Of a stretch of DNA of 49,034 bases, positions 1 to 49,034 are shown piece by piece; position 1 is the stretch's first letter; each line of letters starts with the position of its first letter. The notes below the pieces were generated by a model. It was not told the DNA's origin. It did not search any database and saw only the letters and a program-made list of their open reading frames with translations. Source of the DNA: Nitrospirae bacterium MYbinv3 (GTDB lineage: Bacteria; Nitrospirota; Thermodesulfovibrionia; Thermodesulfovibrionales; Magnetobacteriaceae); assembly GCA_002753395.1 (NCBI GenBank), contig PEAB01000007.1, positions 1 to 49,034 of the forward strand, in the 5' to 3' direction. The translations under genes and the position numbers were made by a program.

Positions 1-25
1 TTAAGCAATATTTCAGATTAGACAT
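1..25 (-). CDS. 5' end of an unidentified gene running off the window
   Basis: On the minus strand an ATG at 25-23 opens a frame of eight codons (MSNLKYCL) that continues past the window edge. A good ribosome binding site, AAGGAG, lies at 35-40, nine bases upstream of the ATG. This is the only reason for the call. It would be divergent from the ABC transporter pair at 336. Too little is visible to name a product. Confidence 0.35.
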
Positions 26-172
26 GACTTTTTACTCCTTTATACCGCTGACTGTATTCTATGAATAGGCAAATGCGTAATCCTTATGAACTCTCTATTT
101 TCATTTTGCAAGAGGCTCTATACATTAATCTAAACATATGTGCATATGCATTTACTGTGAATGGGGGATGAT

Positions 173-297
173 GGTGCATAAGAAAAACATGAGGAGTTTG
201 TATGTTTACGGGGCAAGGGAACTGGTCCCCTTGTGGGAGGCTCTATGGAGGGGGTTGTGAGTCCCTGCGGCTGAGGCAAAGCCCTCCATTTTTTTCC
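173..297 (+). repeat. Dispersed GC-rich palindromic repeat, copy A
   Basis: Occupies most of the gene-free stretch 26-335. It begins with GGTGCATAAGAAAAACA (173-189), shared exactly with the copy at 24813. It then has a GGGCAAGGGAAC/GTCCCCTTG dyad and ends in a GGAGGG...CCCTCC hairpin followed by a T run at 289-296. The same architecture recurs at 5471, 14141, 24813, 27690, 29912, 33616 and 38493. The T-rich end points toward the ABC transporter start. It could act as a terminator for rightward transcription, but its copy number suggests a mobile or REP-like palindrome. Confidence 0.7.
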
Positions 298-324
298 TCT
301 TTTCTTTTATTACATACAATCGCA

Positions 325-330
325 TATAAT
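325..330 (+). promoter_or_regulatory. Possible -10 box immediately before the ABC transporter start
   Basis: A perfect TATAAT ends only five bases before the ATG at 336, and no Shine-Dalgarno sequence precedes that ATG. If it is used, the transcript would start at or next to the ATG and be leaderless. No convincing -35 box is visible, so AT-rich chance similarity is the alternative. Confidence 0.35.
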
Positions 331-335
331 TAATT

Positions 336-1019
336 ATGGGTAATCATGTACTTGGCCAGCTCAAAGATGTCTACAAGACCTACAGGGTAGGCGACATAAC
401 CGTTGAGGCACTGCGCGGGGTCTCCATGACGGTCAAGAGGGGTGATTTCTTTGCCATAATGGGTGTGTCAGGGTCGGGCAAGACTACGCTCTTAAACATC
501 CTTGGCTGTTTGGACGTCCCAACCACGGGAAGTTTTGTAATAAACGGAAGCGATGTCATGCAGATGGATGATGACACGCTCTCCTCCATAAGAAACGAGC
601 TGATCGGGTTTGTGTTTCAGAACTTCTATCTGCTTCATTATGCCACGGTATTAGAAAACGTCCTACTGCCAACGTTGTACAAGGAAAGACGAACAAAGGG
701 CAATACCCAAAGGGCTATAGAGGTGCTCAAGCTAGTGGGTCTTCAAGATAGGGCTGATTTCAGACCAAAACAACTTTCAGGCGGACAGCAGCAACGAGTG
801 GCAATAGCCAGGGCGCTCATCAACTCCCCTGAGATGCTTATATGCGACGAACCCACAGGCCAGTTAGACAGCGCAACGGCCAGGGAGATAATGGCCATCA
901 TCAAGACCCTCCACTCCTCCGGTAAGACCATAATCCTCGTTACCCACGATAAGGACATCGCCGCCTATGCCGACAAGGTGTTGACTATCAAAGATGGACG
1001 CCTAGTAGAGGACACATGA
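336..1019 (+). CDS. ABC transporter ATP-binding protein, MacB/LolD type
   Basis: A 227-residue ABC ATPase that would power the permease encoded next. Walker A GVSGSGKT is at 43-50, the Q-loop glutamine at Q95 (GFVFQ), the signature LSGGQ at 147-151, Walker B ending in D171-E172 (ICDEPTG) and the switch histidine at H204 (VTHD). The GFVFQ and DEPTGxLD wording is typical of the MacB/LolD/FtsE branch, which works on lipoproteins, macrolides or peptides without a classic transport channel. Its stop overlaps the permease start by four bases (ATGA), so the two are translationally coupled. No membrane-fusion protein is adjacent within the window. The substrate cannot be told from sequence. Confidence 0.93.
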   Translation: MGNHVLGQLKDVYKTYRVGDITVEALRGVSMTVKRGDFFAIMGVSGSGKTTLLNILGCLDVPTTGSFVINGSDVMQMDDDTLSSIRNELIGFVFQNFYLLHYATVLENVLLPTLYKERRTKGNTQRAIEVLKLVGLQDRADFRPKQLSGGQQQRVAIARALINSPEMLICDEPTGQLDSATAREIMAIIKTLHSSGKTIILVTHDKDIAAYADKVLTIKDGRLVEDT

Positions 1020-2242
1020 CAGCACAGGACGTTGGACGCTTTGCAGGCATCGCCCTTGATTCGTTTCAGGCGGTTAAGGCATTTAAGTTGCGAGCGTTTT
1101 TCTGTATCCTGAGTGTGTCCTTGGGCATAGGGGCCATAACTATAATTGTGGCCTCAGTGGAGGGCGCCTACAAAAAGGCCTACGACATCATAGAGATATT
1201 TGGCCCAGACTCACTACTTATCCTGGGCGGGGGTACTGAGGTAAGGGCGGTTGCAGCACGACAGAAAACACTGACCCTTGAAGAGACCAAAACAATAAAG
1301 AGCAGCTTTCCCTCGGCCTACTTTGTCACCCCTATGGCCACCAGAGGTGGTGTGAATGTCTCCTTCAGGGAGCGCAAGCACCAGACCCTCATAGTCGGTT
1401 CAACAGCCGACTACGCAACAAGCTGGTCGTGGGCTGTTGCCGAGGGTATCGATCTCTCAAACGATGATATTACAGGCCGTCGCAACGTCTGTCTATTAGG
1501 TCAGTACGTAGCCAATGAGCTGTTTGGCCAGGAAGGTCCAGTTGGGAAGACCATCCTGGTTGACAGACTGCTATGCAGCGTGATAGGGGTACTGTCCAAT
1601 AGAACAGCCTCACAGATGGGGCACAACATAAACGACAGGATAATCATGCCTATCACTACGGTGATGAGGAAGCTGCAAAACGAGTCCAAGTACATCTCTG
1701 CCTTTAAGATCAGGTTCAGGGATACTAGTCATATGAAATCCTGGGTAGAGCAGTTGCGTCAGTTTCTAAGGCAAAGCCACAGGCTAAAGTTCGACCAGAG
1801 CGACGACTTCACCATCGTTAGTCCCGATGAGATAATACGTTTTCTTGTGGCCCTCACGGGTTCTCTTGTGGTGTTTTTGGGGGTTACGGGGATAGTCTCA
1901 TTAGTTGTATCTGGATTTGTGCTGGCCAATCTGTTTAATCTCTCCGTTAAGGAGAGGACGAGTGAGATCGGTATCAGGAGGGCGTTAGGGGCCAGGAAGA
2001 ATGACATATTTTACCAGTTTATACTTGAGTCAATCACACTTACTACAGCAGGGGGGCTGATAGGTTATGCATTGGGGCTTGCATCATCGAGGTTAATAGT
2101 GATGGTAGCAGAGTTCCCCATCTACTTTTCGTGGAAGGCCTTTGTCATAGGGTTTGGGTTGTCAATAATCGTCGGCATTGTGTTTGCGATAGCGCCAGCA
2201 CGTTCAGCCGCAGCGCTAAACCCTATCGAGGCTATCAGATGA
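1016..2242 (+). CDS. MacB/FtsX-type ABC transporter permease
   Basis: A 408-residue inner-membrane partner of the ATPase just upstream. One hydrophobic segment lies near residues 25-45, then a long extracytoplasmic region of the MacB_PCD type, then three membrane segments in the last third (about 270-300, 335-355 and 375-400). The segment ERTSEIGIRRALGARK and the C-terminal NPIEAIR are typical of FtsX-domain permeases. The length fits the family. The 3' end overlaps the convergent acetyltransferase gene by eight bases. With the ATPase it should form a MacB-like exporter or lipoprotein-handling complex. Confidence 0.92.
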   Translation: MTAQDVGRFAGIALDSFQAVKAFKLRAFFCILSVSLGIGAITIIVASVEGAYKKAYDIIEIFGPDSLLILGGGTEVRAVAARQKTLTLEETKTIKSSFPSAYFVTPMATRGGVNVSFRERKHQTLIVGSTADYATSWSWAVAEGIDLSNDDITGRRNVCLLGQYVANELFGQEGPVGKTILVDRLLCSVIGVLSNRTASQMGHNINDRIIMPITTVMRKLQNESKYISAFKIRFRDTSHMKSWVEQLRQFLRQSHRLKFDQSDDFTIVSPDEIIRFLVALTGSLVVFLGVTGIVSLVVSGFVLANLFNLSVKERTSEIGIRRALGARKNDIFYQFILESITLTTAGGLIGYALGLASSRLIVMVAEFPIYFSWKAFVIGFGLSIIVGIVFAIAPARSAAALNPIEAIR

Positions 2243-2708
2243 GGCAGCTTATACCCTGCAGGTTAATGATAACGGCCTGTTCGTCGCAGGATGGGAATTT
2301 AGGGCAGTTTATACAGTCACTCCAGGTCTTGTGTGGCAGATCGGATTTATCAATCTTTTCAAAACCGCACTTTATAAAGAAATCTGGTACGTAGGTCAGG
2401 GCAAACACCCTGTTCACTCCCAAAGCTGAGGACTCTTCCAGACAGTGTCTTACTAGCTGACCGCCGATGCCTCTTCGCTGATTGGAAGGAAGTACGGCCA
2501 GCGACTTTACCTCCGCCAGGTTCTCCCAGAGGATATGAAGGGCGCAGACTCCTACAATAAGGTCGTCCTCATAGCAGACAAAATACTCGCGTATGTTTCC
2601 GTAGATAGCGTTTAACGACCTTGGAAGCATCAACTGTAGGGATGCAAAATCGTTAATGAGCTTGTGTGCTGCCGGGGCATCAGCTACAATGGCTTTTCTG
2701 ATCTTCAA
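2235..2708 (-). CDS. GNAT N-acetyltransferase, short ArgA-like N-acetylglutamate synthase family
   Basis: A 157-residue GNAT protein. The acetyl-CoA loop is QRRGIG at 77-82. The flanking wording LMLPRS (26-31), AEVKSLAVLP (65-74), FALTYVPDFF (102-111) and the tail DCINCPKFPSCDE (131-143, C132/C135/C141) are hallmarks of the single-domain ArgA-like acetyltransferases thought to acetylate glutamate for arginine synthesis. The start is TTG at 2708, and it overlaps the end of the oxidoreductase gamma gene by 29 bases, so it belongs to that operon. Pairing with 2-oxoacid oxidoreductase genes suggests co-transcription rather than shared chemistry. The acetylation substrate is inferred from family only. 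Confidence 0.82.
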   Translation of the reverse strand: MKIRKAIVADAPAAHKLINDFASLQLMLPRSLNAIYGNIREYFVCYEDDLIVGVCALHILWENLAEVKSLAVLPSNQRRGIGGQLVRHCLEESSALGVNRVFALTYVPDFFIKCGFEKIDKSDLPHKTWSDCINCPKFPSCDEQAVIINLQGISCLI

Positions 2709-3234
2709 CTATCTTAAAACCTTTTAGCAGCGCCTGTTTATTTATGTCAATGGTTTGCTTCATGCTTTTGGGCTGGTTATCTTCAAGGGCAGTAAAGAGT
2801 ACGTCCTGAGCAAATAGACCTGTTATGCCAGAGACGGCGCCAAGCATGACCATATTTGCCACCCTTGTGTTTCCAAGCTCTGATGCCGCATAGTTGGCCT
2901 CAATCCCCTTCTTTTCAAAGTCTATACCGTTTTCTATGGTTATCAATGAGGAGTCATAAAAGAGAATCCCGTCTTTTTGCAGCCGTGGCGTGAACTTTCG
3001 TGACGAGGCCTCAGTAAAGACTATAAGCAAGTCTATCCACGTAGTAACCGGCGGCCCTATGGCCTCCTCCGATATAACGACGGTGCAATTGGCTGTACCG
3101 CATCTCATCTCTGCCCCATAGGATGGATACCAGGTAACCTCTTTACCTTCTATCATGGCAGCGTAGGCAATGATCTTACCCATAAACAGGATACCCTGCC
3201 CGCCGCTGCCACCTATAACAATTTTCTTTTCCAC
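2680..3234 (-). CDS. 2-oxoacid:ferredoxin oxidoreductase, gamma subunit
   Basis: A 184-residue protein of the POR/KOR gamma family, which donates part of the interface of CoA-dependent 2-oxoacid:ferredoxin oxidoreductases. It opens with the GGSGGQGILFMGK motif near residues 8-20 and has YPSYGAEMRCGTANC around 37-51, both diagnostic. The start is GTG at 3234, three bases after the beta-subunit stop, so the two are one transcription unit. The closest wording is to 2-oxoglutarate or branched-chain enzymes, but substrate cannot be fixed without the alpha subunit, which is not in this window. Confidence 0.88.
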   Translation of the reverse strand: MEKKIVIGGSGGQGILFMGKIIAYAAMIEGKEVTWYPSYGAEMRCGTANCTVVISEEAIGPPVTTWIDLLIVFTEASSRKFTPRLQKDGILFYDSSLITIENGIDFEKKGIEANYAASELGNTRVANMVMLGAVSGITGLFAQDVLFTALEDNQPKSMKQTIDINKQALLKGFKIVEDQKSHCS

Positions 3235-3237
3235 TGC

Positions 3238-3987
3238 TTACAGTCCTGTGCAATCTTTAAACGTTGAGTTCCTATATACCTTTAGCATATCTGTGCTTAT
3301 CCAGTTCAGAGACTCAGCAGGGGACATGTGCCAATCAGTGGGGCATGATGAGAGTATCTCCAAAAAGCTGAAGCCAAGGCCGTTGAGTTGATTTTCAAAT
3401 GTCCGTTTAACGAGTGTTTTAGTCTTTAATACGTTCTTAACATTATCAAGCGAGGTGCGGGCGACAAATGCCGAGCCGTCAATTGTTGCTATCAATTCGG
3501 AGACCTTAAGAGGATAGCCCTCTGAGGCAATGGATTTCCCATGTGGACAGGTTGTTGTCCGCTGGTTTAGAAGGGTTGTAGGGGCCATCTGTCCACCTGT
3601 CATACCGTAAGTGGCGTTGTTTATAAAAAATATGGTCAGATTTTCGCCTCTGTTGGCGGCGTGTATGATCTCGGCCATCCCTATGGCTGCCAGGTCACCG
3701 TCACCCTGATAGGAAAACACAATCGTTTCAGGGTTGACCCTCTTTAGCGCTGTGGCCACTGCTGGGGGTCTGCCGTGGGCACACTCGATCATGTCGAAGT
3801 TAAAATAATCGTAAGCAAAGACGGCACAACCAACAGGGGCTATGCCTATCACTCTCTCCCGGATTTTGAGCTCGTCTATGGTCTCAGCTATCATACGGTG
3901 TACGAGGCTGTGGCCACAACCAGGACAATACCTGAAAGGAACGTTCTTTAAACTCTCTGGCCTCTTAAAAACATTTATCATCTTCAC
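3238..3987 (-). CDS. 2-oxoacid:ferredoxin oxidoreductase, beta subunit (thiamine pyrophosphate binding)
   Basis: A 249-residue catalytic beta subunit. It has YCPGCGH (20-26), ECAHGRPPAVATA (68-80) and the thiamine diphosphate/Mg motif GDGD (95-98) followed by NN (123-124). The late motif LSSCPTDWHMSP is typical of KorB/VorA-like enzymes. A GTG at 3987 sits 5-6 bases after GAGG; an ATG two codons in (3981) is an alternative start. An extended -10 promoter lies directly upstream (4030-4038), so it appears to be the first gene of its operon. The alpha subunit normally found in front is absent, replaced by a palindromic element and an Rpn gene. Confidence 0.9.
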   Translation of the reverse strand: MKMINVFKRPESLKNVPFRYCPGCGHSLVHRMIAETIDELKIRERVIGIAPVGCAVFAYDYFNFDMIECAHGRPPAVATALKRVNPETIVFSYQGDGDLAAIGMAEIIHAANRGENLTIFFINNATYGMTGGQMAPTTLLNQRTTTCPHGKSIASEGYPLKVSELIATIDGSAFVARTSLDNVKNVLKTKTLVKRTFENQLNGLGFSFLEILSSCPTDWHMSPAESLNWISTDMLKVYRNSTFKDCTGL

Positions 3988-4029
3988 TTAACCTCACGGC
4001 ATTAACTATCTGCATAACATCCATAGTGT

Positions 4030-4038
4030 ATTATAGCA
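4030..4038 (-). promoter_or_regulatory. Extended -10 promoter for the oxidoreductase/acetyltransferase operon
   Basis: On the minus strand the sequence TGCTATAAT matches an extended -10 box perfectly. It lies about 40 bases upstream of the beta-subunit start. No good -35 hexamer is seen at the right distance, which extended -10 promoters tolerate. The same nonamer occurs in front of the pilY1 gene at 22095-22103. Confidence 0.5.
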
Positions 4039-4076
4039 TATCTCATGAAATTCAGACTTAGGCATCGAACGGGGTA

Positions 4077-4378
4077 CAGGGCAATCGCATTTAAAAACTT
4101 GACGCATTGTTCGTTGACCTTAGGGATTGTCCGAACAAGGATTAAACGGATGGAAGGATTTGCAGGATATATATTCATAGCCTTGATACATTTTGGTAGT
4201 CCTGCACAAGTAGTGGTAACATAAAGCTTAACACCCTCCCCTAACCCCTCCCATCATGTGAGGGGAATTAAATATCATATCACTACCTGCATTTTATTCG
4301 TTTTGTTACCTAAATCCTGTCAATCCCTTAATCCGTTAAATCATGGTTCCGACAGTTTTTTCAAATGCGATTGCCCTG
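4077..4378. mobile_element. MITE-like nested palindromic element, about 300 bp
   Basis: The ends are near-perfect inverted repeats: CAGGGCAATCGCATTT at 4077-4092 and its complement at 4363-4378, extending inward as A-rich/T-rich tracts. A second inverted pair of about 40 bases lies inside (around 4126-4168 and 4316-4357), with TTAAACGGAT-like wording. The centre holds a short CCTCCC-rich palindrome. CGGGGTA occurs just outside the left end (4070-4076) and again shortly after the right end (4382-4388), which could be a target duplication. No open frame inside. It fills the gap between the oxidoreductase operon and the Rpn gene. Confidence 0.6.
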
Positions 4379-4427
4379 GTTCGGGGTAAAGACACTCAAA
4401 ATCTAATGAGGTATGGTAAAATAAAGT

Positions 4428-5381
4428 ATGCAGTTTGTAGACGTCAGAAACGACGTAGCGTTTAAGAAGATATTTGGCAGCGAGGGCAAGAAGGAGATAC
4501 TGATCTCTTTCCTGAATGCGGTGTTAGACCTCAGCGGGGATAGGGAGATTGGAGATCTAACGATATTGAACCCGTACCAGGCGCCAAAGATAGCCGTTTT
4601 GAAGGAGACTGTCTTAGATATCAGGGCGGTAGATAAAAGAAACGTGACTTTTATAGTTGAGATACAGGTTCAAAAGAAAAAGGGATTTGAAAAGCGTGTA
4701 TTGTACTATACGAGCAAGGCATACGTTGGCCAGTTAGATAAGGGCGGGGACTATCCCAAGTTAAACCAGGTGATATTTATTGGGATAGTGGACTTTAACA
4801 TATTTGAGGGTAGTGGGTATATTACAAGGCATCTGATATTAAACAAAGATACGTTTAAGCAGGAGCTTACAGACTTTGAGTTTAATTTCATAGAGCTGCC
4901 CAAGTTTCAAAAAGCTGAGGACGAGCTGGAGAGTGTAGTGGACAAATGGATACATTTTATAAAGAATGCAGATTCACTAAAGATGATCCCAAAGTGTGCG
5001 GACTTTGTGGAGATAAGAGAGGCCTATGACATAGCCAACAAGGGAACGTGGAGTGCAGATGAATATGATATATACGACTATTGGTCGATAAGGCTACAGG
5101 ATGAGCGTGGTGCCATAGAGTATGCGGTTGAACAGGCGGTTGAACGAGCAGTTGAACGTACAAGGGAACAGTCATTGCTAGAAGGAGAACGTAAAGGGCT
5201 TATAGAGGGGGAGCGTAAGGGGTTGATAAAAGGCATAGAAGTGATACTTGAGATCAAATATGGAGATGAGGGGACTGCACTTATGGACAATATCAGCAAT
5301 ATCGAAAGTATAGAAAGATTAGAGGAACTTAAGGATTTGCTTAAAAAGACAGTCTCAATAGAAAAGTTGAGGGGATTCTGA
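4428..5381 (+). CDS. Rpn-family recombination-promoting nuclease / PD-(D/E)XK putative transposase
   Basis: A 317-residue member of the PDDEXK_2 family. The N-terminus VRNDVAFKKIFG (6-17) is the family signature. The nuclease core is visible as D64 in VLDIRA and E78-I-Q80 in VEIQVQ, the D...ExQ form of the PD-(D/E)XK site. A charged, low-complexity C-terminal stretch from about residue 225 repeats AVEQAVERAVER and EGERKGLIEGERKGLI, probably a coiled coil. Relatives promote recA-independent recombination and often occur in many copies per genome beside palindromic repeats, as here (4077-4378 upstream, 5471-5582 downstream). No clear Shine-Dalgarno sequence precedes the ATG. Confidence 0.88.
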   Translation: MQFVDVRNDVAFKKIFGSEGKKEILISFLNAVLDLSGDREIGDLTILNPYQAPKIAVLKETVLDIRAVDKRNVTFIVEIQVQKKKGFEKRVLYYTSKAYVGQLDKGGDYPKLNQVIFIGIVDFNIFEGSGYITRHLILNKDTFKQELTDFEFNFIELPKFQKAEDELESVVDKWIHFIKNADSLKMIPKCADFVEIREAYDIANKGTWSADEYDIYDYWSIRLQDERGAIEYAVEQAVERAVERTREQSLLEGERKGLIEGERKGLIKGIEVILEIKYGDEGTALMDNISNIESIERLEELKDLLKKTVSIEKLRGF

Positions 5382-5470
5382 CTTTTCCAAATAGTGCAGT
5401 TCAAACAAAGATTACACATAAGCATGAAGTATATGCTAATAGGTAACATCTTAAGCAACCACGTTTGACA

Positions 5471-5582
5471 TTTACGGGTGTCAAGGGGGCAGCGACCCAT
5501 GGCTCGATGGGGGACGAGTTCCCTAATGGGTGGGTATAGGGAGGGGGTTGCAAACCCCTGCGGCAGAGGCAAAGCCCTCCAT
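5471..5582 (+). repeat. Dispersed GC-rich palindromic repeat, copy B
   Basis: Lies between the convergent Rpn gene and pilX. It starts TTTACGGGTGTCAAGGGGGC and ends with a GGAGGG...CCCTCC hairpin that closely matches copy A, including CCTGCGG and GAGGCAAAGCCCTCC. The pilX stop codon begins 18 bases beyond its end. Nothing else is recognisable in 5382-5600. Confidence 0.7.
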
Positions 5583-5600
5583 ATTTATTTTACATCTATT

Positions 5601-6254
5601 TTACAGGGGACTGATTCTATACCAGAAGGTTATTAGGGAGCGTTCGGCTGGGTTGTTTTTCTTCTCGGAGATGATTTCAACTGCGTAGTATGCTGAGACA
5701 TATGTGCCTGTGTTTAGATCGTCGGTCATTCTAGTGTCAACAATCTTTGTATAAACGCGGTAATCCTTGGGATCGGCTGGGGCGCAGCCGGCGTTGACGC
5801 AAAAGTCGCTGATGATATCGGGATTAGTCTTGGCGTCGGAGGATGTCTTTTGTCCTGTACAGTTTAGCCAGTTATCCGAACCAACGGCTCCCGTGCATTT
5901 AATACCGGTTATGGGGTTATTAATCGTTGGTATACAAATGGTTGGTTTTTGAACCTTATCCAAAAGGCAGGCGGTACTCTGTACGCTGCCGTAGTCAGGG
6001 GTGTTAGCAGACTGATTCAACATATTGATAACGATGTCTGAGGCGCCTTTTCCAGCCTCAAGTGCAGAGGAGTAACGCTGGGTAATACCAGCTATGCGGC
6101 TGCCCTCAAGCGTCATAAACATTAGGGCGCCGGTTAGGGCTAAGGCAATCGTCGCAAACAACATCGTTATAACGAGTGCAAAACCCCTCTCGTTGTTCAT
6201 TTTACTTATACTTAGTCCATCTGTCTTTAGACTCATAGTCTTTAATCTTTTCAT
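5601..6254 (-). CDS. pilX: Minor pilin PilX, operon copy 1
   Basis: A 217-residue pilin-like protein. The class III-like leader ends NNERG at residues 20-24, followed by FALVITMLFATIALALTGAL, the hydrophobic N-terminal helix of PilX proteins, which often lack the canonical Glu5. Four or more cysteines in the middle may form disulfides. It is the last gene of the downstream pilus operon, 15 bases after pilW. It is paralogous to the pilX at 14457-15005, sharing the ITMLFA/LTGALMF core and the RYSS...A.G/RGA segment. PilX proteins help assemble or prime the pilus tip in the inner membrane and periplasm. Confidence 0.8.
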   Translation of the reverse strand: MKRLKTMSLKTDGLSISKMNNERGFALVITMLFATIALALTGALMFMTLEGSRIAGITQRYSSALEAGKGASDIVINMLNQSANTPDYGSVQSTACLLDKVQKPTICIPTINNPITGIKCTGAVGSDNWLNCTGQKTSSDAKTNPDIISDFCVNAGCAPADPKDYRVYTKIVDTRMTDDLNTGTYVSAYYAVEIISEKKNNPAERSLITFWYRISPL

Positions 6255-6269
6255 GGTGTCATCACACGA

Positions 6270-7664
6270 TCAAGGAAATATATTCGCAGTTTTTACGTCT
6301 AAGACCAGCAGCTTCCACCTGTAGTGTATATAGTTTGAGAGATTGTTTAAGTGATACGTCTTTACGGCCAACGTATAAGCTAAGCTATCCTCCCCTGTGA
6401 AGTTCACGTCAAACGGTACCGTAGGATCTGAAGTTCCAGGATTGGCAGGGTCGTCATAGTAGAAGTCATTGTCAAACTTTCCCTCGTGAGTCAGGGCAAA
6501 CACCTTTACTTGTTTTACTTTGCTGCGTACTAGAAGGGCTGTGCTTATGTCAGTACTTGTGCCGGTGCACCCGAGGGCGACCGTATCGCTCTTGCATTTG
6601 GAGGCGACTGTGGCCCCGCTTTCGGTTATCCATGTGTCAACTGCGCCGTTGGCGTTTGTGTCAAGCCCGATAGCAACCTGAAAATCGGCCACGCAGTCAA
6701 GTATTGGCTGCTCGTTTCTCTTGCCGTCGCTTTGGTTTATAGTGGTTCTGTACAAGGTATAGGATTTTGGGTGACACCTCGATGGAAAACTCGACACGTA
6801 TGTAGCAGCATTTGGCAGCGGGCGTTGCAAGTAGTAATCAACTCGGTTAAAAGGCATTCTCACCGTTGATGTATCCATGGAAGGTTTTGTGTATACTCCG
6901 TAGATCAGATATACGATATTGTTAATGGCCGGGTCGGGCAGCCCATTTGTGTTGGCATTATCAGGCCATGTCTGCACGGTATAGCCATATTGGCTGGAGG
7001 CGTTTTTAAAGATACTCTTTGTGTCAGAGGTAACCACGATTATCCTGTCTTTATCCGTGCAGCCTGGATCGCCGGTGAAGGTACCGGCCGCTCTTGGACA
7101 GAAATCTCTTGCAGGGTCATTCCACAGCTGGTTTTTCCATGAAGCGGAGACAGCGTCGTAGTACCTGATAGTCCATTTATATGCGGCTGTATCATTTCCT
7201 ACTAACTGCGACTTGACTGACAGGACGTCTGAGTCATCAAAGGTACTGACTGTGTCACCGGGGTTGGTATCGTTTGACAGCACTACGGCACGTGGTTCAT
7301 TGTTTGTTGCGTCGTTGAATGTGGTGGGGTCGGGTGTGTATTTTTGCGGCATGAACTGATCGTAATCGGTGTAGTTAGCGCTTCCACCGGTAACCGCCTC
7401 AGAGTAGGTGCCACCAGCTACGAGGATGGGCGCTGCGCCTGTTGGCAGACCAAAGCCGGCCATCTCAAGGTCTCTACGCACGAGCTCGATACTCAATGAC
7501 GATTCTATATTTGACTCTGCTATCTTCGTCTCCGACTTAAAGCTCTTAGACAGCGTGATAAATACAGAAAAGGTTGCCGCCATTACTATTGATAGTATAA
7601 ACAGCGTCACTATCAACTCCGCAATCGTAAGACCAGCTTCTCTGTTGCCCATGTTTTTCATCAT
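6270..7664 (-). CDS. pilW: Minor pilin PilW, operon copy 1
   Basis: A 464-residue large minor pilin. I place the start at the ATGATG at 7664, which overlaps the pilV stop as ATGA and has AAGG six to seven bases upstream; a longer frame opens at 7721 but runs deep into pilV. The leader MMKNMGNREAG is cleaved before LTIAELIVTLFIL, with the conserved Glu5. The conserved PilW block RMPFNRVDYYL, then RCHPKSYTLYR and LDCVADFQVAIGLDTNANG, lies in the C-terminal half. It shares these blocks with the PilW at 15024-16211, so the two are paralogues. The acidic DTNANGAVD loop may bind calcium. Confidence 0.85.
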   Translation of the reverse strand: MMKNMGNREAGLTIAELIVTLFILSIVMAATFSVFITLSKSFKSETKIAESNIESSLSIELVRRDLEMAGFGLPTGAAPILVAGGTYSEAVTGGSANYTDYDQFMPQKYTPDPTTFNDATNNEPRAVVLSNDTNPGDTVSTFDDSDVLSVKSQLVGNDTAAYKWTIRYYDAVSASWKNQLWNDPARDFCPRAAGTFTGDPGCTDKDRIIVVTSDTKSIFKNASSQYGYTVQTWPDNANTNGLPDPAINNIVYLIYGVYTKPSMDTSTVRMPFNRVDYYLQRPLPNAATYVSSFPSRCHPKSYTLYRTTINQSDGKRNEQPILDCVADFQVAIGLDTNANGAVDTWITESGATVASKCKSDTVALGCTGTSTDISTALLVRSKVKQVKVFALTHEGKFDNDFYYDDPANPGTSDPTVPFDVNFTGEDSLAYTLAVKTYHLNNLSNYIHYRWKLLVLDVKTANIFP

Positions 7665-8107
7665 AATGGCCTTATGTATGTCCTTGAGTGATGGGAAAAA
7701 TTCTGTCCCTGATACGACCATGTTACAGTGATATCAGCCCCTCTACTGTTACCGGCAGTTGTCCATACGTTCTTGGCAACCGTGTATTGAAAGTCCATGT
7801 TCTTATACCGCCTCGTGACGTTGTATGTGGAGCTGCCCGTCTGTACAAGTGATAGGTCTGCTGTTTTGGCCAGTCCTCTGAGCTTATCCATTTCCTCCTG
7901 TGTGACGGTGACAGCCATCTCTCTAAGGGTGTTCTTGACATTTGAACTCATTGAGTACATCATTGTCTGCAAAAGTCCCAGCGATACAGCTGTTAGGATC
8001 AACATCGACACGAGTACCTCTACCAGTGTAAAACCTTCTTGCGCTGGGTGTGTGATACACCTCTTGTCTTTATTTAATAACACATTCGCCACTGTCGTAT
8101 GCTCCAT
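7661..8107 (-). CDS. pilV: Minor pilin PilV, operon copy 1
   Basis: A 148-residue type IV minor pilin. The prepilin peptidase site is AQEG before FTLVEVLVSMLIL, with Glu5 present. The rest is a short globular domain. The gene overlaps the fimT/gspH-like gene by 38 bases and the pilW start by four. PilV proteins sit in the tip complex with PilW, PilX and PilY1. It is similar in size and layout to the PilV at 16216-16641, which has FTIVEALVSMVIL in the same place. Confidence 0.85.
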   Translation of the reverse strand: MEHTTVANVLLNKDKRCITHPAQEGFTLVEVLVSMLILTAVSLGLLQTMMYSMSSNVKNTLREMAVTVTQEEMDKLRGLAKTADLSLVQTGSSTYNVTRRYKNMDFQYTVAKNVWTTAGNSRGADITVTWSYQGQNFSHHSRTYIRPL

Positions 8108-8855
8108 TGCAATCTAAATCACACCACTTGCCCATCTTAATCCTTGTCATAGAAACGGTCAGACACGAGTATTCTGGGTAGCTGCTGTCATCGCATCCAG
8201 GAGAGCTTGCATTACAGCTTGTTGGAGTGGCTGCCCCTTGACAAGTAGTTGTTGGGTCTTCGGCGTTGCAGGCCGACGTTTTGTGGTCACAGGCCCTGCA
8301 GCTACTGTATAGCTGTAATTCAACGTTTGGAAAAGTAGAGGTAAGCGTCCCTCCGATCTCGGTTATAGCGATACCTTTATCCGTAAAGGCAAACACCTGT
8401 ATTGCGTCAAAGAGTGTTATTGGATCTGCCTGAGACTGCAGCGTCGCTGTGCGCAGGGTGACGTACCCGCCGGAGTCGGTTATCTTGCCATCGGAGGTAG
8501 AATTAACGGCGCATGTGCCGTTAGCGCTTAAATCTACTCCGTCGCACCTGTTCTGATAGGTTGTAAAGTCAAACCGCTGTGATGGTGTGGTATTGTTTAT
8601 AAAAATACCGAATGTCCTGTTCTCAGCCATAGACCTCACTCTCATCTCCGATAAGTCTGTATATAACTGCTTTATGTTTGATTCTATGTTGTTCTTGGTC
8701 TTAGTGCCAAGAAAAACAACCACGTTGTACGTAAACACCCCTACCAAGATACTCACTATAGTAATTACGACAAGTAATTCTATAAAGGAATACCCACGCT
8801 CGGTCTTCATCTCTCTAACCTGTGATATAGGGTGTTTACGTCTCATAACGTCCAT
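8070..8855 (-). CDS. FimT/GspH-type pseudopilin with cysteine-rich C-terminus, copy 1
   Basis: A 261-residue minor pilin. The leader ends KTERG, followed by YSFIELLVVITIVSILVG with Glu5; translation could also begin at Met4 or Met16. The middle resembles FimT/GspH (short helix then beta strands). The C-terminal third is unusual: it contains more than ten cysteines, in SSCRACDH, the segment YPEYSC, MTRIKMGKWC and a DLDCNGAYDSGEC tail. The same YPEYSC and TRIKMGKWC blocks end the paralogue at 16622-17233, so the cysteine module is a conserved feature. It follows pilY1 by five bases. Confidence 0.78.
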   Translation of the reverse strand: MDVMRRKHPISQVREMKTERGYSFIELLVVITIVSILVGVFTYNVVVFLGTKTKNNIESNIKQLYTDLSEMRVRSMAENRTFGIFINNTTPSQRFDFTTYQNRCDGVDLSANGTCAVNSTSDGKITDSGGYVTLRTATLQSQADPITLFDAIQVFAFTDKGIAITEIGGTLTSTFPNVELQLYSSCRACDHKTSACNAEDPTTTCQGAATPTSCNASSPGCDDSSYPEYSCLTVSMTRIKMGKWCDLDCNGAYDSGECVIK

Positions 8856-8860
8856 CTATT

Positions 8861-11800
8861 CTAGCGTTCAAGCCAGTGTATTATAGTTCCGGTTTTAGTT
8901 GACGATGGCGGATCAACAAAGGGCGGTGCGGATTCAGGGGTTATTCCGCTTAACCAGTTTGTTGTCCTATTACTAAGCGTTCCACTAGTAAATTGGTTAA
9001 AGTCGTTACCGGAGCCTACTCTGGTACCGCTGCCTGAACCGGGAGCCACGTGTAATGTGGATATTGCAGCCGTTGAAAGCTGTAACAGCAAGGTCCCTTG
9101 AAAATTACTTATAGAAGCGCTAGAACACTGACATGTTTTTACTGGTGTACAGGCAATACCTGTAGTACACTCACTATCTTTGCTGCAGGCGTTTGCAGTA
9201 AAGCCGCCACCGCAAGTCTTAGACGTGCTGGTTACGCATGCATATCCGGCTGGGCATGTGGTAGATGCGCAGTCAGTTGCAAAGACGGCATCTCCGGTTG
9301 CGCAGTTTAGCGCCCAAACTCTAGACCTTCCACCAAAGGCGCATATATCTGAGGATGGTTGTGTCGTAGAGAGATATGCTATGTATGCACTTGTAACAAC
9401 CGGATCGGATATGAGCCTTTCTCTGGCATACGGGATACTAGTGGTTGCATCTGTCTCGGCAGTGTCTAGATCAAACTTCCATGCAAAGTTCGTAGTAGCG
9501 CTGCTTTTCCCAGTGGTATAATCGGAGCATCTATTTGTACCTCCGCTTGTGTAATTAAGACCTCCACTCCTTAGGCAGCATCCTAGATAGGTCTCAGTTG
9601 AATCACAAAAGTGTATACCATAAATGCTATCTACATTTAGTGTGCTTTTTGGATAATCGTCAGAAGGAATAAAGTACTTTCCAGAGCCGGCAAAGAGATT
9701 GTAACTTTTACCCCCGCTAGGGCTAAAGCACTCTGCTGTGGTTACCTTTGCAGTAAACGGTCCTTTTGCAGTGGAGAAGACATTTTGATACTTCCAGCAG
9801 TTATTCCAGGTTTGGCAGTTGGTGCCGCTGCAAGCAACAGTTGGATCCGTGCCGGATATATATAATGAGGCTATATTACCTTGCATTCTGTATATGCTTG
9901 GTTTACAGATAAGACCTCCTGAACAATCGGCGTCTGTGGAACACGCTGTACCCGTTGAGGTACCGTCGCATGTCCCCTGCGGTTGGACATATCCAAACAT
10001 CACGTAGTCCGTATCACCATCACTGTTAATATCTACACCATCTGTAAAGAGTCTGCCGCCAAAGGCGTTATTAACAACAGCGCCGCTGCTGCCAAGAGGC
10101 GGGTTTTGTTTACCTTTGCTGATTATTGTCATTGTCGTAGGGTCTAATTTCAGCCAGTGAACCGTTAGAGGTTTATACGAGTTACCCATATAGGTCTGTG
10201 GTCCATTTAAGAACAAGACGAACTTATTACCGCCTCTGGTAACAACAGCGGGACCTGAGAAGCTAAAGCCTAGGTCGGGGTCTGAAAACTCCCACAGAAG
10301 TATCGGGTTTACAGGATCAGTGACATCAAAGGCAAAGTATGATGACATCCCTGTGCAGGTTCCGTTGGTTGCAGTGCTGTCAGGACATGTGTCCGTTGGC
10401 GGAGAGATAACGGGATCAGTTGATATACAGGTGCTGCCGCAAGAGGCGCTGCAAGCCGATCCTAGTCTCATCCCGCCTATGAGGATCTTCTGGCTGCCGT
10501 TGTAGAACATATAGGGATGTAGATCCACGTAATATATATGGCAATAGTTTGGATCGGAGAGGTATCTCAGGTATGGAAGAGAATGACGAGGGATAAAGGC
10601 CCACAACTCTTTGCCAAGGAGGTTAGTGTTTGTGTTGCCGTTTTCATCGACAAGTTTATCAACGTCGTTGGTGGATAGACCGCTTCTTGAGAGTTTACCC
10701 ATTTCAAAGGCGTGAAGCATCCCATCATTAGCCCCTACAAATGCTATAGAGTAATTTGCATACGATTCAACAAGCGGGGTGGAATAGACTATATCTCCCA
10801 GCTTCCATGTATTTGTAGTACCAGACAATGTAACGGTTCTACTCCTTGAACCAGTGGTATCCGACCCTCGTGTGTATGAAATTATTGAGTCATCTATGGC
10901 TGTTGGAGGGGTGCCTGATATATAGGTGTAAGAGCCGTCATCAGTAAAGGATGTGAGTGTTGAGCCTGTGTCATAATATACGTTTTCACCGCCGGAGCTT
11001 GTACCGCGCCAAACTATATAATCGGTTGCACCGGTAACAGCGCTCCATGATATAGTTATCTTCTTATTAGCGCTTGTAGTGGCAGCGTTCCTTTCATTTG
11101 AAAGCGGGGTTATGTTGCTGCCGTCAGATGCCGATACCTTATAGTAATATGTAGTACTTGCAGTAAGGGCGCCGCCGCTGGCATTAGCCGCTGAGTTCAA
11201 AGTGGGAGTGCTCAGGGTACTTAGATATGTATTAAAGTAAGCTTTATTGGCAGAAATAAATTGTACCAGCTTTCCGTTTGCCGCAGATTTGGGGTATGTA
11301 TCGCCTGCATCAACCTTAGCGTTTACATATAGTATCCGCTTGTTGGTATCAGTATCCAGCGGGCTTCTTTGAAATAGAAGCGTGCCAGATTCCCAGACAG
11401 GGACTACAGAATCAATGGACTTATCAATCAATTGTGCATTGGGTTTTCCATCAGCGTCTGAATCACTCCACTGGTGAACTACTAGCTGACTGCCAACAAA
11501 GTCAAACGCTATTATCCGATCTGAGACTAAATTTAAGACGTCATCAGGATTAGTGTCTTCTCTCATGTTTTGTACAGTAGCTGTATTGTAGAACCAGAGG
11601 TTGTTTAAATAACCAATCCATTTTAGCGTGACGCTGCTAGAAAAGTCCTTACTTGGATAAAAGGCGGCCTGCAGCACGTTGTCGCCTGATTTAACCTTGT
11701 CAGCCAACACTGAGGCTGATGTTCCGGCTGCTGCCCCCTTTGTAATCCTTTGAAATGTGGTTCTAAGAGATGTTTGTAAGGCATAACCGTCAGAAGCAAT

Positions 11801-13684
11801 AAAATAGTTGTCAGGCACATAGGCAACAGAGTCAGTTGTCCAATCCGAGTAGGGTGTTGTAGTGCTGGGACTTGTGTGGGTAGCGCTGTCGTAGGCAAAG
11901 CTGCCGTTAATAGCCGCATACTTGAGGAGGCTTGCATCGGTTCCAAAGGCAAAGATTGAATATAAGGTCAGTGTCTGGGTTCCTGACAGATCGCTCCGAA
12001 GATCCTGCGTATGCATAAAATAGGCCACATCCTCAAGCCCTCCCTTAGCGCCGCTAAAGTCAACATCGATCTGAGAGGCTGAAAAAGGGCCTGCCGCAAG
12101 ACAACTGCAAGGGGTGGTCGAAGTGCCGCAAGTTGATGACGATGACGATGACGTAGCGTAAGGCTCGCAGTTGTAACTTGTATTACCTCGTACAAAATCA
12201 GTCAGGCCGGAGGGCAGGTTTGCATCCTGAGTAGGGTTGCCATCTGTGATTAATATCACATAGCTTTGCGCACATGGAGCGTTAGTAGAGCCTCCGGATA
12301 AGGTAATATAGTTCTTGTAAGGATCTGCCGCAGCGCTAATTGTATAATCACCGCTGTGATACTGCGGGCCAGTGCCGCCGTTGCCTGAGCCATAGCCGCC
12401 TGCTCCTACCGATGAGGCCTTCTGGGCAAAGTATCCAACCACGCTCCACAATGCCTCGCCTAGGGGCGTATAAGTAGAAGGCGTCATCTGATTTATCGTA
12501 CTTACAACGGTTGCGTAGTTATTGTTGCCTATATTTACCTGTACCTTTCCACCGTCATTACCACCAGATGTATCATAATAAGTAAGACCCCATCTTGCCT
12601 TATTGCCTACCTCCTGTATGACGCCTTGGACAGGGGCAACAACCTTAGCCTGTATCCTCCATCTAAAAGCGGTACTAGCGTTATCGTAGAAATAGGGTAT
12701 TGCTGTATACCCCCCCCCTGTTCCGTCAACCCTGAAGGTTGTTATGGTTGGATTTGGCGGTGTGCCTGAGCTGGAAAAGCAGGTTCCGTTGTCATTATAA
12801 GTAGTGCTTGAGGAGCTGACGTCGCAGTACTTGTTTTCACCACCAGCGCTTGTCCCACGCCATATCCTGTATGAGGCTGCCCCGCTAACGCTGCCCCATA
12901 CTAGACTTATCTGTTTCTTTGTGCTTGAGGTTGAGGCGCTGCGTTCGTTTGAAGCAGTGGTACAGTTGCTGCTTGCATCACAAGCGGTTATTTTATAGTA
13001 ATACGTAGTGCTTGCAGAAAGGGAGCCGCCTGTTGCACCTTGGGTTGCAGTGGTTAAGGAGGGCACACTAAGGCTTACACAGTTCTGACCGTTATCGGTT
13101 AATGAGGTATATAGTGAAGGGCGGCAGATCTTTTTATAGATATCGCCGCTGCCATCTTCAGCAAAAATCCTGTCATAGCCTGAAGGTTCTGCAACATAGC
13201 TAGCATTGATTGCGGTAGTCATAATCTTACCGCCAGTTAGGACTAACTTTGCAACGTCAACCCTTTTCATCGTCAACCAGTTTAGAAAGTTGCCGTCCCA
13301 TTCCGTAGACAGCTTTGCGCGTGAAGATTTTAGCACAGATGGGGAGAATTTATCGTTAGCGCAGCATCCGGATGTATATGTGCCGCCACCCGTATATGTG
13401 TACCAATAAGTAGAGTCAAACAAACCATAGTACTGGGTGTTTGTATCAAACTCTGTGCATGGAGAACCCGAACTTGTGCACTTGTTTGAACCGCCGCCAT
13501 CAGGGTAAGCGGGATACATAAGCATGCTCAGGGAGTTATCCAGGAGGATCATTATATTGGGAGTAACATTGGCTGTAACAAATGGAGGCGTGGAACAATA
13601 AGTTGACATGGCGCCTTCAGCACATCTGCCGTGCAAAAATACAATCAACAATATCAATATATAACTAGTGTAAAATCTTTTCAT
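8861..13684 (-). CDS. pilY1: PilY1-type pilus tip adhesin/assembly protein, copy 1
   Basis: A 1607-residue secreted protein. A signal peptide (about 1-25) is followed by a von Willebrand A-like region starting NIMILLDNSLSM near 44-55, with the DxSxS metal site. An FnIII-like module (about 208-313) interrupts this region, and a homologous one lies at about 825-930. The PilY1 beta-propeller starts near 961 (VGANDGMLHAF) and has a calcium loop DINSDGDTD near 1215. Two cysteine-rich insertions (ACSTDADCSGGLIC and ACSKDSECTTGIAC) flank or interrupt the propeller. Start: AAAGGAG ten bases before ATG 13684. First large gene of the downstream pilus operon. Known relatives act in pilus extension, adhesion and calcium-dependent retraction control. 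Confidence 0.9.
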   Translation of the reverse strand: MKRFYTSYILILLIVFLHGRCAEGAMSTYCSTPPFVTANVTPNIMILLDNSLSMLMYPAYPDGGGSNKCTSSGSPCTEFDTNTQYYGLFDSTYWYTYTGGGTYTSGCCANDKFSPSVLKSSRAKLSTEWDGNFLNWLTMKRVDVAKLVLTGGKIMTTAINASYVAEPSGYDRIFAEDGSGDIYKKICRPSLYTSLTDNGQNCVSLSVPSLTTATQGATGGSLSASTTYYYKITACDASSNCTTASNERSASTSSTKKQISLVWGSVSGAASYRIWRGTSAGGENKYCDVSSSSTTYNDNGTCFSSSGTPPNPTITTFRVDGTGGGYTAIPYFYDNASTAFRWRIQAKVVAPVQGVIQEVGNKARWGLTYYDTSGGNDGGKVQVNIGNNNYATVVSTINQMTPSTYTPLGEALWSVVGYFAQKASSVGAGGYGSGNGGTGPQYHSGDYTISAAADPYKNYITLSGGSTNAPCAQSYVILITDGNPTQDANLPSGLTDFVRGNTSYNCEPYATSSSSSSTCGTSTTPCSCLAAGPFSASQIDVDFSGAKGGLEDVAYFMHTQDLRSDLSGTQTLTLYSIFAFGTDASLLKYAAINGSFAYDSATHTSPSTTTPYSDWTTDSVAYVPDNYFIASDGYALQTSLRTTFQRITKGAAAGTSASVLADKVKSGDNVLQAAFYPSKDFSSSVTLKWIGYLNNLWFYNTATVQNMREDTNPDDVLNLVSDRIIAFDFVGSQLVVHQWSDSDADGKPNAQLIDKSIDSVVPVWESGTLLFQRSPLDTDTNKRILYVNAKVDAGDTYPKSAANGKLVQFISANKAYFNTYLSTLSTPTLNSAANASGGALTASTTYYYKVSASDGSNITPLSNERNAATTSANKKITISWSAVTGATDYIVWRGTSSGGENVYYDTGSTLTSFTDDGSYTYISGTPPTAIDDSIISYTRGSDTTGSRSRTVTLSGTTNTWKLGDIVYSTPLVESYANYSIAFVGANDGMLHAFEMGKLSRSGLSTNDVDKLVDENGNTNTNLLGKELWAFIPRHSLPYLRYLSDPNYCHIYYVDLHPYMFYNGSQKILIGGMRLGSACSASCGSTCISTDPVISPPTDTCPDSTATNGTCTGMSSYFAFDVTDPVNPILLWEFSDPDLGFSFSGPAVVTRGGNKFVLFLNGPQTYMGNSYKPLTVHWLKLDPTTMTIISKGKQNPPLGSSGAVVNNAFGGRLFTDGVDINSDGDTDYVMFGYVQPQGTCDGTSTGTACSTDADCSGGLICKPSIYRMQGNIASLYISGTDPTVACSGTNCQTWNNCWKYQNVFSTAKGPFTAKVTTAECFSPSGGKSYNLFAGSGKYFIPSDDYPKSTLNVDSIYGIHFCDSTETYLGCCLRSGGLNYTSGGTNRCSDYTTGKSSATTNFAWKFDLDTAETDATTSIPYARERLISDPVVTSAYIAYLSTTQPSSDICAFGGRSRVWALNCATGDAVFATDCASTTCPAGYACVTSTSKTCGGGFTANACSKDSECTTGIACTPVKTCQCSSASISNFQGTLLLQLSTAAISTLHVAPGSGSGTRVGSGNDFNQFTSGTLSNRTTNWLSGITPESAPPFVDPPSSTKTGTIIHWLER

Positions 13685-13736
13685 TGGTCTACACTCCTTT
13701 TGTCTAATTTTCTAGCAAAGATTAGCGATCATAATC

Positions 13737-14075
13737 TTAATATACCAAGACACTTGTAACAACGCCTTTGTTTATAACAAGTTTTACCTTATTGCCTTTT
13801 CTTATGTCAGATAAAGAGATGGGTTTGTTGCTTGTCGTCGTATAAACCGCCTTATCGATGTTGAACCTTGCCTCTCCTAACACGATGTATAGCGATTCGT
13901 AGGACACCTCTTGAACAATGCCTGCTATGTCTTGCACATCGTCTGATTTTGGTTGTGTGTGATTGATTTTTGAGGTGTTGCGTGGATAATCATGTTTTTT
14001 GATATTAATGGCATATGCTAGATTGGCGTCTATCGCTATAATCAAGGCTGCTGTTAATACTAATCCTTTTTTCAT
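13737..14075 (-). CDS. Small secreted protein, PilY2-like
   Basis: A 112-residue protein with a clear signal peptide (MKKGLVLTAALIIAIDANLAYA). The mature C-terminal half reads as a small beta-barrel: GIVQEVSYESLYIVLG, then SLSDIRKGNKVKLVINKG. This pattern resembles Pseudomonas PilY2 and DUF5666-like proteins, and its place just upstream of pilY1 supports a PilY2-like role, but identity is too low by eye to be sure. Its leader AAAGGAGTGTAGAC before the ATG is the same as that of the following pilY1 gene. It heads the downstream pilus operon; the upstream operon has no such gene. Confidence 0.55.
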   Translation of the reverse strand: MKKGLVLTAALIIAIDANLAYAINIKKHDYPRNTSKINHTQPKSDDVQDIAGIVQEVSYESLYIVLGEARFNIDKAVYTTTSNKPISLSDIRKGNKVKLVINKGVVTSVLVY

Positions 14076-14140
14076 CCGTCTACACTCCTTTCCATTTAGA
14101 AACCCTTATACCACGTTGCGTTTATACCAGCATTACAATA

Positions 14141-14206
14141 GAAGGGGAGACACTGTTCTCCCCTCAGACCCCTCTGAAAGGGGTCCAGACCCCTTGATGA
14201 CCCCAT
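14141..14206 (-). repeat. Dispersed GC-rich palindromic repeat, copy C
   Basis: Inverted copy of the family: on the minus strand it reads GGGGTCATCAAGGGGTC, then AGGGGTCTGAGGGGAGAAC and a closing TCTCCCCTTC hairpin arm. It lies in the 381-base gene-free stretch 14076-14456 between pilX copy 2 and the PilY2-like gene, with its hairpin end toward the PilY2-like start. Confidence 0.65.
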
Positions 14207-14379
14207 TAAAGTACAATTTTTTTGGTTACAACTTAGTATTATATTAAATGTTATAACATATTTATCGCGATCAGGTGACTTCAAATACTATGCCACTCAA
14301 TAATATAGGCAATGTCACCTTAGAATGCGTATCTGTAAGTTGAGTGTTAAAGGCAGACGCAGATCTTACGACAAGCATA

Positions 14380-14425
14380 TGACAGAATGTGGCATGTCAC
14401 CGACAAATATTGTCAGTGATTGCAG
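14380..14425 (-). promoter_or_regulatory. Conserved dyad element upstream of the downstream pilus operon
   Basis: The plus strand shows TGACA-N5-TGGCA, then GACAAATATTGTCAGTG and ATTGCAG. The same arrangement occurs at 22234-22281 upstream of the other pilus operon, matching at about 37 of 46 aligned positions with one 2-base gap. The core GACAAATxTTGTC is a dyad suited to a dimeric regulator. It is about 300 bases upstream of the PilY2-like start and 32 bases after the pilX copy 2 stop. A palindromic overlap with a terminator role is possible, but no T run follows. Confidence 0.5.
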
Positions 14426-14456
14426 TGTGCCAAGCGTTAAGGCTTAGGAAGTGTGT

Positions 14457-15005
14457 TTAGTCTACTATTAGGCTAAAGAGGAAGATCATCTGTACGGATT
14501 CCCTAAGCAGTGTAGGGTTTTCAGCATATATTGAGACTGTGGTTAAGTTGTATGTGTGATTAGTTATTATGTACTTGGCATCGGCTAACTTTGTATAAAC
14601 CCTGTATTCTCCTAGGTCGGATATGAAATCGGGACATACCTTTGGGTCAGCGCTTGTAGCATTTAGCACGGTGCATACATTGCTGTTATAATCCGTATAA
14701 GAATCGCATGTACTCCACTGATAGGTGTTATCGGGATCGTAGGTTGTTTGGGAGATCTTAGCAGTTGTACATGCGACATTTTGGACAGTGCCAAAGGCAG
14801 GTGTGGTATTACCAGAGACTATAAAACTCTTTGCTATGGCCACAGCCCCTCTTGCTGCATCCATAATGGAGGAGTAGCGCTTTGAAGAACCTGAGATTTT
14901 TGAGCCCTGCAACACGATAAACATTAATGCACCTGTTAACGTTAAAGCTAGCAGTGCAAACAACATAGTCAACACCAGGGCAAAGCCATCATTCTTCTTT
15001 ATCAT
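14457..15005 (-). CDS. pilX: Minor pilin PilX, operon copy 2
   Basis: A 182-residue PilX-like minor pilin. I prefer the ATG at 15005 because AGAGG lies eight bases before it and it gives a short leader, MIKKNDG, cleaved before FALVLTMLFALLALTLTGAL; an ATG at 15023, right after the pilW stop, is the alternative. Like copy 1 it lacks Glu5. Conserved RYSS...ARGA follows the helix. Several cysteines in the middle probably pair. It ends the upstream pilus operon. Confidence 0.8.
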   Translation of the reverse strand: MIKKNDGFALVLTMLFALLALTLTGALMFIVLQGSKISGSSKRYSSIMDAARGAVAIAKSFIVSGNTTPAFGTVQNVACTTAKISQTTYDPDNTYQWSTCDSYTDYNSNVCTVLNATSADPKVCPDFISDLGEYRVYTKLADAKYIITNHTYNLTTVSIYAENPTLLRESVQMIFLFSLIVD

Positions 15006-15023
15006 TTTTGAACCTCTAAGCAT

Positions 15024-16211
15024 TTACATGAGATTTAGCGGTTTAGCTACCATTTTATATAGTTTCCACCGGTAGTTTGCATAGTTTGGTAAGGTTGTCA
15101 GATCAAAATTCTTAAGCATAATGTCGTTGTCTCCAACAGTAATTGTTGCGCTTGCATATGTAAAGTCAGGATCGAATTGCCCCTCCTGCGCTAGAACAAA
15201 TACTTTAATCTCTTTTAGCCAATCTATCTGCGTTGAAACGGAGGTAGGCAAGGCGCTGCCGGTCCAGGTATCAATAATATTGTCTGCGTTTGTGTCTAGA
15301 CCAAAGGCCACTTGAAAGTCTGCCACGCAGTCGAGCAGAGGCTGCTGGTTTCTCAGACCGTTTGTGTGACTGATAACTGCTCTGTAAAGCGTGTAAGTAT
15401 TTGGATTGCATCTTGTTGGGAAGTTGCTGGATGGTCTGTATAAGAAGTAGTCAACACGATTAAAGGGCATCCGCAGATTACTTGTGCTGTCAACACCGTA
15501 CATGATAAAAGCAAGGTCTATGCTTCCAGGTGTGGGCATATTTACAATATCATGATTAGGCCAGTTAACTATGTTAAAATACCAGTTACCACCAGCAACC
15601 TGAATGGTCTTGTTAATTGGTGAGACAAATATTACCCTCTCGGTGTTTTTAAAGTCATAACGAGTATCGTTCCACGATCTGTACACCCAGGTGGCGCCGT
15701 TGTAATACAGGAATGTCCATTTCTCTGATACATTTGTCAAGGCAACAGCAAGTGACTTTATTGTCAGCACATCGGAGTTATTTCCGCCGGAGTTGTCGGA
15801 AAAAGCATAGGGTCTTGGCTCATTCGCTGGGGCGTCGTTTAGGGATGCAGGATCGGGTGAGTAGGTACCATCAGAGGCTGCCTCTGTGTAATTTATTCCC
15901 AGGGAGGGAGGGAAATACGCCTTTGGCAGGCCATAGCCGCCCATCTCTGTGTCATATCGCAGGATATCAAGGCCCGCTATATCTTCCATGTGAGTCTCCG
16001 TCATCTTTGACACTCCCTTAAAGCTCTTAGACAGAGTCATAAAAGATGCAAAGGTCGCTGCCATTATTGCGGTCATGATAAACAGCGTTACGACAAGCTC
16101 TGTCAGCGTAAACCCATCTTCTTTAAACCTCGTCAATTTGGTCTTTATACTATATAGGCTTTTAAAAAATAGATTTGTAATTAGATTTACCATTGGCAAT
16201 GTATTAGTCAT
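15024..16211 (-). CDS. pilW: Minor pilin PilW, operon copy 2
   Basis: A 395-residue PilW with a long leader (about 33 residues) ending KEDG before FTLTELVVTLFIM, Glu5 present. The C-terminal half has RMPFNRVDYFLYRP, RCNPNTYTLYR and LDCVADFQVAFGLDTNADN, nearly the same wording as copy 1, while the middle is shorter. It starts four bases after the pilV stop. The unusually long pre-sequence includes a weakly hydrophobic stretch (MVNLITNLFFKSLY); a later start is possible but no better ribosome site is obvious. Confidence 0.85.
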   Translation of the reverse strand: MTNTLPMVNLITNLFFKSLYSIKTKLTRFKEDGFTLTELVVTLFIMTAIMAATFASFMTLSKSFKGVSKMTETHMEDIAGLDILRYDTEMGGYGLPKAYFPPSLGINYTEAASDGTYSPDPASLNDAPANEPRPYAFSDNSGGNNSDVLTIKSLAVALTNVSEKWTFLYYNGATWVYRSWNDTRYDFKNTERVIFVSPINKTIQVAGGNWYFNIVNWPNHDIVNMPTPGSIDLAFIMYGVDSTSNLRMPFNRVDYFLYRPSSNFPTRCNPNTYTLYRAVISHTNGLRNQQPLLDCVADFQVAFGLDTNADNIIDTWTGSALPTSVSTQIDWLKEIKVFVLAQEGQFDPDFTYASATITVGDNDIMLKNFDLTTLPNYANYRWKLYKMVAKPLNLM

Positions 16212-16215
16212 TGGG

Positions 16216-16641
16216 TCATCTGCTTAACAAGGTGCTTGCGGCGTAGGTTGAGGTTTCACCCTTTAATGACCATGTCAGGGTAATATCTACACGTTTGTTA
16301 TCGGCACCAAGAAGTGTTACCACCTTGTTGATGGTATAGTTAATACTTGTATTTCTATACTGTCGAGTAAAGGTATTGGGTGAGGTACACTTTTCGCACG
16401 TACCTGTTAATACGCTATCGAAATTGGCGTCTCTGGTAGCCTCCATCTCCTCAGTAGCAGTATGTATGGCCTCATCTCTGATCTCGTTCTTTAGGGTAAC
16501 ATCGCTGGCAATTGTGATGGCCTGAAGGAGGCCAAGCATGACAAATACCAGTATAACCATACTGACGAGGGCCTCTACTATCGTAAAACCCGTTTCATTG
16601 TGCAGTTTGATCTTGCTGGCACTATCGCAGTTGACAGACAT
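16216..16641 (-). CDS. pilV: Minor pilin PilV, operon copy 2
   Basis: A 141-residue minor pilin. The leader ends HNETG before FTIVEALVSMVIL with Glu5. A CEKC pair lies mid-protein, absent from copy 1. The gene overlaps the fimT/gspH-like gene by 20 bases. Size and position match the PilV at 7661-8107. Confidence 0.84.
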   Translation of the reverse strand: MSVNCDSASKIKLHNETGFTIVEALVSMVILVFVMLGLLQAITIASDVTLKNEIRDEAIHTATEEMEATRDANFDSVLTGTCEKCTSPNTFTRQYRNTSINYTINKVVTLLGADNKRVDITLTWSLKGETSTYAASTLLSR

Positions 16642-17233
16642 TGTTACACCATTTTCCCATCTTTATTCTTGTCAACGTAACCACTATACAGGAGTACTCT
16701 GGATACTCTACATCACTACAGTCAGACGTTGTGTCGTAGGTCTTGCAGAGGGTGTTACTTGGGTCTTCTGGATCGCAGCCGGCGGTTGTGTGGTCACAGG
16801 CCTTGCACTCGCTGTAGAAGGTAGCGTCGATGTTTCCGTAGGCTCCGGAATCAAAAGAGCCCTTTATACCAAAAGTAAGGTTGTTCTTTGTTTCTTTATT
16901 TATGGTTGTGCTGTTGAGTGTCACCGTTCTAACAACAGAGTCGGTGCCTGTGTCCATAATACTTTCGTTGTTGTTTTTATCGACCATCAATTCATAGCCA
17001 GAAATACTGGCTGGATTGCTCCAGGACAGGCCGTAGGTTTTTCTCTCTGAGAATGCTTTTGACTTAATCTCCATTAGATCGCTATACATCTTTTTTGTAT
17101 CAGACTCGATCTGAGTCTTTGTTTTTGAGCCTGTGAACTGACTAACCGCGAGCGTTATGATAATGGCTGCAATAACTAGTACCACGAGCAGTTCGATCAT
17201 GGTAAAGCCTTTATAGTCTTTCAACAAGCTCAT
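16622..17233 (-). CDS. FimT/GspH-type pseudopilin with cysteine-rich C-terminus, copy 2
   Basis: A 203-residue minor pilin with a very short leader (MSLLKDYKG) before FTMIELLVVLVIAAIIITLA, Glu5 present. The C-terminal part contains CKACDHTTAGCDPEDP, YPEYSC and LTRIKMGKWC, matching the cysteine-rich end of the paralogue at 8070-8855 while the remainder has diverged and is shorter. It lies 27 bases after pilY1 copy 2. In type IV pili such subunits belong to the initiating tip complex. Confidence 0.8.
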   Translation of the reverse strand: MSLLKDYKGFTMIELLVVLVIAAIIITLAVSQFTGSKTKTQIESDTKKMYSDLMEIKSKAFSERKTYGLSWSNPASISGYELMVDKNNNESIMDTGTDSVVRTVTLNSTTINKETKNNLTFGIKGSFDSGAYGNIDATFYSECKACDHTTAGCDPEDPSNTLCKTYDTTSDCSDVEYPEYSCIVVTLTRIKMGKWCNNVCQLR

Positions 17234-17260
17234 CTTCTCTTGTCTCGCATTAGCAGATGA

Positions 17261-20200
17261 TCACTTTGTTAGCCAATGGATCATTTTATTCTTTTCAGTT
17301 GGGTCAATCTTCGGTGGCGGATCACCAGAAGGCATACCGGCAAAGTTAGGGGTATACTGCGCGCCAGCGCCGAAGGTATTGATGATATTAACCTGATTGA
17401 TGGCCGCAGTTGAAAGCTGCAATAACAACGTCCCGCGAACTGACGACGTATTAACAATTTTACCTGAGCATACATTACTAGGCACTGTGCCCCCGGTAGC
17501 ACAGTTAAAACCCCAGATACGTGAATTTCCAGAGAAGGAACAGACATCGTCCGTTGGTTTTGCTGTGACAAACATTACGTAGTTTGCACCTGTAGTTACA
17601 GGATCTGTTATCCCTCGTTCCATGTAATAAGGTGAGACTATAGGGTCAAGTCCAACGTACCACGCAGAATTTGAAAATACGCCTGTTGATAGATTGGTGC
17701 ACACGGTATTTGGCGAGGACTGCGAACCAGCAGTGACATTAGGTATGTTTATGCTGCTGACGCTGCAGTTGTTTAGATAGTCACACAAGAATGGTACCCC
17801 GCCAATTATATCAGGTTTGGCCGTAGATGGACCAGAATTCGTGTTGTATAACTCGGTTGCAGAAAAGTATCTGCCAGAGGAGAAGTACAAATAGTAGTTA
17901 TCAAAGCACTTGTCTGTGGCGACCCTTGCGGTAACAGGGTATCCCTCTGAGTTTGCAAAAGTGACATAGTTCTTATCAAAAGCCCACAGTGTCGGGTCGG
18001 AGCCGTTTATGTGCAGCTTGACAACACCGCCGCCCCATCTTGGATAGCCATCAGCGTTTAATCCAAAGTATCTCGAATAGCCGAAGAAGACAAAATCGGT
18101 ATTACCGTCTTCGTTTAAGTCAATACCCTTTGTAAATAGCCTGCCTCCAAAGCTGTTGGTGAAACCCGCACCCATATCAATGGTGTATGACGTGTTTATA
18201 GTGTCGTCGCTATTGAGTTTTAAGACGTACATCTTGAGGTTCTGATTGGTTGACCCGTCGTAGCCGTTGGGACCAGACAGAAATAACACGTATTTGACGT
18301 TATCCCTATTGATTACGGCGGGGCCAGAGAATGTAAACTTCAACGATGGGTCAGTAAACTCCCAGAGAAGTTTCGGATTTTTAGGATCCTTGATGTCAAG
18401 GGCAAAGTATGAGGACATGCCAACACATGAGGATGTAGATGGGTTGCTGCACGTATCTGTGGGTGGATTGACGCTGGAGGTGCCCCCACATCCCCCGCCT
18501 AGTCTCATGCCGCCTATGAGGATGCGCTTACTGCCATAGGAATACAGGTATGGACTCATATCCACCATATAGGAATGACAGTAATTTGGATCGGCATAGA
18601 ATCTCAGATATGGAAGGGTGTTTTTAGGGATAAAAGACCACAACTCTTCCCCTAAGACAATGCTGTCTGCTGATCCTGTGGTAAGTTGTGCCTTCGAGCT
18701 GCCAGACAGTCCTGATGTGTTAAGTTTACCGATCTTAAAGGCATGAAGCATACCGTCGTTGCCGCCCACAAAGGCAACACTGTAATCGCTGTAGACGTTG
18801 CTATACTTTACGATAAGAGGGGTGGAGTGTATGATGTCCCCTAACTTCCACGTACCTGTTACTGTGGAGTCTACTGGGTTTGTAAGAGGCAGTGTCCTGC
18901 TTCTATATTCGGAGTAGTCGGTGCCGGTGATGTAGGAGATTAACCTGTCAGCCTGCGTGGTGTCAGCGGCGTTAACAGATCCGTCACCGTTTAGGTCACC
19001 TCCAAGGTAGCTGCTAAAACAGGTCTTGTTGGATGTTTCAAAGGTTACCAGGTTACCACCAGAGCAGGTGCTGCCCCCTGTTGTTTTGGGATAGGTGGTG
19101 CTGCTGTCATTTACATATATCTTTCGTGAAGACGGAGTTCTCTTAAACAATATCTTTCCGCTTTCCCAGATAAGTTTAACATCGTCAAGTGTCTTATCGA
19201 CTAGCGCTGTATCGGCAACACCGTCACCGTTTGTATCCTGCCAGCTATGGACGATCAACTGATCGTTAACGAAGTCAAAGCTGACGATCTTATCTGTCAC
19301 TAGGTTCAGTACGGAGTCATTTACCGTGTCCTCACGTATATTGGATACATTGATTGTGGCGTCTTCATAGAACCAGAAATTGTTCAGATAACCCAGCCAC
19401 GAAAGGGTTAGTGTGCTGGAGGGTGTTGTTATGTTAAAGAGTTTGTTAGGATAAAACACGGCCTGTAGGATATTTGAACCTTCCCTTGATTTCTCACCCA
19501 GCACGGAGGCCGCCGTGCCAGAGGCCGCCTTTGCAGATATAGAAAGAAATGCGGACCTAAGGGCGTTCTGTAGTTGAGAAGCGTTGCTAGCGCTTTGATA
19601 CACGCCGCCGCCGTTTGTCGCCGTATTCTGGAGCAGGACCACAGGGCTGCACTCATCCGTTCTGCCGTTGTCCTCACCGTTAAAGACCGTGTATGTGGTA
19701 ATGTACTCACTGGCCTTGGTTGGCGTCTGTGTAAAGTCGGTTATCTTTTTGTGTTTCGCAATATATGAAAGGTCATCCAGGTACTTACTGCCGCCGTAGA
19801 ACAGGCAGCTATTGTCGGAGTCGTTGTCGCCATCAGGGCTGTTTGCAGGGTTTACCAGGCTGGTTACGCTTGGGTGCAGGTCTGCTGTGGAGACGCCGTC
19901 GGTTACAATGAGTATGTTGTTCTGTCTGCATGTATAGTTCACTGGGTTATGCAGGAGGTCGAAGTCTGCGGTGTTTAGACGGAGGTCAGACCTGTTTGCA
20001 AAGTACCCTAAAGCGTTATAGAACGCCTCGGAATAAGGTGTCCATGTAGAGGCCGTAATGGCGTTTATGCTGTCTATGAGCGGTTGCTTGGCTGCATCGA
20101 GCGTTGCCTGATCGTCGGTTGTGGGTATGTAGGATATTATCTTGCCACCATCGGCGTTTGACCCAGAAGGGCAGGTCATGTTTTGCGTTGAGGCACATTC

Positions 20201-22054
20201 TGAGACTGAGCCGTCTGTATTGAAGACCATAACGCCGAACTTTATAAGGTTGTAAAAGTCATGGATAAGCCCTGTTGGAGCAGAAGATTTATCGAGTCTG
20301 GCCTGATAAGTCTTTATCGGAAAGCCAAGCTGTGCCAGAGTGCCAACGTTCAAAAGAAACGCTGGAAGGGTTCCTGCTCCATTGACTCCCTGAGTCAAGA
20401 GGGCGTCACCTGTTGGGTCAACCACTGGAAAGGCCGTTACGCCGTTGCAATAGTTGGCAATACCTGTTGCAACGCAGCTGTCGCAGGTGTGACTCTGGCT
20501 TTGACCTGAACCAATGTTGCAAGAGCCGCCGCTCTTAAAGCAATCACCGACGTATGGCAGACCGGCATTGGGGCTTATTGCACAAACCCCGGCTAAGGTG
20601 TTGGCCTGGGCGTAAGTGGGTGGTGCGCTAGAAAGCGTGCCGTAGTAGCGGTCGCAGTCGTTCTCCATCCTTGTGATATCTCCGTTGCCCATAGCGGCTG
20701 CCGTGCAGGGGGTACCGCAGAACCAGCACGACTGCATCACGTGATTAAACGCTGGCAGTGTTGCGTTACTGCCGGTAGCTGGGGGATCGGGTATACAACG
20801 CGATGTATAGAGTTTTGCCTGACCGAGGTTACCGTACAACCACTCCCAGATAGCCTGTTGGCAATCGCTGTTGCCAAAATTCCCTAGAAACACATCCACC
20901 CTTGTTGTTCCGCCGTCGGAGCTTCCAAAGTCCGGATACTTTCCATTACTAGGGCCGCGTACGCCAAATGTTACTGCATTTGTTCCTGTATTGACTTCCT
21001 TTAGGTATCTCATGCTGTTCCAGCCCCTTGTCTCACCTATGAGTTTCTGATAGCTGCTGTCGTACTTGCCTCCGGTGAGCACGAGTTTTTGGACGTCCAT
21101 CTTGGAGGCGGTCAGCCAATTTAGGAAGTTACCGCTGGCTCTAAAGGTCGTAACATCAGTCCAGCCGGCGTTGAGGGTAAGACACAGGTAGCTAGTATTA
21201 ATATAAGTGCATGTACCTGAGGAGAAGGAGCCTGAGTAAGGTGTGAAGTAAGAGCAGTTACCGTCGTCTGCGAAGGTCGTCCCCTGCATAGCCTCATAAA
21301 GCTGTGTCGGGGTATAGTAGCCAACGTATGTTGTTGCGTCGTTGTAAGAGTTGTCATAGCCCGGGTATATCCCTGTTGTAGGGTTTGTGTTAAAGGACGT
21401 AGTGCTGTAGTAAGCTGGGTCATACATGCTGAAGGAGTTGTCTACCATTAATAAGAGATTTGGTTTTAAAGTCTGTGGCATAAATGGTGGTTTTGCGCAG
21501 TAAGTGGTGACTGAGCTAATAGGAACGGGTGTCGGCGTAGGTGTGGCAGACGGTGTGGGTGTAGGTGAGGCTGTTGGGCAAATAGGTGTCGGTGTGGGTG
21601 ATGGAGATGCTGTCGGCGTAGGTGTCGTTGTTGGCGTAGGAGTAGGTGTTGGCGTAGGAGTAGGTGTTGGCGTTGTAGTAGCTGTCGGTGTAGGAGTCGG
21701 CGTGGAGGCAAGGGTAAAAGTGGCTGTAACGTTCTGTGCTGTATTGCCCATGTTAAAGGTACATGTGGTTGATGAACCTGAACAAACCCCGGAACCTGAT
21801 GACCAGCTTGAGAAAACGTATCCAGCAGATGGTGTTGCGGTCAGAGTTACGTCAGCAGTATTGCCGTAGGAATAGTTGCAACTACCTCCGCAGTTAATGT
21901 TTCCGTCTGCGCTTGTTACGGTACCACTACCTGCCTTTGAAACCGTTAAAGTTTTGTTTGCCTCACTTATGGCTGGGAAGAGGGCGCTTATCAGAAGTAG
22001 TAAAACTACTACTATGGCTTGGTTCCGCCTTTTATATTTCAGAATCTTTTTCAT
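17261..22054 (-). CDS. pilY1: PilY1-type pilus tip adhesin/assembly protein, copy 2
   Basis: A 1597-residue secreted protein, first gene of the upstream pilus operon. Order: signal peptide (about 1-32); an InlB-like bacterial repeat domain (about 33-112, LTVSKAGSGTVTS...CGGSC); a threonine-proline linker (about 115-180); a von Willebrand A-like region opening LLLMVDNSFSM near 200-210; a dockerin-like loop DLNGDGSVNAAD near 1015; and the PilY1 propeller from about 1070 (VGGNDGMLHAF) with calcium loop DLNEDGNTD near 1315. It lacks the FnIII modules of copy 1. AAGGAG lies nine bases before the ATG, and an extended -10 box lies at 22095-22103. Confidence 0.9.
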   Translation of the reverse strand: MKKILKYKRRNQAIVVVLLLLISALFPAISEANKTLTVSKAGSGTVTSADGNINCGGSCNYSYGNTADVTLTATPSAGYVFSSWSSGSGVCSGSSTTCTFNMGNTAQNVTATFTLASTPTPTPTATTTPTPTPTPTPTPTPTTTPTPTASPSPTPTPICPTASPTPTPSATPTPTPVPISSVTTYCAKPPFMPQTLKPNLLLMVDNSFSMYDPAYYSTTSFNTNPTTGIYPGYDNSYNDATTYVGYYTPTQLYEAMQGTTFADDGNCSYFTPYSGSFSSGTCTYINTSYLCLTLNAGWTDVTTFRASGNFLNWLTASKMDVQKLVLTGGKYDSSYQKLIGETRGWNSMRYLKEVNTGTNAVTFGVRGPSNGKYPDFGSSDGGTTRVDVFLGNFGNSDCQQAIWEWLYGNLGQAKLYTSRCIPDPPATGSNATLPAFNHVMQSCWFCGTPCTAAAMGNGDITRMENDCDRYYGTLSSAPPTYAQANTLAGVCAISPNAGLPYVGDCFKSGGSCNIGSGQSQSHTCDSCVATGIANYCNGVTAFPVVDPTGDALLTQGVNGAGTLPAFLLNVGTLAQLGFPIKTYQARLDKSSAPTGLIHDFYNLIKFGVMVFNTDGSVSECASTQNMTCPSGSNADGGKIISYIPTTDDQATLDAAKQPLIDSINAITASTWTPYSEAFYNALGYFANRSDLRLNTADFDLLHNPVNYTCRQNNILIVTDGVSTADLHPSVTSLVNPANSPDGDNDSDNSCLFYGGSKYLDDLSYIAKHKKITDFTQTPTKASEYITTYTVFNGEDNGRTDECSPVVLLQNTATNGGGVYQSASNASQLQNALRSAFLSISAKAASGTAASVLGEKSREGSNILQAVFYPNKLFNITTPSSTLTLSWLGYLNNFWFYEDATINVSNIREDTVNDSVLNLVTDKIVSFDFVNDQLIVHSWQDTNGDGVADTALVDKTLDDVKLIWESGKILFKRTPSSRKIYVNDSSTTYPKTTGGSTCSGGNLVTFETSNKTCFSSYLGGDLNGDGSVNAADTTQADRLISYITGTDYSEYRSRTLPLTNPVDSTVTGTWKLGDIIHSTPLIVKYSNVYSDYSVAFVGGNDGMLHAFKIGKLNTSGLSGSSKAQLTTGSADSIVLGEELWSFIPKNTLPYLRFYADPNYCHSYMVDMSPYLYSYGSKRILIGGMRLGGGCGGTSSVNPPTDTCSNPSTSSCVGMSSYFALDIKDPKNPKLLWEFTDPSLKFTFSGPAVINRDNVKYVLFLSGPNGYDGSTNQNLKMYVLKLNSDDTINTSYTIDMGAGFTNSFGGRLFTKGIDLNEDGNTDFVFFGYSRYFGLNADGYPRWGGGVVKLHINGSDPTLWAFDKNYVTFANSEGYPVTARVATDKCFDNYYLYFSSGRYFSATELYNTNSGPSTAKPDIIGGVPFLCDYLNNCSVSSINIPNVTAGSQSSPNTVCTNLSTGVFSNSAWYVGLDPIVSPYYMERGITDPVTTGANYVMFVTAKPTDDVCSFSGNSRIWGFNCATGGTVPSNVCSGKIVNTSSVRGTLLLQLSTAAINQVNIINTFGAGAQYTPNFAGMPSGDPPPKIDPTEKNKMIHWLTK
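21515..21711 (-). repeat. Low-complexity Thr-Pro linker minisatellite inside pilY1 copy 2
   Basis: On the plus strand this is a run of GGTGTAGG/GGCGTAGG-like hexamers; read in frame on the minus strand it gives TPTPTP repeats with a few A, S, I and C interruptions. It encodes a flexible linker between the N-terminal repeat domain and the von Willebrand A-like region. The hexameric unit makes length variation by slippage likely. Confidence 0.85.
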
Positions 22055-22094
22055 CTTGCAACTCCTTTCAAGGTCATTAATAATATCCTGAAAA

Positions 22095-22103
22095 ATTATA
22101 GCA
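22095..22103 (-). promoter_or_regulatory. pilY1: Extended -10 promoter for the upstream pilus operon
   Basis: TGCTATAAT on the minus strand, 41 bases before the pilY1 ATG, is a perfect extended -10 box. No clear TTGACA is found at 17 bases; GGACAC at slightly longer distance is the best candidate. The region 22055-22266 otherwise holds only the conserved dyad element and AT-rich sequence. Confidence 0.55.
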
Positions 22104-22233
22104 CATCAATCAACTAAAGTGTCCTACAATATATATGCCATTTATGACAATCGTATAAAAGAATAAATCCTGCAAAGTAAGCCATTCTTATAAAGACATG
22201 TTGAGGCATCGCATGGACATACTTATCAATCCG

Positions 22234-22281
22234 TGACAATTTATGGCACGGCGCTGACAAATCTTGTCAGTGTGATTGCAG
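22234..22281 (-). promoter_or_regulatory. Conserved dyad element upstream of the upstream pilus operon
   Basis: Plus-strand wording TGACA-N5-TGGCA, then TGACAAATCTTGTCAGTG and ATTGCAG. It is the second copy of the element at 14380-14425. TGACAAATCTTGTCA is an imperfect 15-base dyad. It lies about 180 bases upstream of pilY1 and overlaps the last codons of the HEPN gene, whose stop codon is part of it. Confidence 0.5.
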
Positions 22282-22683
22282 GTTGGTGCCCATTAGGGTA
22301 GTGATCGTAGACTTGACCTTCTGTGCCAAGACAATTGCTTTTTGTGCCTCTTGCCTTGTGATATCGTAAGTAGCGTCGTCCATGGGATAGCGTGTCTCTA
22401 CTGCATAGATCGATAAGACTTCTACGTCTGTGAGAATTGATTGAATCGCAGGTGCAAAGGGTTTACAAATAAATATAAGATATTCGATGGAGCGCGTTTT
22501 GGGGAAATCAACTTCGTTATAAACCAAAAAGCCTTTTAGGTATTTCTCTGCACATTGTTGGGCATGAAAGCAAGCTATGTCATAAAGAGAGTCATCTTGG
22601 TTTAAAGTCATCTCTGCAACCTTTAAATCATTATCTGCCTTCTTAAACCAAGCTCTTACGGTGTCCATTTTATGGGTGCTCAT
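22267..22683 (-). CDS. HEPN-domain protein, partner of the adjacent nucleotidyltransferase
   Basis: A 138-residue all-alpha HEPN protein (PF05168-like). FHAQQCAEKYLKGFL near 40-54 and RYP near 111-113 are the family landmarks. In many relatives a THDL-type histidine follows the first helix pair; here the matching stretch reads KTRSIEYL, so that histidine seems to be missing. It overlaps the upstream nucleotidyltransferase gene by 14 bases, the usual MNT/HEPN layout, in which the nucleotidyltransferase neutralises the HEPN RNase by nucleotide transfer. Whether this HEPN is an active toxin is uncertain. Confidence 0.82.
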   Translation of the reverse strand: MSTHKMDTVRAWFKKADNDLKVAEMTLNQDDSLYDIACFHAQQCAEKYLKGFLVYNEVDFPKTRSIEYLIFICKPFAPAIQSILTDVEVLSIYAVETRYPMDDATYDITRQEAQKAIVLAQKVKSTITTLMGTNLQSH

Positions 22684-22996
22684 AGAGTGTTTTTCCTTTT
22701 ACAGAGGCTGTATGTGCAACTGTGCCCACGACATCCTGATAACGTGTAAACTCCTCAGGGGTTTTGACGAGGATATCGAAAGGAAAGGCTATATCTCGCA
22801 GTGCTTTTCTGATAGGTACAGATCTTTCAACGGGTGACAACGTTGTATCCATTATAACGAGCAAATCGATATCACTATCAAATTTAGGGACACCATAGGC
22901 AAAGGAACCAAATAGTATTATCCTATCAGGCTTGAAACCCGCTATTATTATATCAAGTGCCTCTTTAATGCAAAGATCAGGGTCTTGCTTTATCAT
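22670..22996 (-). CDS. MNT-type minimal nucleotidyltransferase (antitoxin)
   Basis: A 108-residue Pol-beta-like nucleotidyltransferase. The catalytic motif is GSFAYG followed by SDIDLLV (two aspartates), with a further acidic position in FDILV. The start chosen is the ATG at 22996, with AAGGTG six to seven bases upstream; a GTG at 23005 is in frame. It precedes and overlaps the HEPN gene, so the two are co-translated. Family members add nucleotides to the HEPN partner to inhibit it. This pair lies just upstream of the pilus operons but nothing links it to pili. Confidence 0.87.
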   Translation of the reverse strand: MIKQDPDLCIKEALDIIIAGFKPDRIILFGSFAYGVPKFDSDIDLLVIMDTTLSPVERSVPIRKALRDIAFPFDILVKTPEEFTRYQDVVGTVAHTASVKGKTLYEHP

Positions 22997-23039
22997 TTTT
23001 ATCACCTTCTATAATACCCTGATTAGACCAAACGCATCG

Positions 23040-24749
23040 TTAATTGACTACTTTGACGGTTAAACTGTCATAAAAAAGCAGGTTTGTATCAACCTCGGAG
23101 TTCATGTTTGTATCAACGCCAAGATAAAATGTATAGGTACCGGGGGCGATTCCTGTATAATCAAAGACCTGACCTAAAGGAATATCAAACAGCTTGCCTT
23201 GTAATACAGGTTTAATACCGGGGAGCCACGACGCAGTGTTTAGGTCGTAGTAATAAACGCCGTATGATGTGGCCAGTACCAGCCACCAATCGGCATTAGA
23301 ACCCAAATACTTGCCGGAGTCCAACGATAGCGATATGATAAGTCTATCCTTTGAGGAGATGTTTACAATCCCTCTCACACCATTGGCCATGATAACGGGG
23401 TTGGGGTTGGAGCTGGTAAATTCATATGCACCGATGTCATAACCGCTGCCTTTGGGGCGGCGGCGGCCATCGTTATCGTGCCCTGGGACGTTGAGGGTAG
23501 AGGCATTGTCTATGGCAGGAGATGATGACTGGAGCCGCAAGTTGAAGACAGCGGGATCAACAAAGATGGGGTCTCCTTTAACAGGGTTTGTGCCGTATGT
23601 CTCGTCTGGATATCCTTTGAAACCGTCTATCAGATTGTTATCAATAACAACTGCACTATCGCTTACGGTATGCGTTTTAACTATCTGAAACATATAATTA
23701 TTGCTTACGATATTATTCCTGATAACGAGGTTCTGCACATCGGGATTATTAATGTATATGCCGCCGGCCCATTTCTCTTTTCCATTTCTATAAAAGGTGT
23801 TGTTATATATATTTATATCTTTTAAGGGATGGTTGGAGACGTTTGTGCCATAGTCTACAATGTGGAGACCATACCATGTATTGTTATATGAGAGGTTATT
23901 GTAGAGAGTCACGTTTTCCAGGAGTCCTCCTGCCTCGGAGGCAAGGGCAAAGCCGTTAGTCTTGCAGTTAAATGCTGTATTGTCATAGACGGTGATATTA
24001 TAGGTATGTTTGGCCCCGGCATCTACATATATGCACAGGGTGTTTATATTATAAACCTTATTGTCGTGAACGATACCATCATGTGAGCCGCTTTTGATGT
24101 CTATGCCTTCGCCGCCTTTGTCTCCGGGGCCGCCATCGTGTACTGCGTTATTTACTACCTCGAAATCTCTTGTGTTTGCAACGGTTATGCTCTCTTGGTT
24201 ACCATTGTTACACGCAAGTACAACCTCGTTACTATCTATTTTGACGTTGGAGCTGCTCCATATGCCGATACCTGATGATACAGAGTTGTAGGTGTAGTTA
24301 TTGGCGATGATAATATTATCGGTGTTCTCGGCGTAAATAGCGGCGCTGGCAGAGTTTATAACTCTCAGGTTAGACACCTTTAAATAATTCGTATTGGACA
24401 GGTCAAGCAAACCTCCACCGCTGCCAATGGCGATCCCCTTGCCGTCGATCGTTACAGATTCCCCTGTATAAGCAGAGAAGGTTATGTAGCTCCCCTCCAC
24501 ACCTGAATGTTTCATAACGACATGTTCGTTATAAGACCCCCCTCTTATAAAGACGGTATCGCCTGCCTTAGCACTGTTTGCTGCATATTGTATAGTCTTC
24601 CAGGGGGTGGTTAGTTCGCCTGTATTTGAGTCTTTACCCGTTGTGGATACATAATACGTTGCACATACACTTGGTGACACTGTAAGCAACACCATAACTA
24701 CCGTATTTGTAAATAAGGCAAACCACTTAGTTTTACGTATAAGAAGCAT
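23040..24749 (-). CDS. Secreted right-handed parallel beta-helix protein
   Basis: A 569-residue protein with a signal peptide (about 1-30, ending SPSVCA). YYVSTTGKDSNTGELTTPWK is the DUF1565-type cap seen at the start of pectate-lyase-like helices. From about residue 60 to 430 short strands with NN, NNI and YNN turns repeat, as in NosD/Pel-type beta helices, ending with the RRRPKGSGYDIGAYEF motif. A separate C-terminal domain of about 110 residues ends GTYTFYLGVDTNMNSEVD, probably an export or surface domain. A polysaccharide-binding or lyase role is possible, but no catalytic residues can be assigned. AAGGATAG precedes the ATG. Confidence 0.83.
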   Translation of the reverse strand: MLLIRKTKWFALFTNTVVMVLLTVSPSVCATYYVSTTGKDSNTGELTTPWKTIQYAANSAKAGDTVFIRGGSYNEHVVMKHSGVEGSYITFSAYTGESVTIDGKGIAIGSGGGLLDLSNTNYLKVSNLRVINSASAAIYAENTDNIIIANNYTYNSVSSGIGIWSSSNVKIDSNEVVLACNNGNQESITVANTRDFEVVNNAVHDGGPGDKGGEGIDIKSGSHDGIVHDNKVYNINTLCIYVDAGAKHTYNITVYDNTAFNCKTNGFALASEAGGLLENVTLYNNLSYNNTWYGLHIVDYGTNVSNHPLKDINIYNNTFYRNGKEKWAGGIYINNPDVQNLVIRNNIVSNNYMFQIVKTHTVSDSAVVIDNNLIDGFKGYPDETYGTNPVKGDPIFVDPAVFNLRLQSSSPAIDNASTLNVPGHDNDGRRRPKGSGYDIGAYEFTSSNPNPVIMANGVRGIVNISSKDRLIISLSLDSGKYLGSNADWWLVLATSYGVYYYDLNTASWLPGIKPVLQGKLFDIPLGQVFDYTGIAPGTYTFYLGVDTNMNSEVDTNLLFYDSLTVKVVN

Positions 24750-24812
24750 ATCTATCCTTCATATTATGTTAAGCTACTGCCGCATCTTTTTTCAAGCCCA
24801 CAAATCATGGCG

Positions 24813-24938
24813 GGTGCATAAGAAAAACAAGGGAACTAAGATTATTTACGGGGTCAAGGAGACTTCTTTGTGGACGGGGTGCCTCACCCCTTACCTTGTG
24901 GGTGGGTCTGAGGGAGGGTAAAACCCTCCCTTCTTTAT
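24813..24938 (+). repeat. Dispersed GC-rich palindromic repeat, copy D
   Basis: Starts with GGTGCATAAGAAAAACA like copy A, then TTTACGGGGTCAAGG, a GGGTGCCTCACCC hairpin, TTGTGGGTGGGTCTGAGG and a closing GGAGGG...CCCTCC hairpin with a T-rich tail. Its end touches the stop codon of the L,D-transpeptidase gene at 24939. Nothing else is seen in 24750-24938. Confidence 0.72.
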
Positions 24939-26267
24939 TTAACTACCTGCCCGCCAGGTCTCTGACATTATCTTGTAATCACCAGGACAGCCTGAAAGGA
25001 TGAGCGTTTTTGTACCTGTGTCCGATACGGTATCTGAGCTGTAGCGCTGTTTAAAGGCTACTTGCACCTTTTGGGGCGCTATGAGCTTTATGTCGATGTT
25101 GCGGATGTCGACCTTTATTGTCCTGGATGTCCTAAACAAACCCTTCTTGTGCGTCTTCCACTGTTTGTGATCCATATTGTCAGAATAAAACGATTGACTG
25201 TAAAAGCTCATGTACCTTTCAATATCTTTGCCCTGCCAACTGCCCTGCCACTTGCCTATTAAGGACATCACGTGTCTTTCCATAAGCGTATCGATGCCGG
25301 TCTCATCAAACTCCTCAGCAATGATCCTGTAGTCTTTATCGCCCCCCATCTTCAGGTAGAGTTTCTTGGTCCCGTATGACAGCATATTGCTCGCACAGTA
25401 AAGTTGATTGAACTTATACATCAGGTCTTTCGAGTTTTCGGTGAAGATACTTATATCTGAGGTTATAACCTTTCTATCGGGATAGGTCTTCATAAGCTGC
25501 TTTTTCTTAGACAAGTAATTAGTAGAGGTTAAACCATCGGCATCTTTAAAACTTGTATCAAAGTAATTAGCAAAGCCCTCAAAGTCCCCCTTCTCCCAGG
25601 ACGAGATGAATCCTCTGAATATATCAAAATAGAGCTTACGTTTCTTTTTGTAGTCTTCGGCCCTAAGAAACTCCAGTGAGCTTGCAATTACCACAGGGGT
25701 GCTTGGGGCTATGTAGGGCTTTATGCCCTCAATGTCGGAGTTCTGTAAGGAGACGCACCCCTTTGTCCTCTCATCGGTGCGGTTGGGACCTCTACCGTGG
25801 ATCCATATGCCGTGTCCCGTCTTGCCCATGTACCTGTCAACAATGTTCGGGTAGTTTAGGGGCCATGCCCCCTCGCCAAATACGGACTTATCCAGCCTCT
25901 CAGGCGGGATGTACTTGGTTACGAAGTAGATGCCCTCCGGTGTTTTATGGTCACCTTCTTTCAGTTTATCGCCGCCATTTTTACCTGTTATTACGCTTAG
26001 ATTCTTTGCTATGTTTGGTACGTTGTCCTTGACCTCAACGATGTATAGATTTTCTTTGCTCTTGTCCACAAGCAGTACGTTAAACGATCTCTCAGTGTCA
26101 GTAAACACGTTGCCTGATAATAGCTCCTGCTCATCGTTCTGACCTTCCTTTTGGATCTTCTTATGTTCTCCCTTCTGGATACCCTTAGATGCCGTGCTAT
26201 AATTATAGATACATACTACAAACATCAATACAAACGAGATTAAAGTATATCTTCTTATAGATATCAT
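24939..26267 (-). CDS. L,D-transpeptidase (YkuD family) with C-terminal NTF2-like region
   Basis: A 442-residue envelope protein anchored or exported by an N-terminal hydrophobic segment (about 7-22). The YkuD domain spans about 60-200, with catalytic H157 in IWIHGRG and C171 in RTKGCVSL (TKGC where many relatives have SxGC). After it lie two related segments of about 110 residues that look like NTF2/SnoaL-type folds, each with SSWEKGD...YFDTSF or SWQGKD...FYSQSF wording. This arrangement is found in Cds6-type L,D-transpeptidases, which crosslink or modify peptidoglycan. It begins 12 bases after the cbiB stop, so it may be co-transcribed. Confidence 0.87.
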   Translation of the reverse strand: MISIRRYTLISFVLMFVVCIYNYSTASKGIQKGEHKKIQKEGQNDEQELLSGNVFTDTERSFNVLLVDKSKENLYIVEVKDNVPNIAKNLSVITGKNGGDKLKEGDHKTPEGIYFVTKYIPPERLDKSVFGEGAWPLNYPNIVDRYMGKTGHGIWIHGRGPNRTDERTKGCVSLQNSDIEGIKPYIAPSTPVVIASSLEFLRAEDYKKKRKLYFDIFRGFISSWEKGDFEGFANYFDTSFKDADGLTSTNYLSKKKQLMKTYPDRKVITSDISIFTENSKDLMYKFNQLYCASNMLSYGTKKLYLKMGGDKDYRIIAEEFDETGIDTLMERHVMSLIGKWQGSWQGKDIERYMSFYSQSFYSDNMDHKQWKTHKKGLFRTSRTIKVDIRNIDIKLIAPQKVQVAFKQRYSSDTVSDTGTKTLILSGCPGDYKIMSETWRAGS

Positions 26268-26279
26268 CCTAATACCTAC

Positions 26280-27332
26280 CTAAATTAGTTTCCATAAAGC
26301 ATTTCTCATAGTTATAGACAAAACCATTGATACTAAAAGTCCCATAACGGAGACCAGGCGTACAATTATGACTGAACGCCTTATCATCTGCACGTCTTGG
26401 GCGCCCTCATAGTTGCCTATAAACGGTTTTTCAACCAGTACGCCGGCATAGTAAGAGGGACCGCCAAGCCTAACGTCTAAGGCTCCTGCCATTGCTGCTT
26501 CGGGCATGCCCGCATTTGGGCTTGTATGTTTCCTGCCATCTCGCAGCAGAACCCTTATGCTCTCTTTAAAGTTATAATTATCATACCGCTTACAAGCACC
26601 ATATGCTACCACATTGCTAATCCTTAACACAAATGCACTGAGGCATATCAACAGCGCAGTCAGGCGTGCTGGGATGAAGTTGACAGCGTCGTCAATCTTG
26701 GCGCCAATGCGGCCAAAGTATAGATATCGCTGATTTTTGTATCCTATCATAGAGTCTATAGTATTTACGGCCTTATAGGCAAATGCCAATTCTATGCCTC
26801 CGATGGCGAAGTAAAACAAGGGGGCGATGATGGCATCTGAGGCGTTTTCTGCAAGGGTCTCTATTGCCGCCCTTATGATACCATCCTCCTTGAGGGATTG
26901 CGTGTCTCTGCCTACCACGTGACTGAGTCTTTCTCTTGCCTGTGCTAAGTCCCTTGCAAGAAGACTCTGTCCGACACCTAAAACGGCTGATATCAGACCG
27001 TTTGACGCAATGGCAAATGAGCCTAAGACCCCAATGGACACGTCATAATAAGAAATCCCCCAAAACAGATTGTAGCCTCCAAATATATGTGATAAAAACG
27101 CAGTTACGCCAGACATCCCAATATACGTCAGGCCAACCACAGATACAACCAGCACACCGCCAAGAAAGACCTCCATATCGGTCCTCTTTGAGACCCTCCT
27201 GAGCAGCCTTTCGTGTACGGATATAGCCTTGCCTATTAGTCTAATTGGATGCGGCAGCCATATAGGGTCACCGATTAACGCATCAACAGCAAAGGCTATC
27301 AACAGCGTAATAGGTAGAATCTGGGAGAACAA
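26280..27332 (-). CDS. cbiB: Adenosylcobinamide-phosphate synthase CbiB/CobD
   Basis: A 350-residue integral membrane enzyme that attaches aminopropanol phosphate to adenosylcobyric acid. Family landmarks: DALIGDPIWLPHPIRLIG near 18-35, ETLAENASDAIIAPLF near 158-173, NTIDSMIGY near 190-198 and NAGMPEAAMAGAL near 280-292. The start is TTG at 27332; no ATG is available close by. It belongs with cobQ and cobC upstream and cobS and cobT further up, covering corrinoid assembly after the ring. Confidence 0.93.
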   Translation of the reverse strand: MFSQILPITLLIAFAVDALIGDPIWLPHPIRLIGKAISVHERLLRRVSKRTDMEVFLGGVLVVSVVGLTYIGMSGVTAFLSHIFGGYNLFWGISYYDVSIGVLGSFAIASNGLISAVLGVGQSLLARDLAQARERLSHVVGRDTQSLKEDGIIRAAIETLAENASDAIIAPLFYFAIGGIELAFAYKAVNTIDSMIGYKNQRYLYFGRIGAKIDDAVNFIPARLTALLICLSAFVLRISNVVAYGACKRYDNYNFKESIRVLLRDGRKHTSPNAGMPEAAMAGALDVRLGGPSYYAGVLVEKPFIGNYEGAQDVQMIRRSVIIVRLVSVMGLLVSMVLSITMRNALWKLI

Positions 27333-27373
27333 CTCTATCTCTGTTTGGAGAGAAAGATTATTATATTACCCTC

Positions 27374-27631
27374 TCATTTTGATAATGAACATGCTACCTC
27401 AAATGTCCTTCCCGCTTGGTGGAATGAATCTACGTCACGTGTTTGCAATTTAACTCTAATCTCTTCAAAAAGTAAAACGGTTTCTTTAGAATAGAGCCGT
27501 TGACCACAATGTAAACATACGCTTGCATTGACCTTGACAACGGCAACATCAGAACCTCCTTTTAAGAGCTTCTCTACGGTTTTCTCTACTAATTCACCAC
27601 TACATTTTGGACATTTATCAAATGGTCTCAT
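27374..27631 (-). CDS. YgiT-type zinc finger protein
   Basis: An 85-residue protein with two CxxC pairs, C7/C10 (KCPKCSG) and C39/C42 (SVCLHCGQR), in the YgiT/MqsA N-terminal layout. AGGAGG stands before the ATG. YgiT-type proteins are often antitoxins, but no MqsR- or DUF4258-like toxin gene adjoins it; it lies alone between cobQ and cbiB on the same strand. The C-terminal 35 residues do not show a clear helix-turn-helix. Confidence 0.75.
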   Translation of the reverse strand: MRPFDKCPKCSGELVEKTVEKLLKGGSDVAVVKVNASVCLHCGQRLYSKETVLLFEEIRVKLQTRDVDSFHQAGRTFEVACSLSK

Positions 27632-27689
27632 GTTATAATTTCCTCCTAATGCACCAATTAATCCATTAAAGTAAAGACATGGGTAAGAA

Positions 27690-27762
27690 AATTACGGGGT
27701 CAAGGGGACTGGTCCCCTTGCGGAGGGGTCTGAGGGGGGGCAGCGCCGCCCCCTTCTTTTTT
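27690..27762 (+). repeat. Dispersed GC-rich palindromic repeat, copy E, overlapping the cobQ end
   Basis: The clearest copy: TTACGGGGTCAAGG, a CAAGGGGAC/GTCCCCTTG dyad, GGAGGGGTCTGAGG and a GGGGGC...GCCCCC hairpin followed by TTCTTTTTT. Read on the plus strand it has the form of an intrinsic terminator. The cobQ stop codon lies inside it at 27692-27694, so about 20 cobQ codons are repeat sequence. Confidence 0.8.
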
Positions 27763-29275
27763 CTACAATTCCGTAGATTGCCTCCATATCTAGGTGAGTC
27801 TTAACGATCTCTACGAGGATATCGAGGGACTCGAACATTACCTGGCGATAGTTGACGGAGACATCTAAGGGGGGCAGTTTACGCCTCGACCGTAGAGCGT
27901 TTATAAGCAAACGGCGAAAGCAGTCGTTTTCAAAGATGCCATGCAGGTACGTACCCCACACGTTTTCTTTCACAGAGCCTTCGACGTATTGATGCTTTCC
28001 GTCAATCGAGCTTACCTTAAACAGCCCCATCTGCCCCTCTGACTGACCCATGTGGATCTCATAACCCAGCAGGTCTGAGAGAGCCTCTGCCCCCTGTGAA
28101 ATGCCTGCCCAACCCCAGGGGGTTTTGCATAGGACAGCCTTGACCCTGCGGGTAGCCTTTGTCCTGTTGAAGGTGGTTGAGATATCCAGATACCCCAGAC
28201 CCGTAATCTCCTTGACATGGCTCTCTACGCAAAGCGGGTCGTATAAGACGCTGCCTAGCATCTGATATCCGCCACAGATGCCAGCAATTGAGACGCCGCT
28301 CTCGACGGCCTTTTTCAACACTGCCTCTATCCCGTTGTCTCTTAAAAAGAGAAGGTCGCTAACGGTGTTTTTAGAACCTGGGATTATAATGAGGTCTGAG
28401 TTTATGATCTCATCGGCCCTGAGCGAATAGGAAAGCTCTACGTCGGGTTCATATAAGAATGGGTCGAAGTCTGTGAAGTTTGACATGTACTTAAGCCTCA
28501 AGACTGTTACCTTGATCGGCCTGTTGCAAGGCGATTCCCTGTAGCGCCTGTAAACGTCTATTCCAAGCCCGTCCTCCTCTGGCAGACGCAGGCCGCTGAC
28601 GTAGGGAAGGACGCCTAGTACAGGGATGCCGGTCTTTTCAGACAGCATCTCAATGCCGCTTGAGAGGATGCCTCTATCGCCCCGGAACTTATTGATGATA
28701 AACCCCTTTATCCTTAAGGCGTCCTGTGGCAAGAGGGCGACGGTGCCATACAGTGAGGCAAAAACCCCGCCTCTGTCGATGTCTCCCACGAGTATGACAG
28801 GGGAATCGGTATGCCTTGCTACGGCCATGTTTACAATCTCTACGTCCATGAGGTTAATCTCCGCGGGGCTGCCAGCGCCCTCTATCAGCACCAGATCGTA
28901 CTGAGCGCTGAGCACCTGCAGGGCGTCTTCAACGTAGGGCCAGGCGTTGTCTCGAAACCGGTAATACTCATGTGCAGACATATTGGAGTGCACCTTTCCT
29001 AGGAGGATGACCTGCGAGCCGCTCTCACCTGTGGCCTTAAGGAGGATTGGATTTATATATATGGATGGCTCGATACCCGCTGCCATAGCCTGTAACGCCT
29101 GCGCCCTGCCGATTTCGCCGCCCTCTATAGTGACATAGGAGTTTAGCGCCAGTTTTTGTGCCTTAAAAGGGGCTACTTTAACACCCATCTGATTGAAAAT
29201 CCTACACAGAGCAACAACGATAAGGCTCTTACCCACGCCTGAGCCTGTGCCCTGTATCATCAGGAAGTTACTCAC
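27692..29275 (-). CDS. cobQ: Cobyric acid synthase CobQ/CbiP with repeat-derived C-terminal tail
   Basis: A 527-residue glutamine-dependent amidase that converts cobyrinic diamide to cobyric acid. The P-loop GTGSGVGKS is at 9-17, the amidotransferase cysteine is C334 in AGICGGYQ and the histidine H445 in YLHGIF. The usual KAQNMALNS reads KAQKLALNS at 38-46. The start is GTG at 29275, overlapping cobC by eight bases. The final 20 or so residues (about 507-527, GRRCPPSDPSARGPVPLTP) come from the palindromic repeat at 27690-27762, so the native stop was probably overwritten. Confidence 0.92.
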   Translation of the reverse strand: MSNFLMIQGTGSGVGKSLIVVALCRIFNQMGVKVAPFKAQKLALNSYVTIEGGEIGRAQALQAMAAGIEPSIYINPILLKATGESGSQVILLGKVHSNMSAHEYYRFRDNAWPYVEDALQVLSAQYDLVLIEGAGSPAEINLMDVEIVNMAVARHTDSPVILVGDIDRGGVFASLYGTVALLPQDALRIKGFIINKFRGDRGILSSGIEMLSEKTGIPVLGVLPYVSGLRLPEEDGLGIDVYRRYRESPCNRPIKVTVLRLKYMSNFTDFDPFLYEPDVELSYSLRADEIINSDLIIIPGSKNTVSDLLFLRDNGIEAVLKKAVESGVSIAGICGGYQMLGSVLYDPLCVESHVKEITGLGYLDISTTFNRTKATRRVKAVLCKTPWGWAGISQGAEALSDLLGYEIHMGQSEGQMGLFKVSSIDGKHQYVEGSVKENVWGTYLHGIFENDCFRRLLINALRSRRKLPPLDVSVNYRQVMFESLDILVEIVKTHLDMEAIYGIVEKRRGRRCPPSDPSARGPVPLTP

Positions 29276-29879
29276 ACGTATAGTTTAAGGCCTTTACAAC
29301 CGGCAGGTCATCGTAAAACTCGATGATATTAATGCAATTGAAGTCTTGCTCTATGCGGAATAGATTTTCAAGCGGGATACCTAGCACAGTTGCAAGGATA
29401 ACCCTATTGACCCCACCGTGGGCAACGATAGCGATGCTTTCGTTTTTGTGCTTGTTGAGGATATCGTAAAATACAGGCATTGTGCGAGAACAGACGTCCA
29501 GGGTGTTTTCGCCATCCACGGGGCTAAACTGAAGCGGGTTTGTTGCCCATTGTCCAAACTCCTGCGGATAACCCTGCATGACCTCATCAAAGGTCATCCC
29601 CTCCCATTTACCAAAGCTCCGTTCCCTCAGTCCTTCAACTGTAATGGGCGTCAGGTCAAAAGGCCTGCCTATCATCTCAGCACTCTTTATGGCTCGTGAG
29701 AGGTCTGAGCAATAAACGTGTTTTAAGCCCTTAGCGGCATGTTTCTTTATGTATTGTGCCGAGCGCGCGGCCTCCTTAATCCCTTCATCAGAGAGTGGAA
29801 CGTCGGTATGCCCTTTGTATCTTCTTTCATTGTCGCCGATGGTTCTACCGTGACGCAACAAGTATAATGTTGTAAACAT
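29268..29879 (-). CDS. cobC: Alpha-ribazole phosphatase CobC (histidine phosphatase family)
   Basis: A 203-residue histidine phosphatase. The phosphohistidine motif LLRHGRT gives H10, with later H154 in IVAHGG and E86 in LRERSFG. I start at the ATG at 29879 because GGGAG sits four bases before it; an upstream ATG at 29894 is out of place relative to this site. Next to cobQ and close to cobS/cobT, removal of phosphate from alpha-ribazole-5'-phosphate is the likely role, though the family is broad (phosphoglycerate mutase-like). Confidence 0.82.
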   Translation of the reverse strand: MFTTLYLLRHGRTIGDNERRYKGHTDVPLSDEGIKEAARSAQYIKKHAAKGLKHVYCSDLSRAIKSAEMIGRPFDLTPITVEGLRERSFGKWEGMTFDEVMQGYPQEFGQWATNPLQFSPVDGENTLDVCSRTMPVFYDILNKHKNESIAIVAHGGVNRVILATVLGIPLENLFRIEQDFNCINIIEFYDDLPVVKALNYTCE

Positions 29880-29911
29880 ATATCTCCCTTGCATAGTAAT
29901 GACAAGCTTAT

Positions 29912-29941
29912 AACAGGGTCAAGGGGGTTGCCCCCCTTGCT
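29912..29941 (+). repeat. Short partial copy F of the palindromic repeat
   Basis: CAGGGTCAAGGGGGTTGCCCCCCTTG, only the first dyad of the family. It lies between the subtilase stop (29946) and the cobC start and could serve as a hairpin for the subtilase transcript. Confidence 0.5.
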
Positions 29942-29945
29942 GGTG

Positions 29946-32519
29946 TTATTGGATCTGCCAGTCAGAGCCTACCGTGCCCACAGTACCGCCACTTGTTCCT
30001 TGCCATCCGTTCATAAGTGTGACATATATGGTACCGGAGGTATGACGCCATAGGATATCGCTTTTACCGTCGCCGTTAAAGTCGCCTACGCCGACGATCT
30101 GCCAGTCAGAGCCAATCGTAAACACCTTACCTCCACCTGCTGGCTGCCATCCGTTCATAAGTGTAACATATATGGTACCGGAGGTATGACGCCATAGGAT
30201 ATCGCTTTTACCATCACCATCAAAGTCGCCAGCCTTAACGATCTGCCAGTCAGAGCCTACCGTTCCCACAGTGCCGCCACTTGTTCCCTGCCATCCGTTC
30301 ATAAGTGTGACATATATGGTACCGGAGGTATGACGCCATAGGATATCGCTTTTACCGTCGCCGTTAAAGTCGCCTACACCGGCAATCTGCCAGTCAGAGC
30401 CAATCGTAAACACCTTACCTCCGCCTGCTGGCTGCCATCCGTTCATAAGTGTGACATATATGGTACCGGAGGTATGACGCCATAGGATATCGCTTTTACC
30501 GTCGCCATCAAAGTCGCCCACACCGGCAATCTGCCAGTCAGAGCCTACCGTTCCCACAATGCCGCCACCTGTTCCCTGCCATCCGTTCATAAGTGTGACA
30601 TATATGGTACCGGAGGTATGACGCCATAGAATATCGCTTTTACCATCGCCGTTAAAGTCTCCTACACCGACGATCTGCCAGTCAGAGCCAATCGTAAACA
30701 CTTTACCACCGCTTGCAGGCTGCCATCCGTTCATAAGCGTGACATAGATAGTACCGGAGGTACTACGCCATAGGATGTCGCTTTTGCTGTCGCCGTCAAA
30801 ATCATAAACAGACTTTTTCCCGGAGGTCTGTACTGTATTAAACGTAGCTGTTACTGTCTTAGCTGATGTTGTGGTCACTGTGCATTGAGAACCAGATGTA
30901 GAATCACACCCTGACCAACTGGCTAACGTTGAGCCGTTATCAGGTGTTGCAGTAAGCGTAACCGTTACAGATGAACTGTACTGGGCTTGACACGTACCGC
31001 CACAGTCAATCTTGCCGTCGTCGCTTTTCACCGTACCTGAGCCGGAGCCTGTTTTTGACACTGTAAGTGTAAACGTCGAGCCAGTGCCTAGAGACTGCAC
31101 TGCTGTGTCAAGCTGTATCCGTGGTTTTGTGATACCGTTACGGCTGTCTGTAACTGACACCCCCGTGCTCGTGAGAGCGTTGAGTATCTCGGTTACGGAG
31201 GCTGATGGTTTAGCCTGTTTGAGGACTGCCCAGGCACCGGCCACGTGTGGTGTTGCCATTGAGGTACCGTTCCAGGTAGCGTAGTTTCCACCTGGGATAG
31301 ATGAGTTTATAGACGAACCAGGGGCGAGCAGGGAAAGAAAGCTGGCGCTGTTTGAGAAGTCAGATACGTTATCTGATGAGTCTGTTGAGCCAACACTTAT
31401 AGCTGTGGAGATACAGGCGGGACCTGATATGCTGTCAGTATAAGACTCATTGCCAGAGGCTATGAGCGTGGCAATCCCCGCGGAACGGAGATTGTCAACA
31501 CTTGCTTTATAGGAGCTATAGTCGCTGTCGCAATCGCTATAATATTGACCGCCCCCTAAGCTCAAGTTTATGGCTGCAACTTTGTAGGTGTTTCTCAAGG
31601 TATAAACTCTTTCCAAGCCCTTGATTTGATCCGAGTCGTATGACATAACACAAGAAGGCTGCCCGCAGGCACTTGTGCTGTCGAAGCGTGAAAACACCTG
31701 GATCGCAATTATCGACGCCTTGTTGGCAACACCCGATAGAGAGCTGTTATTTCGGCCAGCAGCAATGCCGGCAACGTGAGTTCCGTGGTCACATTCTCCA
31801 GTAGGACAATTGCCGGCGTAGGGCATCGCAGAACCGGAGGCCGTAGAGCTTGTTGAACCGCCAGGGCAAACGGATGAGGCATGAGAGTTTGTATTGTTGG
31901 TAGAGTAGCAGGCCTCTGAGACCACTGCCTCTGTGAGAAAGGGATGGCTGCTATCCACACCCGTGTCTAGCACTGCTATCGCGTAGCCAGAGCCGTCATA
32001 GCACATTGACCACGCATTAGGCGCGCCAATCTTTGTCATATTCCAGTTCATCCTGTATGATGAGAGATGGTCTTCCTCTATTTTCTCCACTTCGGGGATC
32101 GCCAGCAGTGCATCGAGGGCAGCCTTGTCAACAGTCATGGCAATATAGGGGATGAACTGGTATTTGTGATAATCAATGACATTTTGTCCTGATAGTTTTT
32201 CTAGCACTTTATCTTGGGCCTGTGCGATATGACTCATGTGAGAGGCGGCCTCTGATTCAGATAATTGGCCCATTGGCTGGGACTGAACGTTGACCTTGAT
32301 GATGATCTTTACTGAACCATTTTTTTGTGCCATAGCCGCCAGACGTTCATAGCCTCCGGCGGTTGATATCTTACTGAATGGTGTGGAAGTTGGTTCGGCC
32401 GCAGAACCAAACTCTGCATGGCCAAACAGTATTAACAACGTCAGTGCTGCAACTATAAGCAGCAGACCTCTGTTAGAGTATAAGAGGCTGTGTACAGTCG
32501 TTTTGTGTTTTCTTTCCAT
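29946..32519 (-). CDS. Secreted subtilisin-like serine protease with FG-GAP repeat tail
   Basis: An 857-residue exported S8 peptidase. A long signal peptide (about 1-41) is followed by an I9-type propeptide (about 70-150). The catalytic triad is D185 (AVLDTGVD), H245 (DHGTHVAG) and S420 (NGTSMATPHVAG), with oxyanion N357 (ASGN). After residue 475 an InlB-like repeat domain resembles the one in PilY1 copy 2. The tail (about 570-857) holds six 48-residue FG-GAP/VCBS repeats, each with DFNGDGKSDILWR-type calcium loops. GGAGG lies four bases before the ATG. The protein probably acts at the cell surface or in the medium. Confidence 0.93.
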   Translation of the reverse strand: MERKHKTTVHSLLYSNRGLLLIVAALTLLILFGHAEFGSAAEPTSTPFSKISTAGGYERLAAMAQKNGSVKIIIKVNVQSQPMGQLSESEAASHMSHIAQAQDKVLEKLSGQNVIDYHKYQFIPYIAMTVDKAALDALLAIPEVEKIEEDHLSSYRMNWNMTKIGAPNAWSMCYDGSGYAIAVLDTGVDSSHPFLTEAVVSEACYSTNNTNSHASSVCPGGSTSSTASGSAMPYAGNCPTGECDHGTHVAGIAAGRNNSSLSGVANKASIIAIQVFSRFDSTSACGQPSCVMSYDSDQIKGLERVYTLRNTYKVAAINLSLGGGQYYSDCDSDYSSYKASVDNLRSAGIATLIASGNESYTDSISGPACISTAISVGSTDSSDNVSDFSNSASFLSLLAPGSSINSSIPGGNYATWNGTSMATPHVAGAWAVLKQAKPSASVTEILNALTSTGVSVTDSRNGITKPRIQLDTAVQSLGTGSTFTLTVSKTGSGSGTVKSDDGKIDCGGTCQAQYSSSVTVTLTATPDNGSTLASWSGCDSTSGSQCTVTTTSAKTVTATFNTVQTSGKKSVYDFDGDSKSDILWRSTSGTIYVTLMNGWQPASGGKVFTIGSDWQIVGVGDFNGDGKSDILWRHTSGTIYVTLMNGWQGTGGGIVGTVGSDWQIAGVGDFDGDGKSDILWRHTSGTIYVTLMNGWQPAGGGKVFTIGSDWQIAGVGDFNGDGKSDILWRHTSGTIYVTLMNGWQGTSGGTVGTVGSDWQIVKAGDFDGDGKSDILWRHTSGTIYVTLMNGWQPAGGGKVFTIGSDWQIVGVGDFNGDGKSDILWRHTSGTIYVTLMNGWQGTSGGTVGTVGSDWQIQ
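29952..30815 (-). repeat. Six tandem 144-bp coding repeats in the subtilase gene
   Basis: The phrase CTGCCAGTCAGAGCC recurs at 29955, 30099, 30243, 30387, 30531 and 30675, exactly 144 bases apart (48 codons). Units alternate between a GWQPAGGGKVFTIGSDWQ and a GWQGTSGGTVGTVGSDWQ version, so the larger repeating unit is 288 bases, three dimers. Near-identity at the DNA level points to recent amplification or gene conversion. Confidence 0.92.
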
Positions 32520-32586
32520 TTATCCTCCAAATATGGTTAAGTCGTATCTTCATTAGATTTCATGGTAGCTATGCTTTTAAGCTTTC

Positions 32587-32661
32587 TGGATTCCTGCTTT
32601 CGCAGAAATGACATACTTAGAAAACGGCGGCTACTGTCATTCCCACGCAAGTGGGAATCCA
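32587..32661. repeat. Small palindromic repeat of the TGGATTCC...GGAATCCA kind
   Basis: Inverted ends TGGATTCCTGC and TGTCATTCCCAC/GTGGGAATCCA enclose a short AT-rich loop. This is the common GTCATTCC-type dispersed repeat of many bacteria. It lies in the 200-base gap between the lipoprotein and subtilase genes. No other feature is seen there. Confidence 0.6.
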
Positions 32662-32719
32662 TGTCTTGAAAGTATAAAAATAAAATTACCATGTTTTTTA
32701 AAGAGTATACGTTAAGTGC

Positions 32720-33547
32720 CTACTTTTTCTGCAATAAGGAAAAGGTTCCTGCAAATCTCTTTGCTGTCTTTTCATAAAGTGCCATGTCCCTTTCCGAGCC
32801 AACAACTATTAACTTAATATATAGAGCTAGTACCTTTAATACTGTAGACATCTCTTTTTCCATTTTTTGGGTTTCCGTTATAGAGACGATCTCATCGGCG
32901 GATTCCATCGTCTTACGTTTGTTCACCACCAGGCTGCTGCTGTCCTGGTCTATGGTGCCCTTGATCAAGCCTGCATATGACTTAAACAGCTTTTCGATTA
33001 GGTCGGCTAGTTTAGTTTCACCTCCCTTTCTGAGACCATCTGCAATCATGCTGCCCTTACTTATTAGATCCTTGTCAGACAACTGGAAGCTCAACAGGGT
33101 ATTGATAAGCCTCTTATCCTTAAGATCAAACGCGTTTAAATCGTACATGACAAGCAGGTAGTTGTAAAACAGGTTCTCAATATTTTCGTCTTTTAAGTAA
33201 TCCATAGATGAGTAATCTACAGCCTTTGCAGTATTTTTCATAAGCAAGGCGATCATTGATGCCCATAGGGTGGATGAGTAACGCATAAGGTTATCCTGCA
33301 GCGCCTCACTTTTTTCCTTTGCCAGATTAGCTGTATTTAAGGCCATGTCAAGGTTTTTGTTTAGCATCTCATCTCTTGACTGTCTTAAGATGTCAATAAT
33401 CACAGCCCTTTCGCCCTTATGAAACCGCTCCTCGCCAATACTGGTATGTGAAGGTGCACTGGTCTGCACAGGCGCAGCGCATGATACGCAAAGAAACGTT
33501 ATGGACGTTAATAAACCTATAAGACTGGTTAAACCCTTTGAAAACAT
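32720..33547 (-). CDS. Putative lipoprotein of unknown function, helical
   Basis: A 275-residue protein not recognised by motif. The N-terminus has a signal sequence with a weak lipobox, LCVSC at about 19-23, so it is probably an outer-membrane or periplasmic lipoprotein. The rest is predicted largely helical, in TPR-like style (RDEMLNKNLDMALNTANLA, WASMIALLMK), without clear repeats. AAAGGAG precedes the ATG. It lies between the subtilase and cobS on the same strand, with hairpin repeats on both sides, so it is probably transcribed on its own. Confidence 0.55.
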   Translation of the reverse strand: MFSKGLTSLIGLLTSITFLCVSCAAPVQTSAPSHTSIGEERFHKGERAVIIDILRQSRDEMLNKNLDMALNTANLAKEKSEALQDNLMRYSSTLWASMIALLMKNTAKAVDYSSMDYLKDENIENLFYNYLLVMYDLNAFDLKDKRLINTLLSFQLSDKDLISKGSMIADGLRKGGETKLADLIEKLFKSYAGLIKGTIDQDSSSLVVNKRKTMESADEIVSITETQKMEKEMSTVLKVLALYIKLIVVGSERDMALYEKTAKRFAGTFSLLQKK

Positions 33548-33615
33548 TGAGCTTCTCCTTTATAATTACTTAAGGGTATTGGTTCACCCGTATGTATTAA
33601 GAATGCAGAGTTTTG

Positions 33616-33680
33616 CCTGCTAACGCAGGGGTTCGCAGCCCCCTCTCTCAGACCCACCCACAAGGGGACCACGCACCTTG
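33616..33680 (-). repeat. Dispersed GC-rich palindromic repeat, copy G
   Basis: Inverted and partly decayed: minus-strand reading GGTCCCCTTGTGGG, GGGTCTGAGAGAGGGGGC and a closing GAACCCCTGCG arm. It lies between the cobS stop (33739) and the lipoprotein start. Nothing else is visible in 33548-33738. Confidence 0.6.
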
Positions 33681-33738
33681 CATTATATCGCATGTTTATA
33701 CACACTGTCTCATAGTATACTGTACTAATACCCTAATA

Positions 33739-34488
33739 TTAAACCATATTGATATTTAAAATCAATAAGAACAAGATTTCGTTCAATTCTATCAATGCCC
33801 CTAGAACATCGCCGTTTAGCCCTCCTAACAGCTTTTGAGACGTCAAGACACCCAGGTGTGTAAACGCATAGCACGCGAGAAGATTCAACAGCCATCTGAT
33901 ATCAGATCCAGCCGTGATCAATACCGTCATAAGGAGGGATGCCATAAACACACCTAATGTAGTGTTGTCAATGAATAACCTCCCAAGTCCTTCCTTCGAG
34001 GCGCTTGAGCCGGTGTACATGGCATAGACGCACGTTGCACGGCCAACCACTGGAAACAGTAAGAGCGGATAGGTGCTGATTGTAAGGGGCTGCTTTAACA
34101 GCAGATACTTAAGCATGATGCAAAAGACGATAGCTCCAACGCCGAAGGGGCCAACCGTGGAAGACTTCATAATCAATAGTTTTTCGGCCACAGTTTTTCT
34201 AGCCGCTACAGCATCGAACGTATCGGCAATGGCGTCAAGGTGCAGCCCGCCTGTGATTAACACAAGCAGGATAACGATCAAAAGGCGTAAAACATCTGAT
34301 GGCAGATACTTGCTCAATAGCACCCAACAACCCCACAGACATGCACCAATTAGTAGACCGACAATGGGGAAGTATGCGGCGCTTTTAGCGACATCCTTGT
34401 CATCAAGCAGCTCAAAGCGCCCTGGCAGCGGTATTATAGTAAGAAACTCTATGGCGAAACCAAGAGGTGTCCTAAGGCCTTTCAGCAT
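33739..34488 (-). CDS. cobS: Adenosylcobinamide-GDP ribazoletransferase CobS
   Basis: A 249-residue multi-span membrane enzyme that joins alpha-ribazole to adenosylcobinamide-GDP. The hallmark [14 protein letters not shown] is at 80-93. I start at the ATG at 34488, which overlaps cobT by 17 bases and gives the usual family length; a longer frame opens at 34548 inside cobT. Several membrane segments follow. It acts directly after CobT and CobU; cobU is not in the window. Confidence 0.93.
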
Positions 34489-35494
34489 CGGTGACGCCGG
34501 CCTGCTCAAAGGTAGCCATCTCGCTGTATATCTTGACTGCGGCGTCAAGGATGGTCATGGCCAGGGCAGCGCCGGTACCCTCGCCAAGGCGCATATCAAG
34601 GTCGAGTATCGGTTGAGCGCCCATGTAGTCCATCATGGCCTTATGACCGACTTCCTGGGACATGTGTGCAAAGAACATGTAGTCCCTCACGCTGTTGTCC
34701 ATGCAGTATGCAATCAACGCCCCCGCCGTGGATATAAATCCATCTACTACGATAGGCAGCGACCTTTGTGCAGCGCCCAGACACATGCCTGCAATAGCGG
34801 CTATCTCTGCCCCGCCTACCTTTGCAAGGACGTCTATAGGGTCAGCCTTGTCGGGTCTGTTAAGGTCAATAGCGCGCTCTATTACGTCTATCTTCTTAGT
34901 CAGGGCTTCGTTGTCAATGCCAGTGCCCCTGTCCGTGACCTCCCGCACCGTTTTTGACGTTATTACAGAGGCTATAGCTGCTGAGGCGGTCGTATTTGCT
35001 ATTCCCATCTCACCGGTAGCGAACATGTTAAACCCCATATCGGCGTATTGGATAAGCAAGTGACTGCCAGCCTCGATGCACCTAAGCGTCTCCTGGCGGC
35101 TCATGGCAGGTCCCTTTGCCATATTCTTGGTGCCGTGTACGACCTTTTTTTGTATCAAGCCGGCAACCTCGTTGAAATCGTAGTTTACGCCAACGTCTAC
35201 GACGACGACCTGAGCTCCGGCATGACGAGCCAGGACGTTTATGCCTGCACCTCCGGCCAGGAAGTTGAAGACCATCTGCGGTGTGACCTCTGCTGGATAG
35301 GCCGATACTCCCTCTTCTGCCACGCCGTGGTCGGCGGCAAAGACAAACACCACCTTTTTAGGTATAGTAAGCGTCTGCGTCTCATAGATAGCTGCAAGGC
35401 GGCAGGCAAACTGCTCAAGTATTCCCAGACTCCCCCGTGGTTTTGTCAGGTTGTCAAGATGCCTCTGCGCCAGCTCTAAATACTCTTTATTCAT
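34472..35494 (-). CDS. cobT: Nicotinate-nucleotide-dimethylbenzimidazole phosphoribosyltransferase CobT
   Basis: A 340-residue enzyme that activates the lower-ligand base of cobalamin. [11 protein letters not shown] at 17-27, [16 protein letters not shown] at 52-67 and the catalytic glutamate E305 in [10 protein letters not shown] are all present, so it is intact. GGAGAA stands before the ATG. It overlaps cobS. A decayed partial copy lies at 36113-36754, and a TA pair intervenes immediately upstream. Confidence 0.95.
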
Positions 35495-35502
35495 ACTTCT
35501 CC

Positions 35503-35775
35503 TTAAGTTTGGTTATATATCTCTTGATGAGTACCAATGTCGATTAATTCAACAATGCCCTTTTTATACTTGAAACTTAGTCTTATAGTGTAGGTAATAT
35601 GACATGACCAGAAATCCTTTAGCTCTCCTGATAGCTTATGTGTCTTTAATGAAGGATCAAACGGATCGAGTGTTAATTTCTCTATAACTACTTCAAATTC
35701 TTTTTTGAGATACGGGTTTTTCTTGAATAACTTATTGGCTTGCTTTAGAAAGGGAGGTTTTGCCTTAATCTGCAT
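35503..35775 (-). CDS. RelE/YafQ-like toxin of a type II toxin-antitoxin pair
   Basis: A 90-residue basic protein in the RelE/ParE fold family: an N-terminal lysine-rich helical hairpin, then [17 protein letters not shown] (44-60), YTIRLSFKY (62-70) and the closing [11 protein letters not shown] (77-87), which fits the YafQ/mRNA-interferase wording. It overlaps the antitoxin end by 11 bases and ends nine bases before the cobT start. Ribosome-dependent mRNA cleavage is the family role. Confidence 0.82.
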
Positions 35776-35953
35776 TGTCTATAGCTTGCATTAAATCAGC
35801 AACGCTGTTAAAGGTCAAGCTAGGTTCTTTATCGGATTTAAGCATCCTGTTTTTTGTCTCCTGGTATCTGAGAAAGTTAATAAAGTCAACCACCTCTGAT
35901 TTTCTGTTCTCAGGCAGCTCATTAAAAAGATCTATAATCGTAGTTAAATCCAT
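35765..35953 (-). CDS. DUF2281-type antitoxin
   Basis: A 62-residue protein opening MDLTTIIDLFNELPENRKSE with VVDFINFLRYQ, the DUF2281 pattern seen next to RelE-like toxins. I start at the ATG at 35953; an upstream TTG at 35989 extends the frame by 12 residues but looks less natural. Antitoxin-then-toxin order and the 11-base overlap support a TA pair. Confidence 0.75.
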   Translation of the reverse strand: MDLTTIIDLFNELPENRKSEVVDFINFLRYQETKNRMLKSDKEPSLTFNSVADLMQAIDNAD

Positions 35954-36112
35954 AAAAAGATAATAACTTAACTCAAAACCAGAAGGCAATGTTTTATTTT
36001 ATCTAAATAAATCAGATTTGCAAATTCCTTGTAATTCCCGGGTGCATAAGAGCCACCACCAGGTCCTTACGAATACAACAAGCAATGAAAGTCCTTTGCA
36101 CGGACATTTATG

Positions 36113-36754
36113 GGGTCAGACCTGTCGGGTCTGTTAAGGTCAATAGCACGCTCAATGACATCTATCTACTTAGTCATGGCGTCGTTGTCAATACCAGTGC
36201 CCCTGCCCGTGACCTCTCGCACCGTTCTTGACGTTATAAGGAGGCTATAGCCGCTGAGGCAGTCGTATTGGCGATTCCCATCTCACCGGTTGCAAACATG
36301 TTAAACCCCATATCGGCGTACTGTATAAGCAAGGACTGCCAGCCTCGATGCACCTAAGCGTCTCCTGGCGGCTCATGGCAGGTCCCTTTGCCATAATCTT
36401 GGTGCCGTGTACGACCTTTTTTTGTATCAAGCCGGCAACCTCGTTGAAATCGTAGTTTACTCCAACGTCTACGACGACCTGCGCTCCGGCATGACGAGCC
36501 AGGACGTTTATGCCTGCACCTCCGGCCAGGAAGTTGAAGACCATCTGCGGTGTGACCTCTGCTGGATAGGCCGATACTCCCTTTTCTGCCGCGCCATGGT
36601 CGGCGGCAAAGTCAAACGCCGCCCTTTTAGGTATAGTAAGCGTCTGCGTCTCATAGATAGCTGCAAGGCGGCAGGCAAACTACCCTAGTCTCCCACGTGG
36701 TTTTGTAAGGTTGTCAAGATGTTCTTGCGTCAGCTCTAAATACTCTTTATTTAT
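36113..36754 (-). pseudogene. Decayed partial duplicate of cobT (5' part)
   Basis: Nearly the same sequence as 34839-35494 of cobT, covering about the first two thirds of the gene, with substitutions and several small deletions that break the frame. The start codon is lost: where cobT has GTATGAATAAAG, this copy has GTATAAATAAAG (ATA at 36754-36752). The left junction falls on GGGTCA, a six-base word present in both cobT (34839-34844) and here (36113-36118). The right end of homology is about 36764. Any short frame inside is residual. Confidence 0.9.
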
Positions 36755-36872
36755 ACTTCTCCTTTGTCAATTTATTGTCATGTATTATACAGTATTTTTA
36801 CAGTAACTTGTGTTGAATGTTTGTGACTAAATATGTTATGTTAAATAGAATATAGCTTGTAAGGTGATATTT

Positions 36873-37772
36873 ATGTATTATAGAAGAAAGATTATACTAG
36901 TGCTTTTACAGATGTTTGATGGAAGTCTGGCCAGAATGGAATTTCAGAAGTATTTGTTTCTGCTGACAACGTTACAAGATAAGGCAGCATTCGATTTTGT
37001 ACCATATAAATATGGCTGCTTTTCATTTCAATCTTATGAGGACATAGTAATAATGGCAAAACAAGGGATTTTACAAGAGAATGATCGTGATTCTAATACA
37101 ATAAGAATAAATTCTTCAAAAAAAGATAGCGTGGATTATATATCAGTGTTGAAAAGTTATGACAAATACGCTTTATATAGTTTGAAAGAGAGATTTGGTA
37201 AGTTTAGCAAGAATGATTTAATTAAATATGTTTATAAGACTTACCCTTTTTATGCTATTAATAGTAAGATAGTAAATGAGCACTTGACAGAAAGCGAGAT
37301 AGAAGCAGTCGTTAGATCTAGACCAATAAGCAATAGTACATGCGTGTTCACTATAGGTTATGAAGGGAAAAGTATTGATTATTACTTGAAACAGTTAATT
37401 ATGAATGATATAAGGTTATTGTGTGATATTAGAAGTAACCCGATAAGCCGTAAGTGCGGATTTTCAAAAAATCAGTTAAGCAAATTTGTATCAAATGTAA
37501 AGATTAATTATATTCATTATCCTGAACTTGGTATCGATTCATCAATGAGGAAATCGCATACTACACAAAATGACTATAATGCTTTGTTTAGAACATATAG
37601 TGAGAGCATACTTCCTTCACACACTAGAACCTTAAATGATATATACTGTCATACAATAAAATATAAGCGTGTGGCTCTGACATGTTTTGAAAATGATTAT
37701 CAACTGTGTCACAGGAAAATTGTTGCAAAAGAGTTGATTAACAGATACGAACTTAATATAGTAAATTTATAA
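36873..37772 (+). CDS. DUF488 protein with an N-terminal Panacea/SocA-like region
   Basis: A 299-residue protein. Residues 158-295 form a DUF488 domain: TIGYEGK (160-166), DIRSNPISRK (185-194), HYPELGI (215-221) and CFENDYQLCHR (271-281). The N-terminal 150 residues contain RMEFQKYLFLLTTL and FVPYKYGCFSFQSYEDI, resembling the Panacea/DUF4065 antitoxin domain (KLLYL...YGPFS), by eye only. The ATG at 36873 has AAGGTG eight bases upstream; a GTG at 36864 is in frame. The gene is visibly AT-rich compared with its surroundings, which suggests transfer. It pairs with the gene at 37953. Function unknown. Confidence 0.78.
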   Translation: MYYRRKIILVLLQMFDGSLARMEFQKYLFLLTTLQDKAAFDFVPYKYGCFSFQSYEDIVIMAKQGILQENDRDSNTIRINSSKKDSVDYISVLKSYDKYALYSLKERFGKFSKNDLIKYVYKTYPFYAINSKIVNEHLTESEIEAVVRSRPISNSTCVFTIGYEGKSIDYYLKQLIMNDIRLLCDIRSNPISRKCGFSKNQLSKFVSNVKINYIHYPELGIDSSMRKSHTTQNDYNALFRTYSESILPSHTRTLNDIYCHTIKYKRVALTCFENDYQLCHRKIVAKELINRYELNIVNL

Positions 37773-37777
37773 TAATT

Positions 37778-37941
37778 TGACAATGTCATATTACATATGG
37801 TTGCTATAAAAACATCTGAACCACGATTTAACGGATTAAGGGATTACCAGGATTAGTTAAAATCTTTTTCCTGTAAATCCTATAATCTGTGTAATCCTAG
37901 TTCAGACAATCCATATATTATACTTAAATATGACATTGTCA
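37778..37941. mobile_element. 164-bp nested palindromic element between the two cassette genes
   Basis: Bounded by a perfect 15-base inverted repeat: TGACAATGTCATATT at 37778-37792 and its complement at 37927-37941. Inside, TCTGAACCACGATTTAACGG and its imperfect complement near 37895-37910 form a second palindrome with CAGGATTA/CCTGTAAATCC wording. The inner motif is related to the inner arms of the element at 4077-4378. It begins five bases after the DUF488 stop and ends 11 bases before the next start codon. Confidence 0.65.
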
Positions 37942-37952
37942 GAATAATATTA

Positions 37953-38432
37953 ATGAAAATAAAAGTTCTAATTACTGTCAAAACTTACCCCAATATATCC
38001 CCAAAGTATGAAGAAGTAGTTTGTACTGCTGGAGTTAGAGAGGATGGATCATGGATCAGGATATATCCTATTCCTTTCAGAAAGATGGACTATGATAAAC
38101 GATTTAAAAAGTACCAATGGATAGAACTTAATTTAGAGAGACGTACTGAGGATTTCAGACCTGAGAGCTATAGACCTCTAAATATTGGAGAAATTAGTTT
38201 GTTAGAAAAGATTGATACAGCTAATTATTGGCAAAAAAGAAGAGAAATTATCTTAAAGAATGAATATTATAGTTTGGATAAATTAATAAAAAATGCAAAA
38301 GATAAAAAAATTAAAAAATCTTTGGCTGTATTTAAGCCGAGAGAGATAATTGATTTCATTTATGAGGAAGTAGAAAGAGAGTGGGATAAGGATAAGGTTG
38401 AAGAATTAGAAGCCCAAACCCTTTTATTATAG
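37953..38432 (+). CDS. Conserved hypothetical protein, partner of the DUF488 gene
   Basis: A 159-residue basic protein with MKIKVLITVKTYP at 1-13, VVCTAGVREDGSWIRIYPIP near 22-41 and KKYQWIELNLERR near 52-64, then a helical lysine-rich part ending EREWDKDKVEELE. I know this pattern as a conserved unknown family found beside DUF488 genes; from memory the relatives continue with a Cys/His-containing C-terminus, so this one may be 3'-truncated. No membrane segment. It has no clear Shine-Dalgarno, since the palindromic element abuts it. AT-rich like its partner. Confidence 0.65.
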   Translation: MKIKVLITVKTYPNISPKYEEVVCTAGVREDGSWIRIYPIPFRKMDYDKRFKKYQWIELNLERRTEDFRPESYRPLNIGEISLLEKIDTANYWQKRREIILKNEYYSLDKLIKNAKDKKIKKSLAVFKPREIIDFIYEEVEREWDKDKVEELEAQTLLL

Positions 38433-38492
38433 TGGGGGTATTTTATCCACTATTATGGCCTAAACTGACATTGTATGATAAGGTATAACTCA

Positions 38493-38560
38493 TAACGGGG
38501 TCAAGGGGACGAGTCCCCTTGCGAGGGGGTCTGAGGGGGAGCAGAGCTCCCCCTTCTTCT
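38493..38560 (+). repeat. Dispersed GC-rich palindromic repeat, copy H
   Basis: ACGGGGTCAAGGGG, the CAAGGGGAC/GTCCCCTTG dyad, GAGGGGGTCTGAGG and a GGGGGAGC/GCTCCCCC hairpin. Closely matches copy E. It occupies the gap between the AT-rich cassette and the atpC stop (38564), four bases before the stop codon. Confidence 0.8.
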
Positions 38561-38569
38561 TTCTTATTT
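38535..38569 (+). terminator. Hairpin and T-rich tail ending the DUF488 cassette
   Basis: GGGGGAGC-AGA-GCTCCCCC at 38535-38553 gives an eight-base-pair stem with a three-base loop, followed by TTCTTCTTTCTTATTT. On the plus strand this has the form of an intrinsic terminator for the gene ending at 38432. On the minus strand the same stem lacks a T run, so atpC read-through is possible. Confidence 0.55.
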
Positions 38570-38848
38570 ACCTTCAGGAGTGGTGTCGTCTTGAGGTTCG
38601 GCGCTGTCGGCTAGTACCAGGACGTGGTTTGACACCACCTGAAAATAGGCGTTTTCTACAGTCACACGTCCTGAGCTAGCCCCCTTTTTGTAGACGAGCG
38701 TGCCCGGCTCCAAGGTGGTTAGAAAGCTCGTGTGGCCAGGAAGTACGCCAAGCTGCCCCTCAGTTCCGGGGGCTACAACCTCATCCACTTCCTCTTTAAA
38801 AGAAAACCCAACGGGTGTTACTATCTCTAAGGTCAGAGTCTCTTTCAT
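38564..38848 (-). CDS. atpC: ATP synthase F1 epsilon subunit, short form
   Basis: A 94-residue epsilon subunit. The beta-sandwich is complete: LTLEIVTPVGFSF, then EVVAPGTEGQLGVLPGHTSFLTTLEPG and AYFQVVSNHVLVLADSAE. Typical epsilon subunits continue for another 40 residues as a helical hairpin that can inhibit hydrolysis; here it stops at GDD-like TTPEGK. The stop is four bases from repeat copy H, so truncation by the repeat is possible, but naturally short epsilons are also known. It ends the operon, six bases after atpD. Confidence 0.92.
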   Translation of the reverse strand: MKETLTLEIVTPVGFSFKEEVDEVVAPGTEGQLGVLPGHTSFLTTLEPGTLVYKKGASSGRVTVENAYFQVVSNHVLVLADSAEPQDDTTPEGK

Positions 38849-38854
38849 CTCCGT

Positions 38855-40288
<1,434 letters not shown>

Positions 40289-40412
40289 CTAATTTACTCT
40301 TTTTATAACTTCTATATAATTAATCATGTCTAATTATTTCTCTATATATGCTTTTTGCAAAATCAAGACCAAGTTAAACCCATGTATTATTCTAAACATA
40401 AAGGGAAAGGTC

Positions 40413-41300
40413 TCAATTGCTTGTAATGGCAGCAGCTCCACCTACGATGTCTAGCAGTTCATTGGTGATGGAGGCCTGTCTGGCTTTGTTGTACTGCAGC
40501 GTGAGTTGTTCCAGCAACTCCTTGACGTTCTGCGTAGCGTTTTCCATAGCGACCATCCTGGCTGCCTCTTCAGACACCTGTGACTCAAGTATAGACCTGT
40601 ATAGCAGGTTCTCTACATACTTAGGCAGTATGCCGTTTATTATATTTAATTCCGAGGGTTCAAACAGAAACTTAGTGTGCTCTATGGCGCCTTCGCCTTT
40701 ATCTGGCGGTTCGATGGGCAACAGTCGCATCCGCTTCACTACTTGAACGAGCGTGGATTTGAATTCATTGTATACGATGACAAACTCGTCGATCCTGTCG
40801 TCAGGTCTTCCTTCTGTGTAGGAGGAGATGATTTCGTTGGCTAAATCCTGCACCTGTTTATATTTCAAGGTCTTGTAGAAGTCTACTACCGTTTTTCTTA
40901 CGGGTGTACCTGTTCGATGGAAAAATTCCTTTGCTTTTTTACCTATTGTGGTCAGGCTGATCTCTGTACCTTGTCGCTTGTAGTCGATTAGGAGTCTTTG
41001 TGCATCCTTAAGTATGTTTGTGTTAAACGCTCCACACAGACCCTTGTCGCTTGTAAGCACCAACACCTCTACCCTCTTAATGGGTCTTACAGATAGCAAG
41101 GGATAGTTCTCTTTGTCATCAACTCCTGTAGAGAGGGTTGCGATCAGCGACTGCAGACTGTTCGAGTAGGGCCTGGCCATGAGCATGTTGTTTTGAGCTC
41201 TTCGCAGCTTTGATGCCGATACCATCTGCATAGCGCGGGTTATCTTGCCGGTGCTCTTTATTGATGTGATGCGTTTTCTTATGTCTCTGAGGCTTGGCAT
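40413..41300 (-). CDS. atpG: ATP synthase F1 gamma subunit
   Basis: A 295-residue central-shaft protein. The N-terminal helix MPSLRDIRKRITSIKSTGKITRAM (start only quoted in part: SLRDIRKRITSI, KITRAMQMVSASKL) and the closing helix with ATQNVKELLEQLTLQYNKAR frame the Rossmann-like middle that contains TSDKGLCGAFN. These are the textbook gamma features. It begins seven bases after the atpA stop. Confidence 0.97.
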   Translation of the reverse strand: MPSLRDIRKRITSIKSTGKITRAMQMVSASKLRRAQNNMLMARPYSNSLQSLIATLSTGVDDKENYPLLSVRPIKRVEVLVLTSDKGLCGAFNTNILKDAQRLLIDYKRQGTEISLTTIGKKAKEFFHRTGTPVRKTVVDFYKTLKYKQVQDLANEIISSYTEGRPDDRIDEFVIVYNEFKSTLVQVVKRMRLLPIEPPDKGEGAIEHTKFLFEPSELNIINGILPKYVENLLYRSILESQVSEEAARMVAMENATQNVKELLEQLTLQYNKARQASITNELLDIVGGAAAITSN

Positions 41301-41306
41301 TGTTTC

Positions 41307-42821
41307 TTATCCAATGCTCGAAAAGGTCTTTTTAAACTCGTCAATTGCCTCTTTAAGGGCTGCCTTTAGCTCGTCCGTTAGAGTCTTTTTCTCAGATATG
41401 CCTTTTAATATCGCGTCTCTGTTTTTCTTCATAAAATGTAGAAAGGCAGTTTCAAATTCCTTTATTTTTTCTACGTTGAGATCATCAAGAAAACCCTCAG
41501 TTCCAGCAAACAGAACGGTCACCTGCTCCTCAAGGGACATTGGCATGTACTGTGTTTGCTTCAAGAGTTCGATCATCCTCTTGCCACGTTCTATCTGTGC
41601 TAGTGTTGCCTTATCCAGGTCAGTGCCAAACTGTGCAAAGGCGGCTAACTCTCGATACTGGGCCAAGTCAAGCCTCAACGTGCCAGCCACCTGTTTCATT
41701 GCCTTTGCCTGAGCTGCGCTTCCAACACGGACGTCCGATAGACCAACGTTTATGGCTGGCCTTATGCCAGCATAAAAAAGGTCTGGCTCGAGGTATATCT
41801 GACCGTCCGTTATTGAGATAACGTTGGTTGGTATGTAGGCCGATACATCACCTGCTTGTGTCTCGATTATAGGCAGTGCGGTTAATGAACCGCCTCCCAG
41901 CTCTTTAGAGAGCTTTGAAGCCCTTTCAAGGAGTCTTGAGTGTAAAAAGAACACGTCTCCTGGATAGGCCTCACGACCTGGTGGGCGTCTTAAGAGCAGT
42001 GACAACTGTCTATATGCTGCTGCCTGCTTACTGAGGTCGTCATATATTATAAGGGCATGTCTGCCTGAGTCCCTGAAGTACTCCCCCATTGCGCAGCCGC
42101 TGTAGGGTGCTATGTACTGAAGTGATGCCGGCTCACTGGCGCTTGCACATACGATTGTGGTGTGCTTGAGCGCCCCGTGCTCCTCGAGTATCTTGGCAAC
42201 CCTGACGACGTTAGACATCTTCTGTCCAACGGCAACGTATATGCAAAAGACGTCCGTGTGGTTCTGGTTAATGATAGCGTCAACGGCTATTGCGGTCTTA
42301 CCAGTCTGGCGGTCACCGATGATCAATTCTCTCTGCCCCCTGCCTATAGGTACCATAGCATCTATGGCCTTAAGACCTGTCTGCATAGGTTCGTGTACCG
42401 ATTGCCTGTCCACTATACCAGGGGCCAGGATGTCGACCATTCTTCTCTCTTTGGTTTCGATGGGGCCTTTCCCGTCAATCGGTTGTCCGATGGCATTTAC
42501 GATCCGACCTAAGAGGGCCTCTCCTACAGGCATGTCCATGATCCTGCCCGTACGTTTTACTATATCGCCCTCGTGTACAAGATTCGACTCTCCAAACAGA
42601 ACGCATCCTATCGTCTCTTCTTCCAGATTGAGCGCCATACCATAGACATCGTTAGGAAACTCAAGCAATTCGCTCGACATTGCTTTTTCAAGGCCGTACA
42701 CCCTGGCAATACCATCGCCGACACTTAAGACAGCGCCTATCTCACTTACGTCTATCTTTTCCTCAAACCCGTATATACATTTCTTGATCTGCGAGCTTAT
42801 CTCTTCAACATTTATTTCCAT
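41307..42821 (-). CDS. atpA: ATP synthase F1 alpha subunit
   Basis: A 504-residue non-catalytic head subunit. The P-loop GDRQTGKT is at 169-176. Family motifs [11 protein letters not shown] (34-44), [14 protein letters not shown] and [22 protein letters not shown] are present. Length and order are standard. It lies five bases after atpH. Confidence 0.98.
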
Positions 42822-42826
42822 CTAAA

Positions 42827-43369
42827 TCACCTCTCTAACAGTGCTTCTCTTAATTTTGCAAGCTGCCCCTTAAGACTAACGTCAAACACATAGCCTTCAA
42901 CCTTTACGACAAAGCCTCCTATAATTGCTGGGTCTATGACGTACTCTATCTCAACTTCTTTATTTAAGCGACTTTTAAGTGAATCTTTTAACCGTTCGTG
43001 CTTTTCCTTATCCAACAGTGCTGATGTTGTAACAACCGCAATTGCCATATTTTTAGCTGAGAGGTAAAACCGCATTAGGACAGTGAGTATATCTGATATC
43101 TGATCTACGTCTTTTTTCTTTATCACGTTTAAGACAAAGCTCTTACAAAGTCTTGTCAGGTTTAATTCCTTGGTGATCTGCTCGATGGCGTCCATCCTGT
43201 CCTTGTCAAAAAACATCGGGCTGCTAAAGACCGACCGCAAGCACTTATCCTTCTTAATCAGTTTATTGACTAAGGTAAGCTCATTGATAACCTTTTCTAA
43301 TTCTTCTATGCTTAGTGAGTTATAGAGGGTTTGTGCATATCTCTTGGCTGCCTTGCTGCTTTTTCTCAA
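42827..43369 (-). CDS. atpH: ATP synthase F1 delta subunit
   Basis: A 180-residue stalk protein. AAKRYAQTLYNSL near 7-19 opens the helical N-domain; the C-terminal DPAIIGGFVVKVEGYVFDVSLKGQL is the conserved delta/OSCP signature. The start overlaps the b' stop by four bases (ATGA). It links the b/b' stator to the alpha subunits. Confidence 0.95.
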   Translation of the reverse strand: MRKSSKAAKRYAQTLYNSLSIEELEKVINELTLVNKLIKKDKCLRSVFSSPMFFDKDRMDAIEQITKELNLTRLCKSFVLNVIKKKDVDQISDILTVLMRFYLSAKNMAIAVVTTSALLDKEKHERLKDSLKSRLNKEVEIEYVIDPAIIGGFVVKVEGYVFDVSLKGQLAKLREALLER

Positions 43370-43950
43370 TTCTTTGCACCAATCTTGGCTATCGCGTTGT
43401 CAAACAGATTCTGCGTCAACGCCTTGTCAATCTTTTCCTTCATGCGCTTTTCTGCAAGCTCAATGGCCTCTTCAACGGCCATGTCCTTGAGCTCTTCCTT
43501 TGCACGTTTTAGCTCAACGGCAATGTTATTCTCGCTCAACTCAATAAGTTTATCGGCATACACTTTACCTTCGCTAATCAAACGCTCTTTTTCAGCCGCG
43601 CCTAACTCCTTTGCCGAACTTATAATACGAGCAATTTCGTCGTCTTTGAGTCTTAGGTTTTCTTCTATCTCATACAATGCTTTTTCAGCAATCAGTTTAG
43701 CCTGTTTAGCCTCGTTTAGCCCAGCCTCGATCATCTCTGTTCTGCGCTTGAAAAACTCAATAGCCGGTTTTTTTAAGAAATGCAACAGTATAAACGCAAA
43801 TATCGCAAAATTAACGACAAGCCAAAACCATTGCGATAGCGATGTTCCATGCCCCGTTGACTCAGAGGCATAGGCGAATGCGCTCATTGACAAAGAAGCA
43901 ACTATCGTTCCGATTACCAATTGTAATTTATTCTTACTTTCTGTGTTCAT
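43366..43950 (-). CDS. atpF: ATP synthase Fo b-type subunit (second, b')
   Basis: A 194-residue b subunit. A cleavable-looking N-terminal hydrophobic segment (about 9-28) precedes the true membrane anchor QWFWLVVNFAIFAFILLHFL (about 40-59) and a long charged coiled coil. The extra N-terminal segment is typical of b subunits in delta-like and Nitrospirota operons. It overlaps the other b gene by 17 bases. Two b genes in a row imply a b/b' heterodimer stator. Confidence 0.9.
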   Translation of the reverse strand: MNTESKNKLQLVIGTIVASLSMSAFAYASESTGHGTSLSQWFWLVVNFAIFAFILLHFLKKPAIEFFKRRTEMIEAGLNEAKQAKLIAEKALYEIEENLRLKDDEIARIISSAKELGAAEKERLISEGKVYADKLIELSENNIAVELKRAKEELKDMAVEEAIELAEKRMKEKIDKALTQNLFDNAIAKIGAKN

Positions 43951-44362
43951 AGACTAGTTTATCAATGATAACTTCTGCATAGGTATTAATCTCTGTCATC
44001 AAGGTTGATTTAACCTTTCCAACCTCGCTTGCAATCTCCTTGGCAGCGGCTGAGAACCTTTTGTTGGCCTCTTCCTGGGCCTTACCGATGATCTCTTTCT
44101 GCTTTATAAGACCTTCTTCCTTTAGTTTACTAAACTCCTTTTTAGCTAGATCGTGTGCAAAGGAAAGATCTTTCTTCAAGGATTCAATAGCTGCATCCTT
44201 CTTAACTGTCAGGGCCTTGGCCTCATTTAATGTATCTAATTTGACCTGTTCTCTTTCATGTAAGATGTTTAAGATAGGTTTGTAAAGCAAGATATTTAAT
44301 ACATACATCAGTATTAAAAAGTTCAATAGAAGCACAAAAAACCAACCGGTAAACTCAACCAT
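43934..44362 (-). CDS. atpF: ATP synthase Fo b-type subunit (first)
   Basis: A 142-residue b subunit, first gene of the operon. A single membrane helix (about 6-26, GWFFVLLLNFLILMYVLNIL) leads to a coiled coil of charged heptads (about 35-142). GAGG lies eight bases before the ATG, and a strong promoter lies just upstream. It pairs with the longer b' protein as the peripheral stalk. Confidence 0.9.
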   Translation of the reverse strand: MVEFTGWFFVLLLNFLILMYVLNILLYKPILNILHEREQVKLDTLNEAKALTVKKDAAIESLKKDLSFAHDLAKKEFSKLKEEGLIKQKEIIGKAQEEANKRFSAAAKEIASEVGKVKSTLMTEINTYAEVIIDKLVYEHRK

Positions 44363-44398
44363 TCAATACCTCATCAATCTTAATTTAATAATTAGAGC

Positions 44399-44427
44399 AT
44401 AATACCACAACAGAAACATCTTGTCAA
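44399..44427 (-). promoter_or_regulatory. Sigma70-type promoter of the ATP synthase operon
   Basis: On the minus strand TTGACA (44422-44427) and TATTAT (44399-44404) are separated by exactly 17 bases. The -10 box ends about 36 bases before the first ATG of the operon. This is the best -35/-10 match in the window and fits strong constitutive transcription. Confidence 0.8.
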
Positions 44428-44481
44428 GGGGTTATTATGCACCCTATGTAACATAATTGTATGTATTTATCAGAAGTTTTA

Positions 44482-44490
44482 TGTTATAGT
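44482..44490 (+). promoter_or_regulatory. Possible extended -10 box in front of the VCBS-like protein gene
   Basis: TGTTATAGT ends eight bases before the ATG at 44499, which has no Shine-Dalgarno. Transcription would begin at about the ATG, leaving either a leaderless message or use of the later ATG at 44550. No matching -35 is seen. Confidence 0.35.
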
Positions 44491-44498
44491 AATAAGCA

Positions 44499-46250
44499 AT
44501 GAGAGACGAAGGCAAAGAACGAATATTACAGATATTTAAGAGGCTGCTAATGTACGTGTATATATGTATAATGGGAGCCGTACCACTTACTGTTGAGCAT
44601 GTAATCGAAGAGGTTTGGGCAGGTGAAGAGTCAGTAAGAAAGGATGATACTTTAAAGCCACTAGTTGAGCAGACCACACGTTACTTCAAGCCTTTGAGTC
44701 AGAGGATAATAGACGCAAAAGGTGGTGAGATAACCATAGAAAGCGGTGGCAGGGACAACCTTATCAAAGGGATGCGTGTAGAAATCTTTAGGGAGGGGGA
44801 GATGTTCTATCATCCAGTTACTAACGAGCCAGTAGGAAGATTTGAGAAAAAGGTTGGTATGGCAGAGGTCATAGACGTAAAGACAAACGCTGTAAGGGCG
44901 GCAGTTTTGGTTGGTGATCCCAAAAAGTCTGATATAGCGAGGATTTCTAGCTCTAAGAAGAAGCTGCTTTTCTATCAGTGCAAGACTATAGACTGGTATG
45001 TTGGCGATGCCTATTACAGACAACTCAAGGAAGACGGGTGTTTTGAGATGTTGGAGACGAAGATAATTAGCGATGATGTCAAAGCACTCTTGGTTGAGGC
45101 CAAAAAGGTTGATGCAGAACTGCTGACATTAGTTGATGGATTAAATGAGGGGAAAGATAAATATTTAAGGCAGAGGTTATATTGGGTATCCGACGGAAAG
45201 GAGATTTTTAACAACAAGATGAAGATAACTGAAGATTATATAAAGAGTGTCAAAACAGGTAGTGAAGCATTTGTATCGTCAGATGATACTCCGCTGCTTA
45301 CTTATCAGCTCTCTACAAGTTATGACCTTATAGCTGTGGGAGATTTGTATGGCGATAAAGAAAAACAGATACTCCTCAGCGCTGGTTCTACAATAAGGGT
45401 TTTTACACCCACCGTAGATCTTCATCAGTTGTGGGCGTTTGATACAAACAAGTTTCACGATAATATATACCTGGACGTTATAGATATTGATAAGAACGGT
45501 AAGGATGAGGTGATAGTTACCTCGTTTGGCTCTGATGGTGCCTACAGCTATATATATGAGATCAAGGATAGCGGACCATCTCTTTTATGGAAGACAAAGG
45601 GGTTTCTACGTGTGATAAATGACAGGTTATTGTTTCAGGGATTCAGTGTAATAAACGGTTTTTCGGGCAGTGTTACCAATGTAGTATATGATGGCAGTTA
45701 TCGTCTTGATAGTACTTTGCAACTGCCCAAAGGTGTTAATATATACGATTTTGCTATATTAACAGACAAGAGCCAAAAGCAGATTATTATGTACTACGAT
45801 AAAGACAACCATGTCGTAATAGCCGACGAAAAGGGTATTGCGATGTGGAGGAGCAAAGATGACTTTGGTGGGTTCATAAAGGAATACACGGAAAGCAGCA
45901 TAAAGGATGGAAGAGTAGCTGATACGATGGATTATGGTAACTGGCACATAAGCGACAGGGTTTACACAACAAAACAACAGGCCTTGGTCATTAGACGTAA
46001 CCCGTTGACTGCTACGGCGCTGTCCTTAGGTTATACAAAGTCTAGTATCTTAAGCCTTTGGTGGAATGGTTCAAATGTGGATGAAAACGTATTGATAGCT
46101 AATATCGGTGGTAATATATTGGATTATGCCATAAACAAGGACAGGATATACGTATTGAACAAGCCGATGTTTGGGATGGTTGGCAAGAACATACTAAAGG
46201 GTGAAAATCCTTTTGTAACGATCCTGTCAGTGTTTCCGTTTATCTATTAA
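44499..46250 (+). CDS. Exported VCBS/FG-GAP-like protein of unknown function
   Basis: A 583-residue protein. A basic stretch then a hydrophobic segment (about 17-32) suggests a signal peptide; an ATG at 44550 with AGAGG seven bases upstream is a plausible alternative start. Residues about 75-140 resemble the FlgT C-terminal domain (KGMRVEIFREGE...VGMAEVIDV). From about 275 on, strands such as IAVGDLYGDKEKQILL and DVIDIDKNGKDEVIVTSFG form an FG-GAP/VCBS-like propeller with one calcium-type loop. Divergent from the ATP synthase operon and upstream of uppS. Role unknown; an envelope or surface function is likely. Confidence 0.68.
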   Translation: MRDEGKERILQIFKRLLMYVYICIMGAVPLTVEHVIEEVWAGEESVRKDDTLKPLVEQTTRYFKPLSQRIIDAKGGEITIESGGRDNLIKGMRVEIFREGEMFYHPVTNEPVGRFEKKVGMAEVIDVKTNAVRAAVLVGDPKKSDIARISSSKKKLLFYQCKTIDWYVGDAYYRQLKEDGCFEMLETKIISDDVKALLVEAKKVDAELLTLVDGLNEGKDKYLRQRLYWVSDGKEIFNNKMKITEDYIKSVKTGSEAFVSSDDTPLLTYQLSTSYDLIAVGDLYGDKEKQILLSAGSTIRVFTPTVDLHQLWAFDTNKFHDNIYLDVIDIDKNGKDEVIVTSFGSDGAYSYIYEIKDSGPSLLWKTKGFLRVINDRLLFQGFSVINGFSGSVTNVVYDGSYRLDSTLQLPKGVNIYDFAILTDKSQKQIIMYYDKDNHVVIADEKGIAMWRSKDDFGGFIKEYTESSIKDGRVADTMDYGNWHISDRVYTTKQQALVIRRNPLTATALSLGYTKSSILSLWWNGSNVDENVLIANIGGNILDYAINKDRIYVLNKPMFGMVGKNILKGENPFVTILSVFPFIY

Positions 46251-46284
46251 GATAATATGGATTGTCAAGAAGGAGTGCTTTTAT

Positions 46285-46998
46285 TTGGATAATAGTATTA
46301 TACCAAACCACGTAGGTATTATAATGGATGGCAACGGCAGATGGGCCAACACGAGAGGTCTTCCCAGGGTAGAAGGGCATCGGCAAGGTGTCAGACGCAG
46401 TAAGGATGTAATAAAGGCCAGTGTTGACATAGGCATAAAGATACTGACCCTATACGCTTTTTCTATAGAGAACTGGAGGAGACCGCAGAATGAGGTTGTA
46501 ACACTAATGGACCTTTTCGATTTTTACCTCAAGACCGAGATAGAAGATCTAATGAGCAAGGACATTGTATTTAAGGTTATAGGCAACAGGGAGAAGCTGC
46601 CCAAGGGCATACAGTTTTTGATAAGGAACGCCGAGACCCTGACTTCTAATAACAGAGGGATGGTGCTTGCCTTAGCGGTTAGCTACGGGGGTAGAGATGA
46701 GATCATACGGACTGTGAGAAAGCTATCCTCAAGCGGCGTTGACCTAAGTACTTTGGATGAGTCCGTGTTTGAGGCTAACCTCGACACCAAGGATATGCTC
46801 CCCGTAGATCTTATAATACGCACGGGTGGGGAGAAGAGGATTAGTAATTTCCTGATATGGCAGTCGGCCTATGCTGAATTGTATTTTACCGACACCCTGT
46901 GGCCAGACTTTACTCAGGAAGAGTTCTATTCAGCTATACATAACTACAAACAAAGGGAAAGGCGTTTCGGGGCAATCCCTCAAAAGGTTACCTTGTAG
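46285..46998 (+). CDS. uppS: Isoprenyl transferase / undecaprenyl diphosphate synthase
   Basis: A 237-residue cis-prenyltransferase that makes the lipid carrier for peptidoglycan. The signature HVGIIMDGNGRWA (9-21) contains the Mg ligand D15; later SIENWRRP (75-82), RTGGEKRISNFLIWQSAYAEL and the final FYSAIHNYKQRERRFG motif complete it. The start is TTG at 46285 with AAGGAG ten bases upstream. It is followed without a gap by cdsA. Confidence 0.96.
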   Translation: MDNSIIPNHVGIIMDGNGRWANTRGLPRVEGHRQGVRRSKDVIKASVDIGIKILTLYAFSIENWRRPQNEVVTLMDLFDFYLKTEIEDLMSKDIVFKVIGNREKLPKGIQFLIRNAETLTSNNRGMVLALAVSYGGRDEIIRTVRKLSSSGVDLSTLDESVFEANLDTKDMLPVDLIIRTGGEKRISNFLIWQSAYAELYFTDTLWPDFTQEEFYSAIHNYKQRERRFGAIPQKVTL

Positions 46999-47787
46999 AT
47001 GCACCTAAAACGGCTCATTGTTGCCTCCATAGTATTACCTATTTTCTACGCATACGTAATGTATTTACCTAAGATTTTTTTACTCTTGCTCATGTGTATG
47101 ATATCCTTTATCAGTCAGGTAGAGTTTTTAGCTATGTATAAGGTTAAGGAGTATCAGAGGTATTTTTTTTCACTCTTAGGGATTTTACCTATAAGTCTGA
47201 CATATAAGCTCAACGATATCCCAATATCACTGATTGTAGTGATGATTGCAGTAGTGTTGGTTAGCAGGCTTTTTGTTAGGAAGTATCCTGAAAATGCTTT
47301 GATGGACGTTGCTCCCTATATCGTCAGCTATTTCTACATACCAGTTATGCTTAGTTATTTTATGAAACTAGTATTTATAGGACCTCAGATGATCATATTC
47401 CTTTGTTTTGTCATATGGGGGGCCGATAGTTTTGCATTATACGTCGGTAAATTCATGGGAAGACGGAAGTTGTACAAACAGATGAGTCCAAATAAGACTA
47501 TAGAAGGGGCAATCGCTGCTATTTTAGGAGCTGTTATATGTTCCTTGCTCTTGAAGGCTTATTTTGCTATAAATATGTCTTTTGAAAAAGCATGTGTTAT
47601 TGGTTTTATACTAGGACTAGTTGGTATCGTTGGGGACCTTGTAGAGTCTATGTTTAAACGGGATGCTAAGGTAAAGGATTCAGGTGCTCTATTACCAGGA
47701 CATGGCGGTATACTCGACAAAATAGACGGTATGTTGTTTTCTGCCCCAGCGCTCTATTATCTCCTTATTATGTTTACGCACCGATAG
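46999..47787 (+). CDS. cdsA: Phosphatidate cytidylyltransferase CdsA
   Basis: A 262-residue polytopic membrane enzyme that makes CDP-diacylglycerol. The signature ESMFKRDAKVKDSGALLPGH, then GGILDKIDG, near 217-245 is complete. FVIWGADSFALYVGKFMG near 138-155 is a second family block. Its ATG follows the uppS stop directly (TAGATG). Confidence 0.95.
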   Translation: MHLKRLIVASIVLPIFYAYVMYLPKIFLLLLMCMISFISQVEFLAMYKVKEYQRYFFSLLGILPISLTYKLNDIPISLIVVMIAVVLVSRLFVRKYPENALMDVAPYIVSYFYIPVMLSYFMKLVFIGPQMIIFLCFVIWGADSFALYVGKFMGRRKLYKQMSPNKTIEGAIAAILGAVICSLLLKAYFAINMSFEKACVIGFILGLVGIVGDLVESMFKRDAKVKDSGALLPGHGGILDKIDGMLFSAPALYYLLIMFTHR

Positions 47788-47877
47788 GAGATGTTGTACA
47801 AAGATACATGACAAGACAATAATACGGAGGCAAGGAGGCTGCACAACAATCGTTTATATAAGAAGTGAGGTTTTTAT

Positions 47878-49034
47878 TTGAAACATGTAGCAATATTAGG
47901 TTCAACTGGTTCAATAGGAAAGAGTACATTAGCCTTTATAGGTAAGAACAGGGACAGGTTTAATGTCGTTGGACTTACAGCCAATAGGAGCATAGAGACG
48001 CTAAAGCGCCAGATTGTAGAGTTCAGTCCAGATGTAGTGGCCGTTGCACAAGAGGCTGAGGCAAGGCAGCTTGCACAGTGGGTGACTGAAGTTAGAGGTA
48101 CGGTCTCTGGTACGACCAAAGTACAGGTGTTAAGCGGTGAAGATGGGGTTTGCGCTGTTGCCTCGTATGACAAGGCGGAGTTCGTTATCTCCTCGATAGT
48201 CGGTTCGTCGGGGTTGAGACCAACGCTTGCTGCTATAAGAGCCAAAAAGCATATAGGGTTGGCCAACAAGGAGACTCTAGTAATGGCCGGAGATATTGTA
48301 ATGGCAGAGGCAAGGAGACACAACGTCAAACTGTTTCCCGTTGACAGTGAACATAGCGCCATCTTTCAATGTCTTGAGGGTCGCTGCCTCAGTGATGTCA
48401 GGAGGTTGATCCTGACGGCCTCAGGAGGGCCCTTTTTTGGCAGGACTACGTTGGAGTTGGAGAACGTCTCACTCGATGACGCCCTCAAGCATCCAAGCTG
48501 GTCTATGGGCAGCAAGATAACCGTTGATTCAGCTACGCTGATGAACAAAGGCTTGGAGGTAATAGAGGCGCACTATTTGTTTGGGCTGGGGCCTGACAGG
48601 ATAGATGTCATTGTTCATCCACAGAGCATTGTCCACTCCCTAGTGGAGTTTATCGATGGTGCGCTCCTTGCTCAGTTGTCGCTGCCGGATATGAAGGGGC
48701 CGATAGCCTATGCCCTAACTTATCCAGAGCGGTTGCCGGGGGTGATCGACAGGTGTTTTCTGGAGGATATACGCACATTAAACTTTCATCCCCCTGACAG
48801 AGAGACCTTCCCTTGTTTGACTTATGCCTATGATGCACTCAGGGAAGGGGGTACGATGCCAATAGTGTTAAATGCTGCAAATGAGGCGGCGGTTGCCCTG
48901 TTTATCAGCGGCATAATTAAATTTAACCAGATACCCGTGATTTTACGTGATGTGATGTCAAGACATAAAACCATTGCTTGCAACGACATTGATACCATCT
49001 TTGAAGTAGACGGATGGGCCAGGTCAGCTATTTC
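47878..49034 (+). CDS. dxr: 1-deoxy-D-xylulose 5-phosphate reductoisomerase Dxr, 3' end cut by the window
   Basis: An open frame from TTG 47878 to the end of the window, 385 full codons, so nearly complete. The NADPH motif is GSTGSIG at 8-14. GLANKETLVMAGD, VDSEHSAIFQCLEG, TASGGPFFGR, HPSWSMGSKITVDSATLMNKGLE and VHPQSIVHSLVEF follow in the standard order. GTGAGG stands about eight bases before the TTG. Catalyses the committed step of the MEP isoprenoid pathway, upstream of UppS substrate supply. It follows cdsA by 90 bases. No stop codon is present before the window ends. Confidence 0.95.
   Translation, partial: MKHVAILGSTGSIGKSTLAFIGKNRDRFNVVGLTANRSIETLKRQIVEFSPDVVAVAQEAEARQLAQWVTEVRGTVSGTTKVQVLSGEDGVCAVASYDKAEFVISSIVGSSGLRPTLAAIRAKKHIGLANKETLVMAGDIVMAEARRHNVKLFPVDSEHSAIFQCLEGRCLSDVRRLILTASGGPFFGRTTLELENVSLDDALKHPSWSMGSKITVDSATLMNKGLEVIEAHYLFGLGPDRIDVIVHPQSIVHSLVEFIDGALLAQLSLPDMKGPIAYALTYPERLPGVIDRCFLEDIRTLNFHPPDRETFPCLTYAYDALREGGTMPIVLNAANEAAVALFISGIIKFNQIPVILRDVMSRHKTIACNDIDTIFEVDGWARSAI

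Follow-up and report, generated by a model that had tools for sequence, protein, structure and literature searches.

The window analysed here, 49,034 nucleotides of a contig from Nitrospirae bacterium MYbinv3, carries two neighbouring pilY1 and minor-pilin gene sets, A and B, which probably encode two alternative type IVa pilus tips for one PilMNOPQ machine; the two sets are most likely no recent tandem copy, and the N-terminal head of PilY1 would be an exchangeable module. Open reading frames show the order pilY1, fimT/gspH, pilV, pilW, pilX twice, all on the minus strand (Table 1), as the initial annotation had described. BLASTP paired each gene with its counterpart far beyond chance (E = 1e-173 for PilY1, 3e-89 for PilW, 2e-40 for FimT, 2e-30 for PilX and 2e-23 for PilV), with 37-44% identity over all five homologous gene pairs. 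The motifs that had been taken as signs of paralogy in PilW and FimT/GspH (RMPFNRVDY, LDCVADFQVA, YPEYSC and TRIKMGKWC) were all found in both copies. The sets had been called end to end; they are neighbouring, but not quite contiguous, since a small exported ORF precedes pilY1 of set A.

Table 1. Coordinates of the two pilus tip gene sets and of the PilY1 segments within the window.
Feature	Position	Strand	Remarks
pilY1, set B	17261..22054	-	1597 aa; signal peptide, InlB-like repeat and Thr-Pro linker, VWA-like head, PilY1 body
B leader	21515..21952	-	residues 35-180; divergent InlB B-repeat (Pfam Flg_new_2, E 1e-12) and Thr-Pro linker
Head B	19466..21502	-	residues 185-863; MIDAS-like DNSFSM
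Body B	17264..19465	-	QAVFYP to end; PilY1 beta-propeller, EF-hand-like DLNEDGNTD
fimT/gspH-like minor pilin, set B	16622..17233	-	open frame, Pfam, BLASTP pairing, shared motif
pilV, set B	16216..16641	-	open frame, Pfam, BLASTP pairing
pilW, set B	15024..16211	-	open frame, Pfam PilW, BLASTP pairing, PilW tree
pilX-like, set B	14457..15023	-	paralogue of set A copy; no Pfam match
Small exported protein	13737..14075	-	112 aa; immediately upstream of pilY1, set A
pilY1, set A	8861..13684	-	1607 aa; signal peptide, VWA-like head with Fn3-like insert, PilY1 body with second Fn3-like copy
Head A	11672..13600	-	residues 29-671; MIDAS-like DNSLSM
Body A	8864..11671	-	QAAFYP to end; EF-hand-like DINSDGDTD
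fimT/gspH-like minor pilin, set A	8070..8855	-	open frame, Pfam, BLASTP pairing, shared motif
pilV, set A	7661..8107	-	open frame, Pfam, BLASTP pairing
pilW, set A	6270..7721	-	open frame, Pfam PilW, BLASTP pairing, PilW tree
pilX-like, set A	5601..6254	-	paralogue of set B copy; no Pfam match

The Pfam N_methyl model matched six of the eight minor pilins and Pfam PilW both PilW proteins, while the Pfam PilX and PilY1 models matched neither PilX nor PilY1 of either set; PilX is named in both sets from paralogy and position only. The gene content and order of a putative operon joining pilY1 to fimT, pilV, pilW and pilX were found in both sets, and promoter and terminator scans around these putative operons gave results at about chance level.

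Both copies were identified as PilY1 from their C-termini, because a profile built from these two segments had as its sole match 3HX6, the crystal structure of P. aeruginosa PilY1 (E = 7e-11). A 24-row profile including proteobacterial PilY1 matched the same structure at 5e-60. The Pfam PilY1 model recognized 16 of the 24 rows of the PilY1 alignment and missed both window copies; run over their own genome it gave no match, but the controls were equally silent, and this silence is therefore no evidence of absence. The EF-hand-like calcium motif Dx[DN]xDGxxD, placed in the PilY1 C-terminal domain by a published description (PMC8833165), occurs in both window bodies and in 19 of the 24 family rows. 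Sequence comparison of the heads with Pfam, NCBIfam and PDB yielded only one weak match, of head A to Fn3 (E 0.04); the only other database match nearby lay in the InlB-like repeat and linker that precede head B. Pfam VWA matched neither head; the VWA call comes from motifs, with D21, S23, S25, T378 and D453 invariant in the A-head alignment. AlphaFold2 gave a mean pLDDT of 31 for head A (five-row alignment) and 27 for head B (two-row alignment), values too low for either model to be of use.

The large divergence reported for the N-terminal halves of PilY1 was confirmed, with 32% identity between heads A and B against 48% over the C-terminal segment. Comparison with relatives revealed that head and body have separate histories. 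Three sister species in the window species' genus (G001, G002 and G003; the genes of G001 match NZ_JMFO01000001.1, Ca. Magnetobacterium casense MYR-1) encode an A head on a B body, the head being 60-72% identical to A and 33-34% to B, the body 66-71% to B and 47-49% to A. Over all six PilY1 copies of these species, the C segment is 66-71% identical to B and 47-51% to A. Identity to head A is 68% in G001_2, 60% in G002_1, 72% in G003_A and 61% in G006a, and identity to head B is 83% in G001_1, 71% in G002_2, 59% in G011b and 60% in G016b. The last two belong to another genus and join the B head to a body of their own, 76-79% identical to that of the other PilY1 of the same genome. G010 and G004 are 89% identical in the C segment and 75-92% in the minor pilins, but only 33% in the head. 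Since the sister species, the G011/G016 pair and the G010/G004 pair each show a mosaic, at least three head exchanges appear to have occurred in the family, joined just before the QA.FYP motif; in G001_2, sliding identity located the joints near residues 165 and 760. The search of the named genomes covered the best 80 of 108 matches.

Among the 190 pairs formed by 20 PilY1 proteins (G007, G009, G003_B and both G016b pieces set aside), 18 of the 47 pairs with similar bodies had heads below 40% identity and nine of the 38 with similar heads had bodies below 52%, while head and body identities lay within 12 points of each other in the 29 pairs with similarity in the two parts alike. These 18 and nine discordant pairs are not independent and go back to about three events. 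Topology tests agreed: the body tree, computed without G009, rejected the A-head proteins as one clade (AU p = 7e-65), and the head tree rejected the B-body proteins as one clade (AU p = 4e-82). Body A was sister to G006a and body B grouped with the window genus (100/100 each). Because heads have apparently been exchanged between bodies, the divergence of A and B heads would not be the product of drift alone. That the body follows its minor pilins did not hold as a rule: window PilY1 A and G006a are 61% identical in the head and 67% in the body, yet 41-50% in the minor pilins, and a minor-pilin clade of window A and G006a was rejected (p = 0.0002). We retain it as a tendency, with three events for and one against.

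The history of the two sets was examined in minor-pilin trees, which cover family genomes with a PilY1 match other than G007, G009, G014 (near-identical to G004) and G017. The PilW tree holds 46 of 119 loci (L015-L093, L124-L163) and the two window sets, and the concatenated tree 26 rows; AU p-values were computed with LG+G4. Set B grouped with the sister species (100/100) and set A with other genera (97/98), both inside one family clade (100/100). The initial annotation had read the locus as a duplicated cassette and had proposed phylogeny of each pair, with grouping in different outside lineages indicating separate acquisition. For the minor pilins this is largely what the trees showed, but the lineages lie within one family, so that an ancient duplication with later losses or a transfer within the family may account for the pattern.

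Tandem copying of a single cassette within this lineage, after which selection drove the heads apart, would account for the adjacency of the sets, their common order, the paralogy of all five genes and the shared family clade, but we consider it very unlikely: the concatenated minor pilins reject an A+B clade (AU p = 0.0014), the two bodies have different sisters, and divergence alone cannot produce an A head on a B body in sister species. Acquisition of the whole of set A from another family member, with insertion beside a resident set B, is suggested by the affinity of the A minor pilins with other genera and by their distribution, as each of the four species examined in the genus has B minor pilins but only the window species has A minor pilins, the three others having one PilW each. 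We regard it as somewhat doubtful nevertheless, since the A head and the small ORF occur in all four species, next to B genes in both species with informative contigs, and part of A was therefore present earlier. The AtpA tree, a poorly resolved one-gene species tree, puts the genus at the position of set A and not of set B, a point in favour of A having been inherited, and no close donor was found (best 51%). A duplication before the genera split, after which A (head excepted) was lost by the window species' congeners and B by the rest of the family, comes close to an even chance. It agrees with the presence of the A head and small ORF throughout the genus and with the placement of B below all other family sets, including the early-branching G008 (99/99), a position of B above G008 being weakly rejected (p = 0.027). 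It nonetheless requires several losses, and no second genus holds both A and B minor pilins; two PilW were found in two of 19 genomes, the G006 pair not being A and B.

The mosaics themselves might be explained by gene conversion of bodies between the paralogues of each genome instead of head exchange, given that the bodies of the two PilY1 are 74-79% alike in G001, G002, G011 and G016. This is quite unlikely: the body copies of G001 and G003 cluster with their orthologues and not with the other copy of the same genome (99/98, 100/99), which rules out ongoing conversion; G010 carries a foreign head although only one PilY1 match was found in it; and no paralogue pair with near-identical bodies was seen in one genome. 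One ancient body conversion in the genus and a head graft cannot be distinguished.

The small ORF and pilY1 A share the start context ggagtgtagac. Within the family, the ORF was found only beside A heads, and searching 176 genomes of the order directly recovered six copies, all adjoining a pilY1. Profile iteration suggests that the ORF is part of a wider, fast-changing family; its link with the A head may thus not be exclusive, and the idea that it is tied to this head alone is weakened.

The host is a relative of magnetic Nitrospirota, known here from its draft genome alone. The proposed check of this genome for the pilus core returned what appears to be a single PilMNOPQ cluster: pilM, N, O, P, an AMIN/STN protein and a secretin lie in a row on one contig (C162), and a single full-length PilM match was found. 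The genome also yielded 13 above-cut-off matches for T2SSE-type ATPases and four secretins, so it encodes further type IV filament machines, one of which the two tip sets could serve instead. The most likely function of the two sets, as the initial annotation had proposed, is to provide one machine with alternative tips, because two paralogous sets with different heads accompany one visible PilMNOPQ core. By analogy with PilY1 studied in other bacteria, PilX, PilW, PilV and FimT of each set would cap the fibre, with PilY1 atop the minor pilins, its C-terminal propeller docked and its VWA-like head outermost. The machine would then assemble pili bearing either head A or head B, the head presumably conferring binding specificity.

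Recombination at the joint before QA.FYP would have moved heads between bodies, the body mostly staying with its resident minor pilins. We give even chances to a more general scheme in which the PilY1 of this family is a two-piece protein. Interchangeable heads would circulate as a pool between species and be attached, always at the same joint, to bodies kept with resident minor pilins. A genome would acquire a second pilus specificity in one of two ways: by having another full set, as in the window and G006, or by having another head for a shared set, as in G001-G003, G011 and G016. The A head would travel together with its small exported partner.

Multiple PilY1 and minor-pilin clusters with variable N-termini are already known in Myxococcus, Xylella and Acinetobacter. 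In the accessible text on Myxococcus xanthus (PMC7541494, PMC13190605), clusters 1-3 provide several sets of PilY1 with FimU, PilV, PilW and PilX for one machine, PilY1.1 and 1.2 being explained by duplication and 1.3 by whole-gene transfer. As here, the PilY1 C-terminus is conserved and the N-terminus differs, alternative tips have been proposed, and a helper gene, tfcP, lies immediately upstream of pilY1.1, like the small ORF before pilY1 A. Unlike those of the window, the Myxococcus clusters are separate, and the same text mentions "domain rearrangements" once, generally, with no head/body mosaics found described. The tip adhesin ComC (PilY1) of Acinetobacter likewise varies in its VWA head, its locus is exchanged by recombination and an insertion into the VWA fold alters function, according to the part of the report available (PMC10374093); there, however, a whole tip cluster cassette or a VWA insert is involved, whereas here the exchange appears to be limited to the head, the body being resident. 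Xylella fastidiosa (PilY1-1 to -3) also has two minor-pilin and PilY1 operons per genome, with different mutant phenotypes; head exchange, seen in the family here, was not found in the available portion of that work (PMC9956873). Several tip complexes have also been proposed for one filament in the Myxococcus Kil pilus, which is a Tad and not a type IVa pilus (PMC12075869, as cited in the accessible part of PMC13190605). Within the literature searched, which lay outside subscription papers and preprints, we found no PilY1 head exchange at a fixed joint and nothing on PilY1 in Magnetobacterium; type IV pili of this genus were not found as a subject, the sole match concerning another topic according to its abstract.

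Since the natural mosaics divide into head and body before QA.FYP, they point to this joint as the one that may separate a binding part of PilY1 from a docking part, and could thereby aid structural and binding work. Natural test pairs exist for both parts: G004 and G010, or the two PilY1 of G001, combine the same body and minor pilins with unrelated heads, and window A and G001_2 present the same head on two bodies.

In Pseudomonas, where a PilY2 also exists, pilY1 comes after the minor pilins, and its first position in the window had been set against that order. Among the loci that could be scored, pilY1 came first in 15 of 17 in the family and 12 of 14 in the order, making this the usual arrangement in these Nitrospirota.

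Two complete pilus-tip gene sets, A and B, each running pilY1, fimT/gspH, pilV, pilW and pilX, lie on the minus strand, in agreement with the gene order read in the initial annotation; their proposed paralogy also held, partner genes of the two sets being 37-44% identical. Among the eight minor pilins, Pfam recognised a prepilin methylation motif in six and the PilW domain in PilW of both sets; the PilX proteins were named from their position and their paralogue in the other set. Neither window PilY1 matched the Pfam PilY1 model. A profile built from their two C-termini had the crystal structure of P. aeruginosa PilY1 as its sole match (E 7e-11), and the PilY1 calcium motif was found in both. 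The two sets are framed by a HEPN/MNT pair and a PD-(D/E)XK transposase-family ORF.

Features of the window and of related loci in other genomes of the comparison
Sequence	Coordinates	Strand	Feature	Context
Window	22054-5601	minus	Two pilus-tip gene sets	
Window	22267-23005		HEPN + nucleotidyltransferase (MNT-type) pair	Immediately upstream of pilY1 B
Window	14140-14200		GC-rich palindromic element	Ahead of the small ORF; single copy in window
Window	13737-14075	minus	112-residue exported protein (small ORF)	Between the sets, immediately ahead of set A pilY1
Window	4428-5381	opposite to pilX A	PD-(D/E)XK transposase-family ORF	Directly after pilX A
Window	29946-32519		Subtilase fused to FG-GAP repeats and an InlB-like repeat	Among cobalamin genes
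G003, L128	2966-3767		HEPN/MNT-type pair	Between pilY1 B and fimT B
G006, L132	2296-12934		fimT, pilV, pilW, pilX, extra pilin, small ORF, pilY1 A	pilY1 last, opposite to the rest of the family
G016, L145	4824-9958		B-headed pilY1	Two overlapping frames; frameshift or assembly fault

The window belongs to a 3.7-Mb draft genome whose closest relatives in the comparison, G001-G003, are of the same genus; this is the genus of magnetotactic Nitrospirota, since G001 corresponds to Candidatus Magnetobacterium casense MYR-1 (NZ_JMFO01000001.1). A genome search for the pilus core, proposed in the initial annotation, recovered pilM-N-O-P, an AMIN/STN protein and a secretin in a single row, with only one full-length PilM.

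The idea that the second set arose by duplication of the cassette was not sustained for a recent event. In trees of PilW (48 rows) and of concatenated minor pilins (26 rows), set B grouped with G001, G002 and G003 (100/100) and set A with family members outside the genus (97/98 with 12 rows; 100/97 with 13 rows), and a constraint uniting A and B was 44 log units worse (AU p = 0.0014, LG+G4). Judged from these sequences, the two sets are not a recent duplication. Either an old duplication followed by losses or a transfer inside the family could have produced them. Two PilW occurred in 2 of the 19 family genomes; G001-G003 each have a single PilW, of B type, the lack of an A-type PilW being weak evidence in G003, whose genome is 56% complete. 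In a poorly resolved one-gene species tree of AtpA, the genus would fall at the position of set A.

PilY1 was cut at three conserved sites, the start of the N-terminal VWA-like head (YC..PPF, MIDAS-like D.S.SM), QA.FYP, from which the body extends to the C-terminal end, and GDI..STP. Head A was carried by window A, G001, G002, G003 and G006, and head B by window B, G001, G002, G011 and G016, with a more distant version in G050, from another family; the head of the G003 copy of B is missing at a contig end. In G001-G003 the body is of B type in each of the six PilY1 copies regardless of head, the B heads of G011 and G016 are joined to bodies of their own genus, and window A shares both head and body with G006a. 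G004 and G010, near relatives by AtpA, are 89% identical in the body and 75-92% in the minor pilins but only 33% in the head, that of G010 being closer (48%) to a head from Desulforhabdus, of another phylum.

Across all 190 pairs of 20 PilY1, heads were unlike in 18 of 47 body-similar pairs and bodies in 9 of 38 head-similar pairs; for the 29 pairs alike in both, the two identities agreed. AU tests rejected a single history for head and body (p = 7e-65 and 4e-82). The G001_2 copy is B-like to residue ~165, A-like to ~760 and B-like thereafter, the G010 joint lies at ~550, and the downstream head joints of both fall at most 40 residues ahead of QA.FYP. These comparisons indicate at least three separate head exchanges. 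An assembly error is unlikely to explain the mosaic, because the separate assemblies of G001 and G003 have the same one (82% identity in the head, 88% in the body C segment). Several PilY1 clusters per genome, a constant C-terminus with a variable N-terminus, and VWA variants are described in earlier papers (PMC7541494, PMC13190605, PMC10374093, PMC9956873); replacement of the head at a fixed joint, with the resident body kept, did not turn up in the open-access literature searched, which does not prove it unpublished.

In the three exchanges described above, the body under the new head is of the type that goes with the minor pilins of that genome. A counterexample comes from the window and G006, whose PilY1 A proteins resemble each other end to end, yet whose minor pilins are 41-50% identical (joint clade rejected, p = 0.0002). 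Pairing of body and minor pilins is therefore a tendency from which the body can depart.

The pilY1-first order, contrasted with that of Pseudomonas in the initial annotation, proved common among relatives. With a few places entered under two locus numbers, pilY1 came first in 15 of the 17 family loci having pilY1 and pilW together (last in one, mixed in one; the other 7 of 24, with no pilW within reach, were unscored), in 12 of 14 order loci (the other 2 of 16 lacking pilW), and in 33 of 79 named loci, mostly of other phyla (last 18, mixed 4, without pilW 24). The arrangement is thus a property of this PilY1 family branch and not of the window's genome.

The small ORF occurred in 5 of the 19 family genomes, in every case just ahead of a head-A pilY1 irrespective of body type; among 176 order genomes, a sixth, weak match in G033 also lay immediately ahead of a pilY1 with an A-related head. 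A small exported ORF of some kind preceded 46 of 105 pilY1 genes, an iterated profile joining 22, which hints at a wider family of such proteins ahead of pilY1; this count is post hoc, on partly redundant loci, and the 46 include a few ORFs that seem spurious. Such ORFs stand directly before pilY1 at many loci of Nitrospirota, Desulfobacterota and Aquificota (e.g. L148, L150, L154, L161, L031, L040, L043, L059) and are of two kinds, one having two conserved cysteines. None of 12 scanned matched a Pfam family above the cut-off. They may possibly form an unnamed PilY1 helper family. In M. xanthus, the gene for TfcP is reported to lie upstream of pilY1.1 and the protein to aid PilY1.1 calcium binding (PMC8833165, PMC13190605); by analogy, a TfcP-like helper role for the small ORF would be a reasonable guess, no more.

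Three PilY1/minor pilin clusters are reported to be served by one machine in M. xanthus (PMC7541494). By this analogy, sets A and B would most likely give two alternative pilus tips on one machine, and we infer that the head would be positioned at the tip as the binding part. The InlB-like repeat of the subtilase belongs to the same repeat family as that in pilY1 B.
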